Shown here piece by piece: positions 1 through 64,000 of a stretch of DNA of 64,000 bases; the stretch's first letter is position 1; each line of letters opens with the position of its first letter. This DNA is from Sphingomonas ginkgonis (GTDB lineage: Bacteria; Pseudomonadota; Alphaproteobacteria; Sphingomonadales; Sphingomonadaceae). The notes under the pieces were generated by a model, which saw only the letters and a list, made by a program, of their open reading frames with translations, made no database searches and had not been told where the DNA came from. The DNA lies in assembly GCF_003970925.1 (NCBI RefSeq), contig NZ_RWJF01000001.1:1482501-1546500 (forward strand). Reading direction: 5' to 3'. The translations under genes were made by a program, and so were the position numbers.

Positions 1-1
1 G

Positions 2-652
2 CGCGAGGCGAGACTCGCCGGGCAGGGGGTCCGCGGGCTGCTCCGGATCGGCGGCACCCCGGGCGCGCTGGTCAGCCTTCTGCCCGATGCGATCCGCCGG
101 CTCGAGCGGCGACCGGACCCGTTCGAGCTGCACGTCGTGGAGCGCTCCGACGCCGAGCTGATCGACCTGCTGCGCAAGGGGCAGATCGAACTCGCCTTCG
201 TCACCACCCAGATCGAGGAGCCGCCAGCCGACATCGAGGAGGAGACGTTCGCCGGCGATCCCTTCGCACTAATCGTCGGCAAGCGGAACGACCATCTCCC
301 CGCCTCCCTCTCGCTGCGCGAGACGGGCCGGCTGCGCTGGGTGCTGCCGGAAGCGCGCGGCTCGTTCCGGCGTCAGGTCGACGCGCTGTTCACCGCCGCC
401 GACCTGCCGTTCCCGCGCGACGCGATCCGCTGCGATTCGCTGCTCCTCACCAAGGCGGTGGTGCGGGGCAGCGAGCGGGTGACCGTACTGCCGCGCGACG
501 TCGCCGCCGCCGAGCTGTCGATCGGCGTGCTGCGCGCGATCGCGATCCGCGAGGCCTGCTTCGTCCGCCAGGTCGGCGTCCGCCGGCTGCGCGACGGGAG
601 AGGGTCGCAGCTGGCCGAGGAACTGCTCGTCACGCTCCGCCACCGACCATAG
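2..652 (+). CDS. LysR-family transcriptional regulator, 5' truncated by window edge
   Basis: This is the C-terminal effector-binding part (about 216 residues) of a LysR-type regulator. The frame is open from base 2, so the helix-turn-helix lies outside the window. The visible part starts at the first beta strand of the substrate-binding domain (GLLRIGGTPGALVSLLPDAI) and contains the usual turn before strand two (DLLRKGQIELAFV). It ends 99 bases before an aromatic-degradation operon on the same strand, so it probably responds to an aromatic compound or intermediate and controls that operon. The ligand cannot be read from sequence. A short inverted repeat (CCATAGG, 5-base loop, CCTATGG, 647-665) overlaps the stop codon but has no T-run, so I do not call it a terminator. 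Confidence 0.85.
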   Translation, partial: REARLAGQGVRGLLRIGGTPGALVSLLPDAIRRLERRPDPFELHVVERSDAELIDLLRKGQIELAFVTTQIEEPPADIEEETFAGDPFALIVGKRNDHLPASLSLRETGRLRWVLPEARGSFRRQVDALFTAADLPFPRDAIRCDSLLLTKAVVRGSERVTVLPRDVAAAELSIGVLRAIAIREACFVRQVGVRRLRDGRGSQLAEELLVTLRHRP

Positions 653-669
653 GCGGCACCTATGGAAGT

Positions 670-693
670 CCAAGAAAACATTATTTTACTTGG
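670..693. promoter_or_regulatory. AT-rich inverted repeat upstream of the first aromatic operon
   Basis: The gap 653-751 holds CCAAG (670-674) and CTTGG (689-693) around a 14-base spacer made almost only of A and T. It is the only AT-rich block in the gap and lies about 60 bases upstream of the amidohydrolase start. It could be a LysR-type or other operator at the promoter of the 752-8898 operon. It does not match the AGAAC-N4-ATTCT motif found elsewhere. The operator role is inference. Confidence 0.35.
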
Positions 694-751
694 CCGATCG
701 CTCGCGGCAGATTGATCCGGACCGGCGCAAAGGCCGGCACAGGAGAGTGAC

Positions 752-1993
752 ATGCGGACCATCATCCGCGACGTGCGGATCTTCGACGGCAGTGGGTCGC
801 CGCTGCGCGCCGGCCATGTGGCGATCGAGGGCGAGCGGATCGTCACGGTCAGCGACCAGCCGATCACGGCCGGCGCCGGCGACCGGGTGATCGACGGCGA
901 GGGCCGGACCCTGATGCCGGGCCTGATCGAGGCGCACGCCCACCTGTCCTGGGCCTCGTCGGTCGAGAAGATCTACCACCAGTTCATGCTGCCGCCCGAC
1001 GAGATGAAGGTGGCGACGTGGCGCAACGCGCGCGTGCTGCTCGACCAGGGTTTCACCAGCGCCTTTTCCGCCGGCGCGCTCGGCGACACGCTCGAGGTCG
1101 AGCTGCGCGACGCAATCGCGCGTGGCGACGTCCAAGGGCCGCGGCTGCGCGCCTCGACGATCGAGCGTAGCCCGGAGGGCGCGGAGGGCGTCGAGACCGG
1201 CAAGAAGGTGTCGATGGAGGGCCGCGGACCGGAGGCGATGCGCGACTTCGTCCGCCGCTGCGCCGACTGGGGCATCGACAACGTCAAGCTGGTGATCAGC
1301 GGCGAGGACGCGCTGCTGCCCGGCAGCTCGCAGCATATCCTTTACGACGAGGAGGAGGTCGCCGCCGCCTGCGACGAGGCGCACAAGCTCGGCATGATCG
1401 TGGCCGCCCACACCCAGGCGGCCGAGGCGGTCAAGATCGCGCTGCGCAGCGGCGTCGACGCGCTCTACCACTGCAGCTACGCCGACGCCGAGGCGCTCGA
1501 CATGCTCGAGGCCGCGCGCGATCGCATCTTCATGGCGCCGGCAATCGGAGTCATCGTCGCGACGTTGGAGGCGAGCCCGCCGCCGCACGTCGACATGAGC
1601 TCGATGAAAGAGATGGCCAAGCCGGTCATCGCCAACACGAAGGAGCTCATCCCCGAGCTCAAGCGGCGCGGAGTCCGGGTGCTCCCGGGCGGCGACTATG
1701 GCTTCCCGTTCAATCCGAACGGCCGCAACGCGCGCGACCTCGAGCATTTCGTCACCCTCTACGGCTACACGCCGGCCGAGGTGCTGTCGGCCGCGACCAT
1801 GCTCGGCGGGCAGCTGATGCAGTGCGGGCACGAGCTCGGGCTGGTCCGCGAGAACTATCTCGGCGACCTGCTGCTGGTCGACGGCGATCCGACCGCCGAC
1901 GTGACGATCCTCCAGGATCCGGCGCGGCTGGCCATGATCATGAAGGGCGGCCAGCTCCACAAGGCGCCCGTCGCCACGCCCGTCGCGGCCTGA
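752..1993 (+). CDS. Metal-dependent amidohydrolase (imidazolonepropionase-like)
   Basis: A 413-residue amidohydrolase-superfamily protein. The N-terminal beta-sandwich strand (IIRDVRIFDGSG) and the HAH metal motif (EAHAHLSW, about residues 60-65) are followed by NVKLVISG, probably carrying the bridging lysine, then AAHTQA (about 219), YHCSYAD (about 240) and GGDYGFP with the last metal-site aspartate (about 313). The C terminus returns to the sandwich (GDLLLVDGDPTADVT). Family members hydrolyse cyclic amides, lactones or related C-N and C-O bonds. As first gene of an aromatic operon it may open a lactone or amide intermediate, but the substrate is unknown. The start is supported by AGGAGAG at 741-747. 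There is no signal peptide, so it should be cytoplasmic. Confidence 0.85.
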   Translation: MRTIIRDVRIFDGSGSPLRAGHVAIEGERIVTVSDQPITAGAGDRVIDGEGRTLMPGLIEAHAHLSWASSVEKIYHQFMLPPDEMKVATWRNARVLLDQGFTSAFSAGALGDTLEVELRDAIARGDVQGPRLRASTIERSPEGAEGVETGKKVSMEGRGPEAMRDFVRRCADWGIDNVKLVISGEDALLPGSSQHILYDEEEVAAACDEAHKLGMIVAAHTQAAEAVKIALRSGVDALYHCSYADAEALDMLEAARDRIFMAPAIGVIVATLEASPPPHVDMSSMKEMAKPVIANTKELIPELKRRGVRVLPGGDYGFPFNPNGRNARDLEHFVTLYGYTPAEVLSAATMLGGQLMQCGHELGLVRENYLGDLLLVDGDPTADVTILQDPARLAMIMKGGQLHKAPVATPVAA

Positions 1994-2012
1994 GCGGAAT
2001 CGGCCGACAGCC

Positions 2013-3548
2013 ATGTTCGACGTCGCCATCATCGGCTGCGGCCCCGTCGGGGCGCTCGCCGCCAACCTGCTCGGGCAGGCCGGGCTGCGGCTGCTGGTTG
2101 TGGAGCGCGAGGCGGACCCGTTCCCGCTGCCGCGCGCGGTGCATCTCGACCATGAGATGATGCGGCTGTTCCAGTCGGCAGGCGTGGTCGAGCGGGTGCT
2201 CGGCGACATGCGCGACACCGACGGCCACCTCCACATTGGCGCCGACCATGGCGTGATCCGCTACATGGGGACGGTCGGCAAGCCGCGGCCGTTCGGCTGG
2301 TCCAACGATTATTTCTTCTACCAGCCCGAGCTGGAGGAGCATCTGCGCGAAGCGCTCGGCCGCTTCCCCAACGTCGAGCTGCGGCTCGGCACCGCCTTCT
2401 ACGGCTTGGCGCAGGATGGTGATAAGGTGACGCTGACACTCGGGTCCGAGCAGGGCGAGACAGAGGCTGAGGCCCGTTTTGTCATCGCCTGCGACGGCGC
2501 CCGCAGCGCGGTCCGCAAGGCGCTCGGCCTCTGTCTTGACGATCTCGATTTCGAGGAGCCGTGGCTGGTCGTCGATGCCGAGGTGGAGGGGGAGGTGCGC
2601 TTCCCCGATCTCCACGACGTGCCCGCCGGTGCCGACCTCCAGAAGCTGTCGGTGATGATGTGCGACCCGCGGCGGCCGGCGACGATCGTCCCCGGTCGCG
2701 GGCATCACCGTCGCTGGGAGTTCATGCTGCTGCCGGGCGAGGACGACGCCGAGATGATGCGGCCGGAGCGGGTCGCCGAGCTGCTCGCGCCCTATCTCGA
2801 CGGGGTAGCGCACCGGATCGTCCGCGCCGCCACTTACCGTTTTCATGGACTGGTCGCCGAGCAGTGGCAGGACGGCCGGGTGTTCCTGGCGGGCGATGCC
2901 GCGCACCAGACTCCGCCCTTCTTCGGGCAGGGCATGTGCCATGGCTTCCGCGACGTCGCCAATCTCGCCTGGAAGCTCGAGGAGGTGCTGGCCGGCCGCT
3001 CGCCGCCGGCGCTACTCGAGACCTACCAGCCCGAGCGCGATCCCCATGTCCGCGCGGTGATCAGCGCGGCGGTCGAGGCCGGGCGCTACATCTGCATGCT
3101 CGACCCCGCGGCAGCGGCGCGGCGCGATGCCGAGATGCGCGAGCGGGCGCGCGGGCGGCGGCACGGCACCGCGCACGACCTCATTCCGCCGCTCGCCACT
3201 GGGATCGTCGCCGCCGGAACGCCGGGCGCGGGCGAGCGGTTCATCCAGCCGCGGCTGGGCGACGGAACCCTGCTCGACGACGCGACTGGCGAGGGCTGGC
3301 GGCTGTTCGTCCGCGGCGACAGCGCGGTCCGGCCGGGCGCCGGGATTCGGCTCGTGGATGTCGATAAGCTGGACGACGGCGGCGCGCTCGACCGCTGGCT
3401 GGGCGAGCGGGCGGTCGCCGCCGTGCTGGTCCGGCCCGACCATTATGTCTTCGGCAGCGGCGAGGCGGCGGCGCTTCTCGGGCTGCTGCGCCACCAGCTC
3501 AGCGCCCCCGCGCTGCACCATCGGGAGCCGGTCCATGCCGACGCTTGA
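2013..3548 (+). CDS. FAD-dependent aromatic hydroxylase, MhpA-like
   Basis: A 511-residue class A flavoprotein monooxygenase. It has the N-terminal dinucleotide fold (IIGCGPVGALAANLLGQAG), the DG motif (FVIACDGARSAVRKALG) and the FAD ribityl motif (LAGDAAHQTPPFFGQGM, about residues 292-308), plus the long C-terminal thioredoxin-like region of the MhpA/PheA group. Such enzymes use NAD(P)H and oxygen to hydroxylate a phenol ring next to an existing hydroxyl, for example 3-(3-hydroxyphenyl)propionate. The gene lies 19 bases after the amidohydrolase and two genes before a ring-cleaving VOC dioxygenase, so it probably makes the catechol-type substrate for that enzyme. The natural phenol is unknown; a flavonoid A ring, as for FdeE of the naringenin pathway, is one inference. 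Confidence 0.88.
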   Translation: MFDVAIIGCGPVGALAANLLGQAGLRLLVVEREADPFPLPRAVHLDHEMMRLFQSAGVVERVLGDMRDTDGHLHIGADHGVIRYMGTVGKPRPFGWSNDYFFYQPELEEHLREALGRFPNVELRLGTAFYGLAQDGDKVTLTLGSEQGETEAEARFVIACDGARSAVRKALGLCLDDLDFEEPWLVVDAEVEGEVRFPDLHDVPAGADLQKLSVMMCDPRRPATIVPGRGHHRRWEFMLLPGEDDAEMMRPERVAELLAPYLDGVAHRIVRAATYRFHGLVAEQWQDGRVFLAGDAAHQTPPFFGQGMCHGFRDVANLAWKLEEVLAGRSPPALLETYQPERDPHVRAVISAAVEAGRYICMLDPAAAARRDAEMRERARGRRHGTAHDLIPPLATGIVAAGTPGAGERFIQPRLGDGTLLDDATGEGWRLFVRGDSAVRPGAGIRLVDVDKLDDGGALDRWLGERAVAAVLVRPDHYVFGSGEAAALLGLLRHQLSAPALHHREPVHADA

Positions 3549-3963
3549 CGAAGCCCGGGCGATCATTGCCGGAGCCCTGGCGGAGGCGCGCCGCCGCGGG
3601 GCGAAGCCGCTGGCGGTGATCGTGCTCGACGCGGGCGGCCACCCCGTCGCGTTCGAGCGCGAGGACGGCGCCAGCCTGTTCCGCCACGACATCGCCCGCG
3701 CCAAGGCGTTCGGCGCACTGGGCATGGGCAGCGACACCCGCGCGATCGCCGAGCGGGCCGCGGGCAATCCTGCCTTCTTCACCAGCGTGGTCGTCGCCAG
3801 CGGCGGCAATCTCGCGCTGTCGGCGGGCGGAGTGATCGTCCGCGACTTGGCGGGCGCGATCGTCGGCGCGGTCGGCATCAGCGGCGACACGTCGGACGTC
3901 GACGAAGCCTGCGCCATCGCCGGGATCGACGCCGCCGGCCTCAACCACGGAGCAAACTCATGA
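3535..3963 (+). CDS. GlcG/HbpS-family protein (heme-degrading-like domain)
   Basis: A 142-residue protein of the GlcG/HbpS (DUF336) family. The start (MPTLDEARAIIAGALAEARR) is an ATG overlapping the hydroxylase gene by 14 bases. It shows the family's strand-turn pattern (LAVIVLDAGGHPVAFER), the central KAFGALGMG helix, and the glycine-rich core GGNLALSAGGVIVRD followed by GAVGISG. Some members bind heme or cobalamin and others are small accessory proteins of catabolic operons; the biochemical role here is not known. An ATGA overlap with the next gene (VOC dioxygenase) suggests coupled translation. A much longer reading of this frame starts inside the hydroxylase gene and was rejected. Confidence 0.8.
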   Translation: MPTLDEARAIIAGALAEARRRGAKPLAVIVLDAGGHPVAFEREDGASLFRHDIARAKAFGALGMGSDTRAIAERAAGNPAFFTSVVVASGGNLALSAGGVIVRDLAGAIVGAVGISGDTSDVDEACAIAGIDAAGLNHGANS

Positions 3964-4838
3964 CCGTCCGCCTGCGCAGCATCGAGCTGATCGTCGAGGA
4001 CAGCGCCGCCGCCGCCGACTTCCTCACCGGCACTTGGGGCATGGCCGAGGCGGAGGTGCGCGGCGGCACCCATTACCTCCGCGGGTCGGGCCGGCATCCC
4101 TATCTGGTCGCGCTGGAGCAGGGCGATGCGCCGGCGGTGCGCTCGGTCACCTTCACCTGCTCGGCGGAGGAACTGGACGGCATCCGCGCCCGCGCCGGCA
4201 GCGCCGCCATTCCGGTTCGCGCCGACGATCCGGGGGGCGGCGAGGGCGTACTGGTCGCCATGCCCGAGGGCGAGTGCTTCCGCTTCCTTGCGAACTGCGA
4301 AGAGGCCGCGCCGCTCGAGGGCCGCGACCTGCCGGTCCAGCTCACCCATGTCGTCGTGAACAGCTGCGACGCGGAGGCGACCGCCGACGCCGCCGAGCGG
4401 CTGCTCGGCTTCCGCGTGTCGGACCGGACCAAGGGAATGGTGTTCGTCCGCTGCAACGACAGCCATCACAGCACGGCCTTCGCCCGCGCCGGCTTTACCA
4501 GCCTCAACCACATCGCCTTCGAGATGCAGGACATCGACGCGGTGATGCGCGGCATCGGGCGGCTGCGCGACCAGGGCATGGCGCCCGCCTGGGGACCCGG
4601 CCGCCACGGTCCCGGCGCCAACGTCTTCGCCTATTTCGTCGCGCCGTTCGGGCCGGTGGTCGAGTTCTCCACCGCGGTCGAGAAGGTGGCGGACGACTAC
4701 AAGGTCGGCGCGCCCGAGGACTGGACCTGGCCCGAGAACCGGATCGACCAGTGGGGCCTGTCCAACAAGGACAATGAAGCGCTCCGCGCCGCCGAGGAGC
4801 GGTTCCGCTTCGCCGCTCCCGCCCAGCAGCCTGCCTGA
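3960..4838 (+). CDS. VOC-superfamily extradiol-type ring-cleavage dioxygenase
   Basis: A 292-residue protein with two vicinal-oxygen-chelate domains, the size and layout of catechol 2,3-dioxygenases. The C-terminal domain keeps a plausible Fe(II) triad: His of LTHVVVN (about 130), His of LNHIAFE (about 184) and Glu of PVVEFS (about 236). Known relatives cleave a catechol ring beside the hydroxyls. It overlaps the GlcG-like gene by ATGA and is followed 12 bases later by an FAH-family hydrolase, the usual order for hydroxylation, meta-cleavage and hydrolysis. It is similar over its second half to the VOC protein at 15348-16250 (shared WGPGRH and a terminal DQWG), so the two are paralogues in parallel operons. 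The exact substrate is unknown. Confidence 0.85.
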   Translation: MTVRLRSIELIVEDSAAAADFLTGTWGMAEAEVRGGTHYLRGSGRHPYLVALEQGDAPAVRSVTFTCSAEELDGIRARAGSAAIPVRADDPGGGEGVLVAMPEGECFRFLANCEEAAPLEGRDLPVQLTHVVVNSCDAEATADAAERLLGFRVSDRTKGMVFVRCNDSHHSTAFARAGFTSLNHIAFEMQDIDAVMRGIGRLRDQGMAPAWGPGRHGPGANVFAYFVAPFGPVVEFSTAVEKVADDYKVGAPEDWTWPENRIDQWGLSNKDNEALRAAEERFRFAAPAQQPA

Positions 4839-4850
4839 GGACTCGATCCG

Positions 4851-5684
4851 ATGCGCTTCGTCAGCTTCCGTCGTCCCTCCGGTGAGCCCAGCTTCGGCCG
4901 GCTCGACGGCGACACCGTCGTCGAGCTCCGCTCCGAGGGCGGGCCGCCCGACCTCAAGGCCGCGCTCGCCGCGGGCGCGCTGGAGCGGCTGCCGGACGGC
5001 GCCCGCCTCCCGCTCGCCGAGGTGGTGCTGCAGCCGGTGGTGCCCAACCCGGGCAAGATCCTGTGCGTGGGGCTGAACTACGCGACCCACGTCAAGGAGA
5101 CCGGGCGCGAGCAGAAGGACTATCCGGCGATCTTCACCCGCTGGGCCGACACGCTGGTCGCCGACGGCGAGCCGCTGGTCCGCCCGCCCGAAACCGAGCG
5201 GTTCGACTATGAGGGCGAGTTGGCGGTGGTGATCGGCAAGGGCGGACGGCGCATTCCGGCGGCCCGCGCGCTCGACCATGTCGCGGGCTATTCCGTGTTC
5301 CAGGACGGCTCGGTCCGCGACTGGCAGCGGCACAACATCCAGTTCACGCCGGGCAAGAACTTCCCGCGCACCGGCGGCTTCGGTCCGGCGCTGGTCACCC
5401 CCGACGAGATCGGCGACCTCGCCGCGACCCGTATCCAGACCCGCGTCAACGGCGAGCTGGTCCAGGATCAGCCCGTGTCGGACATGATCTGGGACGTTCC
5501 GGCGATCATCGCCTATTGCTCGACCTTCACCGAGCTGGAGCCGGGCGACGTGATCGCCACCGGCACGCCGGGCGGGGTCGGCGATAAGCGCGAGCCACCA
5601 TTGTACCTGCGCGACGGCGACATGGTCGAGGTCTCCGCCGGGGCGGTCGGCGCCCTGCGCAACCGCGTCATCGACGAACAATGA
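4851..5684 (+). CDS. Fumarylacetoacetate hydrolase (FAH)-family protein
   Basis: A 277-residue FAH-fold protein. The C-terminal catalytic domain starts at ILCVGLNYATHVKETG, has the metal-binding DYEGELAVVIGK (glutamates about 122 and 124), the aspartate of FQDGSVRD, the catalytic-loop lysine region TPGKNFPRTGGFGP and the closing ATGTPGGVG. Members hydrolyse or decarboxylate acylpyruvate-like ring-cleavage products, or hydrate 2-oxopent-4-enoates. Placed 12 bases behind the VOC dioxygenase, it most likely processes its product. The N-terminal 60 residues form the small cap seen in this subgroup. Its stop overlaps an ATG at 5681, but the next gene more likely starts at 5723. Confidence 0.87.
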   Translation: MRFVSFRRPSGEPSFGRLDGDTVVELRSEGGPPDLKAALAAGALERLPDGARLPLAEVVLQPVVPNPGKILCVGLNYATHVKETGREQKDYPAIFTRWADTLVADGEPLVRPPETERFDYEGELAVVIGKGGRRIPAARALDHVAGYSVFQDGSVRDWQRHNIQFTPGKNFPRTGGFGPALVTPDEIGDLAATRIQTRVNGELVQDQPVSDMIWDVPAIIAYCSTFTELEPGDVIATGTPGGVGDKREPPLYLRDGDMVEVSAGAVGALRNRVIDEQ

Positions 5685-5722
5685 GCAGCAAAACAAAAGC
5701 ATCCAGATCCGGGAGAGGCATT

Positions 5723-8017
5723 ATGAAGGTTCAGCTCACCAAGGCCGCCCTTGCAGGGGCCAGCACCATCGCGATCGCGGCACCGTCGTTCGCCCAGGTC
5801 GCGCCCGCGCCGACCACCACCACCAACCAGGGCAACACCCCGGCGGAGGGCTCGACCGATCGCGCCACCTCGCCAGACCAGCAGGGGCCGGCCGACATCG
5901 TCGTCACCGCCCAGCGCCGCAAGGAGCTGGTGACCAGCGTTCCCATCTCGATCACCGTCGCCAACCAGGCGCAGCTCGAGCGGCAGCAGGTTAACACGCT
6001 GAACGACCTGAACCGGATCGCGCCGTCGCTCGAGATCCAGCAGGCGCCGGGACAGAACACCGGCGGCGGCGGCTCGATCCGCGGCATCGGGACCCAGACC
6101 TTCAACGCCGGCGCGGTCGCCTCGGTCGGCGTCGTCGTCGACCAGGTCAGCCAGGGCAACGCCAACATCGGAGACCTGTTCGATATCGCCCGTGTTGAGG
6201 TGCTCAAGGGACCGCAGGGCACGCTGTTCGGGCTGACCACCTCGGCCGGCGTCATCAACATCACCACCAACGCGCCCGACTTCACCCGAGTCAGCGGCCG
6301 AGTGCGAACTGAGCTGTCGCACGACGGCTGGGCGGGTTCCAAGTTCGGTCAGCAGATCGTTCAGGGCGTGATCAACCTGCCGCTCGCGTCCAACGCAGCC
6401 ATCCGCGTCTCAGGGCTCGGCAACTTCCGCCAGGGCGTCAATCGCAATGCGCTGACCGGCAAGCTCAACGATGTCGATCACTATGGTGGCCGCGCCCGGC
6501 TGCTGTGGGAGCCCACGCGCGACCTCACCGTCAACCTCATCGGCGACTATACGAAGAGCCGCTTCACGGGTGCGGGCGACTTTTTCACCTTCGTCACAGC
6601 CGGCGGACCCGGCATCCTTCCGCTGCCGACGCCGTTCCCGATCCCCGATACCGGTGTCGCCAACCAGCTCGCCAGCTGCGGCGTGACGCCGCGGGTCGGC
6701 AACCAGGACTATTGCACGACCGACCCATTGCGCGGCCGAAGCTATAATTATGGGAGTTCGCTCCAGGTCGACTATGCGGCAGGACCGTTCACCATCTCGT
6801 CCATCACCGCCTATCGCGGCAACAAGGACCGGGGCGCCGGCGCTGCGGGCAACGTCTTCCGCGCGGACCCGCTCGAAATCCGGGTGCTCAACGCCGACGT
6901 CCACCGCAACCTCAACCTGTTCACCCAGGAAGTGCGGCTGACCTCGCCGTCCAACCAGCCGTTCGAATATACGATCGGTGGCTTCTACTCGCACCAGCGC
7001 CAGACCCGCGACGCCGAGCCGCTGACCGTGCTGATCCAGCCGGTTCCCGGCGTGCTGATCCCGGTGGTGCAGAACCCGAACCCGGCGCAGTCGGTGCTCG
7101 ACCGCTCGACCGCTATCTTCGGGCAGGGCACCTATCACGTCAGCCGTGCCTTCCGGCTCCTCGCGGGCGGCCGCTACACCGACGAGACGCTGCGTCTCGA
7201 AGGCGCCACCGGGCTCAAGACCCACGAGGTCAGCTACAAGTTCGGCGCGCAGTACGACGTCGCGCCGCGCACCATGGCCTATGCGACCGTATCGCGCGGT
7301 TACAAGGGCGGCCAGATCGCGATCCCGGCCAACGGGGCACCTTATGTGCTGCGCCCCGAGATCCCGATGAGCTATGAGGCGGGGCTCAAGAGCACGATCC
7401 TCGGCGGGTGGATCGCGGACCTCAGCGTTTTCTACGAGAAGATCCGGGACTTTCAGGCGCAGCAGTGCACCGTCGACGCCAATGCGATCCTGTCCTGCAA
7501 CCAGACCAACATCTCGGGTGTGAAGTCGCGTGGCGCCGAGATCAACTTCTTCGGCAACGTCAACCGCAACCTGTCGCTGAACACCGGTTTCATCTACGCC
7601 AAGGCGACCTACCCGTCGGGCTTCATCGGCACGGATGGCGCGGATATCGGCGGCACCCAGCTGGCCTACGCGCCCCGTTACAAGTTCACCCTCTCGGGCG
7701 AATATACGACGCAGGTCTCGGACGGGTTGAAGGGCTTCCTCGCCGCCGACACAGTGTGGAAGTCACGCATCCGTTACGAGGCGAACGCGCGCACCCAGAC
7801 GACCTATCATCCGCACTGGATGGTCGGCGGCCGGGTCGGCCTGCGCAGCGAGGACGACCGCTACCAGGTCGCTCTGTTCGTCCGGAACCTGTTCAACGAG
7901 CATGAGCCGTCGCTCTACCAGAGCGACTTTCCCTATGGTGGGATCGCGAACATCGGCGCGATCTACGGGCCGCAGTCGTTCCGGCAGGTCGGTCTCAGCC
8001 TCGACGCGAAGTTCTGA
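5723..8017 (+). CDS. TonB-dependent outer-membrane receptor
   Basis: A 764-residue TonB-dependent receptor. I prefer the ATG at 5723 because GGGAGAGG (5711-5718) lies just upstream and the protein then opens with a clean signal peptide (MKVQLTKAALAGASTIAIAA, cut near SFAQ). The in-frame ATG at 5681 would add 14 charged residues. A TonB box (ADIVVTAQRR) is followed by the plug domain (VPISITVANQAQLERQQ; VEVLKGPQGTLFG) and the beta barrel ending in the expected terminal aromatic (LSLDAKF). It lies inside the aromatic operon, 2 bases before an esterase gene, so it probably imports the operon's aromatic or glycosylated aromatic substrate. The ligand is inferred only from context. Confidence 0.92.
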   Translation: MKVQLTKAALAGASTIAIAAPSFAQVAPAPTTTTNQGNTPAEGSTDRATSPDQQGPADIVVTAQRRKELVTSVPISITVANQAQLERQQVNTLNDLNRIAPSLEIQQAPGQNTGGGGSIRGIGTQTFNAGAVASVGVVVDQVSQGNANIGDLFDIARVEVLKGPQGTLFGLTTSAGVINITTNAPDFTRVSGRVRTELSHDGWAGSKFGQQIVQGVINLPLASNAAIRVSGLGNFRQGVNRNALTGKLNDVDHYGGRARLLWEPTRDLTVNLIGDYTKSRFTGAGDFFTFVTAGGPGILPLPTPFPIPDTGVANQLASCGVTPRVGNQDYCTTDPLRGRSYNYGSSLQVDYAAGPFTISSITAYRGNKDRGAGAAGNVFRADPLEIRVLNADVHRNLNLFTQEVRLTSPSNQPFEYTIGGFYSHQRQTRDAEPLTVLIQPVPGVLIPVVQNPNPAQSVLDRSTAIFGQGTYHVSRAFRLLAGGRYTDETLRLEGATGLKTHEVSYKFGAQYDVAPRTMAYATVSRGYKGGQIAIPANGAPYVLRPEIPMSYEAGLKSTILGGWIADLSVFYEKIRDFQAQQCTVDANAILSCNQTNISGVKSRGAEINFFGNVNRNLSLNTGFIYAKATYPSGFIGTDGADIGGTQLAYAPRYKFTLSGEYTTQVSDGLKGFLAADTVWKSRIRYEANARTQTTYHPHWMVGGRVGLRSEDDRYQVALFVRNLFNEHEPSLYQSDFPYGGIANIGAIYGPQSFRQVGLSLDAKF

Positions 8018-8019
8018 CA

Positions 8020-8898
8020 ATGGGCATGCCGCCGGCAGCGAGGCGGGCGATCGCCGCCCTAGGACGGGAGATCGGCCCGGCCTCGCTGCAGGGCGTGCAG
8101 GCGCTCTATGACGAGGAGCAGCGCCGCCTGTCCGTAGCGCCAGTCCTGGCCGACGCGCCCTATGGCGAGCACGAGCGGCAGCGGCTCGACCTCTATGCGC
8201 CGGCCGGGGCGAGCGGGGCGCCGCTGTTCGTCTGGGTTCACGGCGGCGGATTCCTGCGCGGGGACAAGGGCGATCTCGAGCGCTGGCCCAACGCGCACGC
8301 CGGGCGCTGGGCGGCTGCGAACGGGATGGTCGGGGTGGTGGTCAACTATCGCCTCGCACCCGAGCATCGCTGGCCTTCGGGCGCCGAGGACCTCGCGGCC
8401 GTGGTCGCCTGGCTGGAGGCGCACGCGGCGGCGCACGGCGGCGACCCGGCCCTGATCGTGCTGGCGGGCACGTCGGCGGGCGCCGCGCATGTCGCGTCCT
8501 ACCTCCAGCGGGAGGCGGGCCGCGAACAAATCGCGGGCGCGGTGCTGCTGTCCGGGCTCTACGGGGTCGCGCCGTTCAGCGACGTTCGCGACCGCAGCTA
8601 TTATGGCGAGGACGACGCGGCGCACGGCGGTATGGCGTCGTTGTCGGCGCTGGCGCAGACCCGGGTCCCGCTGTTCGCCGCCTGCTCGGAATATGATCCG
8701 CCGCGTTTTCAGGCCGAATATGCCGGGCTGATCGAGGCGCGGAGCCGGGCGGGACAGCCGCTGCCGGTGGGCGGGGTGATCGCCGGCCACAATCATTTCT
8801 CGCTCGCCTATCATCTCGGGACCGCCGACCGGCGGCTCAGCGACGCGCTGCTCGACTTCGTCGCCGGACTTCCAAAATCGCTGGACAGCACCCAATAA
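8020..8898 (+). CDS. Alpha/beta hydrolase, hormone-sensitive-lipase-type esterase
   Basis: A 292-residue alpha/beta hydrolase. It has the oxyanion motif HGGGF (about residues 73-77), the nucleophile elbow GTSAG with serine near 151, an aspartate in SEYDPP (about 225) and a histidine in AGHNHFS (about 257). This is the bacterial HSL/carboxylesterase pattern, which hydrolyses short acyl or aryl esters. There is no signal peptide, so it acts in the cytoplasm, perhaps on an acylated aromatic. It starts 2 bases after the TonB receptor and closes the operon. The AGAAC-N4-ATTCT motif begins at its last base and belongs to the next unit. Confidence 0.85.
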   Translation: MGMPPAARRAIAALGREIGPASLQGVQALYDEEQRRLSVAPVLADAPYGEHERQRLDLYAPAGASGAPLFVWVHGGGFLRGDKGDLERWPNAHAGRWAAANGMVGVVVNYRLAPEHRWPSGAEDLAAVVAWLEAHAAAHGGDPALIVLAGTSAGAAHVASYLQREAGREQIAGAVLLSGLYGVAPFSDVRDRSYYGEDDAAHGGMASLSALAQTRVPLFAACSEYDPPRFQAEYAGLIEARSRAGQPLPVGGVIAGHNHFSLAYHLGTADRRLSDALLDFVAGLPKSLDSTQ

Positions 8899-8911
8899 GA
8901 ACAGCCATTCT
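8898..8911. promoter_or_regulatory. Operator-like palindrome AGAAC-N4-ATTCT, copy 1 (GH1 promoter)
   Basis: The 14 bases AGAACAGCCATTCT lie 49-62 bases before the GTG start of the GH1 gene and are identical to the copy at 26844-26857. The motif has a dyad AGAA-N6-TTCT. Five copies lie at promoters of sugar-side genes in this window. Binding by the local TetR protein is inference. Confidence 0.6.
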
Positions 8912-8959
8912 AATCACAGCAGACCGGGACTACCGGCCGCAGAGTTGGGAGAGTAGTTT

Positions 8960-10279
8960 GTGATCGATCGCCGCACCTTCATCGCCGCCACAGCCGCTAC
9001 CGCGGCCGCGCCGGGCGTCGCCGCGCCGCTGCGGTCGGGCGGAGCCTTTCCCGAGGGCTTCCTGTGGGGCGCGGCGACGGCGGCGCACCAGGTCGAGGGC
9101 AACAACGTCAACTCGGACTGCTGGGCGCTTGAGCATGTCACCCCGACGGTGTTCGCCGAGCCGTCAGGCGATGCCGCAAACAGCTTCCAGCTGTGGCCGA
9201 CCGACCTCGACCTGGTCCGCAACATGGGGCTTAACAGCTATCGATTCAGCCTCGAATGGGCGCGGATCGAGCCGGAGCCGGGCGCCTTCTCGACCGCCAT
9301 GCTCGACCATTACAAGGCGATGATCGAGGGCTGCCGAGCGCGCGGGCTGACGCCAATGGTGACCTTCAATCATTTCACGACACCGCGCTGGTTCGCGGCA
9401 CGCGGCGGCTGGACGGCGGCGGACTCGCCGCAGCTGTTTGCGCGCTACTGCGAACGCGCGGCGCGGCATCTCGCCGGTTCGATCGGCTATGCGACGACCT
9501 TGAACGAGCCCAATCTCGCCGGGCTGCTCCAGGAGGTGCTCCCGCCGACGATCGGCCCCCGGCTGGTCGCCGTGGACAAGGCGATGAGCGAGGCGGCGGC
9601 GCGCAAGTTCGACGTTCCCTTGTTCTACGCCGGCAATGGACTCTACGCGCCCGACCCGGCGGTCGTCCGACGCAACCTGCTCGCGGGCCACGCCGCCGGG
9701 CGCGCCGCGATCAAGGCGGTGCGCGGCGACCTGCCGGTCGGCGTCAGCCTGGCGATGCTCGACGAGCAGGCGGCGCCCGGCGGCGAGCGGCTGCGCGACG
9801 CCGCCCGCGAGCGGCTCTATGCGCCGTGGCTTCGGGCGGCCCGCGGCGACGAGTTCGTCGGCGTGCAGAACTACGAGCGCAATGTCTGGGGCCCGGCCGG
9901 CAAGCTGCCCGCCCCGGCTGGTGCGGTGCGCAACTATGCCGGCAATGAAGTCTATGCGGGCTCGCTGGCGGGCACGGTTCGCTATGCCCATTCGGTCGCG
10001 GGCGTGCCGGTCATCGTGACCGAGCATGGCGTCGGCACCGACGACGACCGGGTCCGCGCGGCGCTGATCCCGGCGGCGCTCGCCGAGCTGCGCAAGGCGA
10101 TGGCCGGCGGGGTACCGGTCAAGGGCTATGTCCACTGGTCACTGGTCGACAATTTCGAGTGGGTGTTCGGCTACAAGCCGAAGTTCGGGCTGCACAGCCT
10201 CGACCGAACCACTTTCAAGCGCACGCCCAAGCCGAGCGTTTCCGTCTATTCCGCCATCGCCCGGCGCAACGCCGTCTAG
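8960..10279 (+). CDS. GH1 beta-glucosidase with Tat signal
   Basis: A 439-residue glycoside hydrolase family 1 enzyme. The GTG start is preceded by GGGAGAG (8947-8953). The protein opens with a twin-arginine signal (DRRTFIAATAATAAAPGVAA), so it should be exported folded. The family signature FLWGAATAAHQVEG follows directly. The acid/base glutamate is in TLNEPN (about 183) and the nucleophile in VTEHG (about 354, normally TENG, with His for Asn here). The aglycone-side VHWSLVDNFEWVFGYKPKFGL is typical. It probably removes beta-linked glucose from plant glycosides in the periplasm. An AGAAC-N4-ATTCT site precedes it and a secreted esterase follows after 11 bases. Confidence 0.92.
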   Translation: MIDRRTFIAATAATAAAPGVAAPLRSGGAFPEGFLWGAATAAHQVEGNNVNSDCWALEHVTPTVFAEPSGDAANSFQLWPTDLDLVRNMGLNSYRFSLEWARIEPEPGAFSTAMLDHYKAMIEGCRARGLTPMVTFNHFTTPRWFAARGGWTAADSPQLFARYCERAARHLAGSIGYATTLNEPNLAGLLQEVLPPTIGPRLVAVDKAMSEAAARKFDVPLFYAGNGLYAPDPAVVRRNLLAGHAAGRAAIKAVRGDLPVGVSLAMLDEQAAPGGERLRDAARERLYAPWLRAARGDEFVGVQNYERNVWGPAGKLPAPAGAVRNYAGNEVYAGSLAGTVRYAHSVAGVPVIVTEHGVGTDDDRVRAALIPAALAELRKAMAGGVPVKGYVHWSLVDNFEWVFGYKPKFGLHSLDRTTFKRTPKPSVSVYSAIARRNAV

Positions 10280-10290
10280 GAGAGCTGCCG

Positions 10291-11223
10291 ATGTCGCGCC
10301 TTGTCCCCATGCTCCTGCTCGCCGCGCTCGCGATGGCTCCCGCTGCCGCGCAGCCCGCGGCGACGCCGTCCGACCTCGCGAGGATCTTCACCTTCACCCG
10401 CATTCCCGCAGTCGCCGAGCCGCGCGCGATCCCGCTCATCGCGACGCCCAGCGGGAGCGCCGGGACCGAGCAGTGGGACCGGATGGGCAACGGCCAGCGC
10501 GTGGTCCGCAACGTCACCGCGCCGACGCTGACCCCGTTCCTGCCGGCGCCCGGCAAGGCGACCGGAACCGCGGTGATCGTCGCGCCGGGCGGCGGCTTCA
10601 CCATGTTGTCGATGGACAATGAAGGCTGGCCCGTCGCGCAGTGGCTCGCCGACCATGGCGTCGCCGCTTTCGTGCTCAAGTACCGGCTGCTGCCGACGCC
10701 GGCGGACGAGGCCGGGTTCAGCCGGCAGGTCGCAAGCGTGATGGCGGCGGCCGCCGCCAGCAAGGCCGGGCCGCCGGACATCCAGTCGCCCGCGTCGACC
10801 ACCGACGCGCTCGCCGCGCTGCGGATGGTCCGCGCCCGCGCCGGCGAGTGGGGCGTCGATCCGCGCCGGGTCGGGATGATCGGCTTTTCCGCCGGGGCGA
10901 TGACGACGATGCGCGCCACGCTCTCGCCCGACGCGGCCGCGCGGCCCGACTTCATCGGCTATGTCTACGGCCCGATGCGCGGCATCCAGCCGCCGGCCGG
11001 AGCGCCGCCGATGTTCGCCGCGCTGGCCAACGACGACGGGCTGTTCGGCGGCAGAGGCTTCGAGGTGGTGGAGCGCTGGCGTGCCGCCGGCCGCCCGGTC
11101 GAGCTGCACGCCTACGAGGCGGGCGATCATGGCTTTGGCATGGGCAAGCCGGGCACCACCACCACGCTGCTGATGCCCGAGTTCCTCGCCTGGATGGAGG
11201 CGCGCGGGCTGCTCCGCCGCTAG
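10291..11223 (+). CDS. Secreted alpha/beta hydrolase (acetylesterase-like)
   Basis: A 310-residue exported alpha/beta hydrolase. The ATG at 10291 has AGGAGAG just upstream and starts a Sec signal peptide (MSRLVPMLLLAALAMAPAAA, cut near AQPA). The motifs are APGGGFTMLS for the oxyanion hole, GFSAGAM with the nucleophile serine, ANDDGLF with the aspartate and AGDHGFGM with the histidine. This resembles the acetyl xylan esterase / dienelactone-hydrolase-like proteins found beside bacterial glycosidases, which remove acyl groups from sugars. It forms a pair with the GH1 gene upstream. Its stop overlaps the stop of the convergent FAH gene (shared CTAG, 11220-11223). An upstream ATG at 10159 lies inside GH1 and was rejected. 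Confidence 0.87.
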   Translation: MSRLVPMLLLAALAMAPAAAQPAATPSDLARIFTFTRIPAVAEPRAIPLIATPSGSAGTEQWDRMGNGQRVVRNVTAPTLTPFLPAPGKATGTAVIVAPGGGFTMLSMDNEGWPVAQWLADHGVAAFVLKYRLLPTPADEAGFSRQVASVMAAAAASKAGPPDIQSPASTTDALAALRMVRARAGEWGVDPRRVGMIGFSAGAMTTMRATLSPDAAARPDFIGYVYGPMRGIQPPAGAPPMFAALANDDGLFGGRGFEVVERWRAAGRPVELHAYEAGDHGFGMGKPGTTTTLLMPEFLAWMEARGLLRR

Positions 11224-12182
11224 GACGCGGCGGTCACCACCACGCGTTGCTGGATGACCCCGAAGGGCGAGCGGCCGTCGCTCGCGCGGGCCTCCATCCG
11301 CACCCGGTCGCCGTGCGCCATGAACGGGGTTTGCGGCGCGCCCGCCGCGATGATCTCCGCCGCGCGGACCTCCGAGATGCAGGAGGAGCCGACCTCCGCG
11401 TAGGCCGCGTTGCTGACTGTGCCGGAGCCGATGATCGTGCCCGCGACCAGCTCGCGGGTCCGCGCGGCATGGGCGACGAGCTGGGGGAAGGAGAAGAGCA
11501 TCTCCGCCCCGTTGGCGGCGCCGAAGCGGCAGCCGTTCCACTCGATCTCGAGCGGTAGCGCGACCCGCCCATCGGCCCAGCCCTCGCCGAGCTCGTCGGG
11601 AGTGACCGCGAAGGGCGCGACGCTGCACGGCGGCTTGGCCTGGATCCAGCCAAAGCCGGTTCGCATCTCGATCGGGGCGAGGGTACGCAGCGACCAGTCG
11701 TTGATCTGCACGAGCAGGCGGATGTGGCGCGCCGCCTCGTCCGGCGAGACGCCCATCGGCACGCGGTCGACGATCACCCCATATTCGCCCTCGAAGTCGA
11801 TGCCGAGGCTGGAATCGGGGAAGGGGATGTCGTCGAACGGCCCGTAGAAACGGTCGGACACGCCCTGGTACATGAGCGGCCGGTCGGTCGGCACCGGATC
11901 GAGCCCGAATGCCACCTGCATCAAGCGCCCGTGGGTCTCGAACGCCGAGCCGTCGAGCCATTGCCAGCTGCGGGGCAGCGGCGCGGCGAGCCGGGTCTGG
12001 TCGAGTGGCTCGCCCGAGCGCTCGACCTCGGCCGCCAGCTCGGCGAGGCGCGGCGCCCATTCGTCCCACCATTCGATCGCGCCGAGCAGGTTGCTCCCGG
12101 CCGGGAGCATGCGCTCCCCGTCCCCGGAGACGACGACCAGCGCGCCGTCGGGCGATCCGTCACGCAGGGTGGCGAGCCGCAC
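11220..12182 (-). CDS. Fumarylacetoacetate hydrolase-family protein
   Basis: A 320-residue FAH-fold protein, last gene of the minus-strand aromatic operon. The metal site is GIDFEGEYGVIV (glutamates 131 and 133). Further along are INDWSLR, the FGWIQAKPP lysine loop and the ELVAGTIIGSGTV strand that closes the fold. It resembles the longer fumarylacetoacetase-like subgroup rather than the 277-residue FAH protein at 4851, so the two operons carry different FAH branches. It probably hydrolyses a 2,4-dioxo or acylpyruvate ring-cleavage product. It starts 3 bases after the cyclase gene stop, so the two are co-transcribed. The substrate is unknown. Confidence 0.85.
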   Translation of the reverse strand: MRLATLRDGSPDGALVVVSGDGERMLPAGSNLLGAIEWWDEWAPRLAELAAEVERSGEPLDQTRLAAPLPRSWQWLDGSAFETHGRLMQVAFGLDPVPTDRPLMYQGVSDRFYGPFDDIPFPDSSLGIDFEGEYGVIVDRVPMGVSPDEAARHIRLLVQINDWSLRTLAPIEMRTGFGWIQAKPPCSVAPFAVTPDELGEGWADGRVALPLEIEWNGCRFGAANGAEMLFSFPQLVAHAARTRELVAGTIIGSGTVSNAAYAEVGSSCISEVRAAEIIAAGAPQTPFMAHGDRVRMEARASDGRSPFGVIQQRVVVTAAS

Positions 12183-12185
12183 CTT

Positions 12186-12965
12186 CTACTCCTCGATGAT
12201 CGCGACGGCGCGGGTCCAGCCGGCCGAAGCGCCCTTGATCTTGTGCGGGAAGCAGCTGACCGTGAACCCGTCGGCGGGCAGCGCCTCGAGATTGTGCAGC
12301 TTTTCGAGGTGGCAGTAGCCGATGTCGCGCCCGGCCTTGTGGCCCTCCCAGATCAGCGAATGGTCGCCGGTCTGCTTCACCCGCTCGGCGGTGTAGACGA
12401 ACGGCGCGTCCCAGCTCCATGCGTCAGTGCCGGTCACCCGCACTCCGCGGCTGGTCAGATACATGGTCGCCTCATAGCCCATCCCGCAGCCCTTGCTGAC
12501 GAAGCCGGGATCGCCGAGCGCGCCGCCGGCGGCGGTGTTGACCAGCACGATCTCGAGCGGCCTCAGCTCATGCCCGATCCGGCCCAGCTCGGCCTCGACG
12601 TCGGCGGCGGTGACGACATAGCCGTCGGGAAAGTGGCGGAAGTCGAGCTTGACGCCGGGCTGGAGGCACCAGTCGAGCGGCACCTCGTCGATGGTGATCG
12701 CGCGCTCGCCGCCGCTCATCGTCGGGTGATAGTGCCAGGGGGCGTCGAGGTGGGTGCCGTTATGGGTCGTGAGCGTCACCCATTCCGCAGCGGCGAAACC
12801 GGCGCCGTCGGGCGTGTGCTCGGCGGTCACGCCCGGGAAGAAATGCTGCAGCTCGGCGACCGTTTCGGCATGGGTCTGGTAGCTGATCTTGGGTCGCATG
12901 AAAGGCGGGTCCGTGATCACCTCATTGTCGAGCGTGATCGACAGGTCGACGAGCCGGCGGATCAT
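12186..12965 (-). CDS. Cyclase-family metal hydrolase (kynurenine-formamidase-like)
   Basis: A 259-residue protein of the cyclase / KynB-like family. The signature metal motif is HNGTHLDAPWHYH in the first half, with family positions such as VLVNTAAGG and GVRVTGTDAW later. Members hydrolyse amides, formamides or lactones with Zn or Mn; some act in isatin and aromatic catabolism. The start overlaps the DUF2218 gene stop by ATGA, and an FAH hydrolase gene follows after 3 bases. In this operon it may open a lactone formed after ring cleavage. That role is inference. Confidence 0.85.
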   Translation of the reverse strand: MIRRLVDLSITLDNEVITDPPFMRPKISYQTHAETVAELQHFFPGVTAEHTPDGAGFAAAEWVTLTTHNGTHLDAPWHYHPTMSGGERAITIDEVPLDWCLQPGVKLDFRHFPDGYVVTAADVEAELGRIGHELRPLEIVLVNTAAGGALGDPGFVSKGCGMGYEATMYLTSRGVRVTGTDAWSWDAPFVYTAERVKQTGDHSLIWEGHKAGRDIGYCHLEKLHNLEALPADGFTVSCFPHKIKGASAGWTRAVAIIEE

Positions 12966-13285
12966 TCGCTTTCCCGCCAGTCGTAGCGGAGCGGCGCCTC
13001 GCGGAAGGCGAAGCGGTCAATATGGCGGGCGACAGCGCCCTCGAGGCCCTCGCGCTGGCCGGACGAGCTGGCCTCGATGCGGACGTCGATCGCCTGCTCG
13101 TCGGCGCGAAAGATGACCAGCCCGTCGGCTGGCCAGTCGGCGCCGCGACTGTCGCGCGGGAAGGTGACCGTCCCGCCCTCGGGGGTCTCGGTGACCGCAA
13201 GATTGTGCGACCAATGCTTGAGCAGCTGCGCGACATATTTGCGGCCCTGCGTGGTCTCGACGCGGGCCTTGACAACGAGGGTCAT
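12962..13285 (-). CDS. DUF2218 domain protein
   Basis: A 107-residue protein matching the small DUF2218 family: an N-terminal strand and QLLKHWSHN helix, GGTVTFPRD, and a C-terminal HIDRFAFREAPLRYDW. Some DUF2218 proteins sit beside siderophore or iron genes, but no activity is established. Here it is locked into the aromatic operon by 4-base ATGA overlaps on both sides (membrane protein gene upstream, cyclase gene downstream). There is no signal peptide or membrane segment. A longer frame that runs upstream to 13915 crosses two other genes and was rejected. Confidence 0.75.
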   Translation of the reverse strand: MTLVVKARVETTQGRKYVAQLLKHWSHNLAVTETPEGGTVTFPRDSRGADWPADGLVIFRADEQAIDVRIEASSSGQREGLEGAVARHIDRFAFREAPLRYDWRESE

Positions 13286-13752
13286 GAAGGCACTCCGGAA
13301 TGGGAATGAAAAACGGCGCGAAGCCCAAGCGGGGTGACAATCCCGCCGAGCAGGCCGCCGTAGCCGATCTTGATCAGCAGCGCCGGGGTCCAGGCGATCG
13401 CGGTCCGGGTGGTGAGCGCGAACACCGCGGTCCACAGCAGCACACTGATCCCGGCGGCGAGCAGCGCGGTGGCGACGGCGCGTAGCGGCAGGTTGACCGT
13501 GCCGGCGCCGCTGCCTGGCGGGCCGAAGTGACCCTGCGCCAGCTTGCGGCGGGCGAGCACGCAGGGGACCAGCGTCGCCATCAACGCAACCATGAAGCCC
13601 TGCGGTGCGAAGTCGAGCAGGTAATGGCCGACGCCCCACAGCGGAACCGGGGACGAGCGCCAGAAGACCAGCAGGAAGAAGGCGAGGCTGAGCACCGCAT
13701 TGATGATGACGCTGACGCTGGTCTCGCGGCGGATATGCTCCTGCGTCGTCAA
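13282..13752 (-). CDS. Small integral membrane protein, function unknown
   Basis: A 156-residue protein with four probable membrane segments, near residues 13-32 (VSVIINAVLSLAFFLLVFW), 45-66, 92-113 and 122-145. No family motif was recognised. Its start overlaps the upstream hydrolase gene by ATGA and its stop overlaps the DUF2218 start by ATGA, so it is a true operon member rather than a chance reading frame. A membrane protein inside a ring-cleavage operon may be a permease component or anchor, but its size is too small for a standard carrier. Function is not assigned. Confidence 0.7.
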   Translation of the reverse strand: MTTQEHIRRETSVSVIINAVLSLAFFLLVFWRSSPVPLWGVGHYLLDFAPQGFMVALMATLVPCVLARRKLAQGHFGPPGSGAGTVNLPLRAVATALLAAGISVLLWTAVFALTTRTAIAWTPALLIKIGYGGLLGGIVTPLGLRAVFHSHSGVPS

Positions 13753-14906
13753 GCGGTGCGACCTCCAAGCGTATCGGCGAACCAGTCGGCGATATAGTCA
13801 CGGCCATAGGCCATGTTGTCCGCTCCGACATGCTCCACTCCGCCTTCGCGTGCGGTGAACAGCTTGAGTTCGCGACGAAGCGAGTTGGTGAGCTGGTCGA
13901 AGCTGCGGTGGGCATAGTCGACGCTGATCTGCCGGTCCTTCTCGCCGTGCGTGACGAGAAAGGGAACCCGGATCCGCTCCATCACCCCATCGAGGGTCAT
14001 GTCGCGGCTCTTCTCGTGGAACTCGTCCATGTCGCTTGCCCCGAAGGCCCACATCACGTGCGCCCAGTAATGCGGGACGGGGTTCTCCCCCTCGCGGCGA
14101 AGACGCTTCTGCTGCACCTCGGCCCAGTCGTGATTGGCGCCCCACACCGCCCCCGAGGCGAAGCGCGGCTCATGGGCGACCGCGCGCGGGGCGAAATGCC
14201 CGCCAAGCGAAATGCCGGTCATGCCGACCCGGTCGGGATCGACGTCGTCCTGCTGCTCGAGCCAGTCGACCGCGCTGGACGCCCAATGCTCGCTATGCGG
14301 ATCGACCGGAAGACCCTGAAGGCGGAGCGCCTCGCCGCTGCCGGGCTGGTCGACGCACAGAGTGGAGATGCCGCGGCGGGCGAGCGCCTCAGGGAGGCGC
14401 GACCAGTAGAGCAGCTCCTTGCAGCTATCGAGCCCGTTGCAATACACGACAACCGGCCGCCGGCCTTCGCCCGCTGCCCTTGTGTAGAGCGCGGGCATGG
14501 TGCCGCTTGAAAGCGGGATCTCCACCCGTTCGCGGTCGATCTTGCCGAGGAGGGTGGAGCGGTCGAACGCCTCCCGTGCCTTGGCGTAGGTTTCCCGTCG
14601 GCCGGGATGCCCGTGCCCCTGCATCCGCTCGGCGGTGAACAGGTAGAGCGCGGCGCGCTCCAGCTTGTTGGAGGCGGAGAAGGCGCGGCCGCGCTGCTCG
14701 TCCTCGGCGGCGAGGGCGAGCAGCTTGTCGGCCATCGCCACCCACTGCGCCATGAACTGCGGGGTTCCGGCATCGGCGCCGCTCGCCGCCGCGTCGCGGA
14801 TCGGCTGGCACATGTCGACGATTTCGCCGATCTGCCCGCCGCTCTCCATCGCGATCGCGACCGACAGATTCCAGATATAATTGGGAAAAGGTTCGAATAG
14901 GGCCAA
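13749..14906 (-). CDS. Alpha/beta hydrolase, pseudooxynicotine-hydrolase / FrsA-like
   Basis: About 385 residues. An N-terminal helical cap (FEPFPNYIWNLSVAIAM onward) precedes an alpha/beta hydrolase core with a GISLGGH nucleophile elbow, THGEKDRQ carrying the aspartate and GVEHVGADN carrying the histidine. This cap-plus-core layout is that of 2,6-dihydroxypseudooxynicotine hydrolase, which cuts a C-C bond beside a ketone, and of FrsA-like proteins. In this operon it could cleave a beta-diketone-like ring-fission product. The start is uncertain: the frame has no upstream ATG outside the SnoaL gene, and TTG at 14906 gives a full cap, while the first internal ATG would remove about 18 residues. 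Confidence 0.78.
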   Translation of the reverse strand: MALFEPFPNYIWNLSVAIAMESGGQIGEIVDMCQPIRDAAASGADAGTPQFMAQWVAMADKLLALAAEDEQRGRAFSASNKLERAALYLFTAERMQGHGHPGRRETYAKAREAFDRSTLLGKIDRERVEIPLSSGTMPALYTRAAGEGRRPVVVYCNGLDSCKELLYWSRLPEALARRGISTLCVDQPGSGEALRLQGLPVDPHSEHWASSAVDWLEQQDDVDPDRVGMTGISLGGHFAPRAVAHEPRFASGAVWGANHDWAEVQQKRLRREGENPVPHYWAHVMWAFGASDMDEFHEKSRDMTLDGVMERIRVPFLVTHGEKDRQISVDYAHRSFDQLTNSLRRELKLFTAREGGVEHVGADNMAYGRDYIADWFADTLGGRTA

Positions 14907-14919
14907 GGCGCGTCTTTCG

Positions 14920-15348
14920 TCAGAACATCGGGTGGGAGTTGGCGGCACGCGCGGGAACGGACTGGAGCACGTCCCGATGCTCGACGAAGCGGCCGTGCGC
15001 GAGCCGGTAGAAGTCGGCGACCGCCGCACCGCGCGGGGCATCCGGCGAGCGGACCCGGATGTAGATCGCGGCGAGGTCTCCGTCGACCAGGATGCGCTCG
15101 ACGGTGAAGCGGCGGCCGGGCGACGCGAACATCGGGGCGAGCGCCGCGATCGCCGCGTCGCGCCCGTCGGCGATCCCCGGATTGTGCTGGATGTAATCGG
15201 GCGCGACGAAGCGCTCGAACGCCAGCTTCGGGTTCTTGTCGTGGTAGAAGAGGCGGGCGAATTCCGTGACGATCGTCCGGTTCCCCCGCGTGCCGGTGCC
15301 GGGCAGGGGCGATGCCGACGCCAGTGCCGCGGCCGCGAGCAGGGGCAT
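14920..15348 (-). CDS. SnoaL-like (NTF2-fold) protein, probably exported
   Basis: A 142-residue SnoaL-like polyketide-cyclase-type protein. After a short hydrophobic start (MPLLAAAALASASPLPG) that could be a signal peptide, the NTF2 fold shows FARLFYHDKNPKLAFERFV, the DYIQHNPGIADG motif, a central FTVERILVDGDLAAIYIRV strand and FYRLAHGRFVEHRDVLQ. Relatives include cyclases, dehydratases and isomerases, but many have no known activity. The ATG overlaps the stop of the VOC dioxygenase gene by one base (TGATG), so translation is coupled. Whether it is secreted or the early residues are just the first helix is unclear. Confidence 0.75.
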   Translation of the reverse strand: MPLLAAAALASASPLPGTGTRGNRTIVTEFARLFYHDKNPKLAFERFVAPDYIQHNPGIADGRDAAIAALAPMFASPGRRFTVERILVDGDLAAIYIRVRSPDAPRGAAVADFYRLAHGRFVEHRDVLQSVPARAANSHPMF

Positions 15349-16250
15349 CAGGCCGCCGCCGGCTGGAACAGGCCCTTGTCGGGCTCGGGATGCGGCATGG
15401 TCTGCGGGCCGCCGACCCCGATCCCCCACTGGTCCATGACCTGCGGACCCGGGACGTGGACCTGTGCCTCGTGGGCGTCGAAGTCGACCCGCTCGAGCTC
15501 GGCGGTATATTCGACTGCAAAGCCGTTGGGTGTCACGAAATAGCTGAAGGCATTGTTGCCGGCGGTATGCCGGCCCGGGCCCCACTTGATGTCGACGTCG
15601 GCCTGCCGCAGCCGCGATGCGCCACGCATCATGTCGTCGACGCTCAGCATGTCGTAGGCGATGTGGTTGAAGCACGGTGGCCCGGGGAGAAAGGCGACGC
15701 GGTGGTGCCATTCGTTGCAGCGCAGGAAGGCCATGAAGTCGCCGAGCCAGTCGCTGAGCTTGAAGCCGAGCACGTCGACGAAGAACTGAACCGCCGCCTT
15801 ATGGTCGGGCGAGTGCATGACGATGTGGCTGATCTTCTGGGGAATGCCCTCCCACCGCGTGAGTTCGCGGGCGGTGCCGCGGCGGACGTCGGCGCTGATC
15901 TCGAACGGCAGCCCGTCGGGGTTGAAGAAGCGAAAGCCGTAGCCGCTGCCGAACCCGCCGAGCTCCTTCGGGTCGAACATAATCCGGCAGCCCGCTTCCT
16001 TCACCTTGCGGCAGAGGTCGTCGACCGAGGCGCGGCTGTCGGTGGCGAGGCCGATCACGTCGATTCTCTTCTCGTCCGAGGCACGGAGGCGGACGACGTA
16101 GGGTTCGTCGCTTCCTTCCGCCGCGAAATAGGTCATGCCGTCCTGCTCGCCGGCCAGCTTCAGCCCCCACTTGTCGGCGTAGAAGGCGCGCTCCGCCTCG
16201 AGGTCGGGAACGCCGTAGCCGACGTAGCGGAGCTCGGTCACTCGGGACAT
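15348..16250 (-). CDS. VOC-superfamily extradiol-type dioxygenase
   Basis: A 300-residue two-domain vicinal-oxygen-chelate protein. The second domain has His142 (KISHIVMHS), His196 (FNHIAYD) and Glu247 (FAVEYTAE), a complete Fe(II) triad for extradiol cleavage. It shares WGPGRH and a C-terminal DQWGI with the VOC protein at 3960-4838, so the operons at 752 and 17382 carry paralogous ring-cleavage enzymes. It starts 16 bases after the flavin hydroxylase gene stop, consistent with hydroxylation followed by meta-cleavage. The substrate is not known; the FdeC dioxygenase of flavonoid catabolism is a reasonable comparison by context. Confidence 0.86.
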   Translation of the reverse strand: MSRVTELRYVGYGVPDLEAERAFYADKWGLKLAGEQDGMTYFAAEGSDEPYVVRLRASDEKRIDVIGLATDSRASVDDLCRKVKEAGCRIMFDPKELGGFGSGYGFRFFNPDGLPFEISADVRRGTARELTRWEGIPQKISHIVMHSPDHKAAVQFFVDVLGFKLSDWLGDFMAFLRCNEWHHRVAFLPGPPCFNHIAYDMLSVDDMMRGASRLRQADVDIKWGPGRHTAGNNAFSYFVTPNGFAVEYTAELERVDFDAHEAQVHVPGPQVMDQWGIGVGGPQTMPHPEPDKGLFQPAAA

Positions 16251-16266
16251 AAAATCCTCCTTGAGG

Positions 16267-17382
16267 TCAGACCGGCTTGGCGGTCCGTTCGAACATTTCC
16301 CGGGTCAGCGCCGGGTAATCGAGCGTGTCGCGGCGGCCGAGCTGGAACTCGCCGACCGCGACGCTGCTCTCGACGATGAAGCGGCAGCGGCCCTCGCGGC
16401 GGGCCTGGTAGGCGGCAAAGGCCGGTTCGGGCGCATGGCGGGCGAGCTCGTCGGCGAGCACGATCGAATCCTCAATCGCCATCCCGGCGCCCTGGCCGAG
16501 GTGAGGGGTGGTCCCGTGAACAGCGTCGCCGATCAGCACGACCCGGCCCTTGTGCCACGGCCCCTCGAGGTAGAGCGCCTCGAGCGGCTTGTAGACGACC
16601 GCGCGGTCGTCGGTGATCTGCTCGGCGAGCGCCGCGATCCTCGGAGCGACTCCGGCGAGGCGCTGGCGCATCGCCGCCGCGCGGCCCTCGACCGGCACGT
16701 GCGGGTTGCCCGGCTCGGGCGAGGTCACGAACATGTACATCGTGTCCGCCGAAAGTGGGACGAGGCCGAGCCCGACCCGGCCGGTATAGGCCTGGAGGCA
16801 TTCGACCTCGGCAGGACGCGGGAGATTGTAGCGCCACACCGACTGGCCGGTGAAGGCGGGGCCGGGCGCATCGGGGAAGATGGCGGCGCGGGTCTGCGAA
16901 TAGAGGCCGTCGGCGCCGACCAGCAGGTCGAACCGCTCGCAAGTCCCGTCGGTGAAGCGGACGCCGACGCCGTCGCCGTCGTCCTCGAAGCGCTCGACAC
17001 TGGCCCCGAGGCGGATCTCGGTTCCCGCGCTTCGGGCCGCATCGGCGAGCACGCGCTGCAGCGCGGGCCGGCTGATCCCGAGCTGCGCCGGGTAATCTCC
17101 GCCGGCGAGCCGGGGCGAGGGGATGCTGGCCACCTGCGTCCCGTCGGGCGCGAACATCTCGATCCGGTCGAACGGGTAGGCGGACGCGACATAGGCGTCG
17201 AGCAGGCCCAGCGAGGCGATCGCACGGACGACATTGGCCTGCTGGATGATGCCGACACCGTAGACGCTCCACTCGGGATCGCGCTCGGCGATGGTAACGG
17301 AGAAGCCGCGCTGGCGCAGCGCGATGGCGCTGGTCAGGCCGCCGATACCGCCGCCGCTGATGAGGATTCTGGCCTGCTGCAT
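16267..17382 (-). CDS. FAD-dependent monooxygenase, salicylate-hydroxylase-like
   Basis: A 371-residue class A flavoprotein monooxygenase and first gene of the minus-strand aromatic operon. It contains the Rossmann motif (ISGGGIGGLTSAIALRQRG), the DG motif (LLVGADGLYSQTR) and the GD motif (VVLIGDAVHGTTPHLGQGAG). Length and motifs fit salicylate or 6-hydroxynicotinate 3-monooxygenase relatives, which hydroxylate an aromatic ring, sometimes with decarboxylation, using NAD(P)H. It should supply a catechol-like substrate to the VOC dioxygenase encoded 16 bases downstream. The 103-base gap before it and the LysR gene beyond suggest LysR control. It differs from the longer MhpA-like hydroxylase at 2013. 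Confidence 0.88.
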   Translation of the reverse strand: MQQARILISGGGIGGLTSAIALRQRGFSVTIAERDPEWSVYGVGIIQQANVVRAIASLGLLDAYVASAYPFDRIEMFAPDGTQVASIPSPRLAGGDYPAQLGISRPALQRVLADAARSAGTEIRLGASVERFEDDGDGVGVRFTDGTCERFDLLVGADGLYSQTRAAIFPDAPGPAFTGQSVWRYNLPRPAEVECLQAYTGRVGLGLVPLSADTMYMFVTSPEPGNPHVPVEGRAAAMRQRLAGVAPRIAALAEQITDDRAVVYKPLEALYLEGPWHKGRVVLIGDAVHGTTPHLGQGAGMAIEDSIVLADELARHAPEPAFAAYQARREGRCRFIVESSVAVGEFQLGRRDTLDYPALTREMFERTAKPV

Positions 17383-17451
17383 CCGCTCCGATCCCGCGGC
17401 GGCGCTACGTGGCGCCGGTCCGTCGATATCGCTTCTACCCGCGGGTGAGTG

Positions 17452-17474
17452 GATAAGGATAACTGATATTTTCG
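17452..17474. promoter_or_regulatory. AT-rich putative promoter/LysR-site region of the minus-strand aromatic operon
   Basis: The gap 17383-17485 separates the LysR gene stop from the flavin hydroxylase start. Its only AT-rich part is 17452-17474, about 70-90 bases before the hydroxylase ATG, with repeated GATAA-like words (GATAAGGATAACTGATAT). This is where a LysR-activated promoter would be expected. Closer to the gene there is a GC-rich inverted repeat, CGGCGC (17400-17405) and GCGCCG (17412-17417). Exact sites are not defined. Confidence 0.3.
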
Positions 17475-17485
17475 ATGCTGATGCA

Positions 17486-18400
17486 TCACCAGGGCGAATA
17501 GGTTGTTGCGGCGGCGTGGAGCTGGTCGCGAAGCCAGGCGACCCCCGCTTCCTGGGTCCGGCTCCCGTGCCACTGCAGCATCTCGCGCATCAGCGGGAAG
17601 TCGAAGGGAAGCGGCGCGACAGCGAGGTCGAAATGCGGGAGCATCGATTGGGCGAGCCGCTCGTGGAGCAAAGCGAGGCGCTCGGTCCGCTCAAGCATCC
17701 ACGGCACCGCCGTGAAGGAGCCGACGCTGACCTCGATCCGCCGCGGCAAGCCGATCAGTTCGAGCTGGCGGTCGGCGAAACTGGCGCCGCCGCGCGGCCC
17801 GATCGCGACCGAGACATGGCCGGCGGCGAGGAAGGCCTCGAGCGTCAGTCCCGAGCGCAGCAGCGGGTTCTGGCTCCACCCGGCGACGACGTGCCGCTCC
17901 TCGACCAGCAGCTCGGACGGCAGGCCGGGGAGGGTGAAGCTGTCGGGCGCGATGATGAGGTCGATGCGGCCGTCCTCGAGCTGGCGGAAACTGTCCTCGC
18001 TCGGCCCGATGACCTCGAAGCGCACCCCTGGCGCCTCGCGGGCGAGCCGGCGCAGCAGCGGGGCGAGCAGCGCGGTGCTGACATAGTCGGAGGCGGCGAT
18101 CCGGAAGCCGCGCTGCGACGAGCCGGGATCGAAGCGGACCGAGGTGGCGAGCAGCTCGTCGACGCTACGCAGGGTTTCGCGCACCTGCGGGCGGAGCGAC
18201 TCCGCGAACGGGGTCGGGTACATGCGCTTGCCGCTCACGGTCAGCAGCTCGTCGCCGAAAAAGGCGCGCAGCCGCCCCAGCGCGGCGCTCATCGCCGGCT
18301 GGCTGAGGTTCATCCGCTCCGCCGAACGCGACACGCTGCGGGTGTCGAGCAGCGTCTCGAGCGCGATCAGCAGGTTGAGGTCGAGGCCCTTGAGACGCAT
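17486..18400 (-). CDS. LysR-family transcriptional regulator
   Basis: A 304-residue LysR regulator of the NodD-like branch. The start MRLKGLDLNLLIALETLL at 18400 is the conserved LysR N terminus; an in-frame upstream extension of 29 residues rich in Arg, Gly and Thr was rejected. The winged helix (SVSRSAERMNLSQPAMSAALGRLR) covers about residues 20-45, followed by the effector domain (FRIAASDYVSTALLAPLLRR onward). It sits directly upstream of the eight-gene minus-strand aromatic operon and is divergent from the MFS/C-deglycosidase operon, so it may sense an aglycone-derived aromatic. NodD-like regulators often respond to flavonoids and similar aromatics, which fits but does not prove the model. 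Confidence 0.9.
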   Translation of the reverse strand: MRLKGLDLNLLIALETLLDTRSVSRSAERMNLSQPAMSAALGRLRAFFGDELLTVSGKRMYPTPFAESLRPQVRETLRSVDELLATSVRFDPGSSQRGFRIAASDYVSTALLAPLLRRLAREAPGVRFEVIGPSEDSFRQLEDGRIDLIIAPDSFTLPGLPSELLVEERHVVAGWSQNPLLRSGLTLEAFLAAGHVSVAIGPRGGASFADRQLELIGLPRRIEVSVGSFTAVPWMLERTERLALLHERLAQSMLPHFDLAVAPLPFDFPLMREMLQWHGSRTQEAGVAWLRDQLHAAATTYSPW

Positions 18401-18524
18401 GCGTGCCGTTCCGCCGGTTGTTCGGCGCCTAACAGACCAAAGAGTAAGGGTCTTGACCAGCCGCGCCGCTCCTAGACCACCCGCCACGAGCGCGATTGAC
18501 TCCCGCCCGGGTTGCTCTACTTAG

Positions 18525-18544
18525 ATCAGAACAAACATTCTGAT
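18525..18544. promoter_or_regulatory. Operator-like palindrome, copy 2 (MFS/C-deglycosidase promoter)
   Basis: ATCAGAA (18525-18531), a 6-base spacer and TTCTGAT (18538-18544) form a perfect 7-base dyad around AGAAC-N4-ATTCT. It is the best copy of the five-site family. It ends 20 bases before the GTG of the MFS gene and follows a TTGACT (18496-18501) that could be the -35 element. The position suggests repression of the C-deglycosidase operon. Confidence 0.7.
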
Positions 18545-18564
18545 TTACCCTGAGGAGAGGGTGA

Positions 18565-19788
18565 GTGGCGGACGAGGTCAGATTGCCGGCGGATCGCCGG
18601 GCCGGAGTCGCGCAGGGGCTAACCGTGGTGATCGCGGGCTTCCTCCCGATCATGGCGATCGTCTCGCTGTTCCCGGCGGTCCCGTCGATCATAGACCATT
18701 TCAAGGCCGACCCGACGGCGAGCTGGAAGGTGCCGTGGATGGTTACCGCGCCCGGCCTGGCGATCGCGCTGATCGCGCCGTTCGCGGGGGTGCTGGTCGA
18801 CCGGTTCGGCCGTCGTCGACTCGTCGTCTGGTCGACCTTCTTCTACGGCGCGCTCGGTTCTGCGCCCTTCTTCCTCACCAGCCTCGACGCGCTGTTCGCC
18901 TCGCGCATCCTGCTCGGAGTCAGCGAGGCGGCGATCCTCACCACTTTGAACACGCTGATCGGCGATTACTGGGACGACGCCGGACGGCGGCGCTGGTTGG
19001 CGATCCAGGGCGCGGTCGGTCCCTTCCTCGCCAGCGGGCTGATTCTCGGTTCGGGCTATCTGACCGGGATCCGCTGGAACGCGGTGTTCCTCGTCTACCT
19101 GCTCGCCTTCCTGATCTTCGCCGCAATGCTCGCCTTCCTGTTCGAGCCGGACAGCGACGACACCGCGCGACGGATGCTCGGGATCGACGAGGAGCCGGTC
19201 GACACCGGCTTTCCGGCCCGAGCGGTGGCGCTGATCGGCGGAGTGACCCTGCTCTGCTCGCTCCTCTACTATGTGTTCATCGTTAACGGCGGGCTCGTCT
19301 TCCGCGAGGCGGGAATTCAGTCGTCCGAGGAGTTGGGGCGGATCACCTTCATCCCCAGCCTGTTCGTGATCGCCGGGTCGGGCCTGTTCTGGCTGACCGG
19401 GAGGCTGCGCTCGGTCACCCAGATCGCCATCGTCCTCGCGCTGACCGGCGCCGGGCTGCTGATCATGGGGCTGGCGCCGGACTGGAAGTCGATGATCCCC
19501 GGCCTCTGCCTGCAGCAGGCCGGCTCGGGAATGACGATCCCCACCCTGATCGCCTGGGCGCAGACCAAGCTGCCGTTCGAGCATCGCGGCCGCGGGATGG
19601 GGATCTGGGCCGCTTGCTTCTTCGCCGGCCAGTTCCTCTCGCCGCCGATCGTCGCGCTGCTGGTGTCGGGCGTGGGGACGATGAAGAGCGCCTTCGCCTG
19701 GTCGGGGGTCGCCGCGGTGATCGGGATGCTGGTCGCCCTGCTGTTCGTGCTGCGCCGCCCGGCAGCCAGCCCGCTTGCCCATGCCTGA
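18565..19788 (+). CDS. MFS transporter, probable C-glycoside or sugar carrier
   Basis: A 407-residue major facilitator protein with about 12 membrane helices. The GTG start is preceded by GAGGAG (18552-18557). The loop after helix 2 has the MFS motif A region (GVLVDRFGRRRLVVWS), and helix 4 follows with the conserved Arg (FASRILLGVSEAAILT). It lies 7 bases upstream of the deglycosidase alpha subunit and shares its promoter and palindromic operator, so it probably moves the glycoside or a released product across the inner membrane. The direction and substrate are not visible in sequence. Confidence 0.88.
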   Translation: MADEVRLPADRRAGVAQGLTVVIAGFLPIMAIVSLFPAVPSIIDHFKADPTASWKVPWMVTAPGLAIALIAPFAGVLVDRFGRRRLVVWSTFFYGALGSAPFFLTSLDALFASRILLGVSEAAILTTLNTLIGDYWDDAGRRRWLAIQGAVGPFLASGLILGSGYLTGIRWNAVFLVYLLAFLIFAAMLAFLFEPDSDDTARRMLGIDEEPVDTGFPARAVALIGGVTLLCSLLYYVFIVNGGLVFREAGIQSSEELGRITFIPSLFVIAGSGLFWLTGRLRSVTQIAIVLALTGAGLLIMGLAPDWKSMIPGLCLQQAGSGMTIPTLIAWAQTKLPFEHRGRGMGIWAACFFAGQFLSPPIVALLVSGVGTMKSAFAWSGVAAVIGMLVALLFVLRRPAASPLAHA

Positions 19789-19795
19789 GGTTGCC

Positions 19796-20794
19796 ATGAC
19801 ATCGAAGATCAAGCGTGGAGTCAGTCTCTACAGCTTCCAAGAAGAGCTGTTCCTTCGCCAGCTGAGCGTGGAGGAATGCGTCGCCTTCGCCGCCTCGATC
19901 GGAGCCAAGGGCATCGAGGTGTTGCCCGAGCAGAACATGCCGAGCTTCCCGGAGCTTGGCAGCGACGACGTCGCCTGGTGGCGCGAGATGCTCGCCCGGC
20001 ATGACGCGCATTTCACCTGCTACGACATGTTCCTCGACACCAAGGTGCGCAAGGATCGCGAGATGAGCGACGAGGAGCAGGTCGCGTCGATCCGCCGCGA
20101 CCTCGAGCTCGCCAATCGGCTCGGCATCCGCAACATGCGCGTGCTGGTGTTCGTCCGCCCCGACATCCTCGAGCGATGCGTCCCCGACGCCGAGCGGCTC
20201 GACGTCCATATGGGGGTGGAGGTCCATGCGCCGTGGCACCTCGAGCATGCGTGGATCCTGCGCACCATCGAGGTCGCCGATCGACTGGGCACCAGGCACC
20301 TCGGGATCCTGCCCGACATGGGCATCTTCATGAAGCACTACCCGCCCGAGTTCCGCGACCGCTTTCTTCGGCAGGGCGCGCGGCCCGAGGTGGCGCAGTT
20401 CATCATCGACAGCCACGAGCAGAAGATCATGGCCGAGTACACGATCTACGAGGTGGCGGTGAAGATGGGCGGCAACAAGGCGGAGGTGGCGATGGCCGAG
20501 ACGCTCCGCCATGCGCCCTACGCCAACCCTAAGCGGATCGGCGACTACGCCCCCTACTTCCGCCACATCCAGGCCAAGTTCTACGGCATGACCGAGGACT
20601 GCCGCGATCCCTCCATCGCCTATGACGAGGTCATCCCCGAGCTGGTCCGCGCCGGTTGGGAGGGCACGCTGTCGAGCGAATATGAGGGCAATCGCTGGAT
20701 CCAGGACGCCGGCCCGGTGGACAGCCGCGAGCAGGTCCGGCGCCAGCACGTCATGTTCGAGCGACTGATCGCCGAGGCGGAGGCCAGCCACTGA
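19796..20794 (+). CDS. C-glycoside deglycosidase alpha subunit (TIM-barrel, isomerase/epimerase fold)
   Basis: A 332-residue xylose-isomerase-like TIM-barrel protein. The start at 19796 is preceded by TGAGG; the longer reading from 19775 overlaps the MFS stop. Likely metal ligands are Glu142 in GVEVHAP (with catalytic-type His144), Asp174 in LPDMG, a His in FRHIQAKFYGM and a Glu in SSEYEGNRW. This pattern and the immediately following small beta-type subunit match the C-deglycosidase complexes DfgA/DfgB, CarB/CarC and DgpB/DgpC, which cleave the C-C bond between a 3-oxo sugar and an aromatic aglycone using a divalent metal. A generic sugar isomerase is the alternative, but the beta partner argues against it. 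Confidence 0.82.
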   Translation: MTSKIKRGVSLYSFQEELFLRQLSVEECVAFAASIGAKGIEVLPEQNMPSFPELGSDDVAWWREMLARHDAHFTCYDMFLDTKVRKDREMSDEEQVASIRRDLELANRLGIRNMRVLVFVRPDILERCVPDAERLDVHMGVEVHAPWHLEHAWILRTIEVADRLGTRHLGILPDMGIFMKHYPPEFRDRFLRQGARPEVAQFIIDSHEQKIMAEYTIYEVAVKMGGNKAEVAMAETLRHAPYANPKRIGDYAPYFRHIQAKFYGMTEDCRDPSIAYDEVIPELVRAGWEGTLSSEYEGNRWIQDAGPVDSREQVRRQHVMFERLIAEAEASH

Positions 20795-21171
20795 TGTTCG
20801 AGAAATATCTCATCGTCGAGGACAGCCTGCGCAACGTGGCGGGCGGCTTCGAATTCCAGGCTCGGCTCGGCTATTATCGCGGGCTCGGCCTGTCGATGGT
20901 CGAGGATCTCGCGGTAGCGATCAACGGTGCGGCGGTCCCGCGCGAGGCGATCCGCTTCAACGAGGGGAAGGGGCCGCTCCGCCTCGCCGAAATGGAAACC
21001 GCCTATGACCGGCGCTGGGGATTCGGGGAGCCTGCCACCATCAGCGTCGACTGGCCCGAGCCGCTCGCCGCCGGAGCGCACCGGCTCGCGCTGACCGAGC
21101 GGCTGCGGGTTTCCTACATGCCGTTTCCCTCGATCCGCCAGAGCGAGACCGAGGTCTGCATCGCCGGCTGA
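20794..21171 (+). CDS. C-glycoside deglycosidase beta subunit (DUF6379-type)
   Basis: A 125-residue protein resembling the small beta subunit of C-glycoside deglycosidases (DUF6379-type). It opens with MFEKYLIVEDSLRNV, contains GFEFQARLGYYRGLGLSMVEDL, a central region ending YDRRWGFGEPATISV, and LRVSYMPFPSIRQ near the end. It has no signal peptide. Its ATG overlaps the alpha subunit stop by one base (TGATG), so the two subunits are translationally coupled, as expected for an obligate complex. After the stop an inverted repeat (CCCGTC 21175-21180, GACGGG 21191-21196) lies before the TonB receptor promoter. The match is by sequence pattern and context, not by search. Confidence 0.8.
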   Translation: MFEKYLIVEDSLRNVAGGFEFQARLGYYRGLGLSMVEDLAVAINGAAVPREAIRFNEGKGPLRLAEMETAYDRRWGFGEPATISVDWPEPLAAGAHRLALTERLRVSYMPFPSIRQSETEVCIAG

Positions 21172-21253
21172 GCGCCCGTCACGGCTCCGCGACGGGGCCG
21201 CGTTCCGCCCCCAATCACATATTTGCGCTTGACGCTTTGATCAGGCTCAAATT

Positions 21254-21267
21254 AGAACGCTAATACT
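21254..21267. promoter_or_regulatory. Operator-like motif, copy 3 (TonB receptor promoter)
   Basis: AGAACGCTAATACT matches AGAAC-N4-ATTCT at nine of the ten fixed positions and sits about 80 bases before the TonB receptor ATG. A TTGACG at 21229-21234 is a candidate -35 element. It also overlaps a small repeat ATTAG/CTAAT (21251-21264). The weakest-placed copy of the five. Confidence 0.5.
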
Positions 21268-21345
21268 TATTCAGATAGAGTCGAAATTCCCGTGAAGGGT
21301 CTCGACCGACAAGGCCGGGTCAACCGGCGTGAGGAGAGGGGTGTG

Positions 21346-23865
21346 ATGAGCAGATCGAATCTCGCCGTGCGTCTTCTGGCCGGGAGCGCGCTGACGGCGC
21401 TCGGGACGGCCGCCGCCGCGCAGACCGTGCCCACCGTGCCGCCGACCGAGAACCCGGCGCTCGAAACCAACCAGACCCCCAACTCTTCGAACAACGAGCC
21501 GTCGCAGCCGGGCGCCCCCGCCTCCGAACCGACCTCGCAGAGCGGCGACGGCCTCAAGGAGATCGTGGTCACCGCCAACCGGACCCAGTCCAACGCGCAG
21601 AAGACCCCGGTCGCGCTGACCGTCTACAGCGGGTCCGACCTGGCCGCCGCCGGCGTCACCAACGTGGTCAACCTCCAGCAGGTCGACCCCAGCATCAACG
21701 TCACGACCAGCACCGGTGCGGGCTATGTCGCGATCCGCGGCGTCGCCTCGACCGACGTGACCGAGATCGGCGACCCTTCGGTGCCGATCGCCCGCGACGA
21801 CTTCTTCACCAACCGCAGCTTCTCGATCGCAACCTCGATGTACGATCTCGAGCGGGTCGAAATCCTGAAGGGGCCGCAGGGCACGCTGTTCGGCCGCAAC
21901 TCGACTGGCGGCCTCGTCCGCCTGATCAGCCGCAAGCCAGGCAAGACACTGGGCGCCGATGCCTCGCTGGAAGTCGGCAATTACAACACTTTCAATCTCG
22001 ACGCCGGGATCGACCTTCCCGTTTCCGATCGGCTGCAGTTCCGCTTCTCGGGCATCCGCCATTATCACAAGGGCTATCGCAAGCTCGACGTGATCGGCGG
22101 ACGCGGCGACGACGACGACACCTGGTCGGGCCGCGCCACCATGGCGTTCCAGCCGTTCGACGGCTTTCGCGGCTACGTGCAGTACCAGCACGACAAGATC
22201 GACGATGTCGGCGACGTGGCGCTCAAGACGGCGGTCGGAGTACGTCCGGACGGCCTCTCGTCGAAGCGCTTCGCCAACTATGTGCCGAGCTACAATCGGC
22301 TGACCGGCGATCGCGTCCGCTGGGAATTCACCTACGACCAGCTGCCGGGCGGGCTGTCGCTGATCTACGCCGGCGGATGGGACAAGCAGAAGTGGCGTCA
22401 CCAGCTCGACGGCACAACCGTCGGCCCCGCCGGCACCCCGATCCTCCCGCCGCCCTTCTTCACGACCGGGCTGGCCGCCTTCCAGCAGGCGGAGAACCCG
22501 ACTACCTGGAACCACGAGGTTCGGCTGGCGACGCGGCAAGACGGGCCGGTCACCGCGCAGGTCGGCTACTTCCACTTCAACGAGCATAACCGCAACCTCA
22601 ACAGCGGCCTGCTCAACCAGAATCCCGGCGAATATCTCGGCCAGTACGGGATCCGCTTCAACTATGACGTGAAGACCCGCTCCGACGCGGTGTTCGGCCA
22701 GATCGGCTTCCGCCCGGTCGACTCGGTGCGGATCACCGGCGGCGCGCGCTACACCTGGGATCGCAAGGAGCGAAACGGGGTCAGCACGCTGCAGTTCGGC
22801 CCGCTTCTCAACGTGCCGTCCGTCCTCGTCCCCGTGTTCGGGCTGCCGCCGGTGCCGCTGGTGATCAACACCCCGGCGGGCGGGGAGATCTACAAGGGCA
22901 AGAAGCCCACGTTCCACGTCGGAGTCGACTGGAACCCGACACCGCGCAACATGGTCTACGCCAAGTTCGACACCGGCTATAAGTCGGGCGGATTCAACTC
23001 CAACGGCTCGGCGCCGGCGGTCCAGTACGGACCGGAGACGCTCAAGGCGTGGGAGCTCGGCACCAAGAACCGCTTCGCCGACAACCACATCCAGCTCAAC
23101 GCCGACGTCTTCTATCAGATCTACGGCGGCTACCAGGCGTCGCAGTCGAGCGACGCGCTGGGCGGCTCGACCGGCACCTTCAACGTCGGCAGCGCGCACA
23201 TCCGGGGCGCCGAGGCGCAGTTCGTGGCGTCGTACGGGCCGCTCCGGGTCGACGCCAACGCGACCCTGCTGCGGACCAAGGTGATCCGCGCCGCCATCCT
23301 TACCGCGGGCGACGGCACCCAGGTCGACGTGACCGGCAACCGGCTGCCGAACGCGCCCGGTTTCGTGCTGACCGGCGGGGTCGAGTATGAAATCGACGCC
23401 GGCCCGGTGACGCTCACCCCGCGTATCGACGGCAAGCATTCGACCCGCTTCAACTATTCGATCTTCAACTATGCCGACACCGAGCAGCATGCCTACACGA
23501 CGTTCAACGCGTCGCTGAACATCGTGCCCAAGAGCAGCCGGTTCGAGGCGCTGCTGTTCGTTCGCAACCTCACCGACAAGACGGTGTTCGCCAACGCCGC
23601 GCGCAACTTCGTCGGCACGCCGGACATCAATACATACGAGTTCCAGCCGCCGCGCACCTATGGCGTGCGGGTTGCCTTCAAGTTCGTCGCCCCGCCGCGG
23701 GTCGAGGCCGCGCCGCCGCTGCCGCCTCCGCCTCCGCCACCGCCAGCGCCTCCGCCGACCCAAACCTGCGCCGACGGGTCGGTGATCCCGGTGACCGCCG
23801 TCTGCCCGGCGCCCCCGCCACCGCCGCCGCCGCCACCGCCGCCGCCAGCCGCGGAACGGGGCTGA
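21346..23865 (+). CDS. TonB-dependent receptor with proline-rich C-terminal extension
   Basis: An 839-residue TonB receptor. The ATG at 21346 follows GAGGAGAGGGG and begins a signal peptide (SNLAVRLLAGSALTALGTAA, cut near AAAQ). The TonB box (KEIVVTANR), plug (VEILKGPQGTLFGRNS) and barrel are typical, and the barrel ends with an aromatic strand (TYGVRVAFKFV). Unusually about 65 more residues follow: two polyproline runs around a short TQTCADGSVIPVTAVCP segment with two cysteines, ending AAERG. Such tails are familiar from sphingomonad OmpA-like proteins but not from TonB receptors, where the C-terminal Phe is normally needed for barrel insertion. It is likely the uptake receptor for the C-glycoside operon just upstream. 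Confidence 0.9.
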   Translation: MSRSNLAVRLLAGSALTALGTAAAAQTVPTVPPTENPALETNQTPNSSNNEPSQPGAPASEPTSQSGDGLKEIVVTANRTQSNAQKTPVALTVYSGSDLAAAGVTNVVNLQQVDPSINVTTSTGAGYVAIRGVASTDVTEIGDPSVPIARDDFFTNRSFSIATSMYDLERVEILKGPQGTLFGRNSTGGLVRLISRKPGKTLGADASLEVGNYNTFNLDAGIDLPVSDRLQFRFSGIRHYHKGYRKLDVIGGRGDDDDTWSGRATMAFQPFDGFRGYVQYQHDKIDDVGDVALKTAVGVRPDGLSSKRFANYVPSYNRLTGDRVRWEFTYDQLPGGLSLIYAGGWDKQKWRHQLDGTTVGPAGTPILPPPFFTTGLAAFQQAENPTTWNHEVRLATRQDGPVTAQVGYFHFNEHNRNLNSGLLNQNPGEYLGQYGIRFNYDVKTRSDAVFGQIGFRPVDSVRITGGARYTWDRKERNGVSTLQFGPLLNVPSVLVPVFGLPPVPLVINTPAGGEIYKGKKPTFHVGVDWNPTPRNMVYAKFDTGYKSGGFNSNGSAPAVQYGPETLKAWELGTKNRFADNHIQLNADVFYQIYGGYQASQSSDALGGSTGTFNVGSAHIRGAEAQFVASYGPLRVDANATLLRTKVIRAAILTAGDGTQVDVTGNRLPNAPGFVLTGGVEYEIDAGPVTLTPRIDGKHSTRFNYSIFNYADTEQHAYTTFNASLNIVPKSSRFEALLFVRNLTDKTVFANAARNFVGTPDINTYEFQPPRTYGVRVAFKFVAPPRVEAAPPLPPPPPPPPAPPPTQTCADGSVIPVTAVCPAPPPPPPPPPPPPAAERG

Positions 23866-23885
23866 CCGGGCCTGATACGAACAGG

Positions 23886-23920
23886 GGAGGGGCGGCCCGC
23901 GGGCGCGCCCCTCCTTCCTT
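23886..23920 (+). terminator. Rho-independent terminator-like hairpin after the TonB receptor
   Basis: GGAGGGGCG (23886-23894) pairs with CGCCCCTCC (23906-23914) over an 11-base loop and is followed by TTCCTT. It lies 20 bases after the TonB receptor stop and before the stop of the convergent TIM-barrel gene, so it may serve both directions. Confidence 0.7.
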
Positions 23921-23935
23921 GTCGGACGGTGACGA

Positions 23936-24988
23936 TCAGAGCCCGAGCAGCGACCGGTTGCGCGCCGCGTCGACGCCGCTCGCCGCAAAGTCGTCGAACG
24001 CGTGCGGGGTGACCCGGATGATGTGGTCGCGGATGAACGGAGCGCCCTCGCGAGCGCCGTCCTCGGGGTGCTTCAGCGCGCACTCCCATTCGAGCACCGC
24101 CCAGCCAGGATAGTCGTTCGCCGCCATCTTCGAGAAGATCGCACCGAAATCCACCTCGCCATCGCCGAACGAGCGGAAACGGCCGGGCCGGTCAACCCAG
24201 TTCTGGTATCCACCGTAAACGCCCGAGCGACCGTCCGGCCGAAACTCCGCGTCTTTGACGTGGAAAGCGCGGATCCGCTCGTGATAGCGATCGATGAAGT
24301 CGAGATAGTCGAGCTGCTGCAGCACGAAGTGGCTCGGATCGTAGAGGATGCAGGCGCGCGGATGGTTGCCGACTGCGTCGAGGAATCGCTCGTAGGTCGC
24401 GCCGTCGTGCAGGTCCTCGCCCGGGTGGATCTCGAAACAAGCGTCGACGCCATTGTCCTCGAACGCGTCGAGGATCGGGCGCCAGCGCCGCGCCAACTCG
24501 GCGAACGCCTCCTCGATCAGCCCGGCCGGGCGCTGCGGCCAGGGATAGACGTAGGGCCAGGCGAGCGCGCCCGAGAAGGTCGCGTGGGCGCCGAGCCCGA
24601 GCCGCCGACTGGCCATCGCGGCCTTCTTCAGCTGGTCGATCGCCCACTCGGTCCGCGCCGCAGGATTGCCGCGCACCGACTCTGCCGCAAAGCCGTCGAA
24701 CAGCGCGTCATAGGCGGGGTGGACGGCGACCAGCTGGCCCTGGAGGTGAGTCGACAGCTCGGTTACGGCGAGCCCATGCGCGGCAAGCGTGCCGCTGATC
24801 TCGTCGCAATAATCCTGGCTTTCGGCCGCCCGGTCGAGGTCGACGAAGCTCCCCGGCCCGGTCGGCAGCTGCAGCCCCTGGTAGCCGAGCCCGGCTGCCC
24901 ATTCGGCAATCGTGTCGAGCCGGTCGAACGGTGGCCGGTCGCTGGCGAACTGGGCGATGAACAGGCCGGGGCCACGGATCGTCTTCAT
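23936..24988 (-). CDS. Sugar isomerase/epimerase-like TIM-barrel protein
   Basis: A 350-residue xylose-isomerase-like TIM-barrel protein. Likely metal ligands are the Glu of CFEIHPGEDLHD, the Asp of LYDPSHFVLQ, a His of RAFHVKDAEF and the Glu near the end in AVLEWECALK. The core GYQGLQLPTGPGS and a PHAFDDFAASG tail are recognisable. It follows the Gfo/Idh/MocA gene by 11 bases, the common pairing for keto-sugar or inositol metabolism. Because C-deglycosidases release a 3-oxo-1-ene sugar, this enzyme could hydrate or isomerise it. That is inference; there is no signal peptide, so it is cytoplasmic. A longer frame to 25582 overlaps the neighbour and was rejected. Confidence 0.85.
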   Translation of the reverse strand: MKTIRGPGLFIAQFASDRPPFDRLDTIAEWAAGLGYQGLQLPTGPGSFVDLDRAAESQDYCDEISGTLAAHGLAVTELSTHLQGQLVAVHPAYDALFDGFAAESVRGNPAARTEWAIDQLKKAAMASRRLGLGAHATFSGALAWPYVYPWPQRPAGLIEEAFAELARRWRPILDAFEDNGVDACFEIHPGEDLHDGATYERFLDAVGNHPRACILYDPSHFVLQQLDYLDFIDRYHERIRAFHVKDAEFRPDGRSGVYGGYQNWVDRPGRFRSFGDGEVDFGAIFSKMAANDYPGWAVLEWECALKHPEDGAREGAPFIRDHIIRVTPHAFDDFAASGVDAARNRSLLGL

Positions 24989-24999
24989 GGTCGTCCTCG

Positions 25000-26127
25000 T
25001 CAGACGGTGAGGGAAACCCAGCCGCTTCCGTCGCGGCTGGCGGCGACGGCGGTGTCGACGAACGCCATCGAGCGCAGCCCGAGGTCGATCCCCGGCACCA
25101 GCGCGGCCTCTCCCTCGCCGCGGAGCAGCGCAGCGAAGTCCCGGTAGAGGTTGGCGAATGCCTCGAGGTAGCCCTCGGGGTGGCCACCGGGAGTACGGGT
25201 GGCCGCGGTTCCGAGCGGACCGACCGCGGCGGTTCCGGTGCGGACCAGCTCGGTACCGCCGTCGAGCCGGTGCAGAGTCAGGCTGTTCGGCTCCTCCTGG
25301 CGCCAGTCGAGCCCGCCGCGCTCGCCATAGACCCGGATCCGCAGCCCGTTCAGCTCGCCGACGCTGATCTGCGAGGCCAGCAGCACGCCGCGCGCGCCGT
25401 TGGCGAAGCGCAGCAGCACGCTGCAGTCGTCGTCGAGCCGGCGGCCGGGCACCACTGCGGCGAGGTCGGCAAGCAGCTCGGTGACCGGCTGCCCGGCCAC
25501 GAACTCGGCCAGGTTGAAGGCGTGGACGCCGATGTCGCCGATGCACCCGCCGAGCCCCGCCTGCGCCGGGTCGACCCGCCACCCGGCCTGCTTGGAACCC
25601 TCCTGCTCGATGGGCTGGGCAAGCCAGCCCTGCGGATATTCGACGACCAGCTTGCGGACGGCGCCGATTTCGCCGCCCGCGATCAGCTCGCGCGCGTGGC
25701 GGACCAGCGGGTAGCCGGTGTAGGTGTAGGTGAGCCGGTAGTGCAGCCCGGACGTGTCGACCGCCGCCTTGAGCTCGCGCGCCTCGGCAAGGGTCGCCGT
25801 CGCCGGTTTGTCCGACATGACGTGGAGCCCGGCCGCCAGAGCGGCGCGGGCCGCGGGAAGGTGGAGATGGTTGGGGGTGACGATCGCGACGAACTCGATC
25901 CCGTCCGCCCGCGCCGACTCCGCTTCGATCATCGCCTCAAGGCTGGGGTAAGCGCGCGACGGGTCGATCCGGTAGGTCTCGCCCGCCGCGCGCGAGCGCC
26001 CGGCATCGCTGCTGAAGGCACCGGCGACCAGCTCGATCTCGCGGTCCATCTCGGCAGCGAGGCAATGGATCGGCCCAATGAAGGCGCCCGGCCCGCCGCC
26101 GACCATCCCCATCCGTAGCCGCGCCAC
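25000..26127 (-). CDS. Gfo/Idh/MocA-family oxidoreductase
   Basis: A 375-residue NAD(P)-dependent sugar oxidoreductase. The N-terminal Rossmann motif is MGMVGGGPGAFIG; the lysine of the family motif is in SDKPAT (usually EKP); and GDIGVHAFNL supplies the catalytic Asp and His. Family members oxidise or reduce sugar hydroxyls, and DgpA of the puerarin pathway, a family member, oxidises C3 of the sugar before C-deglycosidation. Here it could be that oxidase or, working in reverse, a 3-keto-sugar reductase. It starts 4 bases downstream of the TetR gene stop and is followed by a TIM-barrel gene, so all three form one unit. Confidence 0.88.
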   Translation of the reverse strand: MARLRMGMVGGGPGAFIGPIHCLAAEMDREIELVAGAFSSDAGRSRAAGETYRIDPSRAYPSLEAMIEAESARADGIEFVAIVTPNHLHLPAARAALAAGLHVMSDKPATATLAEARELKAAVDTSGLHYRLTYTYTGYPLVRHARELIAGGEIGAVRKLVVEYPQGWLAQPIEQEGSKQAGWRVDPAQAGLGGCIGDIGVHAFNLAEFVAGQPVTELLADLAAVVPGRRLDDDCSVLLRFANGARGVLLASQISVGELNGLRIRVYGERGGLDWRQEEPNSLTLHRLDGGTELVRTGTAAVGPLGTAATRTPGGHPEGYLEAFANLYRDFAALLRGEGEAALVPGIDLGLRSMAFVDTAVAASRDGSGWVSLTV

Positions 26128-26131
26128 CGGC

Positions 26132-26788
26132 TCAATCCCGCGGCGGGTGGCGGAGGAAGGCGCTGCTCATCGCCGCGAGGTCCTCCTTGAGGACCCGCCA
26201 GTCGCCTTCCCAGGCGGCGTCGGTCGACGAGCCGAAGCCGAGATAGCGGGCGACCGCGGCGTAGACGATCCGGAACAGCGAATTGATCGCCCGCTCCGGG
26301 TCGGGGTGGCGGATCTCGTCGCGCCGCGCGAGCAGCGCCTCGTGGAACTGCTGCTCGGTGACGGCATAGCTCTTCTTGCCGACCCCAGCGACGATCGCGT
26401 CGGTAGTCGCGCGGAGCATGAAGGGGCGGAGGATCGCCGAGTGCTTGCGCAGCACCTCGGCGATGGATTCCACAAGCCGCCCAACCAGGTCGACGAGCGA
26501 TCCGGCCTCGGATACCGCTTGGGCGATCCCTGAGGCCTGGTCCGAGTCGATGTCGGCCAGCGCCCGGACCTGCACCGCGCGGATGAGATCGTCCTTGCTG
26601 TCGAACCGACAGTAGATGGAGCCGATCGAAACCTTTCCCGCGCGACTCACGTCGGCGAGGGTAAACTCGTCGTTACCGCGCTCGACCAGCAGCTTGGCCG
26701 CAGCATCCACCATCCGCTCGAACGAGGCGCGGCTGCGCCCCTGCAGTGGTTCGCGGCTCGGCGCCGCCAGATCGACCTTCACATTCAT
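26132..26788 (-). CDS. TetR-family transcriptional regulator
   Basis: A 218-residue TetR regulator. The N-terminal helix-turn-helix (FTLADVSRAGKVSIGSIYCR, about residues 42-62) is typical, followed by a helical ligand domain. Its promoter region contains the palindrome AGAAC-N4-ATTCT (26844-26857), 56 bases upstream of its ATG and shared with the divergent luciferase-like gene. TetR proteins often repress themselves and the divergent unit, and the same motif recurs at four other sugar-side promoters. I therefore infer that this is the local repressor of the C-glycoside regulon, released by a glycoside, aglycone or keto-sugar. Direct binding is not shown. Confidence 0.88.
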   Translation of the reverse strand: MNVKVDLAAPSREPLQGRSRASFERMVDAAAKLLVERGNDEFTLADVSRAGKVSIGSIYCRFDSKDDLIRAVQVRALADIDSDQASGIAQAVSEAGSLVDLVGRLVESIAEVLRKHSAILRPFMLRATTDAIVAGVGKKSYAVTEQQFHEALLARRDEIRHPDPERAINSLFRIVYAAVARYLGFGSSTDAAWEGDWRVLKEDLAAMSSAFLRHPPRD

Positions 26789-26840
26789 CGTCCCGTCGAG
26801 ACCCTGGTTGACGAACGGCCGCCACCTGCATTACCAAACA

Positions 26841-26860
26841 ATCAGAACAGCCATTCTAGT
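26841..26860. promoter_or_regulatory. Operator-like palindrome, copy 4 (TetR / luciferase-like divergent promoter)
   Basis: ATCAGAACAGCCATTCTAGT contains the 14-base motif (26844-26857) identical to copy 1. It lies in the 141-base gap between divergent starts at 26788 and 26930. A TTGACG at 26808-26813 could be the -35 of the rightward promoter. This position is classic for an autoregulated TetR operator. Confidence 0.7.
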
Positions 26861-26929
26861 TTTCAGATTCATAGTGGAGCCGCCACGCGGATCTGTAAAC
26901 CGCTAATGGGCTGCCGAGGAGAGAGTAAG

Positions 26930-28048
26930 ATGCGCTTTTCGCAATTTCTGAACGCGCGCTCCATGTCTCCCGTCGAGGACCGCGCGCTCATCAAGAACCT
27001 CGAGGCGCATGCCACGCTGGCGGCGCGCAACGGCTTCTCGGCGATCTTCCTCCCCGATCATCATTTCAACGGCTACATGCCGATCGCCTCGGACAGCTAC
27101 ATGTTCGCGGCCTGGCTCGCGGCCAAGCTGCCGGAGATGCACTTCGGATTCTCGGTGACCTCGACCCCGCTGCACCACCCGGTGCGGTTCGTCGAGCGGA
27201 TCAACATCCTCGACCAGCTGACCGACGGGAAGATCCTCGTCGGCATCGGCTCGGGCACCACGCCGGAGGAGATGATCGGCTTCGGCGTCAACTATACCGA
27301 GGCCTCCAAGGTGGCGGAGGAGAACCTCGCCATCGCCGACCGACTGTGGGCGAAGGAGATGGACGACCCGGCGGTCGAGTTCGATACCGGCCACTACAAG
27401 GGCCGGGTGCTGCAGCGGATCGCCCCCGCACCCTACTCGCGGCGGCCGCGGCTGATGCCGGTAGCGATGAAGGAGGCGAGCGCCCGGCGTGCCGCCGAGA
27501 ATGGCTGGCCCGCCTTCATCCCGGCGTTCACCCCGCCGCAAATCGGCGGCACCGAGCCGCTCAAGCATGTGACCCGGTACTTCACCACCTACCGCGACAT
27601 GCTGCTGGCAGCCGGCCACCCCGAGGCGACGGTCGCCGATGCTCTGTCCTGGACCACCCATACCTACCAGTGCGTCCATCTCGCCGAGAGCGACGAGCAG
27701 GCACGCGCCGAGCTGGAGACGATTCTGCGCGCCTACCAGGACGCGGTCGAGCGGGAGGCGGCCTTCAACCGTCGCGCCGAGTCGGATACGGCCAACACCA
27801 AAACCGATCGCACGCCCGATGCGCTGAGCGAGGACTGGATCGCCACCTGGTGCCTCTACGGCAGCCCCGACACGGTTGCCGAGCATCTCCGCCCCTATGC
27901 CGAGCTCGGCATCGGCAACATCCTGTGTGGCACCACCACCGGGCCGCTGACCGACGAGCGGCTGCGGCTTGCCAACCAGACGGTGCGGTTGCTGGGCGAG
28001 AAGGTGATCCCGCGCTTCGCCGAGCAGCGCGTCGCGGTCCCGGCGTGA
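26930..28048 (+). CDS. LLM-class (luciferase-like) flavin-dependent monooxygenase
   Basis: A 372-residue bacterial-luciferase-like protein. The ATG at 26930 follows GAGGAGAGAG; the longer reading adds eight residues made from the ribosome-binding site. It shows the family TIM-barrel pattern (FSAIFLPDHHFNGY, then TPLHHPVRFVERINILDQLTDG and GIGSGTTPEEM). Members use reduced FMN from a separate reductase to oxidise ketones, amines or aromatics. A flavin reductase gene overlaps its stop by GTGA, so the two probably form a two-component monooxygenase. The operator palindrome at 26844 precedes it. A Baeyer-Villiger-type step on an aglycone or keto-sugar is possible; the substrate is unknown. Confidence 0.88.
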   Translation: MRFSQFLNARSMSPVEDRALIKNLEAHATLAARNGFSAIFLPDHHFNGYMPIASDSYMFAAWLAAKLPEMHFGFSVTSTPLHHPVRFVERINILDQLTDGKILVGIGSGTTPEEMIGFGVNYTEASKVAEENLAIADRLWAKEMDDPAVEFDTGHYKGRVLQRIAPAPYSRRPRLMPVAMKEASARRAAENGWPAFIPAFTPPQIGGTEPLKHVTRYFTTYRDMLLAAGHPEATVADALSWTTHTYQCVHLAESDEQARAELETILRAYQDAVEREAAFNRRAESDTANTKTDRTPDALSEDWIATWCLYGSPDTVAEHLRPYAELGIGNILCGTTTGPLTDERLRLANQTVRLLGEKVIPRFAEQRVAVPA

Positions 28049-28605
28049 GCGGGCCGCGCATCGTCGGTTTCGGCGGGACCACCCGCGAGGGTTCGACCGG
28101 CGAGCAGCTGATCCGCGCCGTGCTCGAGCGCTGCGCGCGGGGCCGCGCAAGCACTCGGCTGTTCGCCGGCGCCGAGCTTGCCGCACTCCCGCATTTCGCG
28201 CCCGAGCAGCCCGAGCGAAGCCCTGCCCAGCGCGACTTCGTCGAGGCGATCCGCGCCGCCGACGGAATCGTCATTGGAACACCCGGCTATCACGGCGGGG
28301 TCTCCGGTCTGGTCAAGAACGCGATCGATTTGCTTGAGGATCTCCGTGCCGATCAACGCCCCTATTTCGAGGGGCGGCCGGTCGGCCTGATCGTGTGCGC
28401 CGCCGGGTGGCAGGCGACCGGGGTCACACTCGCCGCGCTGCGCGGGATCGTCCACGCGATGCGCGGCTGGCCGACCCCGCTCGGCCTCACCGTCAACACG
28501 GTCGCGCAGAAGCCGTTCGATCCCGCCGGCGCGCTCGCCGATGAAGCCGTCCGCGGCGGAGTCGAGGAACTCTCCCGCCAGCTGATGAGCTTCGTTCGCC
28601 CATGA
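28045..28605 (+). CDS. NAD(P)H-dependent FMN reductase
   Basis: A 186-residue flavodoxin-like NADPH-dependent FMN reductase. The GTG start overlaps the monooxygenase stop (GTGA, 28045-28048). The phosphate-binding loop region GFGGTTREGSTGEQ is followed by the family motif GTPGYHGGVSGLVKNAIDLLEDL, and by LIVCAAGWQATGVTLAALRG. It most likely supplies reduced FMN to the luciferase-like monooxygenase encoded just before it. The gene's stop overlaps the GH3 start by ATGA, so reductase and glycosidase are also translationally linked. The relation to sulfonate-type SsuD/SsuE systems is by family only. Confidence 0.85.
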   Translation: MSGPRIVGFGGTTREGSTGEQLIRAVLERCARGRASTRLFAGAELAALPHFAPEQPERSPAQRDFVEAIRAADGIVIGTPGYHGGVSGLVKNAIDLLEDLRADQRPYFEGRPVGLIVCAAGWQATGVTLAALRGIVHAMRGWPTPLGLTVNTVAQKPFDPAGALADEAVRGGVEELSRQLMSFVRP

Positions 28606-30956
28606 CCGATCCCGCCCTCAGCCACGCGGAGCAGGCCGCGCTGACCGCCGGCGCCGCCATGTGGGAGACCGTCGCGGTGCCGCATGCCGGCGTCCCTTCG
28701 GTCCGGCTGGCGGACGGGCCGATGGGCATCGCCAGCGGCCGGGTCGACGAGCGCGACGTCGCGCTGCTCACCCCCTGTCCGACCGCGCTCGGGGCGTCGT
28801 GGGATGTCGATCTCGTCCGCCGCGTCGGCGCGCTGGTCGGGCACGAAGCGGTGCGGATGAGCGTAGACCTGGTCCTCGCTCCCAACCTCAACCTGCCGCG
28901 CAGCCCGCTGGTCGGGCGCAGCTTCGAGCTGTTCTCCGAAGATCCGTTCCTCACCGGGAGCCTCGGCGTGGCGTGGCTGCAGGGCATGCAGTCGACCGGC
29001 ACCGGCGCGGTCGCCAAGCATCTGGTCTGCAACGACAGCGAAACTCAGCGCAACAGCATGAACGTGCGGATCGGCGAGCGGCCGCTTCGCGAAGTCTACC
29101 TCCTGCCGTTCGAAATGGCGGCCGAGGCAGGCGCCGCCGGCCTTCTCACCGCCTACAACCGGGTGAACGGCCTCTACTGCGCCGAGCACGCGCCGATCCT
29201 GTCCGAGATCGTCCGCGCCGACTGGCGGTTCGAGGGGCTGCTGGTCAGCGACTGGTTCGGCACGATGTCGAGCGACAGCCTCGCGGCCGGCCTCTCACTG
29301 GAAATGCCAGGACCGGGCCGCTTCATGGGCGACCGGCTGATCGATGCCGATCCCGCGCTGGTCGCGGCGGCCGCCAGCCATGTCGCGCGCACTGCCGTGC
29401 GGTGGTCCGCGGCCAAGGCGGTGCCGATCGATCCGGCAGACGCCGAGGCGCTGCTCGTCGAAGCCGCGGCGGCGGGGTTCACCCTTTTGCGCAACGAGGG
29501 CGGGCTGCTGCCGCTGGTGCCCGGTCGCGAGCGCCGGATTGCGGTGATCGGCCCGAACGCGACATCGCCCTGCTTCCAAGGGGGGACGTTCGCTCGGATT
29601 GCGCTCACCCCCTATGCGGTGAACCCGCTCGATGCACTCCGTGCCCGCTTTGCCGGAATCGCCGAGGTCGTCCACGAGCCCGGCGTCGATCCCAGTCCGC
29701 GGCTGCCGCCGATGAACGTCACTCCGGCGCGCGACCTTGGCGACGGCTGTACCCGCGGCATGACGATCGACTATTTTGCCGATCATGCGCTCTCCGGCGA
29801 GCCGCTCGCCAGCGAGACCCGCGCCACCAACTCGCTGACCTGGTTTACCGGGATGCACGAGCTCGGCGCCTGGGATTGCGATGGTGCGGTCCGCGCGAGC
29901 GGCCTGTTCAACCCCACACGCAGCGGCGAACACGACCTGCGGGTCGGGGGCACCGGCGCGGTCCGGCTGCTGGTCGACGGGCGCGAGGTGCTGTGCCACG
30001 ACCAGCAGATCGCGCCCGGTGACATCATGGGCGTGCTCAAGGCCGGTGACAGCGAGGGCGTCGCGGTGAGGCTCGAGGCGGGACGGCCGGTCAGCATCCG
30101 TGTCGAGTTCCGCTACGGCAAGGCGCGGGCGCAGGGCCTGTGGTTCGGGATTCGCGAGCCCGACGAGCCCGAAGCGATGCTCGCCCGCGCGGTGGCGGCC
30201 GCCCGCTCGGCCGACGCGGTGCTTCTGGTCATCGGCGAAACCTCGGACTCGGGGGTCGAGAGCAAGGACCGCGCCGATACCGCCATCGATCCGCCGCAGC
30301 AGCGGCTGATCGAGCGGGTCTGCGCCGCGAACCCACGCACCGCGATCATCGCCAATGTCGGCCACGCCTTCGATACGAGCTGGGAGGAGCAGGCGGCGGC
30401 GATGATTCTGGCCTGGTATCCGGGGCAGGGCTTCGGGCCCGCGCTCGCCGCGGTGGTGGCGGGCGACCGCGAGCCGGGCGGGCGGATGCCCGTCACGATC
30501 GCTCGTCGCGACGAGGATTATCCCGCCTTCGACACCACACCGAATGGCGCGGGGAATCTCGCCTACGACGAGGGCGTGCGGATCGGCTATCGCGGCATGC
30601 CCCATCCGCGCCATGCGCTCGGCGCCGGCTTCGGCTACGCCCGCTTCGCCATCGCCGCTGCGGCCGTGGCGCCGACCCCCGAGGGGTGGGTTGTCGAGCT
30701 CGACGTCGAGAATGTATCGGCGCATGCCGGTTCCGAGGTCGTTCAGGTCTACCGGGCGGAGCCCGAAATCACCCTGATCGGCTTCGCCAAAGTCCATCTT
30801 GCTCCCGGCGAGCGGCAGCGCATCGCGATCCCGCTGGCGCGGCGGCGAATGATGATCTGGGACGGCGGTTGGCAGCTGCTGGGCAAACGGGCGACCCTGC
30901 TGGTCGGCCGCTCGGCCGTCGACACGCCGTTCCGGCTCGACCTGCCGCTCGCCTAG
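28602..30956 (+). CDS. GH3 beta-glucosidase with PA14 domain, cytoplasmic
   Basis: A 784-residue family 3 glycosidase. The first domain has VRLADGPMGIASGRV, the KHLVCNDSETQRN substrate loop and the nucleophile Asp in LLVSDWFG (about residue 218). The second domain (NEGGLLPLVPG onward) is interrupted by a PA14-like insert (about residues 385-525, with MTIDYFADHA and SGLFNPTRSGEHDL). The end is a fibronectin-III-like domain (VELDVENVSAHAGSEVVQVY). There is no signal peptide, unlike the GH3 enzyme at 43019, so it should act on imported beta-glucosides in the cytoplasm. It is the third gene in the unit with the monooxygenase pair. Its stop overlaps the convergent GMC gene stop. Confidence 0.92.
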   Translation: MTDPALSHAEQAALTAGAAMWETVAVPHAGVPSVRLADGPMGIASGRVDERDVALLTPCPTALGASWDVDLVRRVGALVGHEAVRMSVDLVLAPNLNLPRSPLVGRSFELFSEDPFLTGSLGVAWLQGMQSTGTGAVAKHLVCNDSETQRNSMNVRIGERPLREVYLLPFEMAAEAGAAGLLTAYNRVNGLYCAEHAPILSEIVRADWRFEGLLVSDWFGTMSSDSLAAGLSLEMPGPGRFMGDRLIDADPALVAAAASHVARTAVRWSAAKAVPIDPADAEALLVEAAAAGFTLLRNEGGLLPLVPGRERRIAVIGPNATSPCFQGGTFARIALTPYAVNPLDALRARFAGIAEVVHEPGVDPSPRLPPMNVTPARDLGDGCTRGMTIDYFADHALSGEPLASETRATNSLTWFTGMHELGAWDCDGAVRASGLFNPTRSGEHDLRVGGTGAVRLLVDGREVLCHDQQIAPGDIMGVLKAGDSEGVAVRLEAGRPVSIRVEFRYGKARAQGLWFGIREPDEPEAMLARAVAAARSADAVLLVIGETSDSGVESKDRADTAIDPPQQRLIERVCAANPRTAIIANVGHAFDTSWEEQAAAMILAWYPGQGFGPALAAVVAGDREPGGRMPVTIARRDEDYPAFDTTPNGAGNLAYDEGVRIGYRGMPHPRHALGAGFGYARFAIAAAAVAPTPEGWVVELDVENVSAHAGSEVVQVYRAEPEITLIGFAKVHLAPGERQRIAIPLARRRMMIWDGGWQLLGKRATLLVGRSAVDTPFRLDLPLA

Positions 30957-32584
30957 GCCTTAGCGTCGGCGAGGATCAGCTCGGCGGCGCGCGCCGCAAC
31001 CGCCATCGTCGGGCCGTTGGTGTTGCCCGAGACCGGCGTCGGCATGATCGACGCATCAACCACCCGCAGCCCGTCGATGCCATGCACCCGGCAGCGAGAG
31101 TCGACTACCGACAGCAAAGGGTCGGTGCCCATCGCGCAGGTGCCGGTTCCGTGCAGGCCCGGGCTCATCATCCACTTGAGTTCCTCGATCAGCTGCTCGT
31201 CGCTCTGGCAGTCGGCGCCCGGGGTTCGCTCGCGCCCGACGTGGCGGCGCAGCGGCTCGGCCGCGGCGAGCCGGCGCAAGGTACGCAGCAGGAGCAGCGA
31301 CTTGTCGCGATCCCGCTCGTCGCTCCACCAGCCGGCATCGATGCGCGGCGCGGCCGCAGGGTCGCTTGAGGCGATCCGTACCGACCCGCGGGAATGCGGG
31401 CGGAGGTCGAACCCGGCGAAGGTGATCCCCGGCGCCGCGGTCATCGGCCCGCGTCCCGCCTCGGTCTTCATCTCCTTGGACGAGCGCATCGCGAAGGGTG
31501 CCGCGGCGAGCTGGAGGTCGGGCCAGTCCGGCTGTCCCTGCGTCGAGTAGAGCATGGTCAGCGGCATGCCGACCCGTGCCATGCGTCCGGTACGGGTGAG
31601 GAAATATTGCAGCGCGTGGCGGTAGACCCGCCAGGTCACGAACTCGCGATTGTCGCCGCCATGTTCGTGGAGGTCGAAGCTGATTGACAGCATCTGGTGG
31701 TCGGCCAGGCGGGCGCCCACCGCCGCCCGTTCTGCTACCACCGGAATGCCGAGCCCGGCGAGCAGGTCGCCCGGCCCGATCCCGGAGCGTTGCAGCAGGG
31801 CAGGGGAGTTGTAGACGCCCGCCGCGACGATTACCGCGCCGCGCGCCTCGTAGCGCCGCTCCGTCCCGTCCGGCAGCCGGCACAGGATCCCGGTCGCGCG
31901 CGTCCCGTCGAACAGCAGCCGCTCGACCTGCGTGTCGCTGACGATCGACAGGTTGGAGCGGTTGCGGATCGGGTCGATGAAAGCGGACCAACTCGATGCC
32001 CGCTCGCCGCGCCGGTCGACCGTGAACTGCGTCCGCCCGACGCCTGCCCGGCCGGGTGTATTGATGTCGTCGAGCCATGGCACGCCGAGGCTCTGGCAGG
32101 CCTCGCCAACCCGCTCGATCAGCGAGTCCTTCATCACCAATTGGGTGACCTGCAGCGGGCCGTCGCGGCCGCGGCTCGGGTCCGCGCCGGGCTCGTGATA
32201 GCTTTCCAGCCAGCGGAAGTTGCGCTCGATCTCGGCCCAGCTCCACTCGGCCAGCCCGCGCTCGCGCCACCCGTCATAGTCGCGCGGCATGCCGCGCAGA
32301 TACCACATGCCGTTGACTGCCGAGGAGCCGCCCAGCCCGCGGCCGTATTTGTGCGTCTCGGGCGAGCGGCCAAGATGCGGCTCGACCGCGAACTCGTGGA
32401 AAAACTCGGGCTTCTGCCCGACGCGGATGAAGCCCGCCGCCATCTTGATGAACCAGTGATCGGTCCGCCCGCCGGCTTCGACCAGCAGGACACGACTGTC
32501 CGAATCCTCGCTCAGCCGCCGCGCCAGCACGCAGCCGGCCGAGCCGGCACCCACGATCACATAGTCGAATTGGTCGGTCTGCAC
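30953..32584 (-). CDS. GMC-family FAD oxidoreductase, candidate sugar C3-oxidase
   Basis: A 543-residue glucose-methanol-choline oxidoreductase. The GTG at 32584 is chosen because AGGAGAGG lies just upstream and the FAD motif (DYVIVGAGSAGCVLARRLSED) then follows at once; the longer frame adds 31 residues across the operator. The family boxes GRGLGGSSAVNGMWYLRG and the C-terminal LHGTGTCAMGTD with catalytic His and VSGNTNGPTMAVAARAAELI are present. CarA, a FAD-dependent GMC-family enzyme, oxidises C3 of the sugar in C-glycosides before deglycosidation, so this gene is a candidate for that step. An alcohol or choline dehydrogenase role remains possible. It has its own copy of the shared operator. 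Confidence 0.85.
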   Translation of the reverse strand: MQTDQFDYVIVGAGSAGCVLARRLSEDSDSRVLLVEAGGRTDHWFIKMAAGFIRVGQKPEFFHEFAVEPHLGRSPETHKYGRGLGGSSAVNGMWYLRGMPRDYDGWRERGLAEWSWAEIERNFRWLESYHEPGADPSRGRDGPLQVTQLVMKDSLIERVGEACQSLGVPWLDDINTPGRAGVGRTQFTVDRRGERASSWSAFIDPIRNRSNLSIVSDTQVERLLFDGTRATGILCRLPDGTERRYEARGAVIVAAGVYNSPALLQRSGIGPGDLLAGLGIPVVAERAAVGARLADHQMLSISFDLHEHGGDNREFVTWRVYRHALQYFLTRTGRMARVGMPLTMLYSTQGQPDWPDLQLAAAPFAMRSSKEMKTEAGRGPMTAAPGITFAGFDLRPHSRGSVRIASSDPAAAPRIDAGWWSDERDRDKSLLLLRTLRRLAAAEPLRRHVGRERTPGADCQSDEQLIEELKWMMSPGLHGTGTCAMGTDPLLSVVDSRCRVHGIDGLRVVDASIMPTPVSGNTNGPTMAVAARAAELILADAKA

Positions 32585-32609
32585 CCGCGATTCCTCTCCT
32601 GCCTCGATT

Positions 32610-32623
32610 AGAACGGCAATTCC
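32610..32623. promoter_or_regulatory. Operator-like motif, copy 5 (GMC oxidoreductase promoter)
   Basis: AGAACGGCAATTCC matches AGAAC-N4-ATTCT at nine of ten fixed positions and lies 26-39 bases before the GTG of the GMC gene, about the same distance as copy 2 from its start codon. It overlaps a second perfect inverted repeat, TCCGATCT (32621-32628) and AGATCGGA (32633-32640), which could be an additional operator or a weak terminator for pobA upstream; no T-run follows. Confidence 0.55.
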
Positions 32624-32707
32624 GATCTGTCGAGATCGGAGAGGGAGACGCGCGCGAATGGAACTCGGCACGCGCAAGCAAAGTGTCTTCCGGCAATCAG
32701 CCGGGCA

Positions 32708-33871
32708 TCAGAGCGGCAGACCCACGTAATTCTCGGCAATCGCCGTCTGCATTGCCTCGGACGAGGCGAGATAGTCGAGTTCGGCCTTCTGCATCCGATG
32801 CTCGAAGGCGCCGTCCTCGGGGAAGCGGTGCATCAGCTTGGTCAGGAACCAGCTGAAGCGCTCCGCCTTCCAGATCCGCGTCAGCGCGCGCGCGGGATAG
32901 TGATCGAGCTTGGCTGGATCGCCGTCGCGGACCGCGGCGATGAGCGCCTCGGCGAGGTAGACGACGTCCGAGCTGGCGAGATTGAGTCCCTTGGCGCCGG
33001 TCGGGGGGACGATGTGCGCCGCGTCGCCGGCGAGGAACAGCCGACCGCGGCGCATCGTCTCGAACACGTAGGAGCGGAGCGGGGCGATCGAAATTTCGAG
33101 CGCGGGCCCGCGCACCACCGGCCGGTCGGCGAGCGGCGAGAAGCGGCGCTCGAGCTCGTTCCACAGCCGATCCTCCGGCCAGTCCTCCAGCCGGTCGGTC
33201 AGCGGGACCTGGATGTAATAGCGGCTGCGCGTCGGGGACCGCATCGAGGCGAGCGCGAAGCCGTCGTCGGTGTTGGCGTAGATGAGCTCGGGGTGGCAGG
33301 GCGGGACGTCGGCGAGGATTCCGAGCCAGCCGAACGGATAGGCGCGCTCATATTCGGCGCCCGTGCCGATCGCCTTGCGCGACGGGCCGTGAAAGCCGTC
33401 GCAGCCGGCGACGAACAGGCAGTCGGCGCGACGCGGCTCGCCGGCCTCGCTCCAGGTCACGAACGGCGAGTCGCCCTCGACATCGTGAATGGCGACATCG
33501 GCCGCCTTGAAGACGATCTCCAGGCCGCGCTCGGGCGCTGCCTCGATCAGGTCGCGGGTGACCTCGGTCTGCCCGTAGACGGTAACATTCCTGCCCGTGA
33601 GGCGCTTGATGTCGATGCGGATGACCTGGTCGTCGGTGGCGAGGTTGAACCCGTCCTCGACCATCCCCTCGGCCTTCAGCCGCCGGTCGAGACCGAGCCG
33701 CCCGAGGAGGTCGGTGGTGACCGTCTCGAGCACGCCGGCGCGGATGCGGCTCTCCACCCGGGCGCGGCTCTGCCGTTCGAGCAGCAGGCAGTCGATCCCC
33801 GCGGCGCGCAACTGGTGGCCGAGCAGCAGCCCGGCCGGCCCGGCGCCGACGATGACGACTTGCCGCCTCAC
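32708..33871 (-). CDS. pobA: 4-hydroxybenzoate 3-monooxygenase
   Basis: A 387-residue class A flavoprotein matching PobA in length and motifs. It has the FAD fold (VVIVGAGPAGLLLGHQLRAAG), RIRAGVLETVTTDLL near the active site, the DG motif (GCDGFHGPSRKAIG), SRYYIQVP at the substrate site and LAGDAAHIVPPTGAKGLNLA. It hydroxylates 4-hydroxybenzoate to protocatechuate with NADPH and oxygen. Its start overlaps the ligC stop by ATGA, placing it at the end of the protocatechuate operon, so its product feeds LigAB directly. In the wider model 4-hydroxybenzoate would come from a 4-hydroxyphenyl ring such as the B ring of apigenin-type compounds. Confidence 0.95.
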   Translation of the reverse strand: MRRQVVIVGAGPAGLLLGHQLRAAGIDCLLLERQSRARVESRIRAGVLETVTTDLLGRLGLDRRLKAEGMVEDGFNLATDDQVIRIDIKRLTGRNVTVYGQTEVTRDLIEAAPERGLEIVFKAADVAIHDVEGDSPFVTWSEAGEPRRADCLFVAGCDGFHGPSRKAIGTGAEYERAYPFGWLGILADVPPCHPELIYANTDDGFALASMRSPTRSRYYIQVPLTDRLEDWPEDRLWNELERRFSPLADRPVVRGPALEISIAPLRSYVFETMRRGRLFLAGDAAHIVPPTGAKGLNLASSDVVYLAEALIAAVRDGDPAKLDHYPARALTRIWKAERFSWFLTKLMHRFPEDGAFEHRMQKAELDYLASSEAMQTAIAENYVGLPL

Positions 33872-34809
33872 GCCTTGAGCTGCTGCTCGAGCCGGTCGAG
33901 CACGCGGTAGCAGGGCAGCACCTGCGCGACCGAGCTGTTGGGCTCGCGGCCCTCGCGGATCGCGGCGACGAACTCGCGGTCCTGAAGCTCGATACCGTTG
34001 TTAGAGACGGCGACGCCGCTGAGGTCGACCGGCTCCTCGCGCCCGGTGACTAGATCGTCGTAGCGCGCGATCCAGGTTCCGGTGTCGCAGATGTAGCGGA
34101 AGAAGGTGCCGAGCGGTCCGTCGTTGTTGAAGGACAGGCTGAGGGTGCAGAGGGCGCCGCTCTCGGCCTTGAGCTGGATCGACATGTCCATCGCAATGCC
34201 GAGCTCGGGATGGAGCGGGCCCTCGATCGCGTTGGCCTGGATGATTGGGCCGGCCTGCCAGGCGAACAGGTCGACCGTGTGCGCGGCGTGGTGCCAGAGA
34301 AGATGGTCGGTCCAGCTCCGCGGCTCCCCCTTGGCGTTCATGTTCTGGCGGCGGAAGAAATAGGTCTGGACGTCCATCTGCTGGACCGCCGCTTCGCCCG
34401 CTGCGAACTTGCGGTGCAGATATTGGTGGCTCGGGTTGAAGCGGCGGGTGTGGCCGACCATCGCGACGAGCCCGGTCTCGCGTTGCTTCGCGAGCACCGC
34501 TTCGGCGTCGGCGAGACTGTCGGCGAGCGGGATCTCGACCTGCACATTCTTGCCTGCGTCGAGGCACTGGATCGCCTGGGCGGCGTGCATCTGGGTCGGG
34601 GTGCAGAGAATCACCGCGTCGACGTCGTCGCGCGCGAGGCTCTCGGCGAGGTCGGTGGCGACATGGCCGATGTCGTACTTCTCGGCGACCGCGCGGGTCG
34701 GCTCGAGACGGCGGCCGACGAGGCTGGTGACCTCGACCCCATCGATCTTCTTCAAGCCGTCGAGATGCTTTTCGCCAAAGGCGCCGGCGCCGGCGAGCGC
34801 GATGCGCAT
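33868..34809 (-). CDS. ligC: 4-carboxy-2-hydroxymuconate-6-semialdehyde dehydrogenase
   Basis: A 313-residue Gfo/Idh/MocA-fold dehydrogenase that I recognise as LigC/PmdC. It begins MRIALAGAGAFGEKHLDGLK and contains ILCTPTQMHAAQAIQC, VQVEIPLADS (the EKP-position motif), MVGHTRRFNPSHQYLH and the strongly conserved SWTDHLLWHHAAHTVDLFAW. It oxidises the hemiacetal form of the protocatechuate 4,5-cleavage product to 2-pyrone-4,6-dicarboxylate with NADP. It lies 22 bases after ligB and overlaps pobA by 4 bases, in the expected lig gene order. Confidence 0.95.
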   Translation of the reverse strand: MRIALAGAGAFGEKHLDGLKKIDGVEVTSLVGRRLEPTRAVAEKYDIGHVATDLAESLARDDVDAVILCTPTQMHAAQAIQCLDAGKNVQVEIPLADSLADAEAVLAKQRETGLVAMVGHTRRFNPSHQYLHRKFAAGEAAVQQMDVQTYFFRRQNMNAKGEPRSWTDHLLWHHAAHTVDLFAWQAGPIIQANAIEGPLHPELGIAMDMSIQLKAESGALCTLSLSFNNDGPLGTFFRYICDTGTWIARYDDLVTGREEPVDLSGVAVSNNGIELQDREFVAAIREGREPNSSVAQVLPCYRVLDRLEQQLKA

Positions 34810-34831
34810 GGGATTCTCCTGAGTGTTCGGG

Positions 34832-36146
<1,315 letters not shown>

Positions 36147-36150
<4 letters not shown>

Positions 36151-37178
36151 GCCGCCATCTCCTCCGCCCTGAGCGCGCGGGCGATCAGCTGGCGCGCGCG
36201 CACCCCGCCCTCGTCGATCCGGTAGGCGGACAGCCTGAGGCCGGGGTTGGTCTCGATCGAGCGCTGCTGCGCCTCAAGGATGACCTTGTCCTCGGCGAAG
36301 ACGCCGCCCTGCTGCCGCTTCATCCGCGCCGTGAAGCCCGCATCGTTGACATCGAAGTTGCGCGCCATGCCCCAGAAATAATGATGGCTGGTCTCGCTCT
36401 CGGGGGTCATGAAGTCGATCACCATGCCGCGCGCGCCCTGGTCGTGCCGGTCGGGCGTGGCGCCCGCCTCGACCGGCGCCACCCCGACGTCGATCATCAC
36501 CGCGGAGGGGAGCAGGAAGCGGCAGATCTGCCAGCGGTCGACCGGGCCCGGCTGCTTGAGCGCGGTGCGCCAGAAGGGCGGCGCGTCGATCCCCGGCATC
36601 CAGCGGCTGACATGCACCTCGTCGCCCTCGACCCGCGTCTCGATCGGCGCGTCGAGGATCTCGGGCTGGCCGATCGAGCCGGCATGGACGTAGGTCTCGT
36701 GGGTGAGATCCATGAGATTGTCGATCATCAGCCGGTAGTCGCAGGCGACGTGATAGGTGCCGCCGTCGAACGTCCAGCCCGGAGCCGAGCAGGGCCACAG
36801 GTCGGGGATCAGCGCGGGATCGGCAAGCGCGGCGTTACCGATCCAGATCCAGACGAAGCGGTGGCGTTCGGCGACCGGGTAGGTCGGGACGCAGATCGAC
36901 CGGTTGACCGCCTCGGTGCGCAGCGGCATCTCCTCCGCGCGGCCGTCGGGACCGATCTTCAGCCCATGATATTTGCAGCGGATGGAGTCGCCCTCGCGCA
37001 GGCCCATCGACAGCGGCAGCAACCGGTGCGGGCAGGCGTCGCGCATCGCCACCGGCGTCCGGTCGAGCTTGCGGTAGAAGAGCATCGGCACGCCGCAGAT
37101 CGTCCGCGCGAGCGGGGCGGAGTCGATCTCCGAGTCCCAGCCGGCGACGTACCAGCGGTTGGTGAGCCAGCTGCTCAC
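36147..37178 (-). CDS. Rieske aromatic oxygenase, vanillate O-demethylase-like oxygenase subunit
   Basis: A 343-residue Rieske oxygenase close in length to VanA. The [2Fe-2S] site is ACPHRLLPLS and CKYHGLKIGPDG, and the mononuclear iron site is NLMDLTHETYVHAGSIG. VanA demethylates vanillate to protocatechuate, which fits exactly its position between ligJ and ligA with 4-base overlaps on both sides. The VanB reductase that such an oxygenase needs is not in this window, so the electron donor must be encoded elsewhere. Another methoxylated benzoate, such as syringate or 3-O-methylgallate-type compounds, is possible as substrate. Confidence 0.85.
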
Positions 37179-38194
37179 CGGCCGCGTGCCCTGAGCTGAG
37201 CGTCGAGGCGCGGGAAGACGCGGCGGGCGTTGCCTTCGAAGATGGCGTGGCGCTGCTCGGCGCTGATCGGGAGCGCGTCGACGTAGCGCTTGGTATCGTC
37301 GAAGTAATGCCCCGTCTCCGGGTCGATCCCGCGCACCGCGCCGACCATCTCAGAGCCAAACAGGATATTCCTGGTCTCGATCACTCGCGCCAGCAGGTCG
37401 ATGCCGGGCTGGTGGTAGACGCAGGTGTCGAAGAAGACGTTGTTCATCAGATGGCGGTCGAGCGGCGGCTGCTTGAGCATGTCGGCAAGGCCGCGGTAGC
37501 GGCCCCAGTGATAGGGCACCGCGCCGCCGCCGTGCGGGATGATGAAGCGCAGGGTCGGGAAGTCGGCGAACAGGTCGCCCTCGACCAGCTGCATGAAGGC
37601 GATGGTGTCGGCGGCGATATAGAAGGCGCCGGTGGCGTGAAGGCCCGGGTTGCAGCTGCCCGAGACGTGGATCATCGCCGGCACGTCCAGCTCGACCATC
37701 GCTTCGTAGACGGGGTACCAGTAGCGGTCGGTCAGCGGCGGCGCGGTGAAGTGGCCGCCGCCCGGATCGGGGTTGAGGTTGCAGCCGACGAAGCCAAGCT
37801 CCTCGACGCAGCGGCGAAGCTCCGCAACGCTGGCCGTGAGGTCCGCCTGCGGGTTCTGCGGGAGCATGCAGACGGGGGCGAAGACATCCGGGTAAAGGTC
37901 GGCGCAGCGCCTGATCAGGTCGTTGTTGGCGCGCGCCCAGGCGATCGAGATCGCCTCGTCCCCGACATGGTGCGCCATCGCCGAGGCGCGCGGGCTGAAG
38001 ATCGTCATGTCCGCGCCGCGCTCGCGAAGCAGGCGGAGCTGGTTGGCCTCCAGGCTTTCGCGGATCTCGTCGTCGCTGATCCGGGGGTAGGGCGGCGCGG
38101 TCCCCCCGGCCTTGAACGCCGACTTCTGCGCCTCGCGCCATTCGTTGTGGGCCTTCGGGGCCGTCGTATAATGGCCATGGCAGTCGATGATCAC
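37175..38194 (-). CDS. ligJ: 4-oxalomesaconate hydratase
   Basis: A 339-residue amidohydrolase-superfamily protein of LigJ length. The start is a GTG giving (V)IIDCHGHYTTAP; an upstream in-frame extension of 34 residues overlaps the neighbouring gene. The HxH metal motif is CHGHYT, followed by FVGCNLNPDPGGGHFTAPPL, MIHVSGSCNPGLHATGAFY, FIIPHGGGAVPYHWGR and ILFGSEM. It hydrates the 4-oxalomesaconate isomer to 4-carboxy-4-hydroxy-2-oxoadipate. It overlaps the DUF1932 gene by GTGA and the VanA-like gene by ATGA. It works with LigI, LigU and LigK encoded by the divergent operon. Confidence 0.93.
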   Translation of the reverse strand: MIIDCHGHYTTAPKAHNEWREAQKSAFKAGGTAPPYPRISDDEIRESLEANQLRLLRERGADMTIFSPRASAMAHHVGDEAISIAWARANNDLIRRCADLYPDVFAPVCMLPQNPQADLTASVAELRRCVEELGFVGCNLNPDPGGGHFTAPPLTDRYWYPVYEAMVELDVPAMIHVSGSCNPGLHATGAFYIAADTIAFMQLVEGDLFADFPTLRFIIPHGGGAVPYHWGRYRGLADMLKQPPLDRHLMNNVFFDTCVYHQPGIDLLARVIETRNILFGSEMVGAVRGIDPETGHYFDDTKRYVDALPISAEQRHAIFEGNARRVFPRLDAQLRARGR

Positions 38195-39054
38195 GCGGCG
38201 CTCTCCAGCGGGGCCGCGGGCAGAAGGGCGGCGAGCTTGGCGGCGAGCCCCTCCGACGCGACTAGGTGGCGCTCGCCAATGTCCTGCTGGCGACACGCGG
38301 TAGCCCGGCTCATCGCGCTTCCGGTGCCGAGATCGTCCAGGGTGCGCACCACCTCGCGCATCTCCGCGGCGCGGCGCTCGCCATGCACCATCATCCGCTC
38401 GAGATTATAGTCGAACCGCCGCTCCCAGTCGGCGCCCGCCCAGCTGGCCTCGAGCGAGGCGATGACCTCCGCGCGGACCCCGGCGGCCTCGGCGGCCAGC
38501 GCGCATTCCGCCGACAGCGCCTCCATCCCCTTGACCAATACCGAGCGGATCATCTTGATCGCGGACGCGTCGCCCACTCGGCTGCCGACGATGCGGACAT
38601 GGGTGAAGCCGGCGGTGGCAAGTGCCTCGGCCCCCGCTTCGGCGTGCGGACCGGAGACGAGCAGCGGGACGGCCAGGCCGAGCGGGTGGACGGGCGCCAT
38701 CACCGCGACGTCGACATAGCGGCCGACGGGGCCGATCGCCGCCGCGGCACCTTGCTTGGTTCCCGGCGCGACCGAGTTCATGTCCAGCCACAAGGCGCCG
38801 GCCGCAAGCAGCGGGGCGGCGCTCCGGGCGGCGGGGAGCGCCTGGTCGGCGGTTACCAGCGAGAGCACCATGCGCGCGCCGTCGAGCGCCGCCTTCGCGC
38901 TGTCGCAGGCGGTGACGTAGCCTGCGTCGAAGTCGGAAAGCTTGGCCGCGCGGAGGGACGGATCGTCGAGCTTGCGATCATAGCCGCGCGCGCCCGCCGC
39001 AGCGAAGGCCAGACCGGCCTCGCCGAAGCCGATGAAGGTGACAGCTGATGCCAT
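38191..39054 (-). CDS. NAD(P)-dependent dehydrogenase with DUF1932 C-terminal domain
   Basis: A 287-residue protein with an N-terminal 6-phosphogluconate-dehydrogenase-like NAD(P) domain (FIGFGEAGLAFAAAGARGYDR, VLSLVTADQ, LWLDMNSVAPGTK) and a C-terminal helical DUF1932 domain (AIKMIRSVLVKGMEALSAEC). The fold is that of beta-hydroxyacid dehydrogenases. It is the first gene of the ligJ-vanA-like-ligABC-pobA operon and overlaps ligJ by GTGA. No enzyme of the classical protocatechuate 4,5 pathway has this domain set, so its substrate is open; a hydroxyacid or aldehyde intermediate or a side pathway is likely. There is no signal peptide. Confidence 0.8.
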   Translation of the reverse strand: MASAVTFIGFGEAGLAFAAAGARGYDRKLDDPSLRAAKLSDFDAGYVTACDSAKAALDGARMVLSLVTADQALPAARSAAPLLAAGALWLDMNSVAPGTKQGAAAAIGPVGRYVDVAVMAPVHPLGLAVPLLVSGPHAEAGAEALATAGFTHVRIVGSRVGDASAIKMIRSVLVKGMEALSAECALAAEAAGVRAEVIASLEASWAGADWERRFDYNLERMMVHGERRAAEMREVVRTLDDLGTGSAMSRATACRQQDIGERHLVASEGLAAKLAALLPAAPLESAA

Positions 39055-39109
39055 TGCCAGCGGCTTGCGCCCGGCATGCCCGAAACCGCCAATCGGAAGC
39101 TCCGCCGCG

Positions 39110-40309
39110 CTATTCGTTTTCCTGAAGAGCCATGTCGCCGGCGACGGTCTGGAGAAGCTCGATCAGGCGCGCCTGGGCAAGCGGCGGTCGCCACGCGGTG
39201 CGGGTGGTCAGCCCGATCGTCCGGACGCTGTTGGCGAGCGGCGGCCCGATGGTGGCGAGCCAGCCGGCCTCGATCTCGAGCGCGACCTGCTCGGGCGAGA
39301 GGAGGGTCAGGAGGTTGGTCTCGCGCAGCATGCCGCGGATGACCATCACCGACCCGCAGGCGATCGGGGCCGGCGGCGTGCGGTCGCCGAACAGCGCGGC
39401 GAACTGGCCGGCGAGCGGGGTCTGGGCCGAACCGCTGATCCAGGGGAAGGCGGCGAGCTGGTCGAGCGTCGGTTCCGAGACAGTGGCGAGCGGATGGCCG
39501 GCGCGCCCGATCACCGACACCCGGTCGCGGAACAGCGGCTGCTGTTCGAGCCCGGCGGGCGGCTCGGGGCGGAGCGCGCCGAGCATCAGGTCGAGCACGC
39601 CGTCGAGCAGCGGGTCGGCAAGCTCGCGCCACGAACCCTCGACCACCTCGATCGCCACCCCGGGCGCCTCCCGGGTGAACGCGGCGAGCGCGCGCGGAAG
39701 CAGGTGGGCGCGCGACATCGGCATGGCGCCGATGACGATCCGCCCCGCCCCGCGCGGGTCGGGCGCCAGCTCGGCGATCCCGGCGGCGATCTCGCGCTCG
39801 GCGAGGCGGACGCCGCGGGCCATGCGGCGCCCGGCCGGGGTGAGCGACGAGCCGCGGCCGCGCCGCTCGATCAGCGCCTGGCCGGTCACCTGCTCGAGAT
39901 CGCGGACTGCCCGGTGCAGTGCCGGCTGCGACAGGCCGCTCGCCTGCGCCGCGCCGCTGAAGCCGCCCGCGTCCGCCACACGCAGATAGGCGTCGAGCTG
40001 GGTCGCGGTGATCAGCTGCTCGGGCCGGGTGAAGCCGCGGCCGCTGCTCCGCCCGCAGCCCGCGGCAAGATGCACGAACGCCGTGGTCGCGCGCGCCGCC
40101 ATCGCGGTTCCCGCGGCGGTGGGCGACAGGCCGCCCGGCCGCCGCTCGAACAGCAACTCGCCGAGCTGCCGCTCGAGCTTGGACAGGCCCTGGGTCAGCG
40201 CCGGCTGCGACAGTCCTACCCGCGCCGCCGCGGCGCTCAGCGTGCCCTGCTCGACGACTGCCGAGAGCGAGCGGAGATGGCGCAGGTTGAGCTCGAACGG
40301 CGCTGGCAT
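39110..40309 (-). CDS. LysR-family regulator with two tandem helix-turn-helix domains
   Basis: A 399-residue LysR-type regulator, about 100 residues longer than normal. It carries two successive DNA-binding domains: about residues 11-67 ([20 protein letters not shown], ending in GLSPTAAG) and about 104-160 ([20 protein letters not shown], ending in SSLTPAG), then a standard effector domain starting at [20 protein letters not shown]. The two copies clearly resemble each other, so one arose by duplication. It lies 98 bases from the divergent ligK operon and 55 bases upstream of the DUF1932-ligJ operon, so it probably activates both sides, like LigR. I use the ATG at 40309, not the TTG at 40321. 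Confidence 0.9.
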
Positions 40310-40407
40310 CGCAGCAAGCAACTATCGCAAATTCTTATCGCCGTCATTCACTATGGATTGGGCCGGCGGCCACCGCCTGCCTAGCCGCCGGCAGCGGAGG
40401 TAGGATC
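40310..40407. promoter_or_regulatory. Divergent regulatory gap between the LysR regulator and ligK
   Basis: This 98-base gap is the only place for the ligK promoter. It contains the direct repeat TATCGC at 40323-40328 and 40336-40341, in an AT-richer stretch, which could be part of a LysR-type site. A GGAGG at 40395-40399 is the ribosome-binding site for ligK. Exact promoter elements are not resolved. Confidence 0.4.
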
Positions 40408-41071
40408 ATGGCCCGGGTCGTCCAGAACATCGAGCGCGCGGACCGCGCGACCATCGACGGGCTCGCCGCCGCCGGGGTCGCCACCGTCCACGAGGCGCAA
40501 GGGCGCACCGGCCTCCTCGCCAGCCGGATGCGGCCAATCTACGCCGGCGCGCGGATCGCCGGCTCGGCGGTCACCATTTCCGCTCCACCGGGCGACAACT
40601 GGATGGTGCATGTCGCGGTCGAGCAGCTGCGCGACGGCGACATCCTCGTGCTTGCCCCGACTAGCCCGTGCGAAGACGGCTATTTCGGTGACCTGCTGGC
40701 TACGTCCGCGATGGCTCGCGGCTGCCGCGGGTTGGTGATCGACGCCGGCGTGCGCGACGTGCGTGACCTGACCGCGATGGGCTTCCCTGTCTGGTCGCGG
40801 TGCGTCTCCGCGCAGGGTACAGTCAAGGCGACGCTCGGCAGCGTCAACGTGCCGATCGTCTGCGCCGGCGCGGCGATCGAGCCGGGTGACGTGGTCGTCG
40901 CCGATGATGACGGCGTTTGCGTGGTGAAGCGCGACAATGCCGCCGCGGTGCTCGACAAGGCTCGGGCGCGTGAAGGGGCGGAGGAGGACAAGCGGCGCCG
41001 GCTCGCGGCGGGCGAACTCGGGCTCGACATCTACGCCATGCGCTCCAAGCTGGAGGCGATGGGTCTGCGCT

Positions 41072-41079
<8 letters not shown>
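40408..41079 (+). CDS. ligK: 4-carboxy-4-hydroxy-2-oxoadipate aldolase
   Basis: A 223-residue RraA-like class II aldolase. The ribosome-binding site GGAGG is just upstream. Family motifs are [20 protein letters not shown], the [20 protein letters not shown] region, and the metal/substrate stretch [19 protein letters not shown] with Arg and Asp. It splits 4-carboxy-4-hydroxy-2-oxoadipate into pyruvate and oxaloacetate, the last step of the protocatechuate 4,5 pathway, and usually also oxaloacetate decarboxylation. Size and context fit LigK. The stop overlaps ligU by 8 bases. Confidence 0.93.
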
Positions 41080-43008
<1,929 letters not shown>

Positions 43009-43018
43009 TTGCGCCCGC

Positions 43019-45511
43019 TCAGCGCGCCGGGCAGCGATCCCCCGCCGCGGTCTCCTGCAGCGATACCCCCGACAGCTCCATCCCAAGCGTCGCCGCGGTC
43101 TGGAGGCGGATGGAAGTGACCTTGGCGAGGTCGGCGGCCGCCGATCCGAAGCAGCGCAGCGGCACCCGGATGCTGCGCCACTCGCCGGCGCGCGACAGTT
43201 CGGCGCCAACCGGCAGCGCGGTGTCGTTGACCAGCAGCGACACCGGTCCGCGCGCCGGGGAGGTCACCCGCACCTCCAGCGCGAGGACCATCGCGCCGTT
43301 CGCCTCGCGCGACAGGTCGATCGGAGCCGAGCGTTCGAGCGTGATCCATGCCGGCCCAGCCCCCGACCAGGTCGCTGCCCAAGCGTCTTCCTGCCGGCGG
43401 CGGTCGACCCGTCGCAGGGTCAGCGCCTCGCTGCCATAGGTCGCGACGCGCGCTCCAACGGCGGCGATGTGCGGCGATTGAGCGTCGCCGATCGTCAGCC
43501 GGAAACCGTTGGTTCCGGTGCCCTCGCGGAGGAACACCCCGGGCGCGGCGGTCTCGGCGGCCACCATCGGTTCCGGCAGGGTGCCGACCCGTGCCGATTG
43601 CGCGTAGCTGAGGCCATAGCCGAAGGCGAACTGCGGGTCGTAGCCGGCCTGGCCCTTGTTGAGCGGGGTCTGGTCGGGCCGCTTGGGCCAGGAGAAGGAC
43701 AGCCGGCCCCGAAAATCGTGCGCCGGTGCGCCGCCCGGCTTGGCGAGCAGCACGTCGGCCACGCCTCCGCCTTCGGAGCCCGGCAGCCAAGCGGCGACGA
43801 AGGCGTCGGCGGCGTTGATCTGCGGGTTGAGGTAGAGCGGCCGGCCCGACAGCAGCACCGCTACCGTCGGAACGCCGGCAGCCCGCAGCTTCCTGAGCAG
43901 CGCGAGGCTCTCGGCATTCTCGGTGTGGAGCGCGACGTCGGCCTGGTCGCCTTGGAACTCGGCATAGGGGTTCTCCCCGAAGACGACGATCGCGGCGTCG
44001 GGTTTGCGGCCGGTGAAGCTGCCGTCGGGGCTCAGCACGGCGGTTCCCCCGTCCGCCTCGACCGCGGCGCGGATGCCGCTCCAGATCGAGGTCGCGCCGG
44101 GAAAATCGGCGTTGGTGTTGTCGTTGCCCTGCCACGACAGGGTCCAGCCGCCGGTCTGCTTGGTGATGCTGTCCGCGCCCGCGCCGGCGACGAGGATGCG
44201 GTGACCGCGCGGGTCGATCGGGAGGACGCGGCGATCGTTCTTGAGCAGGACCAGCGATTCGCGCACGGCCTGTCGCGCGATCTTGCGGTGGGCGGGGGCG
44301 CCGAGCAGCGCCTCGTCGCCGGCGTGCGGACGGGAGGAGGGTAGTCCTTCGTCGAACACGCCTGCGCGCATCTTCACCCGAAGCACCCGCCGAACCGCAT
44401 CGTCGAGCCGGGCCATCGGGATCGTCCCGTCGCGCACTTCGCGGATCATGCTGGCATATAGCGTCTTCCAGTCCTCGGGCACGTTGAAGACATCGACCCC
44501 GGCGTTGAAGGTCGTCGGGCAGTCGCCTTTGGTGCAGCGGGGCACCTGGCCGTGCGCGTTCCAGTCGCCGATCACCAGCCCGTCGAACCCTATCCGGTCC
44601 TTGAGCACGTCGGTTAGCAGCGGCTTGCTGGCGTGGAGCTTGAGGCCCTGCCAGGAGGAGAAGCTCGCCATCACCGCCTGGACGCCGCCGTTGACCGCGG
44701 CCGGGTAGCCCGCGCCATGAACGTCTCGGAGAACCTCCTCGCTCGCCCGGTTGTCGCCCTGGTCGCGCCCGCCGTCCGTCCCGCCATCGCCGAGGAAATG
44801 CTTGGCGGTGGAGATGACATGGTCCTTGTCGAGGAAGCGGCTGCCGGTGCCCTGCAGTCCCTCGACCATCGCCTTGGCGTAAAGCGCGACCACCGCCGGG
44901 TCTTCCGAATAGCTCTCGAAGGTCCGGCCCCAGCGATCGTCCTGCACCACCGCCAGCGTCGGCGCGAAACTCCAGTCCATGCCGAGCGCGCGGACCTCCA
45001 TCGCGGTTGCGCCGCCGATCCGCCGTACGAGATCGGGATCGCGAGCCGCGCCCAGCCCGATATTGTGCGGGAAGAGAGTCGCCCGATAGACATTATTGTG
45101 GCCGTGGACCGCGTCCGACGCCCACATCATGGGGATGCGGACGCCCTTGTTGACGGGATCGACCGAGGCCTTCCAGTAGCCGTCGATCTTCGCCAGCCAG
45201 GCCGAGACCGGCGCATGCTTGTCGCCGCCCGGGACCGATCCGCCGCCATTCTCGATCGATCCAATATGGTAGGTGCGGACGTCCTCCGGTGTGATCGACT
45301 TCATCTCCGGCTGAAGCGTCTGGCCGACCTTTTCCTCGACCGACATGCGCGCGAGCATCGCAGTGATGCGGCGCTCCATCGCGGGGTCCTGCCGCACCGG
45401 GCTGTGCGCGACCGGCCAGCGTTCGGGGTGGATGGTCGGCGCGGTCTGCGCGAGCGCTCCGGCCGAGCAGGTGAGGGCGAGGGCGGCGAGCAGGCGGGTG
45501 GATCGGGACAA
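43019..45511 (-). CDS. Exported GH3 exo-beta-glucosidase with C-terminal beta-sandwich domain
   Basis: An 830-residue family 3 glycosidase of the ExoP-like exo-1,3/1,4-beta-glucanase type. A Sec signal peptide (STRLLAALALTCSAGALA, cut near LAQT) is followed by IPMMWASDAVHGHNNVYRAT, AKHFLGDGGTDGGRDQGDN and the nucleophile Asp in LVIGDWNAHG (about residue 314). The second domain contains AGAGADSITKQTGGWTLSWQG, and the last 170 residues form a carbohydrate-binding-like beta sandwich. It should release glucose from beta-glucans or glycosides in the periplasm or outside. Its divergent partner is a NupG-like transporter gene, and the 191-base gap holds two palindromic sites. Confidence 0.93.
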   Translation of the reverse strand: MSRSTRLLAALALTCSAGALAQTAPTIHPERWPVAHSPVRQDPAMERRITAMLARMSVEEKVGQTLQPEMKSITPEDVRTYHIGSIENGGGSVPGGDKHAPVSAWLAKIDGYWKASVDPVNKGVRIPMMWASDAVHGHNNVYRATLFPHNIGLGAARDPDLVRRIGGATAMEVRALGMDWSFAPTLAVVQDDRWGRTFESYSEDPAVVALYAKAMVEGLQGTGSRFLDKDHVISTAKHFLGDGGTDGGRDQGDNRASEEVLRDVHGAGYPAAVNGGVQAVMASFSSWQGLKLHASKPLLTDVLKDRIGFDGLVIGDWNAHGQVPRCTKGDCPTTFNAGVDVFNVPEDWKTLYASMIREVRDGTIPMARLDDAVRRVLRVKMRAGVFDEGLPSSRPHAGDEALLGAPAHRKIARQAVRESLVLLKNDRRVLPIDPRGHRILVAGAGADSITKQTGGWTLSWQGNDNTNADFPGATSIWSGIRAAVEADGGTAVLSPDGSFTGRKPDAAIVVFGENPYAEFQGDQADVALHTENAESLALLRKLRAAGVPTVAVLLSGRPLYLNPQINAADAFVAAWLPGSEGGGVADVLLAKPGGAPAHDFRGRLSFSWPKRPDQTPLNKGQAGYDPQFAFGYGLSYAQSARVGTLPEPMVAAETAAPGVFLREGTGTNGFRLTIGDAQSPHIAAVGARVATYGSEALTLRRVDRRRQEDAWAATWSGAGPAWITLERSAPIDLSREANGAMVLALEVRVTSPARGPVSLLVNDTALPVGAELSRAGEWRSIRVPLRCFGSAAADLAKVTSIRLQTAATLGMELSGVSLQETAAGDRCPAR

Positions 45512-45555
45512 GGAAGCTGACCTCGGCTAGCGGACGAACGGGACGGAAGAACCTT

Positions 45556-45585
45556 AATCAACCGAGCGGACGAGAGTGGTTGATT
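45556..45585. promoter_or_regulatory. Wide inverted repeat AATCAACC-N14-GGTTGATT
   Basis: AATCAACC (45556-45563) and GGTTGATT (45578-45585) are perfect inverted repeats with centres 22 bases (two helical turns) apart. The repeat lies 45-74 bases upstream of the GH3 start in the divergent gap 45512-45702. The spacing suits a dimeric regulator or the promoter of the GH3 gene. The regulator is not identified. Confidence 0.45.
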
Positions 45586-45607
45586 TCTCCGCGGCTGGCC
45601 AGCACAG

Positions 45608-45621
45608 TGTTAACGCTAACA
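45608..45621. promoter_or_regulatory. LacI-family-type operator TGTTAACGCTAACA
   Basis: This 14-base near-perfect palindrome with central CG is the classic form of LacI/GalR-family operators, which often control glycan genes in sphingomonads and xanthomonads. It lies between the GH3 gene and the transporter operon. No LacI gene is present in the window, so the regulator would be encoded elsewhere. Confidence 0.6.
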
Positions 45622-45702
45622 GGTTGCGGCGAACAGACCCGAAAAGGGCATGTCCCGCGGCGACGGCTACCATCCGCACACGGGGTGGGACGAGGAGTGA
45701 GG

Positions 45703-46914
45703 ATGACGGCGGTGCGCGCGCGGCTGGGGGCGATGATGTTCCTCCAGTATTTCGTCTGGGGAGCCTGGTGGGTGCCGTTCGGCACCTATCTCTCGCATCA
45801 CGGGCTCGACGCCTTCATCGGCACCATCTTCTCGACCCAGGGCTGGGCGGCGATTGCCGCGCCGCTGTTCGTCGGCGCCATCGCCGACCGCCACTTCGCG
45901 GCCGAGAAAGTGATGGGCGTGCTCCATGTCGCCGGCGGCGTCGCACTGCTGCTCCTGCCGCTCGCCGGAACCGACCCGACCGCCATGTTCCTCGCCGCGC
46001 TGCTGGTGCTCGGCTGCTACATGCCGACGATCGCGCTTTCCAACACCATCGCCTTTAACGCGCTGACCGACAGCGAGCGGCAGTTCCCCGCAATCCGGGT
46101 GATGGGCACGATCGGCTGGATCGTCGCCGGTCTGATCGTCGGCGCCGGGCTTCACGCCGAGGCCACCGCGCTGCCGATCCGCCTCGCGGGCGTCGTCTCG
46201 CTCGGCTACGGGCTCTACAGCTTCACCCTGCCGACGCTCCCGCCGCGGGCCGAGGCGGCACGGCCGAGCGTCGCCACCCTGCTCGGGCTCGACGCGATCG
46301 GGACGATGCGCGACCGCAGCTTCTGGGTGCTGATCGGCTGCTCGCTGCTGCTGATGCTGCCGCTCAGCTTCTACTATGCTTACGCCAACCCCTATCTGGT
46401 CGAGATTGGCGTGCCCGCCGCCGCATCGGTGCAGGCGATCGGGCAGGTGTCGGAGATCTTCTTCCTCCTCGCGCTTCCGCTGTTCTTCCGCACCGTCGGG
46501 ATCAAGGGCGTGCTGATCCTCGGCATGCTCGGCTGGGCGGCGCGCTACCTGCTGTTCGCGCACGGCTACACGGCGGCGGGCCCAACCATGCCGCTGGTGA
46601 TCGTCGCGCTCGCGCTGCACGGGGTGTGCTTCGACTTCTTCTTCGTTGCCGGCCAGATCTACGTCGACAAGCGCTTCCCGCCGGAGACCCGCAACCGCGC
46701 GCAAAGCTTCCTGTCGCTGGTGACCTGGGGCGTCGGTTCGGTGATCGGCAGCCTGATCGCCAATGCCGTCTATGTCGCCGGCACCCACGGCACGGGCCAC
46801 GACTGGAACGCGATCTGGACCGTCCCGGCCGGGCTGGCGGCGGTGGTGGCGATCATCTTCGCACTCCTGTTTCGGGAGCGCCGCGTGAAGGAACAGGTGG
46901 AGGTCATGGCGTGA
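45703..46914 (+). CDS. MFS transporter, NupG-like nucleoside/sugar:proton symporter type
   Basis: A 403-residue, roughly 12-helix carrier resembling the nucleoside:H+ symporter (NupG/XapB) group. The ATG at 45703 follows GAGGAGTGAGG. It opens with LGAMMFLQYFVWGAWWVPFGTYL, has GAIADRHFAAEKVMGVLH after helix 2, and QFPAIRVMGTIGWIVAG and YVDKRFPPETRNRAQSF later, all typical of this group. In glycan loci such proteins usually carry sugars. Its stop overlaps the next gene by GTGA. An in-frame ATG at 45580 would run through both operator-like sites and was rejected. Confidence 0.88.
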   Translation: MTAVRARLGAMMFLQYFVWGAWWVPFGTYLSHHGLDAFIGTIFSTQGWAAIAAPLFVGAIADRHFAAEKVMGVLHVAGGVALLLLPLAGTDPTAMFLAALLVLGCYMPTIALSNTIAFNALTDSERQFPAIRVMGTIGWIVAGLIVGAGLHAEATALPIRLAGVVSLGYGLYSFTLPTLPPRAEAARPSVATLLGLDAIGTMRDRSFWVLIGCSLLLMLPLSFYYAYANPYLVEIGVPAAASVQAIGQVSEIFFLLALPLFFRTVGIKGVLILGMLGWAARYLLFAHGYTAAGPTMPLVIVALALHGVCFDFFFVAGQIYVDKRFPPETRNRAQSFLSLVTWGVGSVIGSLIANAVYVAGTHGTGHDWNAIWTVPAGLAAVVAIIFALLFRERRVKEQVEVMA

Positions 46915-47807
46915 CGATCGATCGACGGACAATGCTCGGCGGGCTGGCGGCCCTCGCCGCGGCGCGGCACGGCACGGCGCTGGCGAAGGGCGGCTACCCT
47001 TGGCCGCTCGGGGTCCAGCTCTGGTCGGTCAACTCGGAACTCGATGCCGACTTCGCGGGCACGCTCGCGGGGCTCGGCAAGCTCGGCTATCGCGAGGTTG
47101 AGACGGCGGGGCTGCACGGCCGCTCGCCGGCCGAGTTCCGTACTACCGCGAATAGCGCTGGGCTGCGCCTCGTCAGCGCGCATTACTCCATGCCCGACCT
47201 GTTCACAGACGCCGCCGGGCATATCGCGGACGCCAAGGCGCTGGGCGTGCAGTGGCTGGTGGCCTCGTCGCCGCGGCCCGACCGGCCGCTCGGCAAGGGC
47301 GACTGGATCCCGGCCATCCGTGAGGCGATGACCCTCCCGGCCTGGCGCGAGAACGCCGCCCGGCTGAACGAGCTCGGCCGGATGGTGCGCGCCGCCGGGA
47401 TGAGCCTCGGCTACCACAACCATCCGATCGAGTTCGCCCGCTACGACGGCCAGCGCGGCTTCGACGTGCTGATGGCGGGCACGGACCCGAAGCTGGTCAA
47501 GCTTGAGCTGGACGTCGCCTGGGCGGTCGCCGGGGGGATGGACCCCGTCGCGCTGCTCCGCTCGCATGGCGACCGCATCCGTCTGCTCCACGTCAAGGGG
47601 CTGAAGCATCGCCCCGCGGCCGGACGCTACGGCACCGACTTCGGCACCGGCGTGGTCGGGCAGAATGACGTGATCGCCTGGCCCGCCGTGTTCGCCGCCG
47701 CCCGCCGCGCCGGCGTCGTCCATGCCTTCGTCGAGCAGGAGCCGCCGCACCTCCGCCCGATCCTGACCTCGCTGGCCGAGTGCCGCGACTATCTCCAGCG
47801 CCTCTGA
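46911..47807 (+). CDS. Exported sugar isomerase/epimerase-like TIM-barrel protein (Tat)
   Basis: A 298-residue xylose-isomerase-like TIM-barrel protein. The GTG start overlaps the transporter stop. The first residues (TIDRRTMLGGLAALAAARHG) are a Tat signal, so the enzyme is probably exported folded, with metal bound. Core motifs are PLGVQLWSVNSELDADF, GYREVETAGLHG, SLGYHNHPIEF (metal His/Glu), KLELDVAWAVAGG (Asp) and IRLLHVKGLK (His), and AFVEQEPP near the end. Similar exported TIM barrels act on keto-sugars in bacterial glycoside breakdown. The substrate is unknown. Confidence 0.83.
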   Translation: MTIDRRTMLGGLAALAAARHGTALAKGGYPWPLGVQLWSVNSELDADFAGTLAGLGKLGYREVETAGLHGRSPAEFRTTANSAGLRLVSAHYSMPDLFTDAAGHIADAKALGVQWLVASSPRPDRPLGKGDWIPAIREAMTLPAWRENAARLNELGRMVRAAGMSLGYHNHPIEFARYDGQRGFDVLMAGTDPKLVKLELDVAWAVAGGMDPVALLRSHGDRIRLLHVKGLKHRPAAGRYGTDFGTGVVGQNDVIAWPAVFAAARRAGVVHAFVEQEPPHLRPILTSLAECRDYLQRL

Positions 47808-47819
47808 ACGAGAGAAGAC

Positions 47820-48746
47820 ATGCTCAACTGGAAGACCTTGCTCGCTGTCTCCGTCACCGCGCTCGCCGGCGCCGCCACCTCGGCCACGCCGGCGGCGCGC
47901 CCGGCGATCACCGGCATCTCTCACCTCGCGGTCTACAGCCGCGACATGGCGAAGTCGGAACAGTTCTACACCCATGTGCTCGGTGCCCGTAAGGGGGCCG
48001 ACCCGGAAGATCCGGCGGGCGTTCGCTTCTACTTCAGCGGCCGGCAGTTCGTCGAAGTGCTGCCCGCGCCCGCCGGGCTCGGCGCAAGCGTCCTGGCCCA
48101 TGTGGCCTACACGACCGACGATGCCGCGGGCCTGCGCAGCTGGCTCGGCGCGAACGGCATGGCGGGGCTGGGCGGGGTGCAGACCGGCGCCGGCGGCGAC
48201 CGCTGGTTCGCGACGAAGGACCCGGAAGGCAATGCCGTGCAATTCGTCCAGCCGGCGAGCCGAGACGAGGCGGCGGTCCCGGGCGCGCTGAGCGGTCGGA
48301 TCTTCCACGTCGGCTATGCGGTGCACGACCGGGCGAAGCAGGACGGCTTCTACCGCCGGCTGCTCGGCTTCCGGCCCTACTGGTACGGTGCGTTCGACGC
48401 GTCCAAGGTCGACTGGGTCTCCCAGCAGGCGCCCAACGGGCACGACTGGCTGGAATATATGATGGTCGGCCCGGGCTCCGACGTGCCGCTCGAGAAGGTC
48501 GATGCCAACCAGCTCGGCGTGCTCAACCATCTCTCGCTCGGCGTGCCGAACATGGAGGCGGCGGTCACCACCTTGTACCGCGGCGACCGGCTGAGCCCGC
48601 GTCATGACGGCCCGCAGATGGGGCTTGACGGCAAGTGGCAGGCCAATTTCTACGACCCCGACGGCACCCGGGTCGAACTGATGGAGTTCCAGCCGGTGAT
48701 GAAGCCCTGCTGCTCGCCCTTTACCGCCGACAGTCCGACCCACTGA
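47820..48746 (+). CDS. VOC-superfamily protein with signal peptide
   Basis: A 308-residue two-domain glyoxalase/VOC protein. It starts with MLNWKTLLAVSVTALAGAAT, a likely Sec signal peptide, which is rare for VOC enzymes. The first domain is GISHLAVYSRDMAKSEQFYT and the second GRIFHVGYAVHDRAKQDGFYR, with a later LNHLSLGVPNMEA and VELMEFQP that would complete a His/Glu metal site. It follows the Tat TIM-barrel gene by 12 bases. It may be an exported metalloenzyme or binding protein acting on a sugar derivative. Function is not assigned. Confidence 0.78.
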   Translation: MLNWKTLLAVSVTALAGAATSATPAARPAITGISHLAVYSRDMAKSEQFYTHVLGARKGADPEDPAGVRFYFSGRQFVEVLPAPAGLGASVLAHVAYTTDDAAGLRSWLGANGMAGLGGVQTGAGGDRWFATKDPEGNAVQFVQPASRDEAAVPGALSGRIFHVGYAVHDRAKQDGFYRRLLGFRPYWYGAFDASKVDWVSQQAPNGHDWLEYMMVGPGSDVPLEKVDANQLGVLNHLSLGVPNMEAAVTTLYRGDRLSPRHDGPQMGLDGKWQANFYDPDGTRVELMEFQPVMKPCCSPFTADSPTH

Positions 48747-48784
48747 CCGCTGGCGGCACCGCCGCGATCGGCTAGGGTCAGGGA

Positions 48785-50200
48785 ATGAACCCCGATAACC
48801 GTCCGCTCCGGCGGCTCGGCCGCCGCGACCTGCTGCGGGGCAGCGCCGCCGCGCTCGCCGCCTCCGCCGCCGCCCCGCTCGACGCCGCCGTGCCCCGCGG
48901 TGGCGGGTGGAAGGCGCTTGGCGACGACGTCCGGTCCGAGATGGCCTGGGCCTGGGACAAATATCGCGAGCACGCCTGGGGCAAGGACGAGATCAAGCCG
49001 GTAAGCGGGGCCGTCTCCAGCTTTCCGCTCAAGCACCACCATCTCGGCCTGACCCTGATTGAGGCGCTCGACACCTTGTGGGTGATGGGCCTGGATAGCC
49101 GCTTCGCCGACGGTGTCGCTTGGGTGAAGCGAGAGGCGAACTTCGCCGTCGACGGTGAGGTGTCGGTGTTCGAGACCTCGATACGGCTCGTCGGCGGTCT
49201 GCTCTCCGCGCACCATGCCTCGGGCGATCCCGCGCTGCTCGCGCTCGCCCGCGACTTGGCCGACCGGCTGCTGCCTGCCTTCGACACCCCGACCGGCTTT
49301 CCCTATCGCTACATCAACCTGAAGACGCGAGCGGTCCGCGATCCTGCCACCAACCCGGCGGAGATCGGCAGTTTCCTGCCAGAATGGGGAACGCTGAGCC
49401 GGCTGACAGGCGATCCCCGTTACCACGACTTCACACGCCGGGCGATGGTCCGGCTGTTCGAGCGGCGCTCGCGGCTCGACCTGCTCGCGGTCAAGATCGA
49501 CGCGCGAACCGGCGAATGGCTCGACCGCCGCGCCACCGTCGGCTCCTACGCCGACAGCTACTACGAATATCTGTGGGACAGCTGGCAGTTGTTCGGCGAT
49601 GCCGAGTGCCGGCGGATGTACGAGGTCTGCACCGCGGCAATCCTCAGGCACCAGAAGGTCTGGAAGGACGGGCGGCTATGGATCGCCGACGTGGACTTCG
49701 AAACCGGAAAGGTCGTCAGCACCGAGCAGGACGAGCTCGCCTCCTTCTATGGTGGACTACTCGCTCAGGGCGGCCACTGTGCCGAAGGCGCCGCGCTGAC
49801 GATGAGCTGGAGCGCGCTTCAGGACCGGTTCGGAGTCCTGCCCGAAGGCTATGACTATGCCAGCGGCAAGCCCACCGCGGTCGGCAACGCGCTCCGTCCC
49901 GAGCTGGCCGACTCCGCTTTCAACCTCTGGCTGCTCGATCGCCAGCCGCGCTGGCGCGAGATCGCCTGGCGGCACTTCGCGGCGATGCGGCGCTGGAACA
50001 AGGCGCGCTACGGATATACCGACCTCGCCGACATCACGAGCGACCCCAAGCGGCAGGCCGATCATTGTCCGGGCTACTGGTGGTCGGAGCAGATGAAATA
50101 TTACTATCTTCTGTTCAGCGACACGCCGCGCTTCGACTATTCGCGCAATTATCTCAGCACCGAGGGCGATGTGCTGCTGGGCTTTCGTCACGGCCGCTGA
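48785..50200 (+). CDS. GH47 alpha-1,2-mannosidase with Tat signal
   Basis: A 471-residue family 47 glycosidase, a family best known from eukaryotic N-glycan trimming and less common in bacteria. The N terminus (GRRDLLRGSAAALAASAAAP) is a twin-arginine signal. Family positions include LTLIEALDTLWVMGL, VSVFETSIRLVGGLLSAH, ATVGSYADSYYEYLWDSWQL and LRPELADSAFNLW (RPE motif), ending STEGDVLLGFRHGR. GH47 enzymes are Ca-dependent inverting exo-alpha-1,2-mannosidases. Together with GH92 downstream it points to growth on mannose-rich glycans. It has its own leader of 38 bases after the VOC gene. Confidence 0.9.
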   Translation: MNPDNRPLRRLGRRDLLRGSAAALAASAAAPLDAAVPRGGGWKALGDDVRSEMAWAWDKYREHAWGKDEIKPVSGAVSSFPLKHHHLGLTLIEALDTLWVMGLDSRFADGVAWVKREANFAVDGEVSVFETSIRLVGGLLSAHHASGDPALLALARDLADRLLPAFDTPTGFPYRYINLKTRAVRDPATNPAEIGSFLPEWGTLSRLTGDPRYHDFTRRAMVRLFERRSRLDLLAVKIDARTGEWLDRRATVGSYADSYYEYLWDSWQLFGDAECRRMYEVCTAAILRHQKVWKDGRLWIADVDFETGKVVSTEQDELASFYGGLLAQGGHCAEGAALTMSWSALQDRFGVLPEGYDYASGKPTAVGNALRPELADSAFNLWLLDRQPRWREIAWRHFAAMRRWNKARYGYTDLADITSDPKRQADHCPGYWWSEQMKYYYLLFSDTPRFDYSRNYLSTEGDVLLGFRHGR

Positions 50201-50225
50201 GCCGCATCGACAGCGAGGGGCCCGC

Positions 50226-52562
50226 GTGCTTCAACGGGCCATGCGTAGCCTTGCCCTGCTCGCCGTCCTGCTCGCCGCGCCAGCGCTCGCCCAGCCGGCC
50301 GTGCCGGAACCGGTCGACAGCGTCGACCCGATGATTGGCACGGGCGGGGAAGGGCATACCTTTCCCGGCGCGACCGCCCCGTTCGGGATGGTCCAGCTCT
50401 CCCCCGACACCGACACCAGCTGCGAGATCCGCGCCTGCTACGGTCATGCCGCCGGCTACCGCTACGAGGACCCCACGATCCAGGGTTTCAGCCACACTCA
50501 TTTCTCCGGCGCGGGGCATTCGGATTTCGGCGACTTGCTGGTCATGCCGCAGGCCGGGAGCGCGGTGAAGCTCGAGCCCGGCGATCCCAAGCAGCCTGGC
50601 TCCGGCTACCGGTCGCGCTTCGACCATGCGCATGAGCAGGCGCGCCCCGGCTATTATGCGGTGACTTTGAGCGACAGCGGGATCAAGGCCGAGCTTACTG
50701 CCGGAACCCGGGTCGGCGTGCATCGCTACCGCTTTCCTGCCGGGCAGGATGCGCACCTGCTGATCGACCTCCGCTCCTCGCTCTACAATTATCCCGGCAA
50801 GATTCTCTGGTCGGGGCTTCACCTGCGCCCCGACGGGACGCTCACTGGCTTTCGCGAGACTCGCGGCTGGGCTCCCGGGCGCAAGCTCTACTTCGCAATG
50901 CGGTTCAGCGCCCCGCTCGCCGACCACGCCTTCGTCGATCGTGACGAGGCGATCCCCTACAAGGGCTTCCAGGGTCCCGGCCGCGGCAGCGACGCGCTGG
51001 CGGAAAAGCTCGGTAAGGCGCTCGAGGCGCGGCTCGACTTCGGCCGGCTGGCCGCTCCGCTCGAGGTCAAGGTCGCGCTGTCCGGCGTCGACGAAGACGG
51101 CGCCGTCGCCAACCTTGTCGCCGAGCCCGGCGACTTCGACGCGATCCGCGCCAGCACGCGTGCGGAATGGGCGGCAGCGCTCGGCGCCGTCGAACTGGAT
51201 GGGCCAGCGCCTATTCGCACCAGCGTCTACACCGCGCTCTATCATTCGCTGCTTGCGCCCAGCGTATGGAGCGACGCCGACGGCCGATATCGCGGTCCGG
51301 ACGACCAGGTCCATCGCGCCGACGGCTATACCTTCCGCTCGACCTTCTCGCTGTGGGATACGTTCCGCGCCGAGCATCCGCTCCTGACCCTGATCCAGCC
51401 CGAGCGGACCAGCAGCGACGTCGTCCGCTCGCTGGTCGACAGCCAGCGCTTCAGCCCCGATCACATCCTGCCCGTGTGGCAGTTCGCCGGTCGCGAGACC
51501 TGGACGATGATTGGCTACCACGCAGCGCCGGTGATCGCCGACGCCTACCTCGCCGGCGTGCGCGGGTTTGACGCCAACGCCGCGCTCGACGCCATGGTCG
51601 CGAGCGCCACCTACGCTCCCTATGGCGGGCTCGGCGAATATATGAAGCGCGGCTATGTGCCGATCGACAAGGAGCCGGAGGCCGCCTCCAAGACGGTCGA
51701 ATATGCCTATGACGACTGGTCGATCGCGCGAATGGCGCGGGCGCTCGGCCGGGAGGATGTCGCCGCCCGTTTCGAGAAGCGCGCCGGAAACTGGCGCAAT
51801 AGCTTCGATGCGAAGAGCGGCTGGCTCCGGGCGCGGCTCTCGACCGGCGCGTTCCGGACGCCGTTTGACCCCACGGCGATCAATTACGGGTCCGACTACA
51901 CCGAGGGGAATGCCTGGCAGTACAGCTGGTTCGTGCCTCAGGACCAGGCCGGGCTGTTCCGGCTGCTCGGCGGCGACGCGAAGACCGTCGCCAAGCTCGA
52001 TGCCATGTTCGACTATGACAATTCCAAGCTCGACTACAGCCATGCCGAGGACATCGCCGGGCTGATCGGCCAGTATATCCACGGCAACGAGCCGAGCCAC
52101 CATGTCGCCTATCTGTACGTCTACGCGGGCGCGCCGTGGCGGGCGCAGGAGCGGTTGGCGCAGATCGTCGGTACCCAGTACAAGCCGACGCCGGACGGAC
52201 TCGCCGGCAACGACGACCTCGGCCAAATGTCAGCCTGGCTCGTGTTCACCAGCCTCGGCTTCTACCCGGTCGCGCCCGGCTCGAACGAATTTGTGATCGG
52301 CCGGCCCTTTCTCGACCGTGCGGTGCTCAACCTTCCGAACGGGCGCCGCTTTACCATCCTTGCCGACGGGCTCAGCCCGACCAACCGCTACGTGTCGACG
52401 GTGACGCTCAACGGCCGCCCGCTCGAGCGCACCTATCTGCGCGATTCCGAGATCCGCGCCGGCGGCGAGCTGCGCTTCACCATGGGGCCCGTGGCCAACC
52501 GCGCATGGGGCGCGGGGAAGGGCGCTCGGCCCTATTCGCTGTCGACCTCCGGACCGCGCTGA
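50226..52562 (+). CDS. GH92 alpha-mannosidase, exported
   Basis: A 778-residue family 92 exo-alpha-mannosidase. GTG at 50226 has GAGGGG (50215-50220) at good spacing; ATG at 50241 is the alternative and leaves the Sec signal (SLALLAVLLAAPALAQP) intact. The N-terminal sandwich begins DSVDPMIGTGGEGHTFPGAT, a family hallmark, with QGFSHTHFSGAGHSDFGDLL. The catalytic domain has FSLWDTFRAEHPLLTL, the Ca/substrate motif GNEPSHHVAYLY and NDDLGQMSAWLVF with catalytic aspartate. GH92 enzymes remove terminal alpha-1,2, 1,3 or 1,4 mannose. It follows GH47 by 25 bases and converges on the ROK gene with a 4-base gap. Confidence 0.93.
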   Translation: MLQRAMRSLALLAVLLAAPALAQPAVPEPVDSVDPMIGTGGEGHTFPGATAPFGMVQLSPDTDTSCEIRACYGHAAGYRYEDPTIQGFSHTHFSGAGHSDFGDLLVMPQAGSAVKLEPGDPKQPGSGYRSRFDHAHEQARPGYYAVTLSDSGIKAELTAGTRVGVHRYRFPAGQDAHLLIDLRSSLYNYPGKILWSGLHLRPDGTLTGFRETRGWAPGRKLYFAMRFSAPLADHAFVDRDEAIPYKGFQGPGRGSDALAEKLGKALEARLDFGRLAAPLEVKVALSGVDEDGAVANLVAEPGDFDAIRASTRAEWAAALGAVELDGPAPIRTSVYTALYHSLLAPSVWSDADGRYRGPDDQVHRADGYTFRSTFSLWDTFRAEHPLLTLIQPERTSSDVVRSLVDSQRFSPDHILPVWQFAGRETWTMIGYHAAPVIADAYLAGVRGFDANAALDAMVASATYAPYGGLGEYMKRGYVPIDKEPEAASKTVEYAYDDWSIARMARALGREDVAARFEKRAGNWRNSFDAKSGWLRARLSTGAFRTPFDPTAINYGSDYTEGNAWQYSWFVPQDQAGLFRLLGGDAKTVAKLDAMFDYDNSKLDYSHAEDIAGLIGQYIHGNEPSHHVAYLYVYAGAPWRAQERLAQIVGTQYKPTPDGLAGNDDLGQMSAWLVFTSLGFYPVAPGSNEFVIGRPFLDRAVLNLPNGRRFTILADGLSPTNRYVSTVTLNGRPLERTYLRDSEIRAGGELRFTMGPVANRAWGAGKGARPYSLSTSGPR

Positions 52563-52566
52563 CGGA

Positions 52567-53499
52567 CTAGCGGGGCCACAGCCGGGCGGCGCCGCGAACG
52601 CCCGAGGAGTCCCCCCACTGCGCGGCGACGATGCGTCCATCCCACTGATCGCTGAACGCGTATCGGCGGATCACGTCGGGAAGCCGCTCGTAGAGCTCGA
52701 CCACGTTCGACATGCCGCCACCGAGCACGAACAAGTCGGGATCGACGATGTTGACGATCATCGCCAGCGCGCGGCCGAGCCGGTCGACATAGATGTCCAG
52801 CGCTTTGGTCGCGACCGGATCGCCGCGATGCACCGCCTGGACGATGGCCGCGCCGTCGAGACGATGGCCTGCCAACCCGGCGTGGCTCGCCTGCAAGCCC
52901 GTTCCGGACACCATCGTCTCGATGCAGCCATGCTGCCCGCACCAGCACCGCGGGCCGGGGAACTCGTCGGCGGTCATCCATGGCAGCGGGACATGGCCCC
53001 ATTCGCCGGTAATGCCGTGCGAGCCCTCGACGATCTGGCCGTCCACCACCAGCCCGCCGCCGACACCGGTCCCGATGATCACCGCGAAAGCCGAGCGGGC
53101 ACCGGCGGCGGCACCGTCTACTGCTTCCGACAGCGCCATGCAGTTGGCGTCGTTGGCGAGCCGCGCCTCGCGGCCCAAGGCGACTTCGAGGTCCTCGCGG
53201 AAGGTCCTTCCGTTGAGGTAGGTCGAATTGCTGTTTCGCATCATGCCGGTGCGCGGGCTGATCGACCCCGGCGTACCAATCCCGACCGTCCCGCACCGCC
53301 CGACCTCGGCCTCGACGCGGCCGATCAGTGCGACCACATCGCGGATCGCCTGGTCATAGTCGCCCGGGTTGGGCGCACGAACGCGGGCGAGGAAGCGGCC
53401 GCCGGCGTCGAGCGCGGCCGCTTCGATCTTGGTCCCGCCGAAGTCGACCCCAATCTGGATCTCGGGTGCGTCCGTCACGCTTGCGCGAGTCCTTTCCAC
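52567..53499 (-). CDS. ROK-family sugar kinase
   Basis: A 310-residue ROK kinase without a DNA-binding domain, hence a sugar kinase rather than a repressor. It has the ATP motif IGVDFGGTKIEAA, the catalytic-Asp region LANDANCMALSEAVDGAAAG, VIIGTGVGGGLVVDG, the GEWGH zinc histidine and the zinc cluster CWCGQHGCIE. Substrate may be fructose, mannose or an N-acetyl-hexosamine; the surrounding GH47/GH92/GH2 genes favour mannose or a hexosamine. Two GTG starts, 53499 and 53478, are possible; the second begins at TDAPEIQIGV and looks as plausible. Confidence 0.88.
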   Translation of the reverse strand: MERTRASVTDAPEIQIGVDFGGTKIEAAALDAGGRFLARVRAPNPGDYDQAIRDVVALIGRVEAEVGRCGTVGIGTPGSISPRTGMMRNSNSTYLNGRTFREDLEVALGREARLANDANCMALSEAVDGAAAGARSAFAVIIGTGVGGGLVVDGQIVEGSHGITGEWGHVPLPWMTADEFPGPRCWCGQHGCIETMVSGTGLQASHAGLAGHRLDGAAIVQAVHRGDPVATKALDIYVDRLGRALAMIVNIVDPDLFVLGGGMSNVVELYERLPDVIRRYAFSDQWDGRIVAAQWGDSSGVRGAARLWPR

Positions 53500-53588
53500 T
53501 GCTGCGCCGGACGTCCCGGTGCGTTCGCCCGCGACAGTGCAGGCGAGCCGCCGAAAGTCAATTTGCCAAGGGTTCGCCTGCGCCTGAA

Positions 53589-53641
53589 ATGCACCGGCTA
53601 ATCAATTATTTCATCTCGGTTTTCTGTCCCGTCCGGTGCAT
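53589..53641. repeat. Inverted repeat ATGCACCGG / CCGGTGCAT with a 35-base AT-rich core
   Basis: ATGCACCGG (53589-53597) and CCGGTGCAT (53633-53641) are perfect 9-base inverted repeats. The 35 bases between are unusually AT-rich for this genome and include TAATCAATTA. The repeat lies in the 189-base gap between divergent ROK and GH2 genes and may flank their promoters. Confidence 0.4.
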
Positions 53642-53688
53642 GACGCGAACCGAGCGGAGCGATTGAGACTGCGCCGAGGGAGAAGCGG

Positions 53689-56600
53689 ATGCAAAACGGT
53701 GGAGTAGGCGCGGTTCTCGGCCTCCTCATGGCAGCCAGCGCGGGCCTAGCCACGGCGCAGCCCTACGGCCCTTTCAATGTCGAGCTGCCGGCCGGCGGCG
53801 ACGGAGTCACCCAGCGGCTGGGCGGCGAGGGTGCGCCGGCCATCCCGGCCGGCACTTGGACGCTAAGCAGCTGGATCGAGGCGAGCAGCATCGCGCCGGG
53901 GCGCGTGGTGGTCGGTGGCTTCGGCGAGCCGGGCGGCGCGCGCCGCTTCCTGGTCTTGCTGTCCGGACGACCCGCGATCGAGACCGGCGAAGGTGTACTG
54001 GCCGCACGCGCGGCGATCGGCGCGGGTGGCTGGCACCATCTCGCCGCCGTGGCCAACGGCAAGCTGCTCCGCCTGTTCGTCGACGGAAAGCTCGCGGGAA
54101 GCGCGGCGACCGTCGGGGCAGCGGTCCAGCCGGTCGCCAGCATCGGCCCTCGCGGGGACGGCGCGCCCTTCGCAGGGCGGGTCGCCGGTCTCGAACTCCG
54201 CACCACGGCACTCTCCCCGACCGCCCTCACCGCTGAGAGCCGGCGGCGCCCGGACCCGCTGCTCACCACCTATCAGACCGGCAGCCCGACCTGGCCGGTG
54301 CAGGTCCGCCAGATGTACGGACAGGTCGCTCCGCAGGACGTCTGGACGCTGCCCCGCTCGGCGCAGCCCTTTTCGAAGCCAGTGGCCAAGCCGCTACCTG
54401 CCGGCCCTGCGACCATCGCGGCGGGCGAGGGCATGTGGAAGGTCGGCGGCTGGCGTCTCGCCGAGGCGCCAGGCGTGACCGCCAGTCCCCACGCGCTCAG
54501 CAGCGCCGGCTTCGATGCGAGCCGCTGGTACGCCGCGACCGTGCCCGGCACCGTACTCACCACGCTGGTCGATCGCGGCATCTACCCGGACCCCGCCTAT
54601 GGGCTCAACAACATGGCGATCCCGGAGAAGCTCGCACGTCAGGACTATTGGTATCGCAGCGAGTTCGACCTTCACGCCGAAGCCGTCGGGCGGCACCAGC
54701 AATTGAGCTTTGAGGGTGTCAACTATGCTGCCGAAATCTGGCTGAACGGCGCGCCGCTAGGAACGATGAAGGGAGCGTTCGCGCGCGGCCAGTTCGACGT
54801 CACCGGGCGGCTCCGGCCCGGTCGTAATGCGATTGCCGTCCGGGTTTCGCCGCCACCGCACCCCGGCCTCAACCAAGAGGAATCGCTGACGTCGGGAGTG
54901 GGTGAGAACGGCGGCATGATGATGCTCGACGGCCCGACCTTCGTCGCCAGCGAGGGCTGGGACTGGATTCCGACGGTACGCGACCGCAACACGGGCATGT
55001 GGCAGGGCGTGACCCTGCGGTCGACCGGCGACGTCGCGATCGGCGATTCCCACGTCGTGACCGCGCTGCCGCGTCCGGACAACAGCGTCGCCGACATCGA
55101 GATCACGGTCCCGGTCGTCAATCGGAGTGCGGCGCCGGTCACGACGGTCGTCGCGGCATCCTTCGACGAGGTGCGGGTAGAGAAAAGCGTCATCCTCGCG
55201 CCGGGCGCGAGCAGCGACGTGGTGCTCCGCCCCGCCGAGTTTCCCCAGCTATCCGTCCAGCATCCGCGGCTGTGGTGGCCCAACGGATATGGCGACCCGA
55301 CCCTCCACGACCTCACCCTGACCACCGCGGTCGATAGGCGCCCGAGTGATCGCAAGTCGCTCCGCTTCGGCATGCGCCAAGTCACCTACGACACGTCGTT
55401 GATGGACCGGAACGGGGTGCTCCAACGCGTGACGATCGACCTCACCAAAGCGCATGCCCGTGGCGAGCAGATCGTCGACGGAACCCACATCGGCATCCGC
55501 AAGGTGCCCAACGGCTGGGCGCAGAGCCTGGTGCCCGGCGCCGAGAACTCGCCCGCAGTGACCCGGATCGCCGACGCGCCGGGGCTCACCCCCTACCTGG
55601 TGCTGCGTGTCAACGGTGTCCGGATCGCGGCGCGCGGCGGGAACATCGGGATGGATGACTTCATGAAGCGGGTAGACCGGGCGCGTCTCGAGCCCTTCTT
55701 CAAGCTCCATCGCGACGCCCACCTCAACATCATCCGCAACTGGGTCGGCCAGAACACGGAGGAGAGCTTCTACGAGCTCGCCGACGAGAACGGTCTGATG
55801 ATCCTCAACGATTTCTGGGAGTCGACCCAGGACTACAATATCGAGCCGCAGGATCCGCAGCTGTTCCTGGCCAACGCGGCGGAGGTCGTCCGCCGCTTCC
55901 GCAATCATCCCTCGATCGTCGTCTGGTTCGGCCGCAACGAGGGCGTGCCGCAGCCGATCGTCAACGAGGGGCTGCAGGCGCTGATTAACCGGGAGGACGG
56001 AACGCGGCTCTACATGGGCTCGTCCAACCGCATCAACCTCCAGAACAGCGGCCCCTACAACTACCGGTCCCCGGTCGAGTATTTTACCGAGCACGCCAAG
56101 GGCTTCTCGGTGGAAAGCGGGACTCCCTCGCTGCCGACGCTGGAAGCCTGGAAGCGGGCGATCCCCGCCGCCGATCGCTGGCCGATCAGCGACGCCTGGG
56201 CCTACCATGACTGGCACCAGACCGGGAACGGTGCGGTCAAGACCTACATGGACACGCTCGCCGCCCGCTTTGGGCCGGGCACCAGCCTCGAGGACTTCGA
56301 GCGCAAGGCGCAGATGATGCAGTATGAATCATACCGCGCCATCTTCGAGGGGTTCAACGCGGGGCTGTGGACGCAGAACAGCGGCCGGATGCTGTGGATG
56401 ACACAGCCGGCGTGGCCTTCGTCGGCGTGGAACATCTTCTCCTCCGACTATGACACGCAGGCGAGTTTCTACGGGGTCAAGAAGGCGGCGGAGCCGGTCC
56501 ACGTGCAGATGAACCTGCCCGACTGGAAGGTGGTGCTGGTGAACAATCGGCTTCAGGACCTGAGCGGCGTCACCGTCCGGGCACGGGTGGTCGGGCTCGA

Positions 56601-57102
56601 TAACCGGCGGCTCGGCGAGCGGAGTGCGACGATCGGCGCGAAGGCGGGAGCGGTCACCGACGCCTTCACCCTCGATCCCGCCGCGCTGACCGCGAACGGA
56701 GTGGCGCTGGTCCGGCTGGAGGCGATCGATGCCGCTGGAACACTCATCTCCTCCAACTTCTATTGGCAGGCGGCTAGCGACGGCGCCTACCGCGCCATGA
56801 GCGGCATGGCGCAAGCCACGCTCGAGGCGAGCGTGTCACGCCGTGCCGAAGGGGCCGAGCGGGTGGCGGTCGTAACCTTAACCAACCGCGGCCCGACCCC
56901 GGCGATTGAGGCCAAGCTGACGGTCTTCAACGCCGACGGCAGTCAGGTTCTCCCTGCTTACTTCAGTGACAATTACGTGTCGCTGCTGCCGGGTGAGAGC
57001 AGGGTGGTCGAAGTGCGCTACCCGGCCGAGAAGGCGGTCGGAGAGCGGGTGGCGCTGCGCGGATGGAACGTCGTTCCCGCCAGCCTCGCCGTGCCACGCT
57101 GA
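53689..57102 (+). CDS. Exported GH2 enzyme with N-terminal LamG domain
   Basis: An 1137-residue protein. A Sec signal (GAVLGLLMAASAGLATAQP) is followed by a LamG-like jelly roll (about residues 25-185: GTWTLSSWIEASS, GGWHHLAAVANGKLLRLFVD). The rest is a GH2 enzyme of the beta-mannosidase / exo-beta-D-glucosaminidase branch: sugar-binding domain (YAATVPGTVLTTLVDRGIYP, WYRSEFDL), immunoglobulin-like domain, TIM barrel with NIIRNWVGQNTEESFYEL and the acid/base Glu in VVWFGRNEGVP (about 750), and C-terminal sandwich domains. It probably acts on beta-linked mannose or glucosamine, fitting the alpha-mannosidases and ROK kinase nearby. GAGGGAGAAG precedes the ATG. Confidence 0.9.
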   Translation: MQNGGVGAVLGLLMAASAGLATAQPYGPFNVELPAGGDGVTQRLGGEGAPAIPAGTWTLSSWIEASSIAPGRVVVGGFGEPGGARRFLVLLSGRPAIETGEGVLAARAAIGAGGWHHLAAVANGKLLRLFVDGKLAGSAATVGAAVQPVASIGPRGDGAPFAGRVAGLELRTTALSPTALTAESRRRPDPLLTTYQTGSPTWPVQVRQMYGQVAPQDVWTLPRSAQPFSKPVAKPLPAGPATIAAGEGMWKVGGWRLAEAPGVTASPHALSSAGFDASRWYAATVPGTVLTTLVDRGIYPDPAYGLNNMAIPEKLARQDYWYRSEFDLHAEAVGRHQQLSFEGVNYAAEIWLNGAPLGTMKGAFARGQFDVTGRLRPGRNAIAVRVSPPPHPGLNQEESLTSGVGENGGMMMLDGPTFVASEGWDWIPTVRDRNTGMWQGVTLRSTGDVAIGDSHVVTALPRPDNSVADIEITVPVVNRSAAPVTTVVAASFDEVRVEKSVILAPGASSDVVLRPAEFPQLSVQHPRLWWPNGYGDPTLHDLTLTTAVDRRPSDRKSLRFGMRQVTYDTSLMDRNGVLQRVTIDLTKAHARGEQIVDGTHIGIRKVPNGWAQSLVPGAENSPAVTRIADAPGLTPYLVLRVNGVRIAARGGNIGMDDFMKRVDRARLEPFFKLHRDAHLNIIRNWVGQNTEESFYELADENGLMILNDFWESTQDYNIEPQDPQLFLANAAEVVRRFRNHPSIVVWFGRNEGVPQPIVNEGLQALINREDGTRLYMGSSNRINLQNSGPYNYRSPVEYFTEHAKGFSVESGTPSLPTLEAWKRAIPAADRWPISDAWAYHDWHQTGNGAVKTYMDTLAARFGPGTSLEDFERKAQMMQYESYRAIFEGFNAGLWTQNSGRMLWMTQPAWPSSAWNIFSSDYDTQASFYGVKKAAEPVHVQMNLPDWKVVLVNNRLQDLSGVTVRARVVGLDNRRLGERSATIGAKAGAVTDAFTLDPAALTANGVALVRLEAIDAAGTLISSNFYWQAASDGAYRAMSGMAQATLEASVSRRAEGAERVAVVTLTNRGPTPAIEAKLTVFNADGSQVLPAYFSDNYVSLLPGESRVVEVRYPAEKAVGERVALRGWNVVPASLAVPR

Positions 57103-57115
57103 GACCGAGAAGGGC

Positions 57116-58096
57116 GTGGCGCACAACCGATACTACCAGGGTCCGCCCAGCGATCATTTCGACGGTGTGCGCTTCTTCAACCCGGACCAGTCGTCGACCG
57201 ACCGCGGGCTACTCACCGTGCTTCGGTGGAAACTGGCGGGCGGTGGGGCGCGCTGGCCGCGGTCGGTGCCGATCACTCCTGTCCGGCCAGAGCCGCGCAT
57301 AGCCGGGCTTGCCGTAACGATGGTCGGTCATGCCTCGCTGCTGATCCAGGCAGCCGGGGTCAACATCCTCACCGACCCGGTCTGGTCGGAGCGGGCGAGC
57401 CCATTCAGCCGGGTCGGGCCGAAGCGGGTCACCGCGCCCGGGATCGCCTTCGACGACCTGCCGCCGATCGACGTCGTGCTGCTCAGCCACAGCCATTACG
57501 ACCATCTCGACGTCGCGACGCTGCGTCGGCTCGATGAGCGCGATGGGCCGCTAATGGCGATGCCGCTCGGCAACGACGTGATCGTCCGCGAGGCGGTGCC
57601 GCGGGCGCGCTGCCTCGCCGGCGACTGGTGGGACGTCCTGCCGCTCGGCGCCGGGCTCACCTCCACCCTGACGCCGGCCAATCACTGGTCCAATCGCTGG
57701 CCGAGCGACACGCGCATGATGCTGTGGAGCGGCCATTATCTCGCGACCCCGGCGGGCCGAATCTGGTTCGCCGGCGACACCGGCTACGGCGATGGCGCGA
57801 TCTTCACGGCCGTCCGTGATCGCCTCGGCGAGCCCGACGTGGCGCTGATCCCGATCGGCGCCTACGAGCCCCGCTGGTTCATGGCCCCGCAGCATGTGAA
57901 CCCGGACGAGGCGGTGCGAATCTTCCGCGACGTGGGCGCAGCCCGCGCGCTCGGCATCCACTGGGGCACCTTCCAGCTTACCGACGAGGCGCGCGAGGCG
58001 CCGGTCGAAGCGCTCGCCACCGCGCTCGCCAGCGCCGGCATCGCTGCCGAACGGTTTGTTGCCGCCGAGCCTGGCGCCGCCTTCTCATTCGCCTGA
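57116..58096 (+). CDS. MBL-fold metallohydrolase (NAPE-PLD / UlaG-like)
   Basis: A 326-residue metallo-beta-lactamase-fold hydrolase. The zinc motif HSHYDHLD (LLSHSHYDHLDV), the loop VNILTDPVWSERASPFSRVGPKRVT, ANHWSNRWPSD, WFAGDTGYGDG and ALGIHWGTFQLTDEA are typical of the NAPE-PLD / RomA-like outer-membrane-associated group. It begins with a GTG 14 bases after GH2; the early residues (NRYYQGPPSDHFDGVRFFNP) match this group's start, so the GTG at 57116 is preferred over longer readings inside GH2. Relatives hydrolyse phosphodiesters or lactones; its substrate here is unknown and it may be unrelated to the glycan locus. Confidence 0.87.
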   Translation: MAHNRYYQGPPSDHFDGVRFFNPDQSSTDRGLLTVLRWKLAGGGARWPRSVPITPVRPEPRIAGLAVTMVGHASLLIQAAGVNILTDPVWSERASPFSRVGPKRVTAPGIAFDDLPPIDVVLLSHSHYDHLDVATLRRLDERDGPLMAMPLGNDVIVREAVPRARCLAGDWWDVLPLGAGLTSTLTPANHWSNRWPSDTRMMLWSGHYLATPAGRIWFAGDTGYGDGAIFTAVRDRLGEPDVALIPIGAYEPRWFMAPQHVNPDEAVRIFRDVGAARALGIHWGTFQLTDEAREAPVEALATALASAGIAAERFVAAEPGAAFSFA

Positions 58097-58115
58097 CCGG
58101 CCTCCGCGCTCCGGC

Positions 58116-61100
58116 TCAGGACGCTGTGACCTCCTTCACATTGTCGTCGCTGTTGCGGTCGATGTAGGTGTTGTACGGATCGATCCCGGCGAAGCTGGGC
58201 TTTTGCCTGCTAATCAGAAGGAAGCGCTGCGTGCCCGAGCGGAGCTGCTGGCGACCCATAAGCACAACGTCCGAGGGCGCAAAGGCACCGAGACCCGGCC
58301 GCGCGGTAAACAGCCCGATCGCGACCGGCTCGTTTAAGGCCGCGCGGGTCTCCTCGCCCTTGCCGCTCGCATAGGTCTTGGCCGCCGAGACGGTCAGCGC
58401 CGTCTGCCAGCCGCCCGCCACCTTGCGCGTGGTCGCATCGACCAGCTTCAGGTCGTAGAGCGTGATGCGCCCGAACAGGTCGTCGATCAGCTTCTGGTCG
58501 GCCGGGGTCTTCGCCTCCGCGCGGAACTCGGCGATGAGGTCAGTCGAGCGCGGGTAGGGCGGCCCCTTGAACCGCCACTTGGCAACGAAGCGGGACAGCG
58601 CGCGGTCGACCGCCGCCTCGCCGAGCCGTTCCTGCAACAGGTACATCGCCACCGCGCCCTTGCGGTAGTGGATGTAGCCTTGGTTCTCGACCCGCTCGAG
58701 CGGCACTTCCTCGACCACCTCGCCCTTGCGGTTGCTGAGGTAATTGTCGAGCTCGTACTTGAGGAAGCGGCGGATCTTGTCCGCTCCGTACATGCGCTTC
58801 ATCACCATCAACGCGCTGTACTGCGCCAGCGTCTCGGTGGTCATGGTCGCGCCCTGCATGTCGGCGCCCGCCTCCTGGTGGGCCCAGTACTGGTGCGCCA
58901 TCTCGTGGGCGACGACATAGCTGGTGAAGTCGATCTTGGTCGGGTCGGTGGTGTTCGCGTTGAACCCGATCGTTTCCGAATAGGGCATGGTCCCGGCGAA
59001 CGCCTGGGCGAAGCTCTGATAGCCCGGAAATTCGATGATCCGGGCATAGTTGAACTGGTAGGGCCCGAAGTGCGCACGGTAATAGTCGAGCGCATTGCCC
59101 ATCGCGGTCAGCATCCGCGCGACGTTCTCGTCATGCCCGCGATGGTAGAAGACCTCGAGCGCGATCCCGTTGTGCTCGCGCCGTGCCACCCGATAGTCCG
59201 ACGACTGGATCGAGAAGAAGTTCTGGATCGGCGCGGTGCTGACGAACCGCGCGGTCCGGCGCCCGTCGGCGGTCACGTCCGAGACGCGGTTGCCCGGCGC
59301 GATCGGGGTCTGGCCCGCCGCGGTGCTGAAGCGGATGTCCGAAGTCACCCAGTCCGTCCGAATATAGTTGTGGCGGGTGGCCGAGAGATCCTCCAGCTTC
59401 GCCGGGCGAAGCTCGGGGGTGAGCCCCTGGCGGCGACGCTTGGCGCGATCCGACAGCAGCCCCTGCCGGTTCATTCCGATCGTCGGCGCGAACTCGAAAT
59501 TATTGGCGAAGGTGCCGTTCTCGATTACGTCGGTGGCCGGTGCGCCGGCGCGGAAGCCGCGCCGCCAGATCTGCGTCTGGAAGTCGAGCCGGGTGTGCGC
59601 GCCCGGCGCAAGCGGCCGGTCGAAGCGGTAGACGCGGTAGCCGAACTCCTTGTCGTCGGCGACCAGTCGTGCACCGCCGACCGCCATCCGCTGCACGTCG
59701 AGGTCGCGGCTGCCCTGGCGGACGTGGACCTCGCCGAGCGGCCGGTCGGTCCGGTTGACGAGGTCGTACGACCCGCTTACCAGCATCCGCCGCTGGGTCG
59801 GGTAGAGCGCCACGTCCATGTCGACATGGTCGACCGAGGGCTGCGGCAGCGCCTCGTTCCTGAGATATTTGCGCTCGAACGCTGCCTGATAGGCTTCGAC
59901 TTCGTCGTCAGTTTCGTAGCGGTTGAGCTGCTTGATGTTGTGATAGGTGAAGGCGCCGGTGCCGGCCATGACCAGCGCGGCGACGGCGGCTATCGCCAGC
60001 GGCACCCGCGCGGTTGACTGGCCGAAGCGGCGCGCCCGGACCTTAAGCCCGACGTCCGTCCCGCGGGGCCACAGCAGATGGGCGAGCGCGACGAGGATCG
60101 CGGCGAAGCACAGCCAGTAGAACTGGAAGGTCAGCGAGCCGTGCCAGAAGCTGCCCTGGCCGTTGAAGTCGCTGAGCGGAACCGACGGTCCGGCGGCATA
60201 GGTGTAGAGAGGGTTGGACCAGCCCATGTTCGACAGGAAGATGCTGCCGACGAACCAGACGAACAGGATACCCCACCCGATATATTTGTTCGGGCTGAGC
60301 ACCTGCACCACGACCGCCAGCACCGCGATCAGCAGCCCATCGATCGCGGCAGGCAGGATGAACCAGGCGAGATAGGCGCCGATGTCGAGATCGCGGCTGC
60401 CTTCGACGATCTGGTAGAAGAGCCCGGTCACCATCGCGGCGAGATTGACGACCAGCAGCACGACGAAGATCGCCAGCACCTTCGGCAGGGTCATGACCCA
60501 GCTCGGAACCGGGGTCGAATCGAGCAGCTCGTTGAACTTGCGGTCGCGCTCACGCCACACCAGCTCGCCGCCGTAGAAGGCGGCGATCATCAGGAGCACG
60601 ATCGAGAAGCCGTTGCGGATCGTGCCGATCACCCCGGCCAGCGTTGGAAAGTCGCTGGTCCCGTAGGCTGAGCGGCCAAGCCACAGCCCGGCGGCAGTCT
60701 GGGTGACCGCGAACAGCGCCAGCACGATCAAGCCGGGGCTGGTCAGCACCTGCCGCACCTCGGTCCGTAGCCGGCTGCCAAACTGGACCATCCGCTCGGG
60801 CACGAGATCGCGCGAGACAACGCGGCTGCCGGACGTGTCCGGCGTTACCGCCGCCGCCTTCGCCGTCTTCTCGTCACGCCGTGCCAGCCGGCGGAGCCGC
60901 CGCTTAGACGGGGCGCGCTCGGTCATCGAGAAGCGCCAGACGGTGAAGCCGAGAAAGATGACGCCCAGCGCGATCGTCCACAGCCGATTGAACAGGAGCA
61001 CGCCCGACAGGTCGAGCAGCCGGCTGTTGAGCTCGGCCTGCGTCCAGTAGCGTTGGGCGAGGCTGAGCGCGCCCATGCCGATCGGCTCGAACCGCGCGAA

Positions 61101-61712
61101 GGTCTCGCGATATTCGATCTTCTGGCCGACGATGCTGGTGGTGACGAGATAGGACATCACCAGCAGCACCGCGCCGATGTAGGCTGCGAGCATCGAGCGC
61201 AGGTTGGTCGCCAGCGCGAACAGCAACGCGCTGATCATGAACAGGTTGGGCACGGCGAAAAGGAGGAAGTTCCAAGCGTAGAAGCTGAGCTTCTGCGGCC
61301 CGAGCGTCTCCGGGTCGACCCACAGCATGACCGAGCCGGCCGCCATGCCGAGCGGGAGCGCGAGATATCCGAGCCACGCGACGACGAGCCCACCAAGGAA
61401 GCGACCGAACACGATCTGGCGGCTGGTGACCGCTGTCGCGCGGACGATCGGCGCGAAGCCGCTGGCGTCGTCGCGGACGATGGCGTTGGCGACAAAGGCG
61501 GTGATCACGAAAAGGTAGAAAAGGCTCAGGATTGCCGTCGCGATGGCGATGGCCGAGGGCGCGTTCTCGTGCACCCCGCCGGGGGTACCGACGCTGACAT
61601 TCTCGCTCGCCGTGATGCCGAAACCGAGTAGGAAGAAGAGCGCGAGCGCGACCCAGAAGACCGGGTTGCGCAGCTGGTAGCGGATCTCGAACCGCATGAT
61701 CCCGAAGGTCAT
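58116..61712 (-). CDS. ABC-2-type permease fused to an M1-family metallopeptidase
   Basis: A 1198-residue fusion. The N-terminal half holds two ABC-2-like membrane sets (RFEIRYQLRNPVFWVALALF; later LRTEVRQVLTSPGLIVLALF) totalling about 12-14 helices. The C-terminal half (from about residue 600) is an M1 aminopeptidase-like periplasmic domain with the zinc motif VAHEMAHQYWAHQ and the third ligand in TTETLAQYSAL. Two permease-like sets plus peptidase in one chain match the ABC transporter permease/M1 aminopeptidase family. The ATPase gene lies 13 bases upstream. The role is probably peptide processing or export; targets are unknown. Confidence 0.88.
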   Translation of the reverse strand: MTFGIMRFEIRYQLRNPVFWVALALFFLLGFGITASENVSVGTPGGVHENAPSAIAIATAILSLFYLFVITAFVANAIVRDDASGFAPIVRATAVTSRQIVFGRFLGGLVVAWLGYLALPLGMAAGSVMLWVDPETLGPQKLSFYAWNFLLFAVPNLFMISALLFALATNLRSMLAAYIGAVLLVMSYLVTTSIVGQKIEYRETFARFEPIGMGALSLAQRYWTQAELNSRLLDLSGVLLFNRLWTIALGVIFLGFTVWRFSMTERAPSKRRLRRLARRDEKTAKAAAVTPDTSGSRVVSRDLVPERMVQFGSRLRTEVRQVLTSPGLIVLALFAVTQTAAGLWLGRSAYGTSDFPTLAGVIGTIRNGFSIVLLMIAAFYGGELVWRERDRKFNELLDSTPVPSWVMTLPKVLAIFVVLLVVNLAAMVTGLFYQIVEGSRDLDIGAYLAWFILPAAIDGLLIAVLAVVVQVLSPNKYIGWGILFVWFVGSIFLSNMGWSNPLYTYAAGPSVPLSDFNGQGSFWHGSLTFQFYWLCFAAILVALAHLLWPRGTDVGLKVRARRFGQSTARVPLAIAAVAALVMAGTGAFTYHNIKQLNRYETDDEVEAYQAAFERKYLRNEALPQPSVDHVDMDVALYPTQRRMLVSGSYDLVNRTDRPLGEVHVRQGSRDLDVQRMAVGGARLVADDKEFGYRVYRFDRPLAPGAHTRLDFQTQIWRRGFRAGAPATDVIENGTFANNFEFAPTIGMNRQGLLSDRAKRRRQGLTPELRPAKLEDLSATRHNYIRTDWVTSDIRFSTAAGQTPIAPGNRVSDVTADGRRTARFVSTAPIQNFFSIQSSDYRVARREHNGIALEVFYHRGHDENVARMLTAMGNALDYYRAHFGPYQFNYARIIEFPGYQSFAQAFAGTMPYSETIGFNANTTDPTKIDFTSYVVAHEMAHQYWAHQEAGADMQGATMTTETLAQYSALMVMKRMYGADKIRRFLKYELDNYLSNRKGEVVEEVPLERVENQGYIHYRKGAVAMYLLQERLGEAAVDRALSRFVAKWRFKGPPYPRSTDLIAEFRAEAKTPADQKLIDDLFGRITLYDLKLVDATTRKVAGGWQTALTVSAAKTYASGKGEETRAALNEPVAIGLFTARPGLGAFAPSDVVLMGRQQLRSGTQRFLLISRQKPSFAGIDPYNTYIDRNSDDNVKEVTAS

Positions 61713-61725
61713 CGCCGAAGTCTCC

Positions 61726-62601
61726 TCAAGCCGCGCGGCGGAGCGTGGAGAGGGTCGAGAAGTAGACGTCCTCGAGCCCGCCCTCGACCGGGTCGAACCC
61801 GTCCGGCCGCTCGCTTGAGAGGACGTGGACGATGGTATTGCCGGCGAACAGCCGGGTCGAGATCACCTCGTGCTGATCCTGGAAATCGGCGAGCTCGCCA
61901 TGGTTGATCGCCTTGCGCCAGACCCGTCCGCGGGTGGAGGCGATGAGGTCGGCCGGCCGCCCCTCGAGCTGGAGCCGCCCGCCCGCCAGCACCGCCATCC
62001 GCGGGCAAAGGTCGGCGACGTCGTCGACGATGTGGGTCGAGAGGATCACCACGACATTGTCGCCGATCGCGGCGAGCAGGTTGAGGAAGCGGTTGCGCTC
62101 CTCCGGGTCTAGCCCGGCGGTCGGCTCGTCGACGATGATCAGTTCGGGGTTGCCGATCAACGCCTGGGCGATCCCGAAGCGCTGGCGCATGCCGCCCGAG
62201 AAGCCGGCGATGGCCTTGTCGCGCACCGCCCAAAGGTTCGTCTGATTGAGCAAGGTCTCGACCACCGCCTTGCGGTCGGCCTTGCCGGTGATGCCCTTCA
62301 GCACCGCCATCTGGTCGAGCATCGCATAGGCCGACACCCGCGGGTAGACGCCGAAGTCCTGCGGAAGGTAACCGAGCGTCCGTCGCAGCCGCTCGGGCTC
62401 GGCGAGCACGTCGATGTCGCCGAAACGGATGGAGCCGGCAGTCGGTGCCTGCAGGCTGGCGACCGTGCGCATCAGGGTCGACTTGCCCGCGCCATTGGGC
62501 CCGAGCAGACCGAACATCCCGCGCGGGATCGACAGGTTGACGTCGTCGAGCGCCTTGGTGCCGTTGGCGTAGGTGTGCGACAGGCCAGCGATTTCGAGCA
62601 T
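61726..62601 (-). CDS. ABC transporter ATP-binding protein
   Basis: A 291-residue ABC ATPase. The ATG at 62601 follows GGGGGAAGA; a 25-residue upstream extension has no family match. Walker A is LGPNGAGKST, the Q-loop is LGYLPQDFGVYP, the signature is FSGGMRQR, Walker B is LIIVDEPTAGLDPEERN and the switch His is in ILSTHIVDD. It is of the ABC-2 export type with a C-terminal accessory region. It is co-transcribed with the permease/M1 peptidase fusion downstream and should power it. Confidence 0.93.
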   Translation of the reverse strand: MLEIAGLSHTYANGTKALDDVNLSIPRGMFGLLGPNGAGKSTLMRTVASLQAPTAGSIRFGDIDVLAEPERLRRTLGYLPQDFGVYPRVSAYAMLDQMAVLKGITGKADRKAVVETLLNQTNLWAVRDKAIAGFSGGMRQRFGIAQALIGNPELIIVDEPTAGLDPEERNRFLNLLAAIGDNVVVILSTHIVDDVADLCPRMAVLAGGRLQLEGRPADLIASTRGRVWRKAINHGELADFQDQHEVISTRLFAGNTIVHVLSSERPDGFDPVEGGLEDVYFSTLSTLRRAA

Positions 62602-62823
62602 TCTTCCCCCCAGACGAATGGCGCGCCAATACGGGCCGCTGTCAGTGAGACTGCCAAGATCGAACCGAACCGGCAATGCCGCTTCGACATTCCGACGAAC
62701 GACCGGGAGGTCATCGCGATCGGGGTAGGCAGCAGGGTAGTTGCGGCAGATTTGTCACGTTCGACGGCCCCGCTGCCGCCCGGGTCGTGTAAGCCTGAAC
62801 CTCTTGTTGTTGGGTAAGGATCG

Positions 62824-62837
62824 CCGCTCTAGAGCGG
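62824..62837. promoter_or_regulatory. Perfect palindrome CCGCTCTAGAGCGG in the ABC/kinase divergent gap
   Basis: The 240-base gap 62602-62841 separates the ABC ATPase and histidine-kinase genes. Four bases before the kinase GTG there is a perfect 14-base palindrome, overlapping the likely ribosome-binding site (GCGGGG). It could be an operator or an RNA hairpin limiting kinase translation. The rest of the gap shows no other clear feature. Confidence 0.35.
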
Positions 62838-62841
62838 GGTC

Positions 62842-64000
62842 GTGGTACGGCGTCTCCTCCAGTCAGTCCCGGGCTCGAGCCGCAACTTGCGCACGAAGGG
62901 CATGCTGCTCGGCGTTGCCTGCATCCTGCTGATCATCCTCATCGGCATCCTACAACTACAGGTGGTGTGGGGAGAGAGCCGGCTGCTGGCGCAGGTACAG
63001 GAGAGCAATGCGCGCCACCGCACCGTCGCCTCCTATCTCTCGCTCCTGCAGGACGTCGAGACGGGACAGCGTGGCTATGTGGTGACCGGCAAGCCCGAGT
63101 TCCTCCAGCCGTTCGAGCATAGCGCCAGGCTGATTGGGCCGATCGAAGCCGAGTTGGTCGACTTCTACAAACCCCACAGCCCGGAAGGGCGGGATGTCGC
63201 CATCCTTGTCCGGCTCGGCCAGGCCAAGCTCGCCTTTTCGCGGCTGGTGATCGCCCGAAGACAGAGCGCTGGCGAAGAAGACGCAGCCGCGATCATCGGC
63301 CGCGGCGAGGGCAAGCGGCTGATGGACCGGGCGCGGATCGTCGCCGGTACTGTCGAGCGGCACGAGCGCGAGCATGCCAATGCGCTCGCCTTCGACCATT
63401 CGGGCGATCGCCAGCGGCTTCAGCTCGTGATCGTCGTCGCTGAGCTGCTGCTGCTGGCTGCGGCAGCGTCGCTCCTAGGCTCGCTGCTCGCCTCGATCCG
63501 CTCGATCGATCGCGCGCGGGACGAAGCCAGTGACAGTGCGCGTCGACAGAGCGCCATCTTCGAGAACGCCAGCGATGCGATGATGCTGCTCGACCACCGC
63601 GGCGACATCGAGACGGTGAACGTGGCCGCCGAGCAGCTGTTCGGTCATCCCCGAACAGAGATTATCGGCCGCTCCAATCGATTCCTGTTCGCGCAGCCCC
63701 CGCGCGAAGAGGACAGCCTTGCCTACCTCGATCGCCTCGCCCGCGAGGATGCGCGCACCGCCGCGACCCAGAACTTCGCCGGGCGGCGCGCCAACGGCAG
63801 CTTCGTCGAGGTCGAGGTGGTCACCACCCCCGTGCGCCTCAATGACGGCCTCCATTTTCTTGCGGTAGCGCGGGACTCGACGGAACGGCGCAAGGTCGAG
63901 CGGCTCAAGAGCGAGTTCGTCGCGACCGTCAGCCACGAGCTGCGCACGCCGTTAACTTCCATCGCCGGGTCGCTCGGACTGCTCTCGGGCGGTGCGGCCG
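62842..64000 (+). CDS. Sensor histidine kinase with CHASE3 and PAS domains, 3' truncated by window edge
   Basis: The first 386 residues of a membrane sensor kinase; no stop occurs before the window ends. The GTG at 62842 follows an in-frame stop at 62830. There is a first membrane helix (MLLGVACILLIILIGILQL), a CHASE3 sensor domain (about 45-180, with VETGQRGYVVTGKPEFL), a second helix (LVIVVAELLLLAAAASLLG), a PAS domain (about 225-340, SAIFENASDAMMLLDHRG) and the start of the HisKA domain with the phosphorylated His365 in SHELRTPL. It should signal to an unseen response regulator. The stimulus is unknown and there is no clear link to the catabolic genes. Confidence 0.92.
   Translation, partial: MVRRLLQSVPGSSRNLRTKGMLLGVACILLIILIGILQLQVVWGESRLLAQVQESNARHRTVASYLSLLQDVETGQRGYVVTGKPEFLQPFEHSARLIGPIEAELVDFYKPHSPEGRDVAILVRLGQAKLAFSRLVIARRQSAGEEDAAAIIGRGEGKRLMDRARIVAGTVERHEREHANALAFDHSGDRQRLQLVIVVAELLLLAAAASLLGSLLASIRSIDRARDEASDSARRQSAIFENASDAMMLLDHRGDIETVNVAAEQLFGHPRTEIIGRSNRFLFAQPPREEDSLAYLDRLAREDARTAATQNFAGRRANGSFVEVEVVTTPVRLNDGLHFLAVARDSTERRKVERLKSEFVATVSHELRTPLTSIAGSLGLLSGGAA

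Follow-up and report, generated by a model that had tools for sequence, protein, structure and literature searches.

A 20-bp dyad shared by the promoters of a putative glycoside catabolic cluster in Sphingomonas ginkgonis and the TetR-family protein predicted to read it

Gene content of the locus

The window (the whole 64-kb stretch of S. ginkgonis DNA that was analysed) contains a cluster of putative catabolic genes around a gene for a TetR-family regulator. Families were assigned with Pfam.

8960..10279, plus strand: GH1 glycosidase (PF00232)
12186-12965, minus strand: cyclase, in the string headed by the LysR gene
13749-15041, minus strand: alpha/beta hydrolase, in the LysR-headed string
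Within 12186..18487, minus strand: SnoaL-like gene, between the dioxygenase and the alpha/beta hydrolase
15348-16250, minus strand: extradiol-type dioxygenase, in the LysR-headed string
16267-17382, minus strand: FAD monooxygenase, behind the LysR gene
17486-18487, minus strand: LysR gene, head of the same-strand string 12186..18487
18565-19788, plus strand: MFS transporter
19775-20794, plus strand: C-glycoside deglycosidase (CGD) alpha-like gene (PF01261 and PDB sequence matches)
20794-21171, plus strand: CGD beta-like gene (PF19906)
21346..23865, plus strand: TonB-dependent receptor (ATG 21346 assumed; longest open reading frame from 21292)
23936-24988, minus strand: xylose-isomerase-like (sugar-isomerase-like) gene, behind tetR and the Gfo gene
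25000-26127, minus strand: Gfo/Idh/MocA oxidoreductase, directly behind tetR
26132..26788, minus strand: TetR-family regulator, the proposed repressor (PF00440)
From 26930, plus strand: luciferase-like monooxygenase (LLM; ATG 26930 assumed, another ATG at 26906)
28045-28605, plus strand: FMN reductase, between LLM and GH3
28602-30956, plus strand: GH3, last of the LLM-FMN reductase-GH3 string
30953..32584, minus strand: GMC oxidoreductase (543 aa from the likely start GTG 32584)

The CGD alpha-like protein matched 8qvc (E 3.5e-104) and DgpC1 (E 4.6e-39). Adjacent genes of the CGD type, a TIM-barrel alpha and a PF19906 beta, are thus both present in the window, and by family and gene adjacency the pair is predicted to be a C-glycoside deglycosidase. 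For the GMC oxidoreductase, the start GTG 32584 is favoured because the family match begins at residue 34 of the longest open reading frame, and from the sequence itself. Against the NCBIfam models this protein scored 32.5 bits for pyranose oxidase (TIGR02462 pyranose_ox, cut-off 544.9) and 410 and 333 bits, both below the cut-offs, for choline dehydrogenase, and its best solved-structure match was 8b7s; it appears to resemble choline dehydrogenase, and its assignment as a glycoside 3-oxidase is not clear. The LLM enzyme is without a close solved relative (best E 2.7e-19 in a sequence comparison with solved structures).

Two further features lie outside the cluster. Beside the lig genes, a LysR-type open reading frame (39110-40321, minus strand) carries two tandem LysR helix-turn-helix domains, seen as two Pfam stretches, with the CatM model matching at 12-87 and the PcaQ model at 108-394. 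A separate set of glycan-related genes (GH3, GH47, GH92, ROK, GH2 and sugar-isomerase-like) occupies 43019-57102 without the operator described below.

Five copies of one operator

The first-pass annotation had reported five copies of the motif AGAAC-N4-ATTCT in this region. All of them are there at the positions given: copies 1, 2 and 4 match the 14-mer AGAACNNNNATTCT exactly, while copies 3 (ATACT) and 5 (ATTCC) carry one mismatch each. As originally described, copies 1 and 4 are identical over the 14-mer, and the arms of copy 2 are 7 bases long (ATCAGAA/TTCTGAT). Similar AT flanks surround all five copies, and the fuller motif is the 20-bp dyad ATNAGAA-N6-TTCTNAT. The scores below are from a matrix built on 44 unique sites from the TetR loci of relatives, the window excluded, and distances are to the assumed gene starts.

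8895..8914, plus strand: operator 1, ATAAGAACAGCCATTCTAAT, score 25.1, 45 bp before GH1
18525..18544, plus strand: operator 2, ATCAGAACAAACATTCTGAT, score 31.2, between the LysR gene and MFS-CGD, 20 bp before MFS
21251..21270, plus strand: operator 3, ATTAGAACGCTAATACTTAT, score 29.3, 75 bp before the TonB receptor
26841..26860, plus strand: operator 4, ATCAGAACAGCCATTCTAGT, score 30.7, between tetR and LLM, 52 bp before tetR and 69 bp before LLM
32607..32626, minus strand: operator 5, score 12.5 (the weakest copy), 22 bp before GMC

Each copy had been placed in a promoter gap, which holds for operators 2, 3 and 4, all intergenic; operator 1 shares bases with the stop codon of the preceding hydrolase gene (8020-8898), and operator 5 lies upstream of GMC only with the start at GTG 32584. 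Through operator 4, tetR has the palindrome at its own promoter, in agreement with the earlier assignment. The LysR frame opens 37 bp from operator 2, but as residue 37 is the first of its DNA-binding domain, the true start is probably farther from the operator. The 14-mer core shows the same asymmetry in all five copies (C at position 5 and A at position 10 on the plus strand), independent of the direction of the target gene.

Specificity in the window and the genome

With mismatches allowed, the 14-mer performed near chance level (16 matches at up to 2 mismatches in the window vs 14.3 expected; 30 at up to 1 mismatch in the whole genome vs 20 for the reversed control pattern) and was dropped as a search pattern in this form. 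The mismatched 14-mer is not informative; what carries the signal is the AT flanks together with exact matching. In the genome scan for AGAACNNNNATTCT that had been proposed, the exact form occurred three times in 3.21 Mb, always inside the window. The pattern ATNAGAACNNNNATTCTNAT at up to 1 mismatch recovered exactly the five window sites from the whole genome; reverse-strand reads aside, one further place had 2 mismatches and the others 3. At up to 3 mismatches its reversal matched 6 times in the whole genome, and within the window the counts at this threshold were 5 for the pattern and 0 for its reversal.

The top five positions of the relatives' matrix in the window were the five sites themselves, followed by a next non-overlapping position at 0.0; the best value in 20 Markov windows was 2.1. 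A candidate at 17456-17475, in the gap between the LysR and FAD monooxygenase genes, scored 0.0, within the noise of up to 2.1, and was not counted. Nor were the 3-mismatch genomic places in L026-L042 (best score 5.8) counted as operators; such places were scored where a locus had been obtained, with C2:67624 outside the scoring. At the lig promoter nothing rose above the matrix noise, in line with the reported absence of the motif there.

The place with 2 mismatches, a sixth operator (score 27.6; C1:2271221, L069 6722-6741), is separated from operator 5 by about 756 kb and stands 15 bp ahead of a GH43 gene. The genes around it include three of resolvase type, an IS240-type transposase and, adjoining an efflux set, a TetR distinct from that of the window. 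This second TetR (L069 4036-4590) has a 48-residue stretch in common with the window TetR at only 33%; judged by sequence, any relationship between the two is at most remote, and the second protein could conceivably regulate that one site.

The dyad in relatives

To follow the dyad beyond S. ginkgonis, 26 TetR loci from 25 genomes (518 kb) were assembled, chosen by the presence of TetR and drawn from Sphingobium, Novosphingobium, Sphingomonas, Erythrobacter, Nitrospirillum, Niveispirillum and Azospirillum, plus one unclassified; they are not independent, as L047-L050 are near-duplicates and G112 and L051 have the same site letters. At up to 1 mismatch, ATNAGAA-N6-TTCTNAT occurred 53 times in 23 of the 26 loci, compared with a mean of 0.34 and a maximum of 2 for 29 permuted dyads; at up to 2 mismatches it occurred 86 times in 24 loci (permuted dyads: mean 4.03, maximum 18). 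The two loci without a dyad at this threshold, L044 and L068 (Sphingobium sp. YR768 and AP50), hold 60%-identical TetR copies with most pathway genes missing nearby. Strain YR768 has a second TetR copy (L043) inside a dyad-bearing cluster.

A sample of 298 family genomes was picked independently of TetR, and TetR was scored as present at E <=1e-20, which applied to 15 genomes, that of the window included. The exact dyad was found in 10 of these 15 and in 17 of the 283 others (p 1.5e-8), leaving 5 TetR-bearing genomes without it; the reversed control dyad was present in 4 of the 298. A looser 18-mer gave 7 of 15 vs 45 of 283 (p 0.007). Among the diverged TetR genomes, five (G001, G095, G127, G207 and G281) carry an exact dyad at a distance of 1.5 to 4.3 kb from tetR. 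The dyad thus tracks this TetR across genera and, as described below, stands before the same genes.

Conserved targets and promoter placement

A gene was taken as a target when a dyad with up to 2 mismatches lay within 400 bp upstream of its extrapolated start, so that an operator between divergent genes may count twice. By this rule LLM (20 of 20), MFS (17 of 18), tetR (18 of 26), the TonB1-type (5 of 6) and TonB2-type (9 of 19) receptors, CGD alpha (7 of 17), Gfo (3 of 9), GMC (1 of 1) and GH3b-type (1 of 1) were preceded by a dyad, against a background of about 9% in 430-bp pieces drawn at random from the loci, which are themselves enriched in dyads. Zero dyads were returned for FMN reductase (20 genes), CGD beta (19), GH3a (18), isomerase (9), dioxygenase (8), hydrolase S9 (8), cyclase (8), Hyd2 (5), r11220 (2), GH1 (1), VanA (1) and LysR (1), most of these gene types not being first in their gene string. 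Six further receptors (L047-L051 and L056) were missed by the rule, with the dyad 144-222 bp before the first aligned base. Eight of the 26 tetR genes have no dyad in the 400 bp upstream; in L043 and L046, tetR stands behind a TonB gene that has a 2-mismatch dyad ahead of it. None of the 86 dyads in the relatives' loci fell inside a recognised gene, such genes making up 47% of the DNA, which bears on the earlier concern that the motif might be as frequent in coding DNA as at promoters.

A TTGAC word reading toward the operator was present in the 60-bp flank of 35 out of 48 unique operator contexts, compared with 7.6% of random places; of the 36 such words, 33 are located 22-33 bp ahead of the operator. 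In the window, TTGAC stands upstream of the operator in the MFS (29 bp), LLM (33 bp) and TonB (22 bp) directions; none reads toward it in the GH1, GMC, tetR and LysR directions. Because most boxes have this spacing, the operator falls on the -10/start region, and promoter blocking is therefore the natural reading.

Ring-cleavage genes

Homologs of the dioxygenase, the S9 hydrolase and the cyclase are present in 8 of the 26 loci, in all 8 on the same strand behind one of two kinds of head. These heads are a TonB receptor with a dyad in L047-L051 and L056 (2 mismatches; 1 in L051) and the LLM-FMN reductase-GH3 string in L055 (dyad with 2 mismatches) and L063 (head of the string beyond the locus end). 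Strand and spacing suggest that the ring-cleavage genes are co-transcribed with their heads. The first-pass annotation had suggested that sugar removal and ring breakdown are separately controlled; as a rule this is rejected, since ring-cleavage genes of relatives follow operator-headed genes, and in the window operator 2 lies in the LysR gap. Operator 2 could also act leftward on the LysR-headed string 12186..18487, and direct or indirect operator control of the window ring-cleavage genes is possible.

The TetR protein

The N-terminal helix-turn-helix of TetR matched PF00440 with 42.4 bits (cut-off 24). The predicted monomer model comprises nine helices (mean pLDDT 91.5, pTM 0.86), and the modelled fold is all-helical with a C-terminal ligand/dimer domain, as in the TetR family. 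No named subfamily was reached: nine NCBIfam models matched, all far below their cut-offs, the best being ScbR (39.6/150 bits). Among the 120 matches listed of 369 homologs at E <=1e-30, no functional name went beyond TetR/AcrR-family regulator or similar. The residues VSIGSIY in the DNA-binding region are shared by 36 of 41 orthologs; some of these lack a dyad in their own promoter, so the stretch alone is no predictor of the dyad.

At E 1e-20, TetR was found in none of five other same-genus genomes sampled (G077, G145, G197, G238 and G274), which are smaller (2.2-2.6 Mb vs 3.2 Mb), so the cluster may have been gained.

Proposed regulation

Since the sites, the co-occurrence of dyad and TetR in relatives, the conserved targets and the promoter-like placement, all obtained by computation, agree, TetR at 26132-26788 very probably regulates the sites; we infer operator binding, repression instead of activation and the nature of the inducer. 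In our reading, to which we assign a probability of roughly 0.85, the five sites are operators of this one local repressor, and their genes are co-induced by a plant polyphenol glycoside or a compound derived from it. A TetR dimer would bind the 20-bp dyad, itself overlapping or directly adjoining the -10/start region of sigma-70-type promoters, and would thereby block transcription of the TonB receptor, MFS-CGD, LLM monooxygenase-FMN reductase-GH3, GH1, GMC and its own tetR-Gfo-isomerase unit. Release of TetR would follow its binding of a plant polyphenol glycoside, or of the 3-keto form or aglycone of that compound; uptake, removal of the sugar and the initial attack on the aglycone would then be switched on together. 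The earlier proposal of one sugar-side regulon stands as to the shared operator and the local regulon. A purely sugar-side regulon is not supported, as the regulon takes in the operator-headed LLM/FMN reductase pair, besides the Gfo/isomerase string; FMN reductase, the Gfo/Idh/MocA gene and the sugar-isomerase-like gene had been absent from the first-pass gene list.

The CGD pair, GH1/GH3/GH43, the TonB receptor and the monooxygenase suggest, on the basis of family knowledge, plant polyphenol glycosides as the substrate, perhaps C-glycosyl flavones. The alternative that survives best, unlikely in our estimate, keeps TetR and its operators as described and differs in the substrate, which would be another aryl glycoside or a plant saccharide conjugate, with an inducer of another class. 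The choline-dehydrogenase-like character of GMC and the distance of LLM from solved structures would both fit such a substrate, whereas the CGD alpha/beta pair beside glycosidases and ring-cleavage enzymes argues for polyphenol glycosides.

It is improbable that another regulator, for example the LysR protein at 17486-18487, binds the dyad and that TetR merely travels with the cluster. This would agree with the position of operator 2 in the LysR/MFS gap and with the different TetR near the sixth site; however, 24 of the 26 loci hold dyads while a relative of the LysR protein was seen in 1 (L068, 33%), a locus that has no dyad; TetR-bearing genomes also show an excess of the exact dyad, and the second TetR has just its short stretch in common with the window protein. 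That TetR activates, or represses at some sites and activates at others, is highly improbable: the GH1, GMC, tetR and LysR directions without an obvious TTGAC box would be compatible with it, but with 33 of 36 boxes placed as they are, the operator falls on the -10/start region. That short AT-rich words resemble one another by chance, as the near-chance counts of the mismatched 14-mer might suggest, has a negligible probability in view of the exact-14-mer, flanked-20-mer, matrix, family-genome and target counts, and is contradicted by the dyads of relatives.

Beyond repression by TetR at the five sites, a wider reading is put forward tentatively, its parts taken jointly and rated at somewhat below even chance. 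The TetR clade would be a polyphenol (C-)glycoside sensor with one operator code across Sphingomonadales and Azospirillum-type bacteria, and would govern uptake and deglycosylation, with ring cleavage added in many members. In the window the ring-cleavage arm would have split off behind LysR, with operator 2 in the gap, giving a two-signal cascade in which TetR responds to the glycoside and LysR to the aglycone.

Relation to known systems

FdeR is a LysR-type regulator. It is described as a naringenin-dependent activator in the accessible text of PMC10799723 and may, by analogy, correspond to the LysR gene heading the monooxygenase/dioxygenase genes (12186-18487), whereas the proposed regulator of the window is a TetR. 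Judged from the accessible parts of the respective papers, a close parallel in a sphingomonad is EdcR of Caenibius tardaugens, a repressor that likewise has one palindrome at several promoters of a catabolic cluster; the palindrome covers the -10 box, with a weaker copy at the EdcR gene itself. EdcR differs in its palindrome, TnnCnnTACnAnTnGTAnnGnnA, and in controlling oestrogen genes (PMC8700777). The mycobacterial bkaR is similar in being a TetR-type protein that controls nearby metabolic genes, but its organisms, genes and, apparently, operator are different (PMC3920632, accessible text). PheR is IclR-type, with a site different from the window dyad (PMC13273656, accessible text).

As far as their accessible text goes, C-glycoside clusters with CGD (PMC8563793) and glycoside 3-oxidase (PMC10646112) likewise combine a CGD alpha/beta pair with a candidate sugar-oxidising flavoenzyme; in contrast to the glycoside 3-oxidase, the GMC protein of the window is choline-dehydrogenase-like. 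The accessible portions of these two papers name no regulator of the C-glycoside enzymes, and a term search of that of PMC10628242 found none. C-glycoside cleavage enzymes have already been described, while a regulator for them, or an account of the present operator and regulon, was not found in the literature searched, for the most part outside subscription papers.

Our analysis provides a candidate regulator, operator and target list for aerobic polyphenol-glycoside catabolism in plant- and soil-associated alphaproteobacteria. As the distant GH43 gene suggests, further pathway genes may be findable through the operator, and TetR together with its promoter might serve as a glycoside biosensor.
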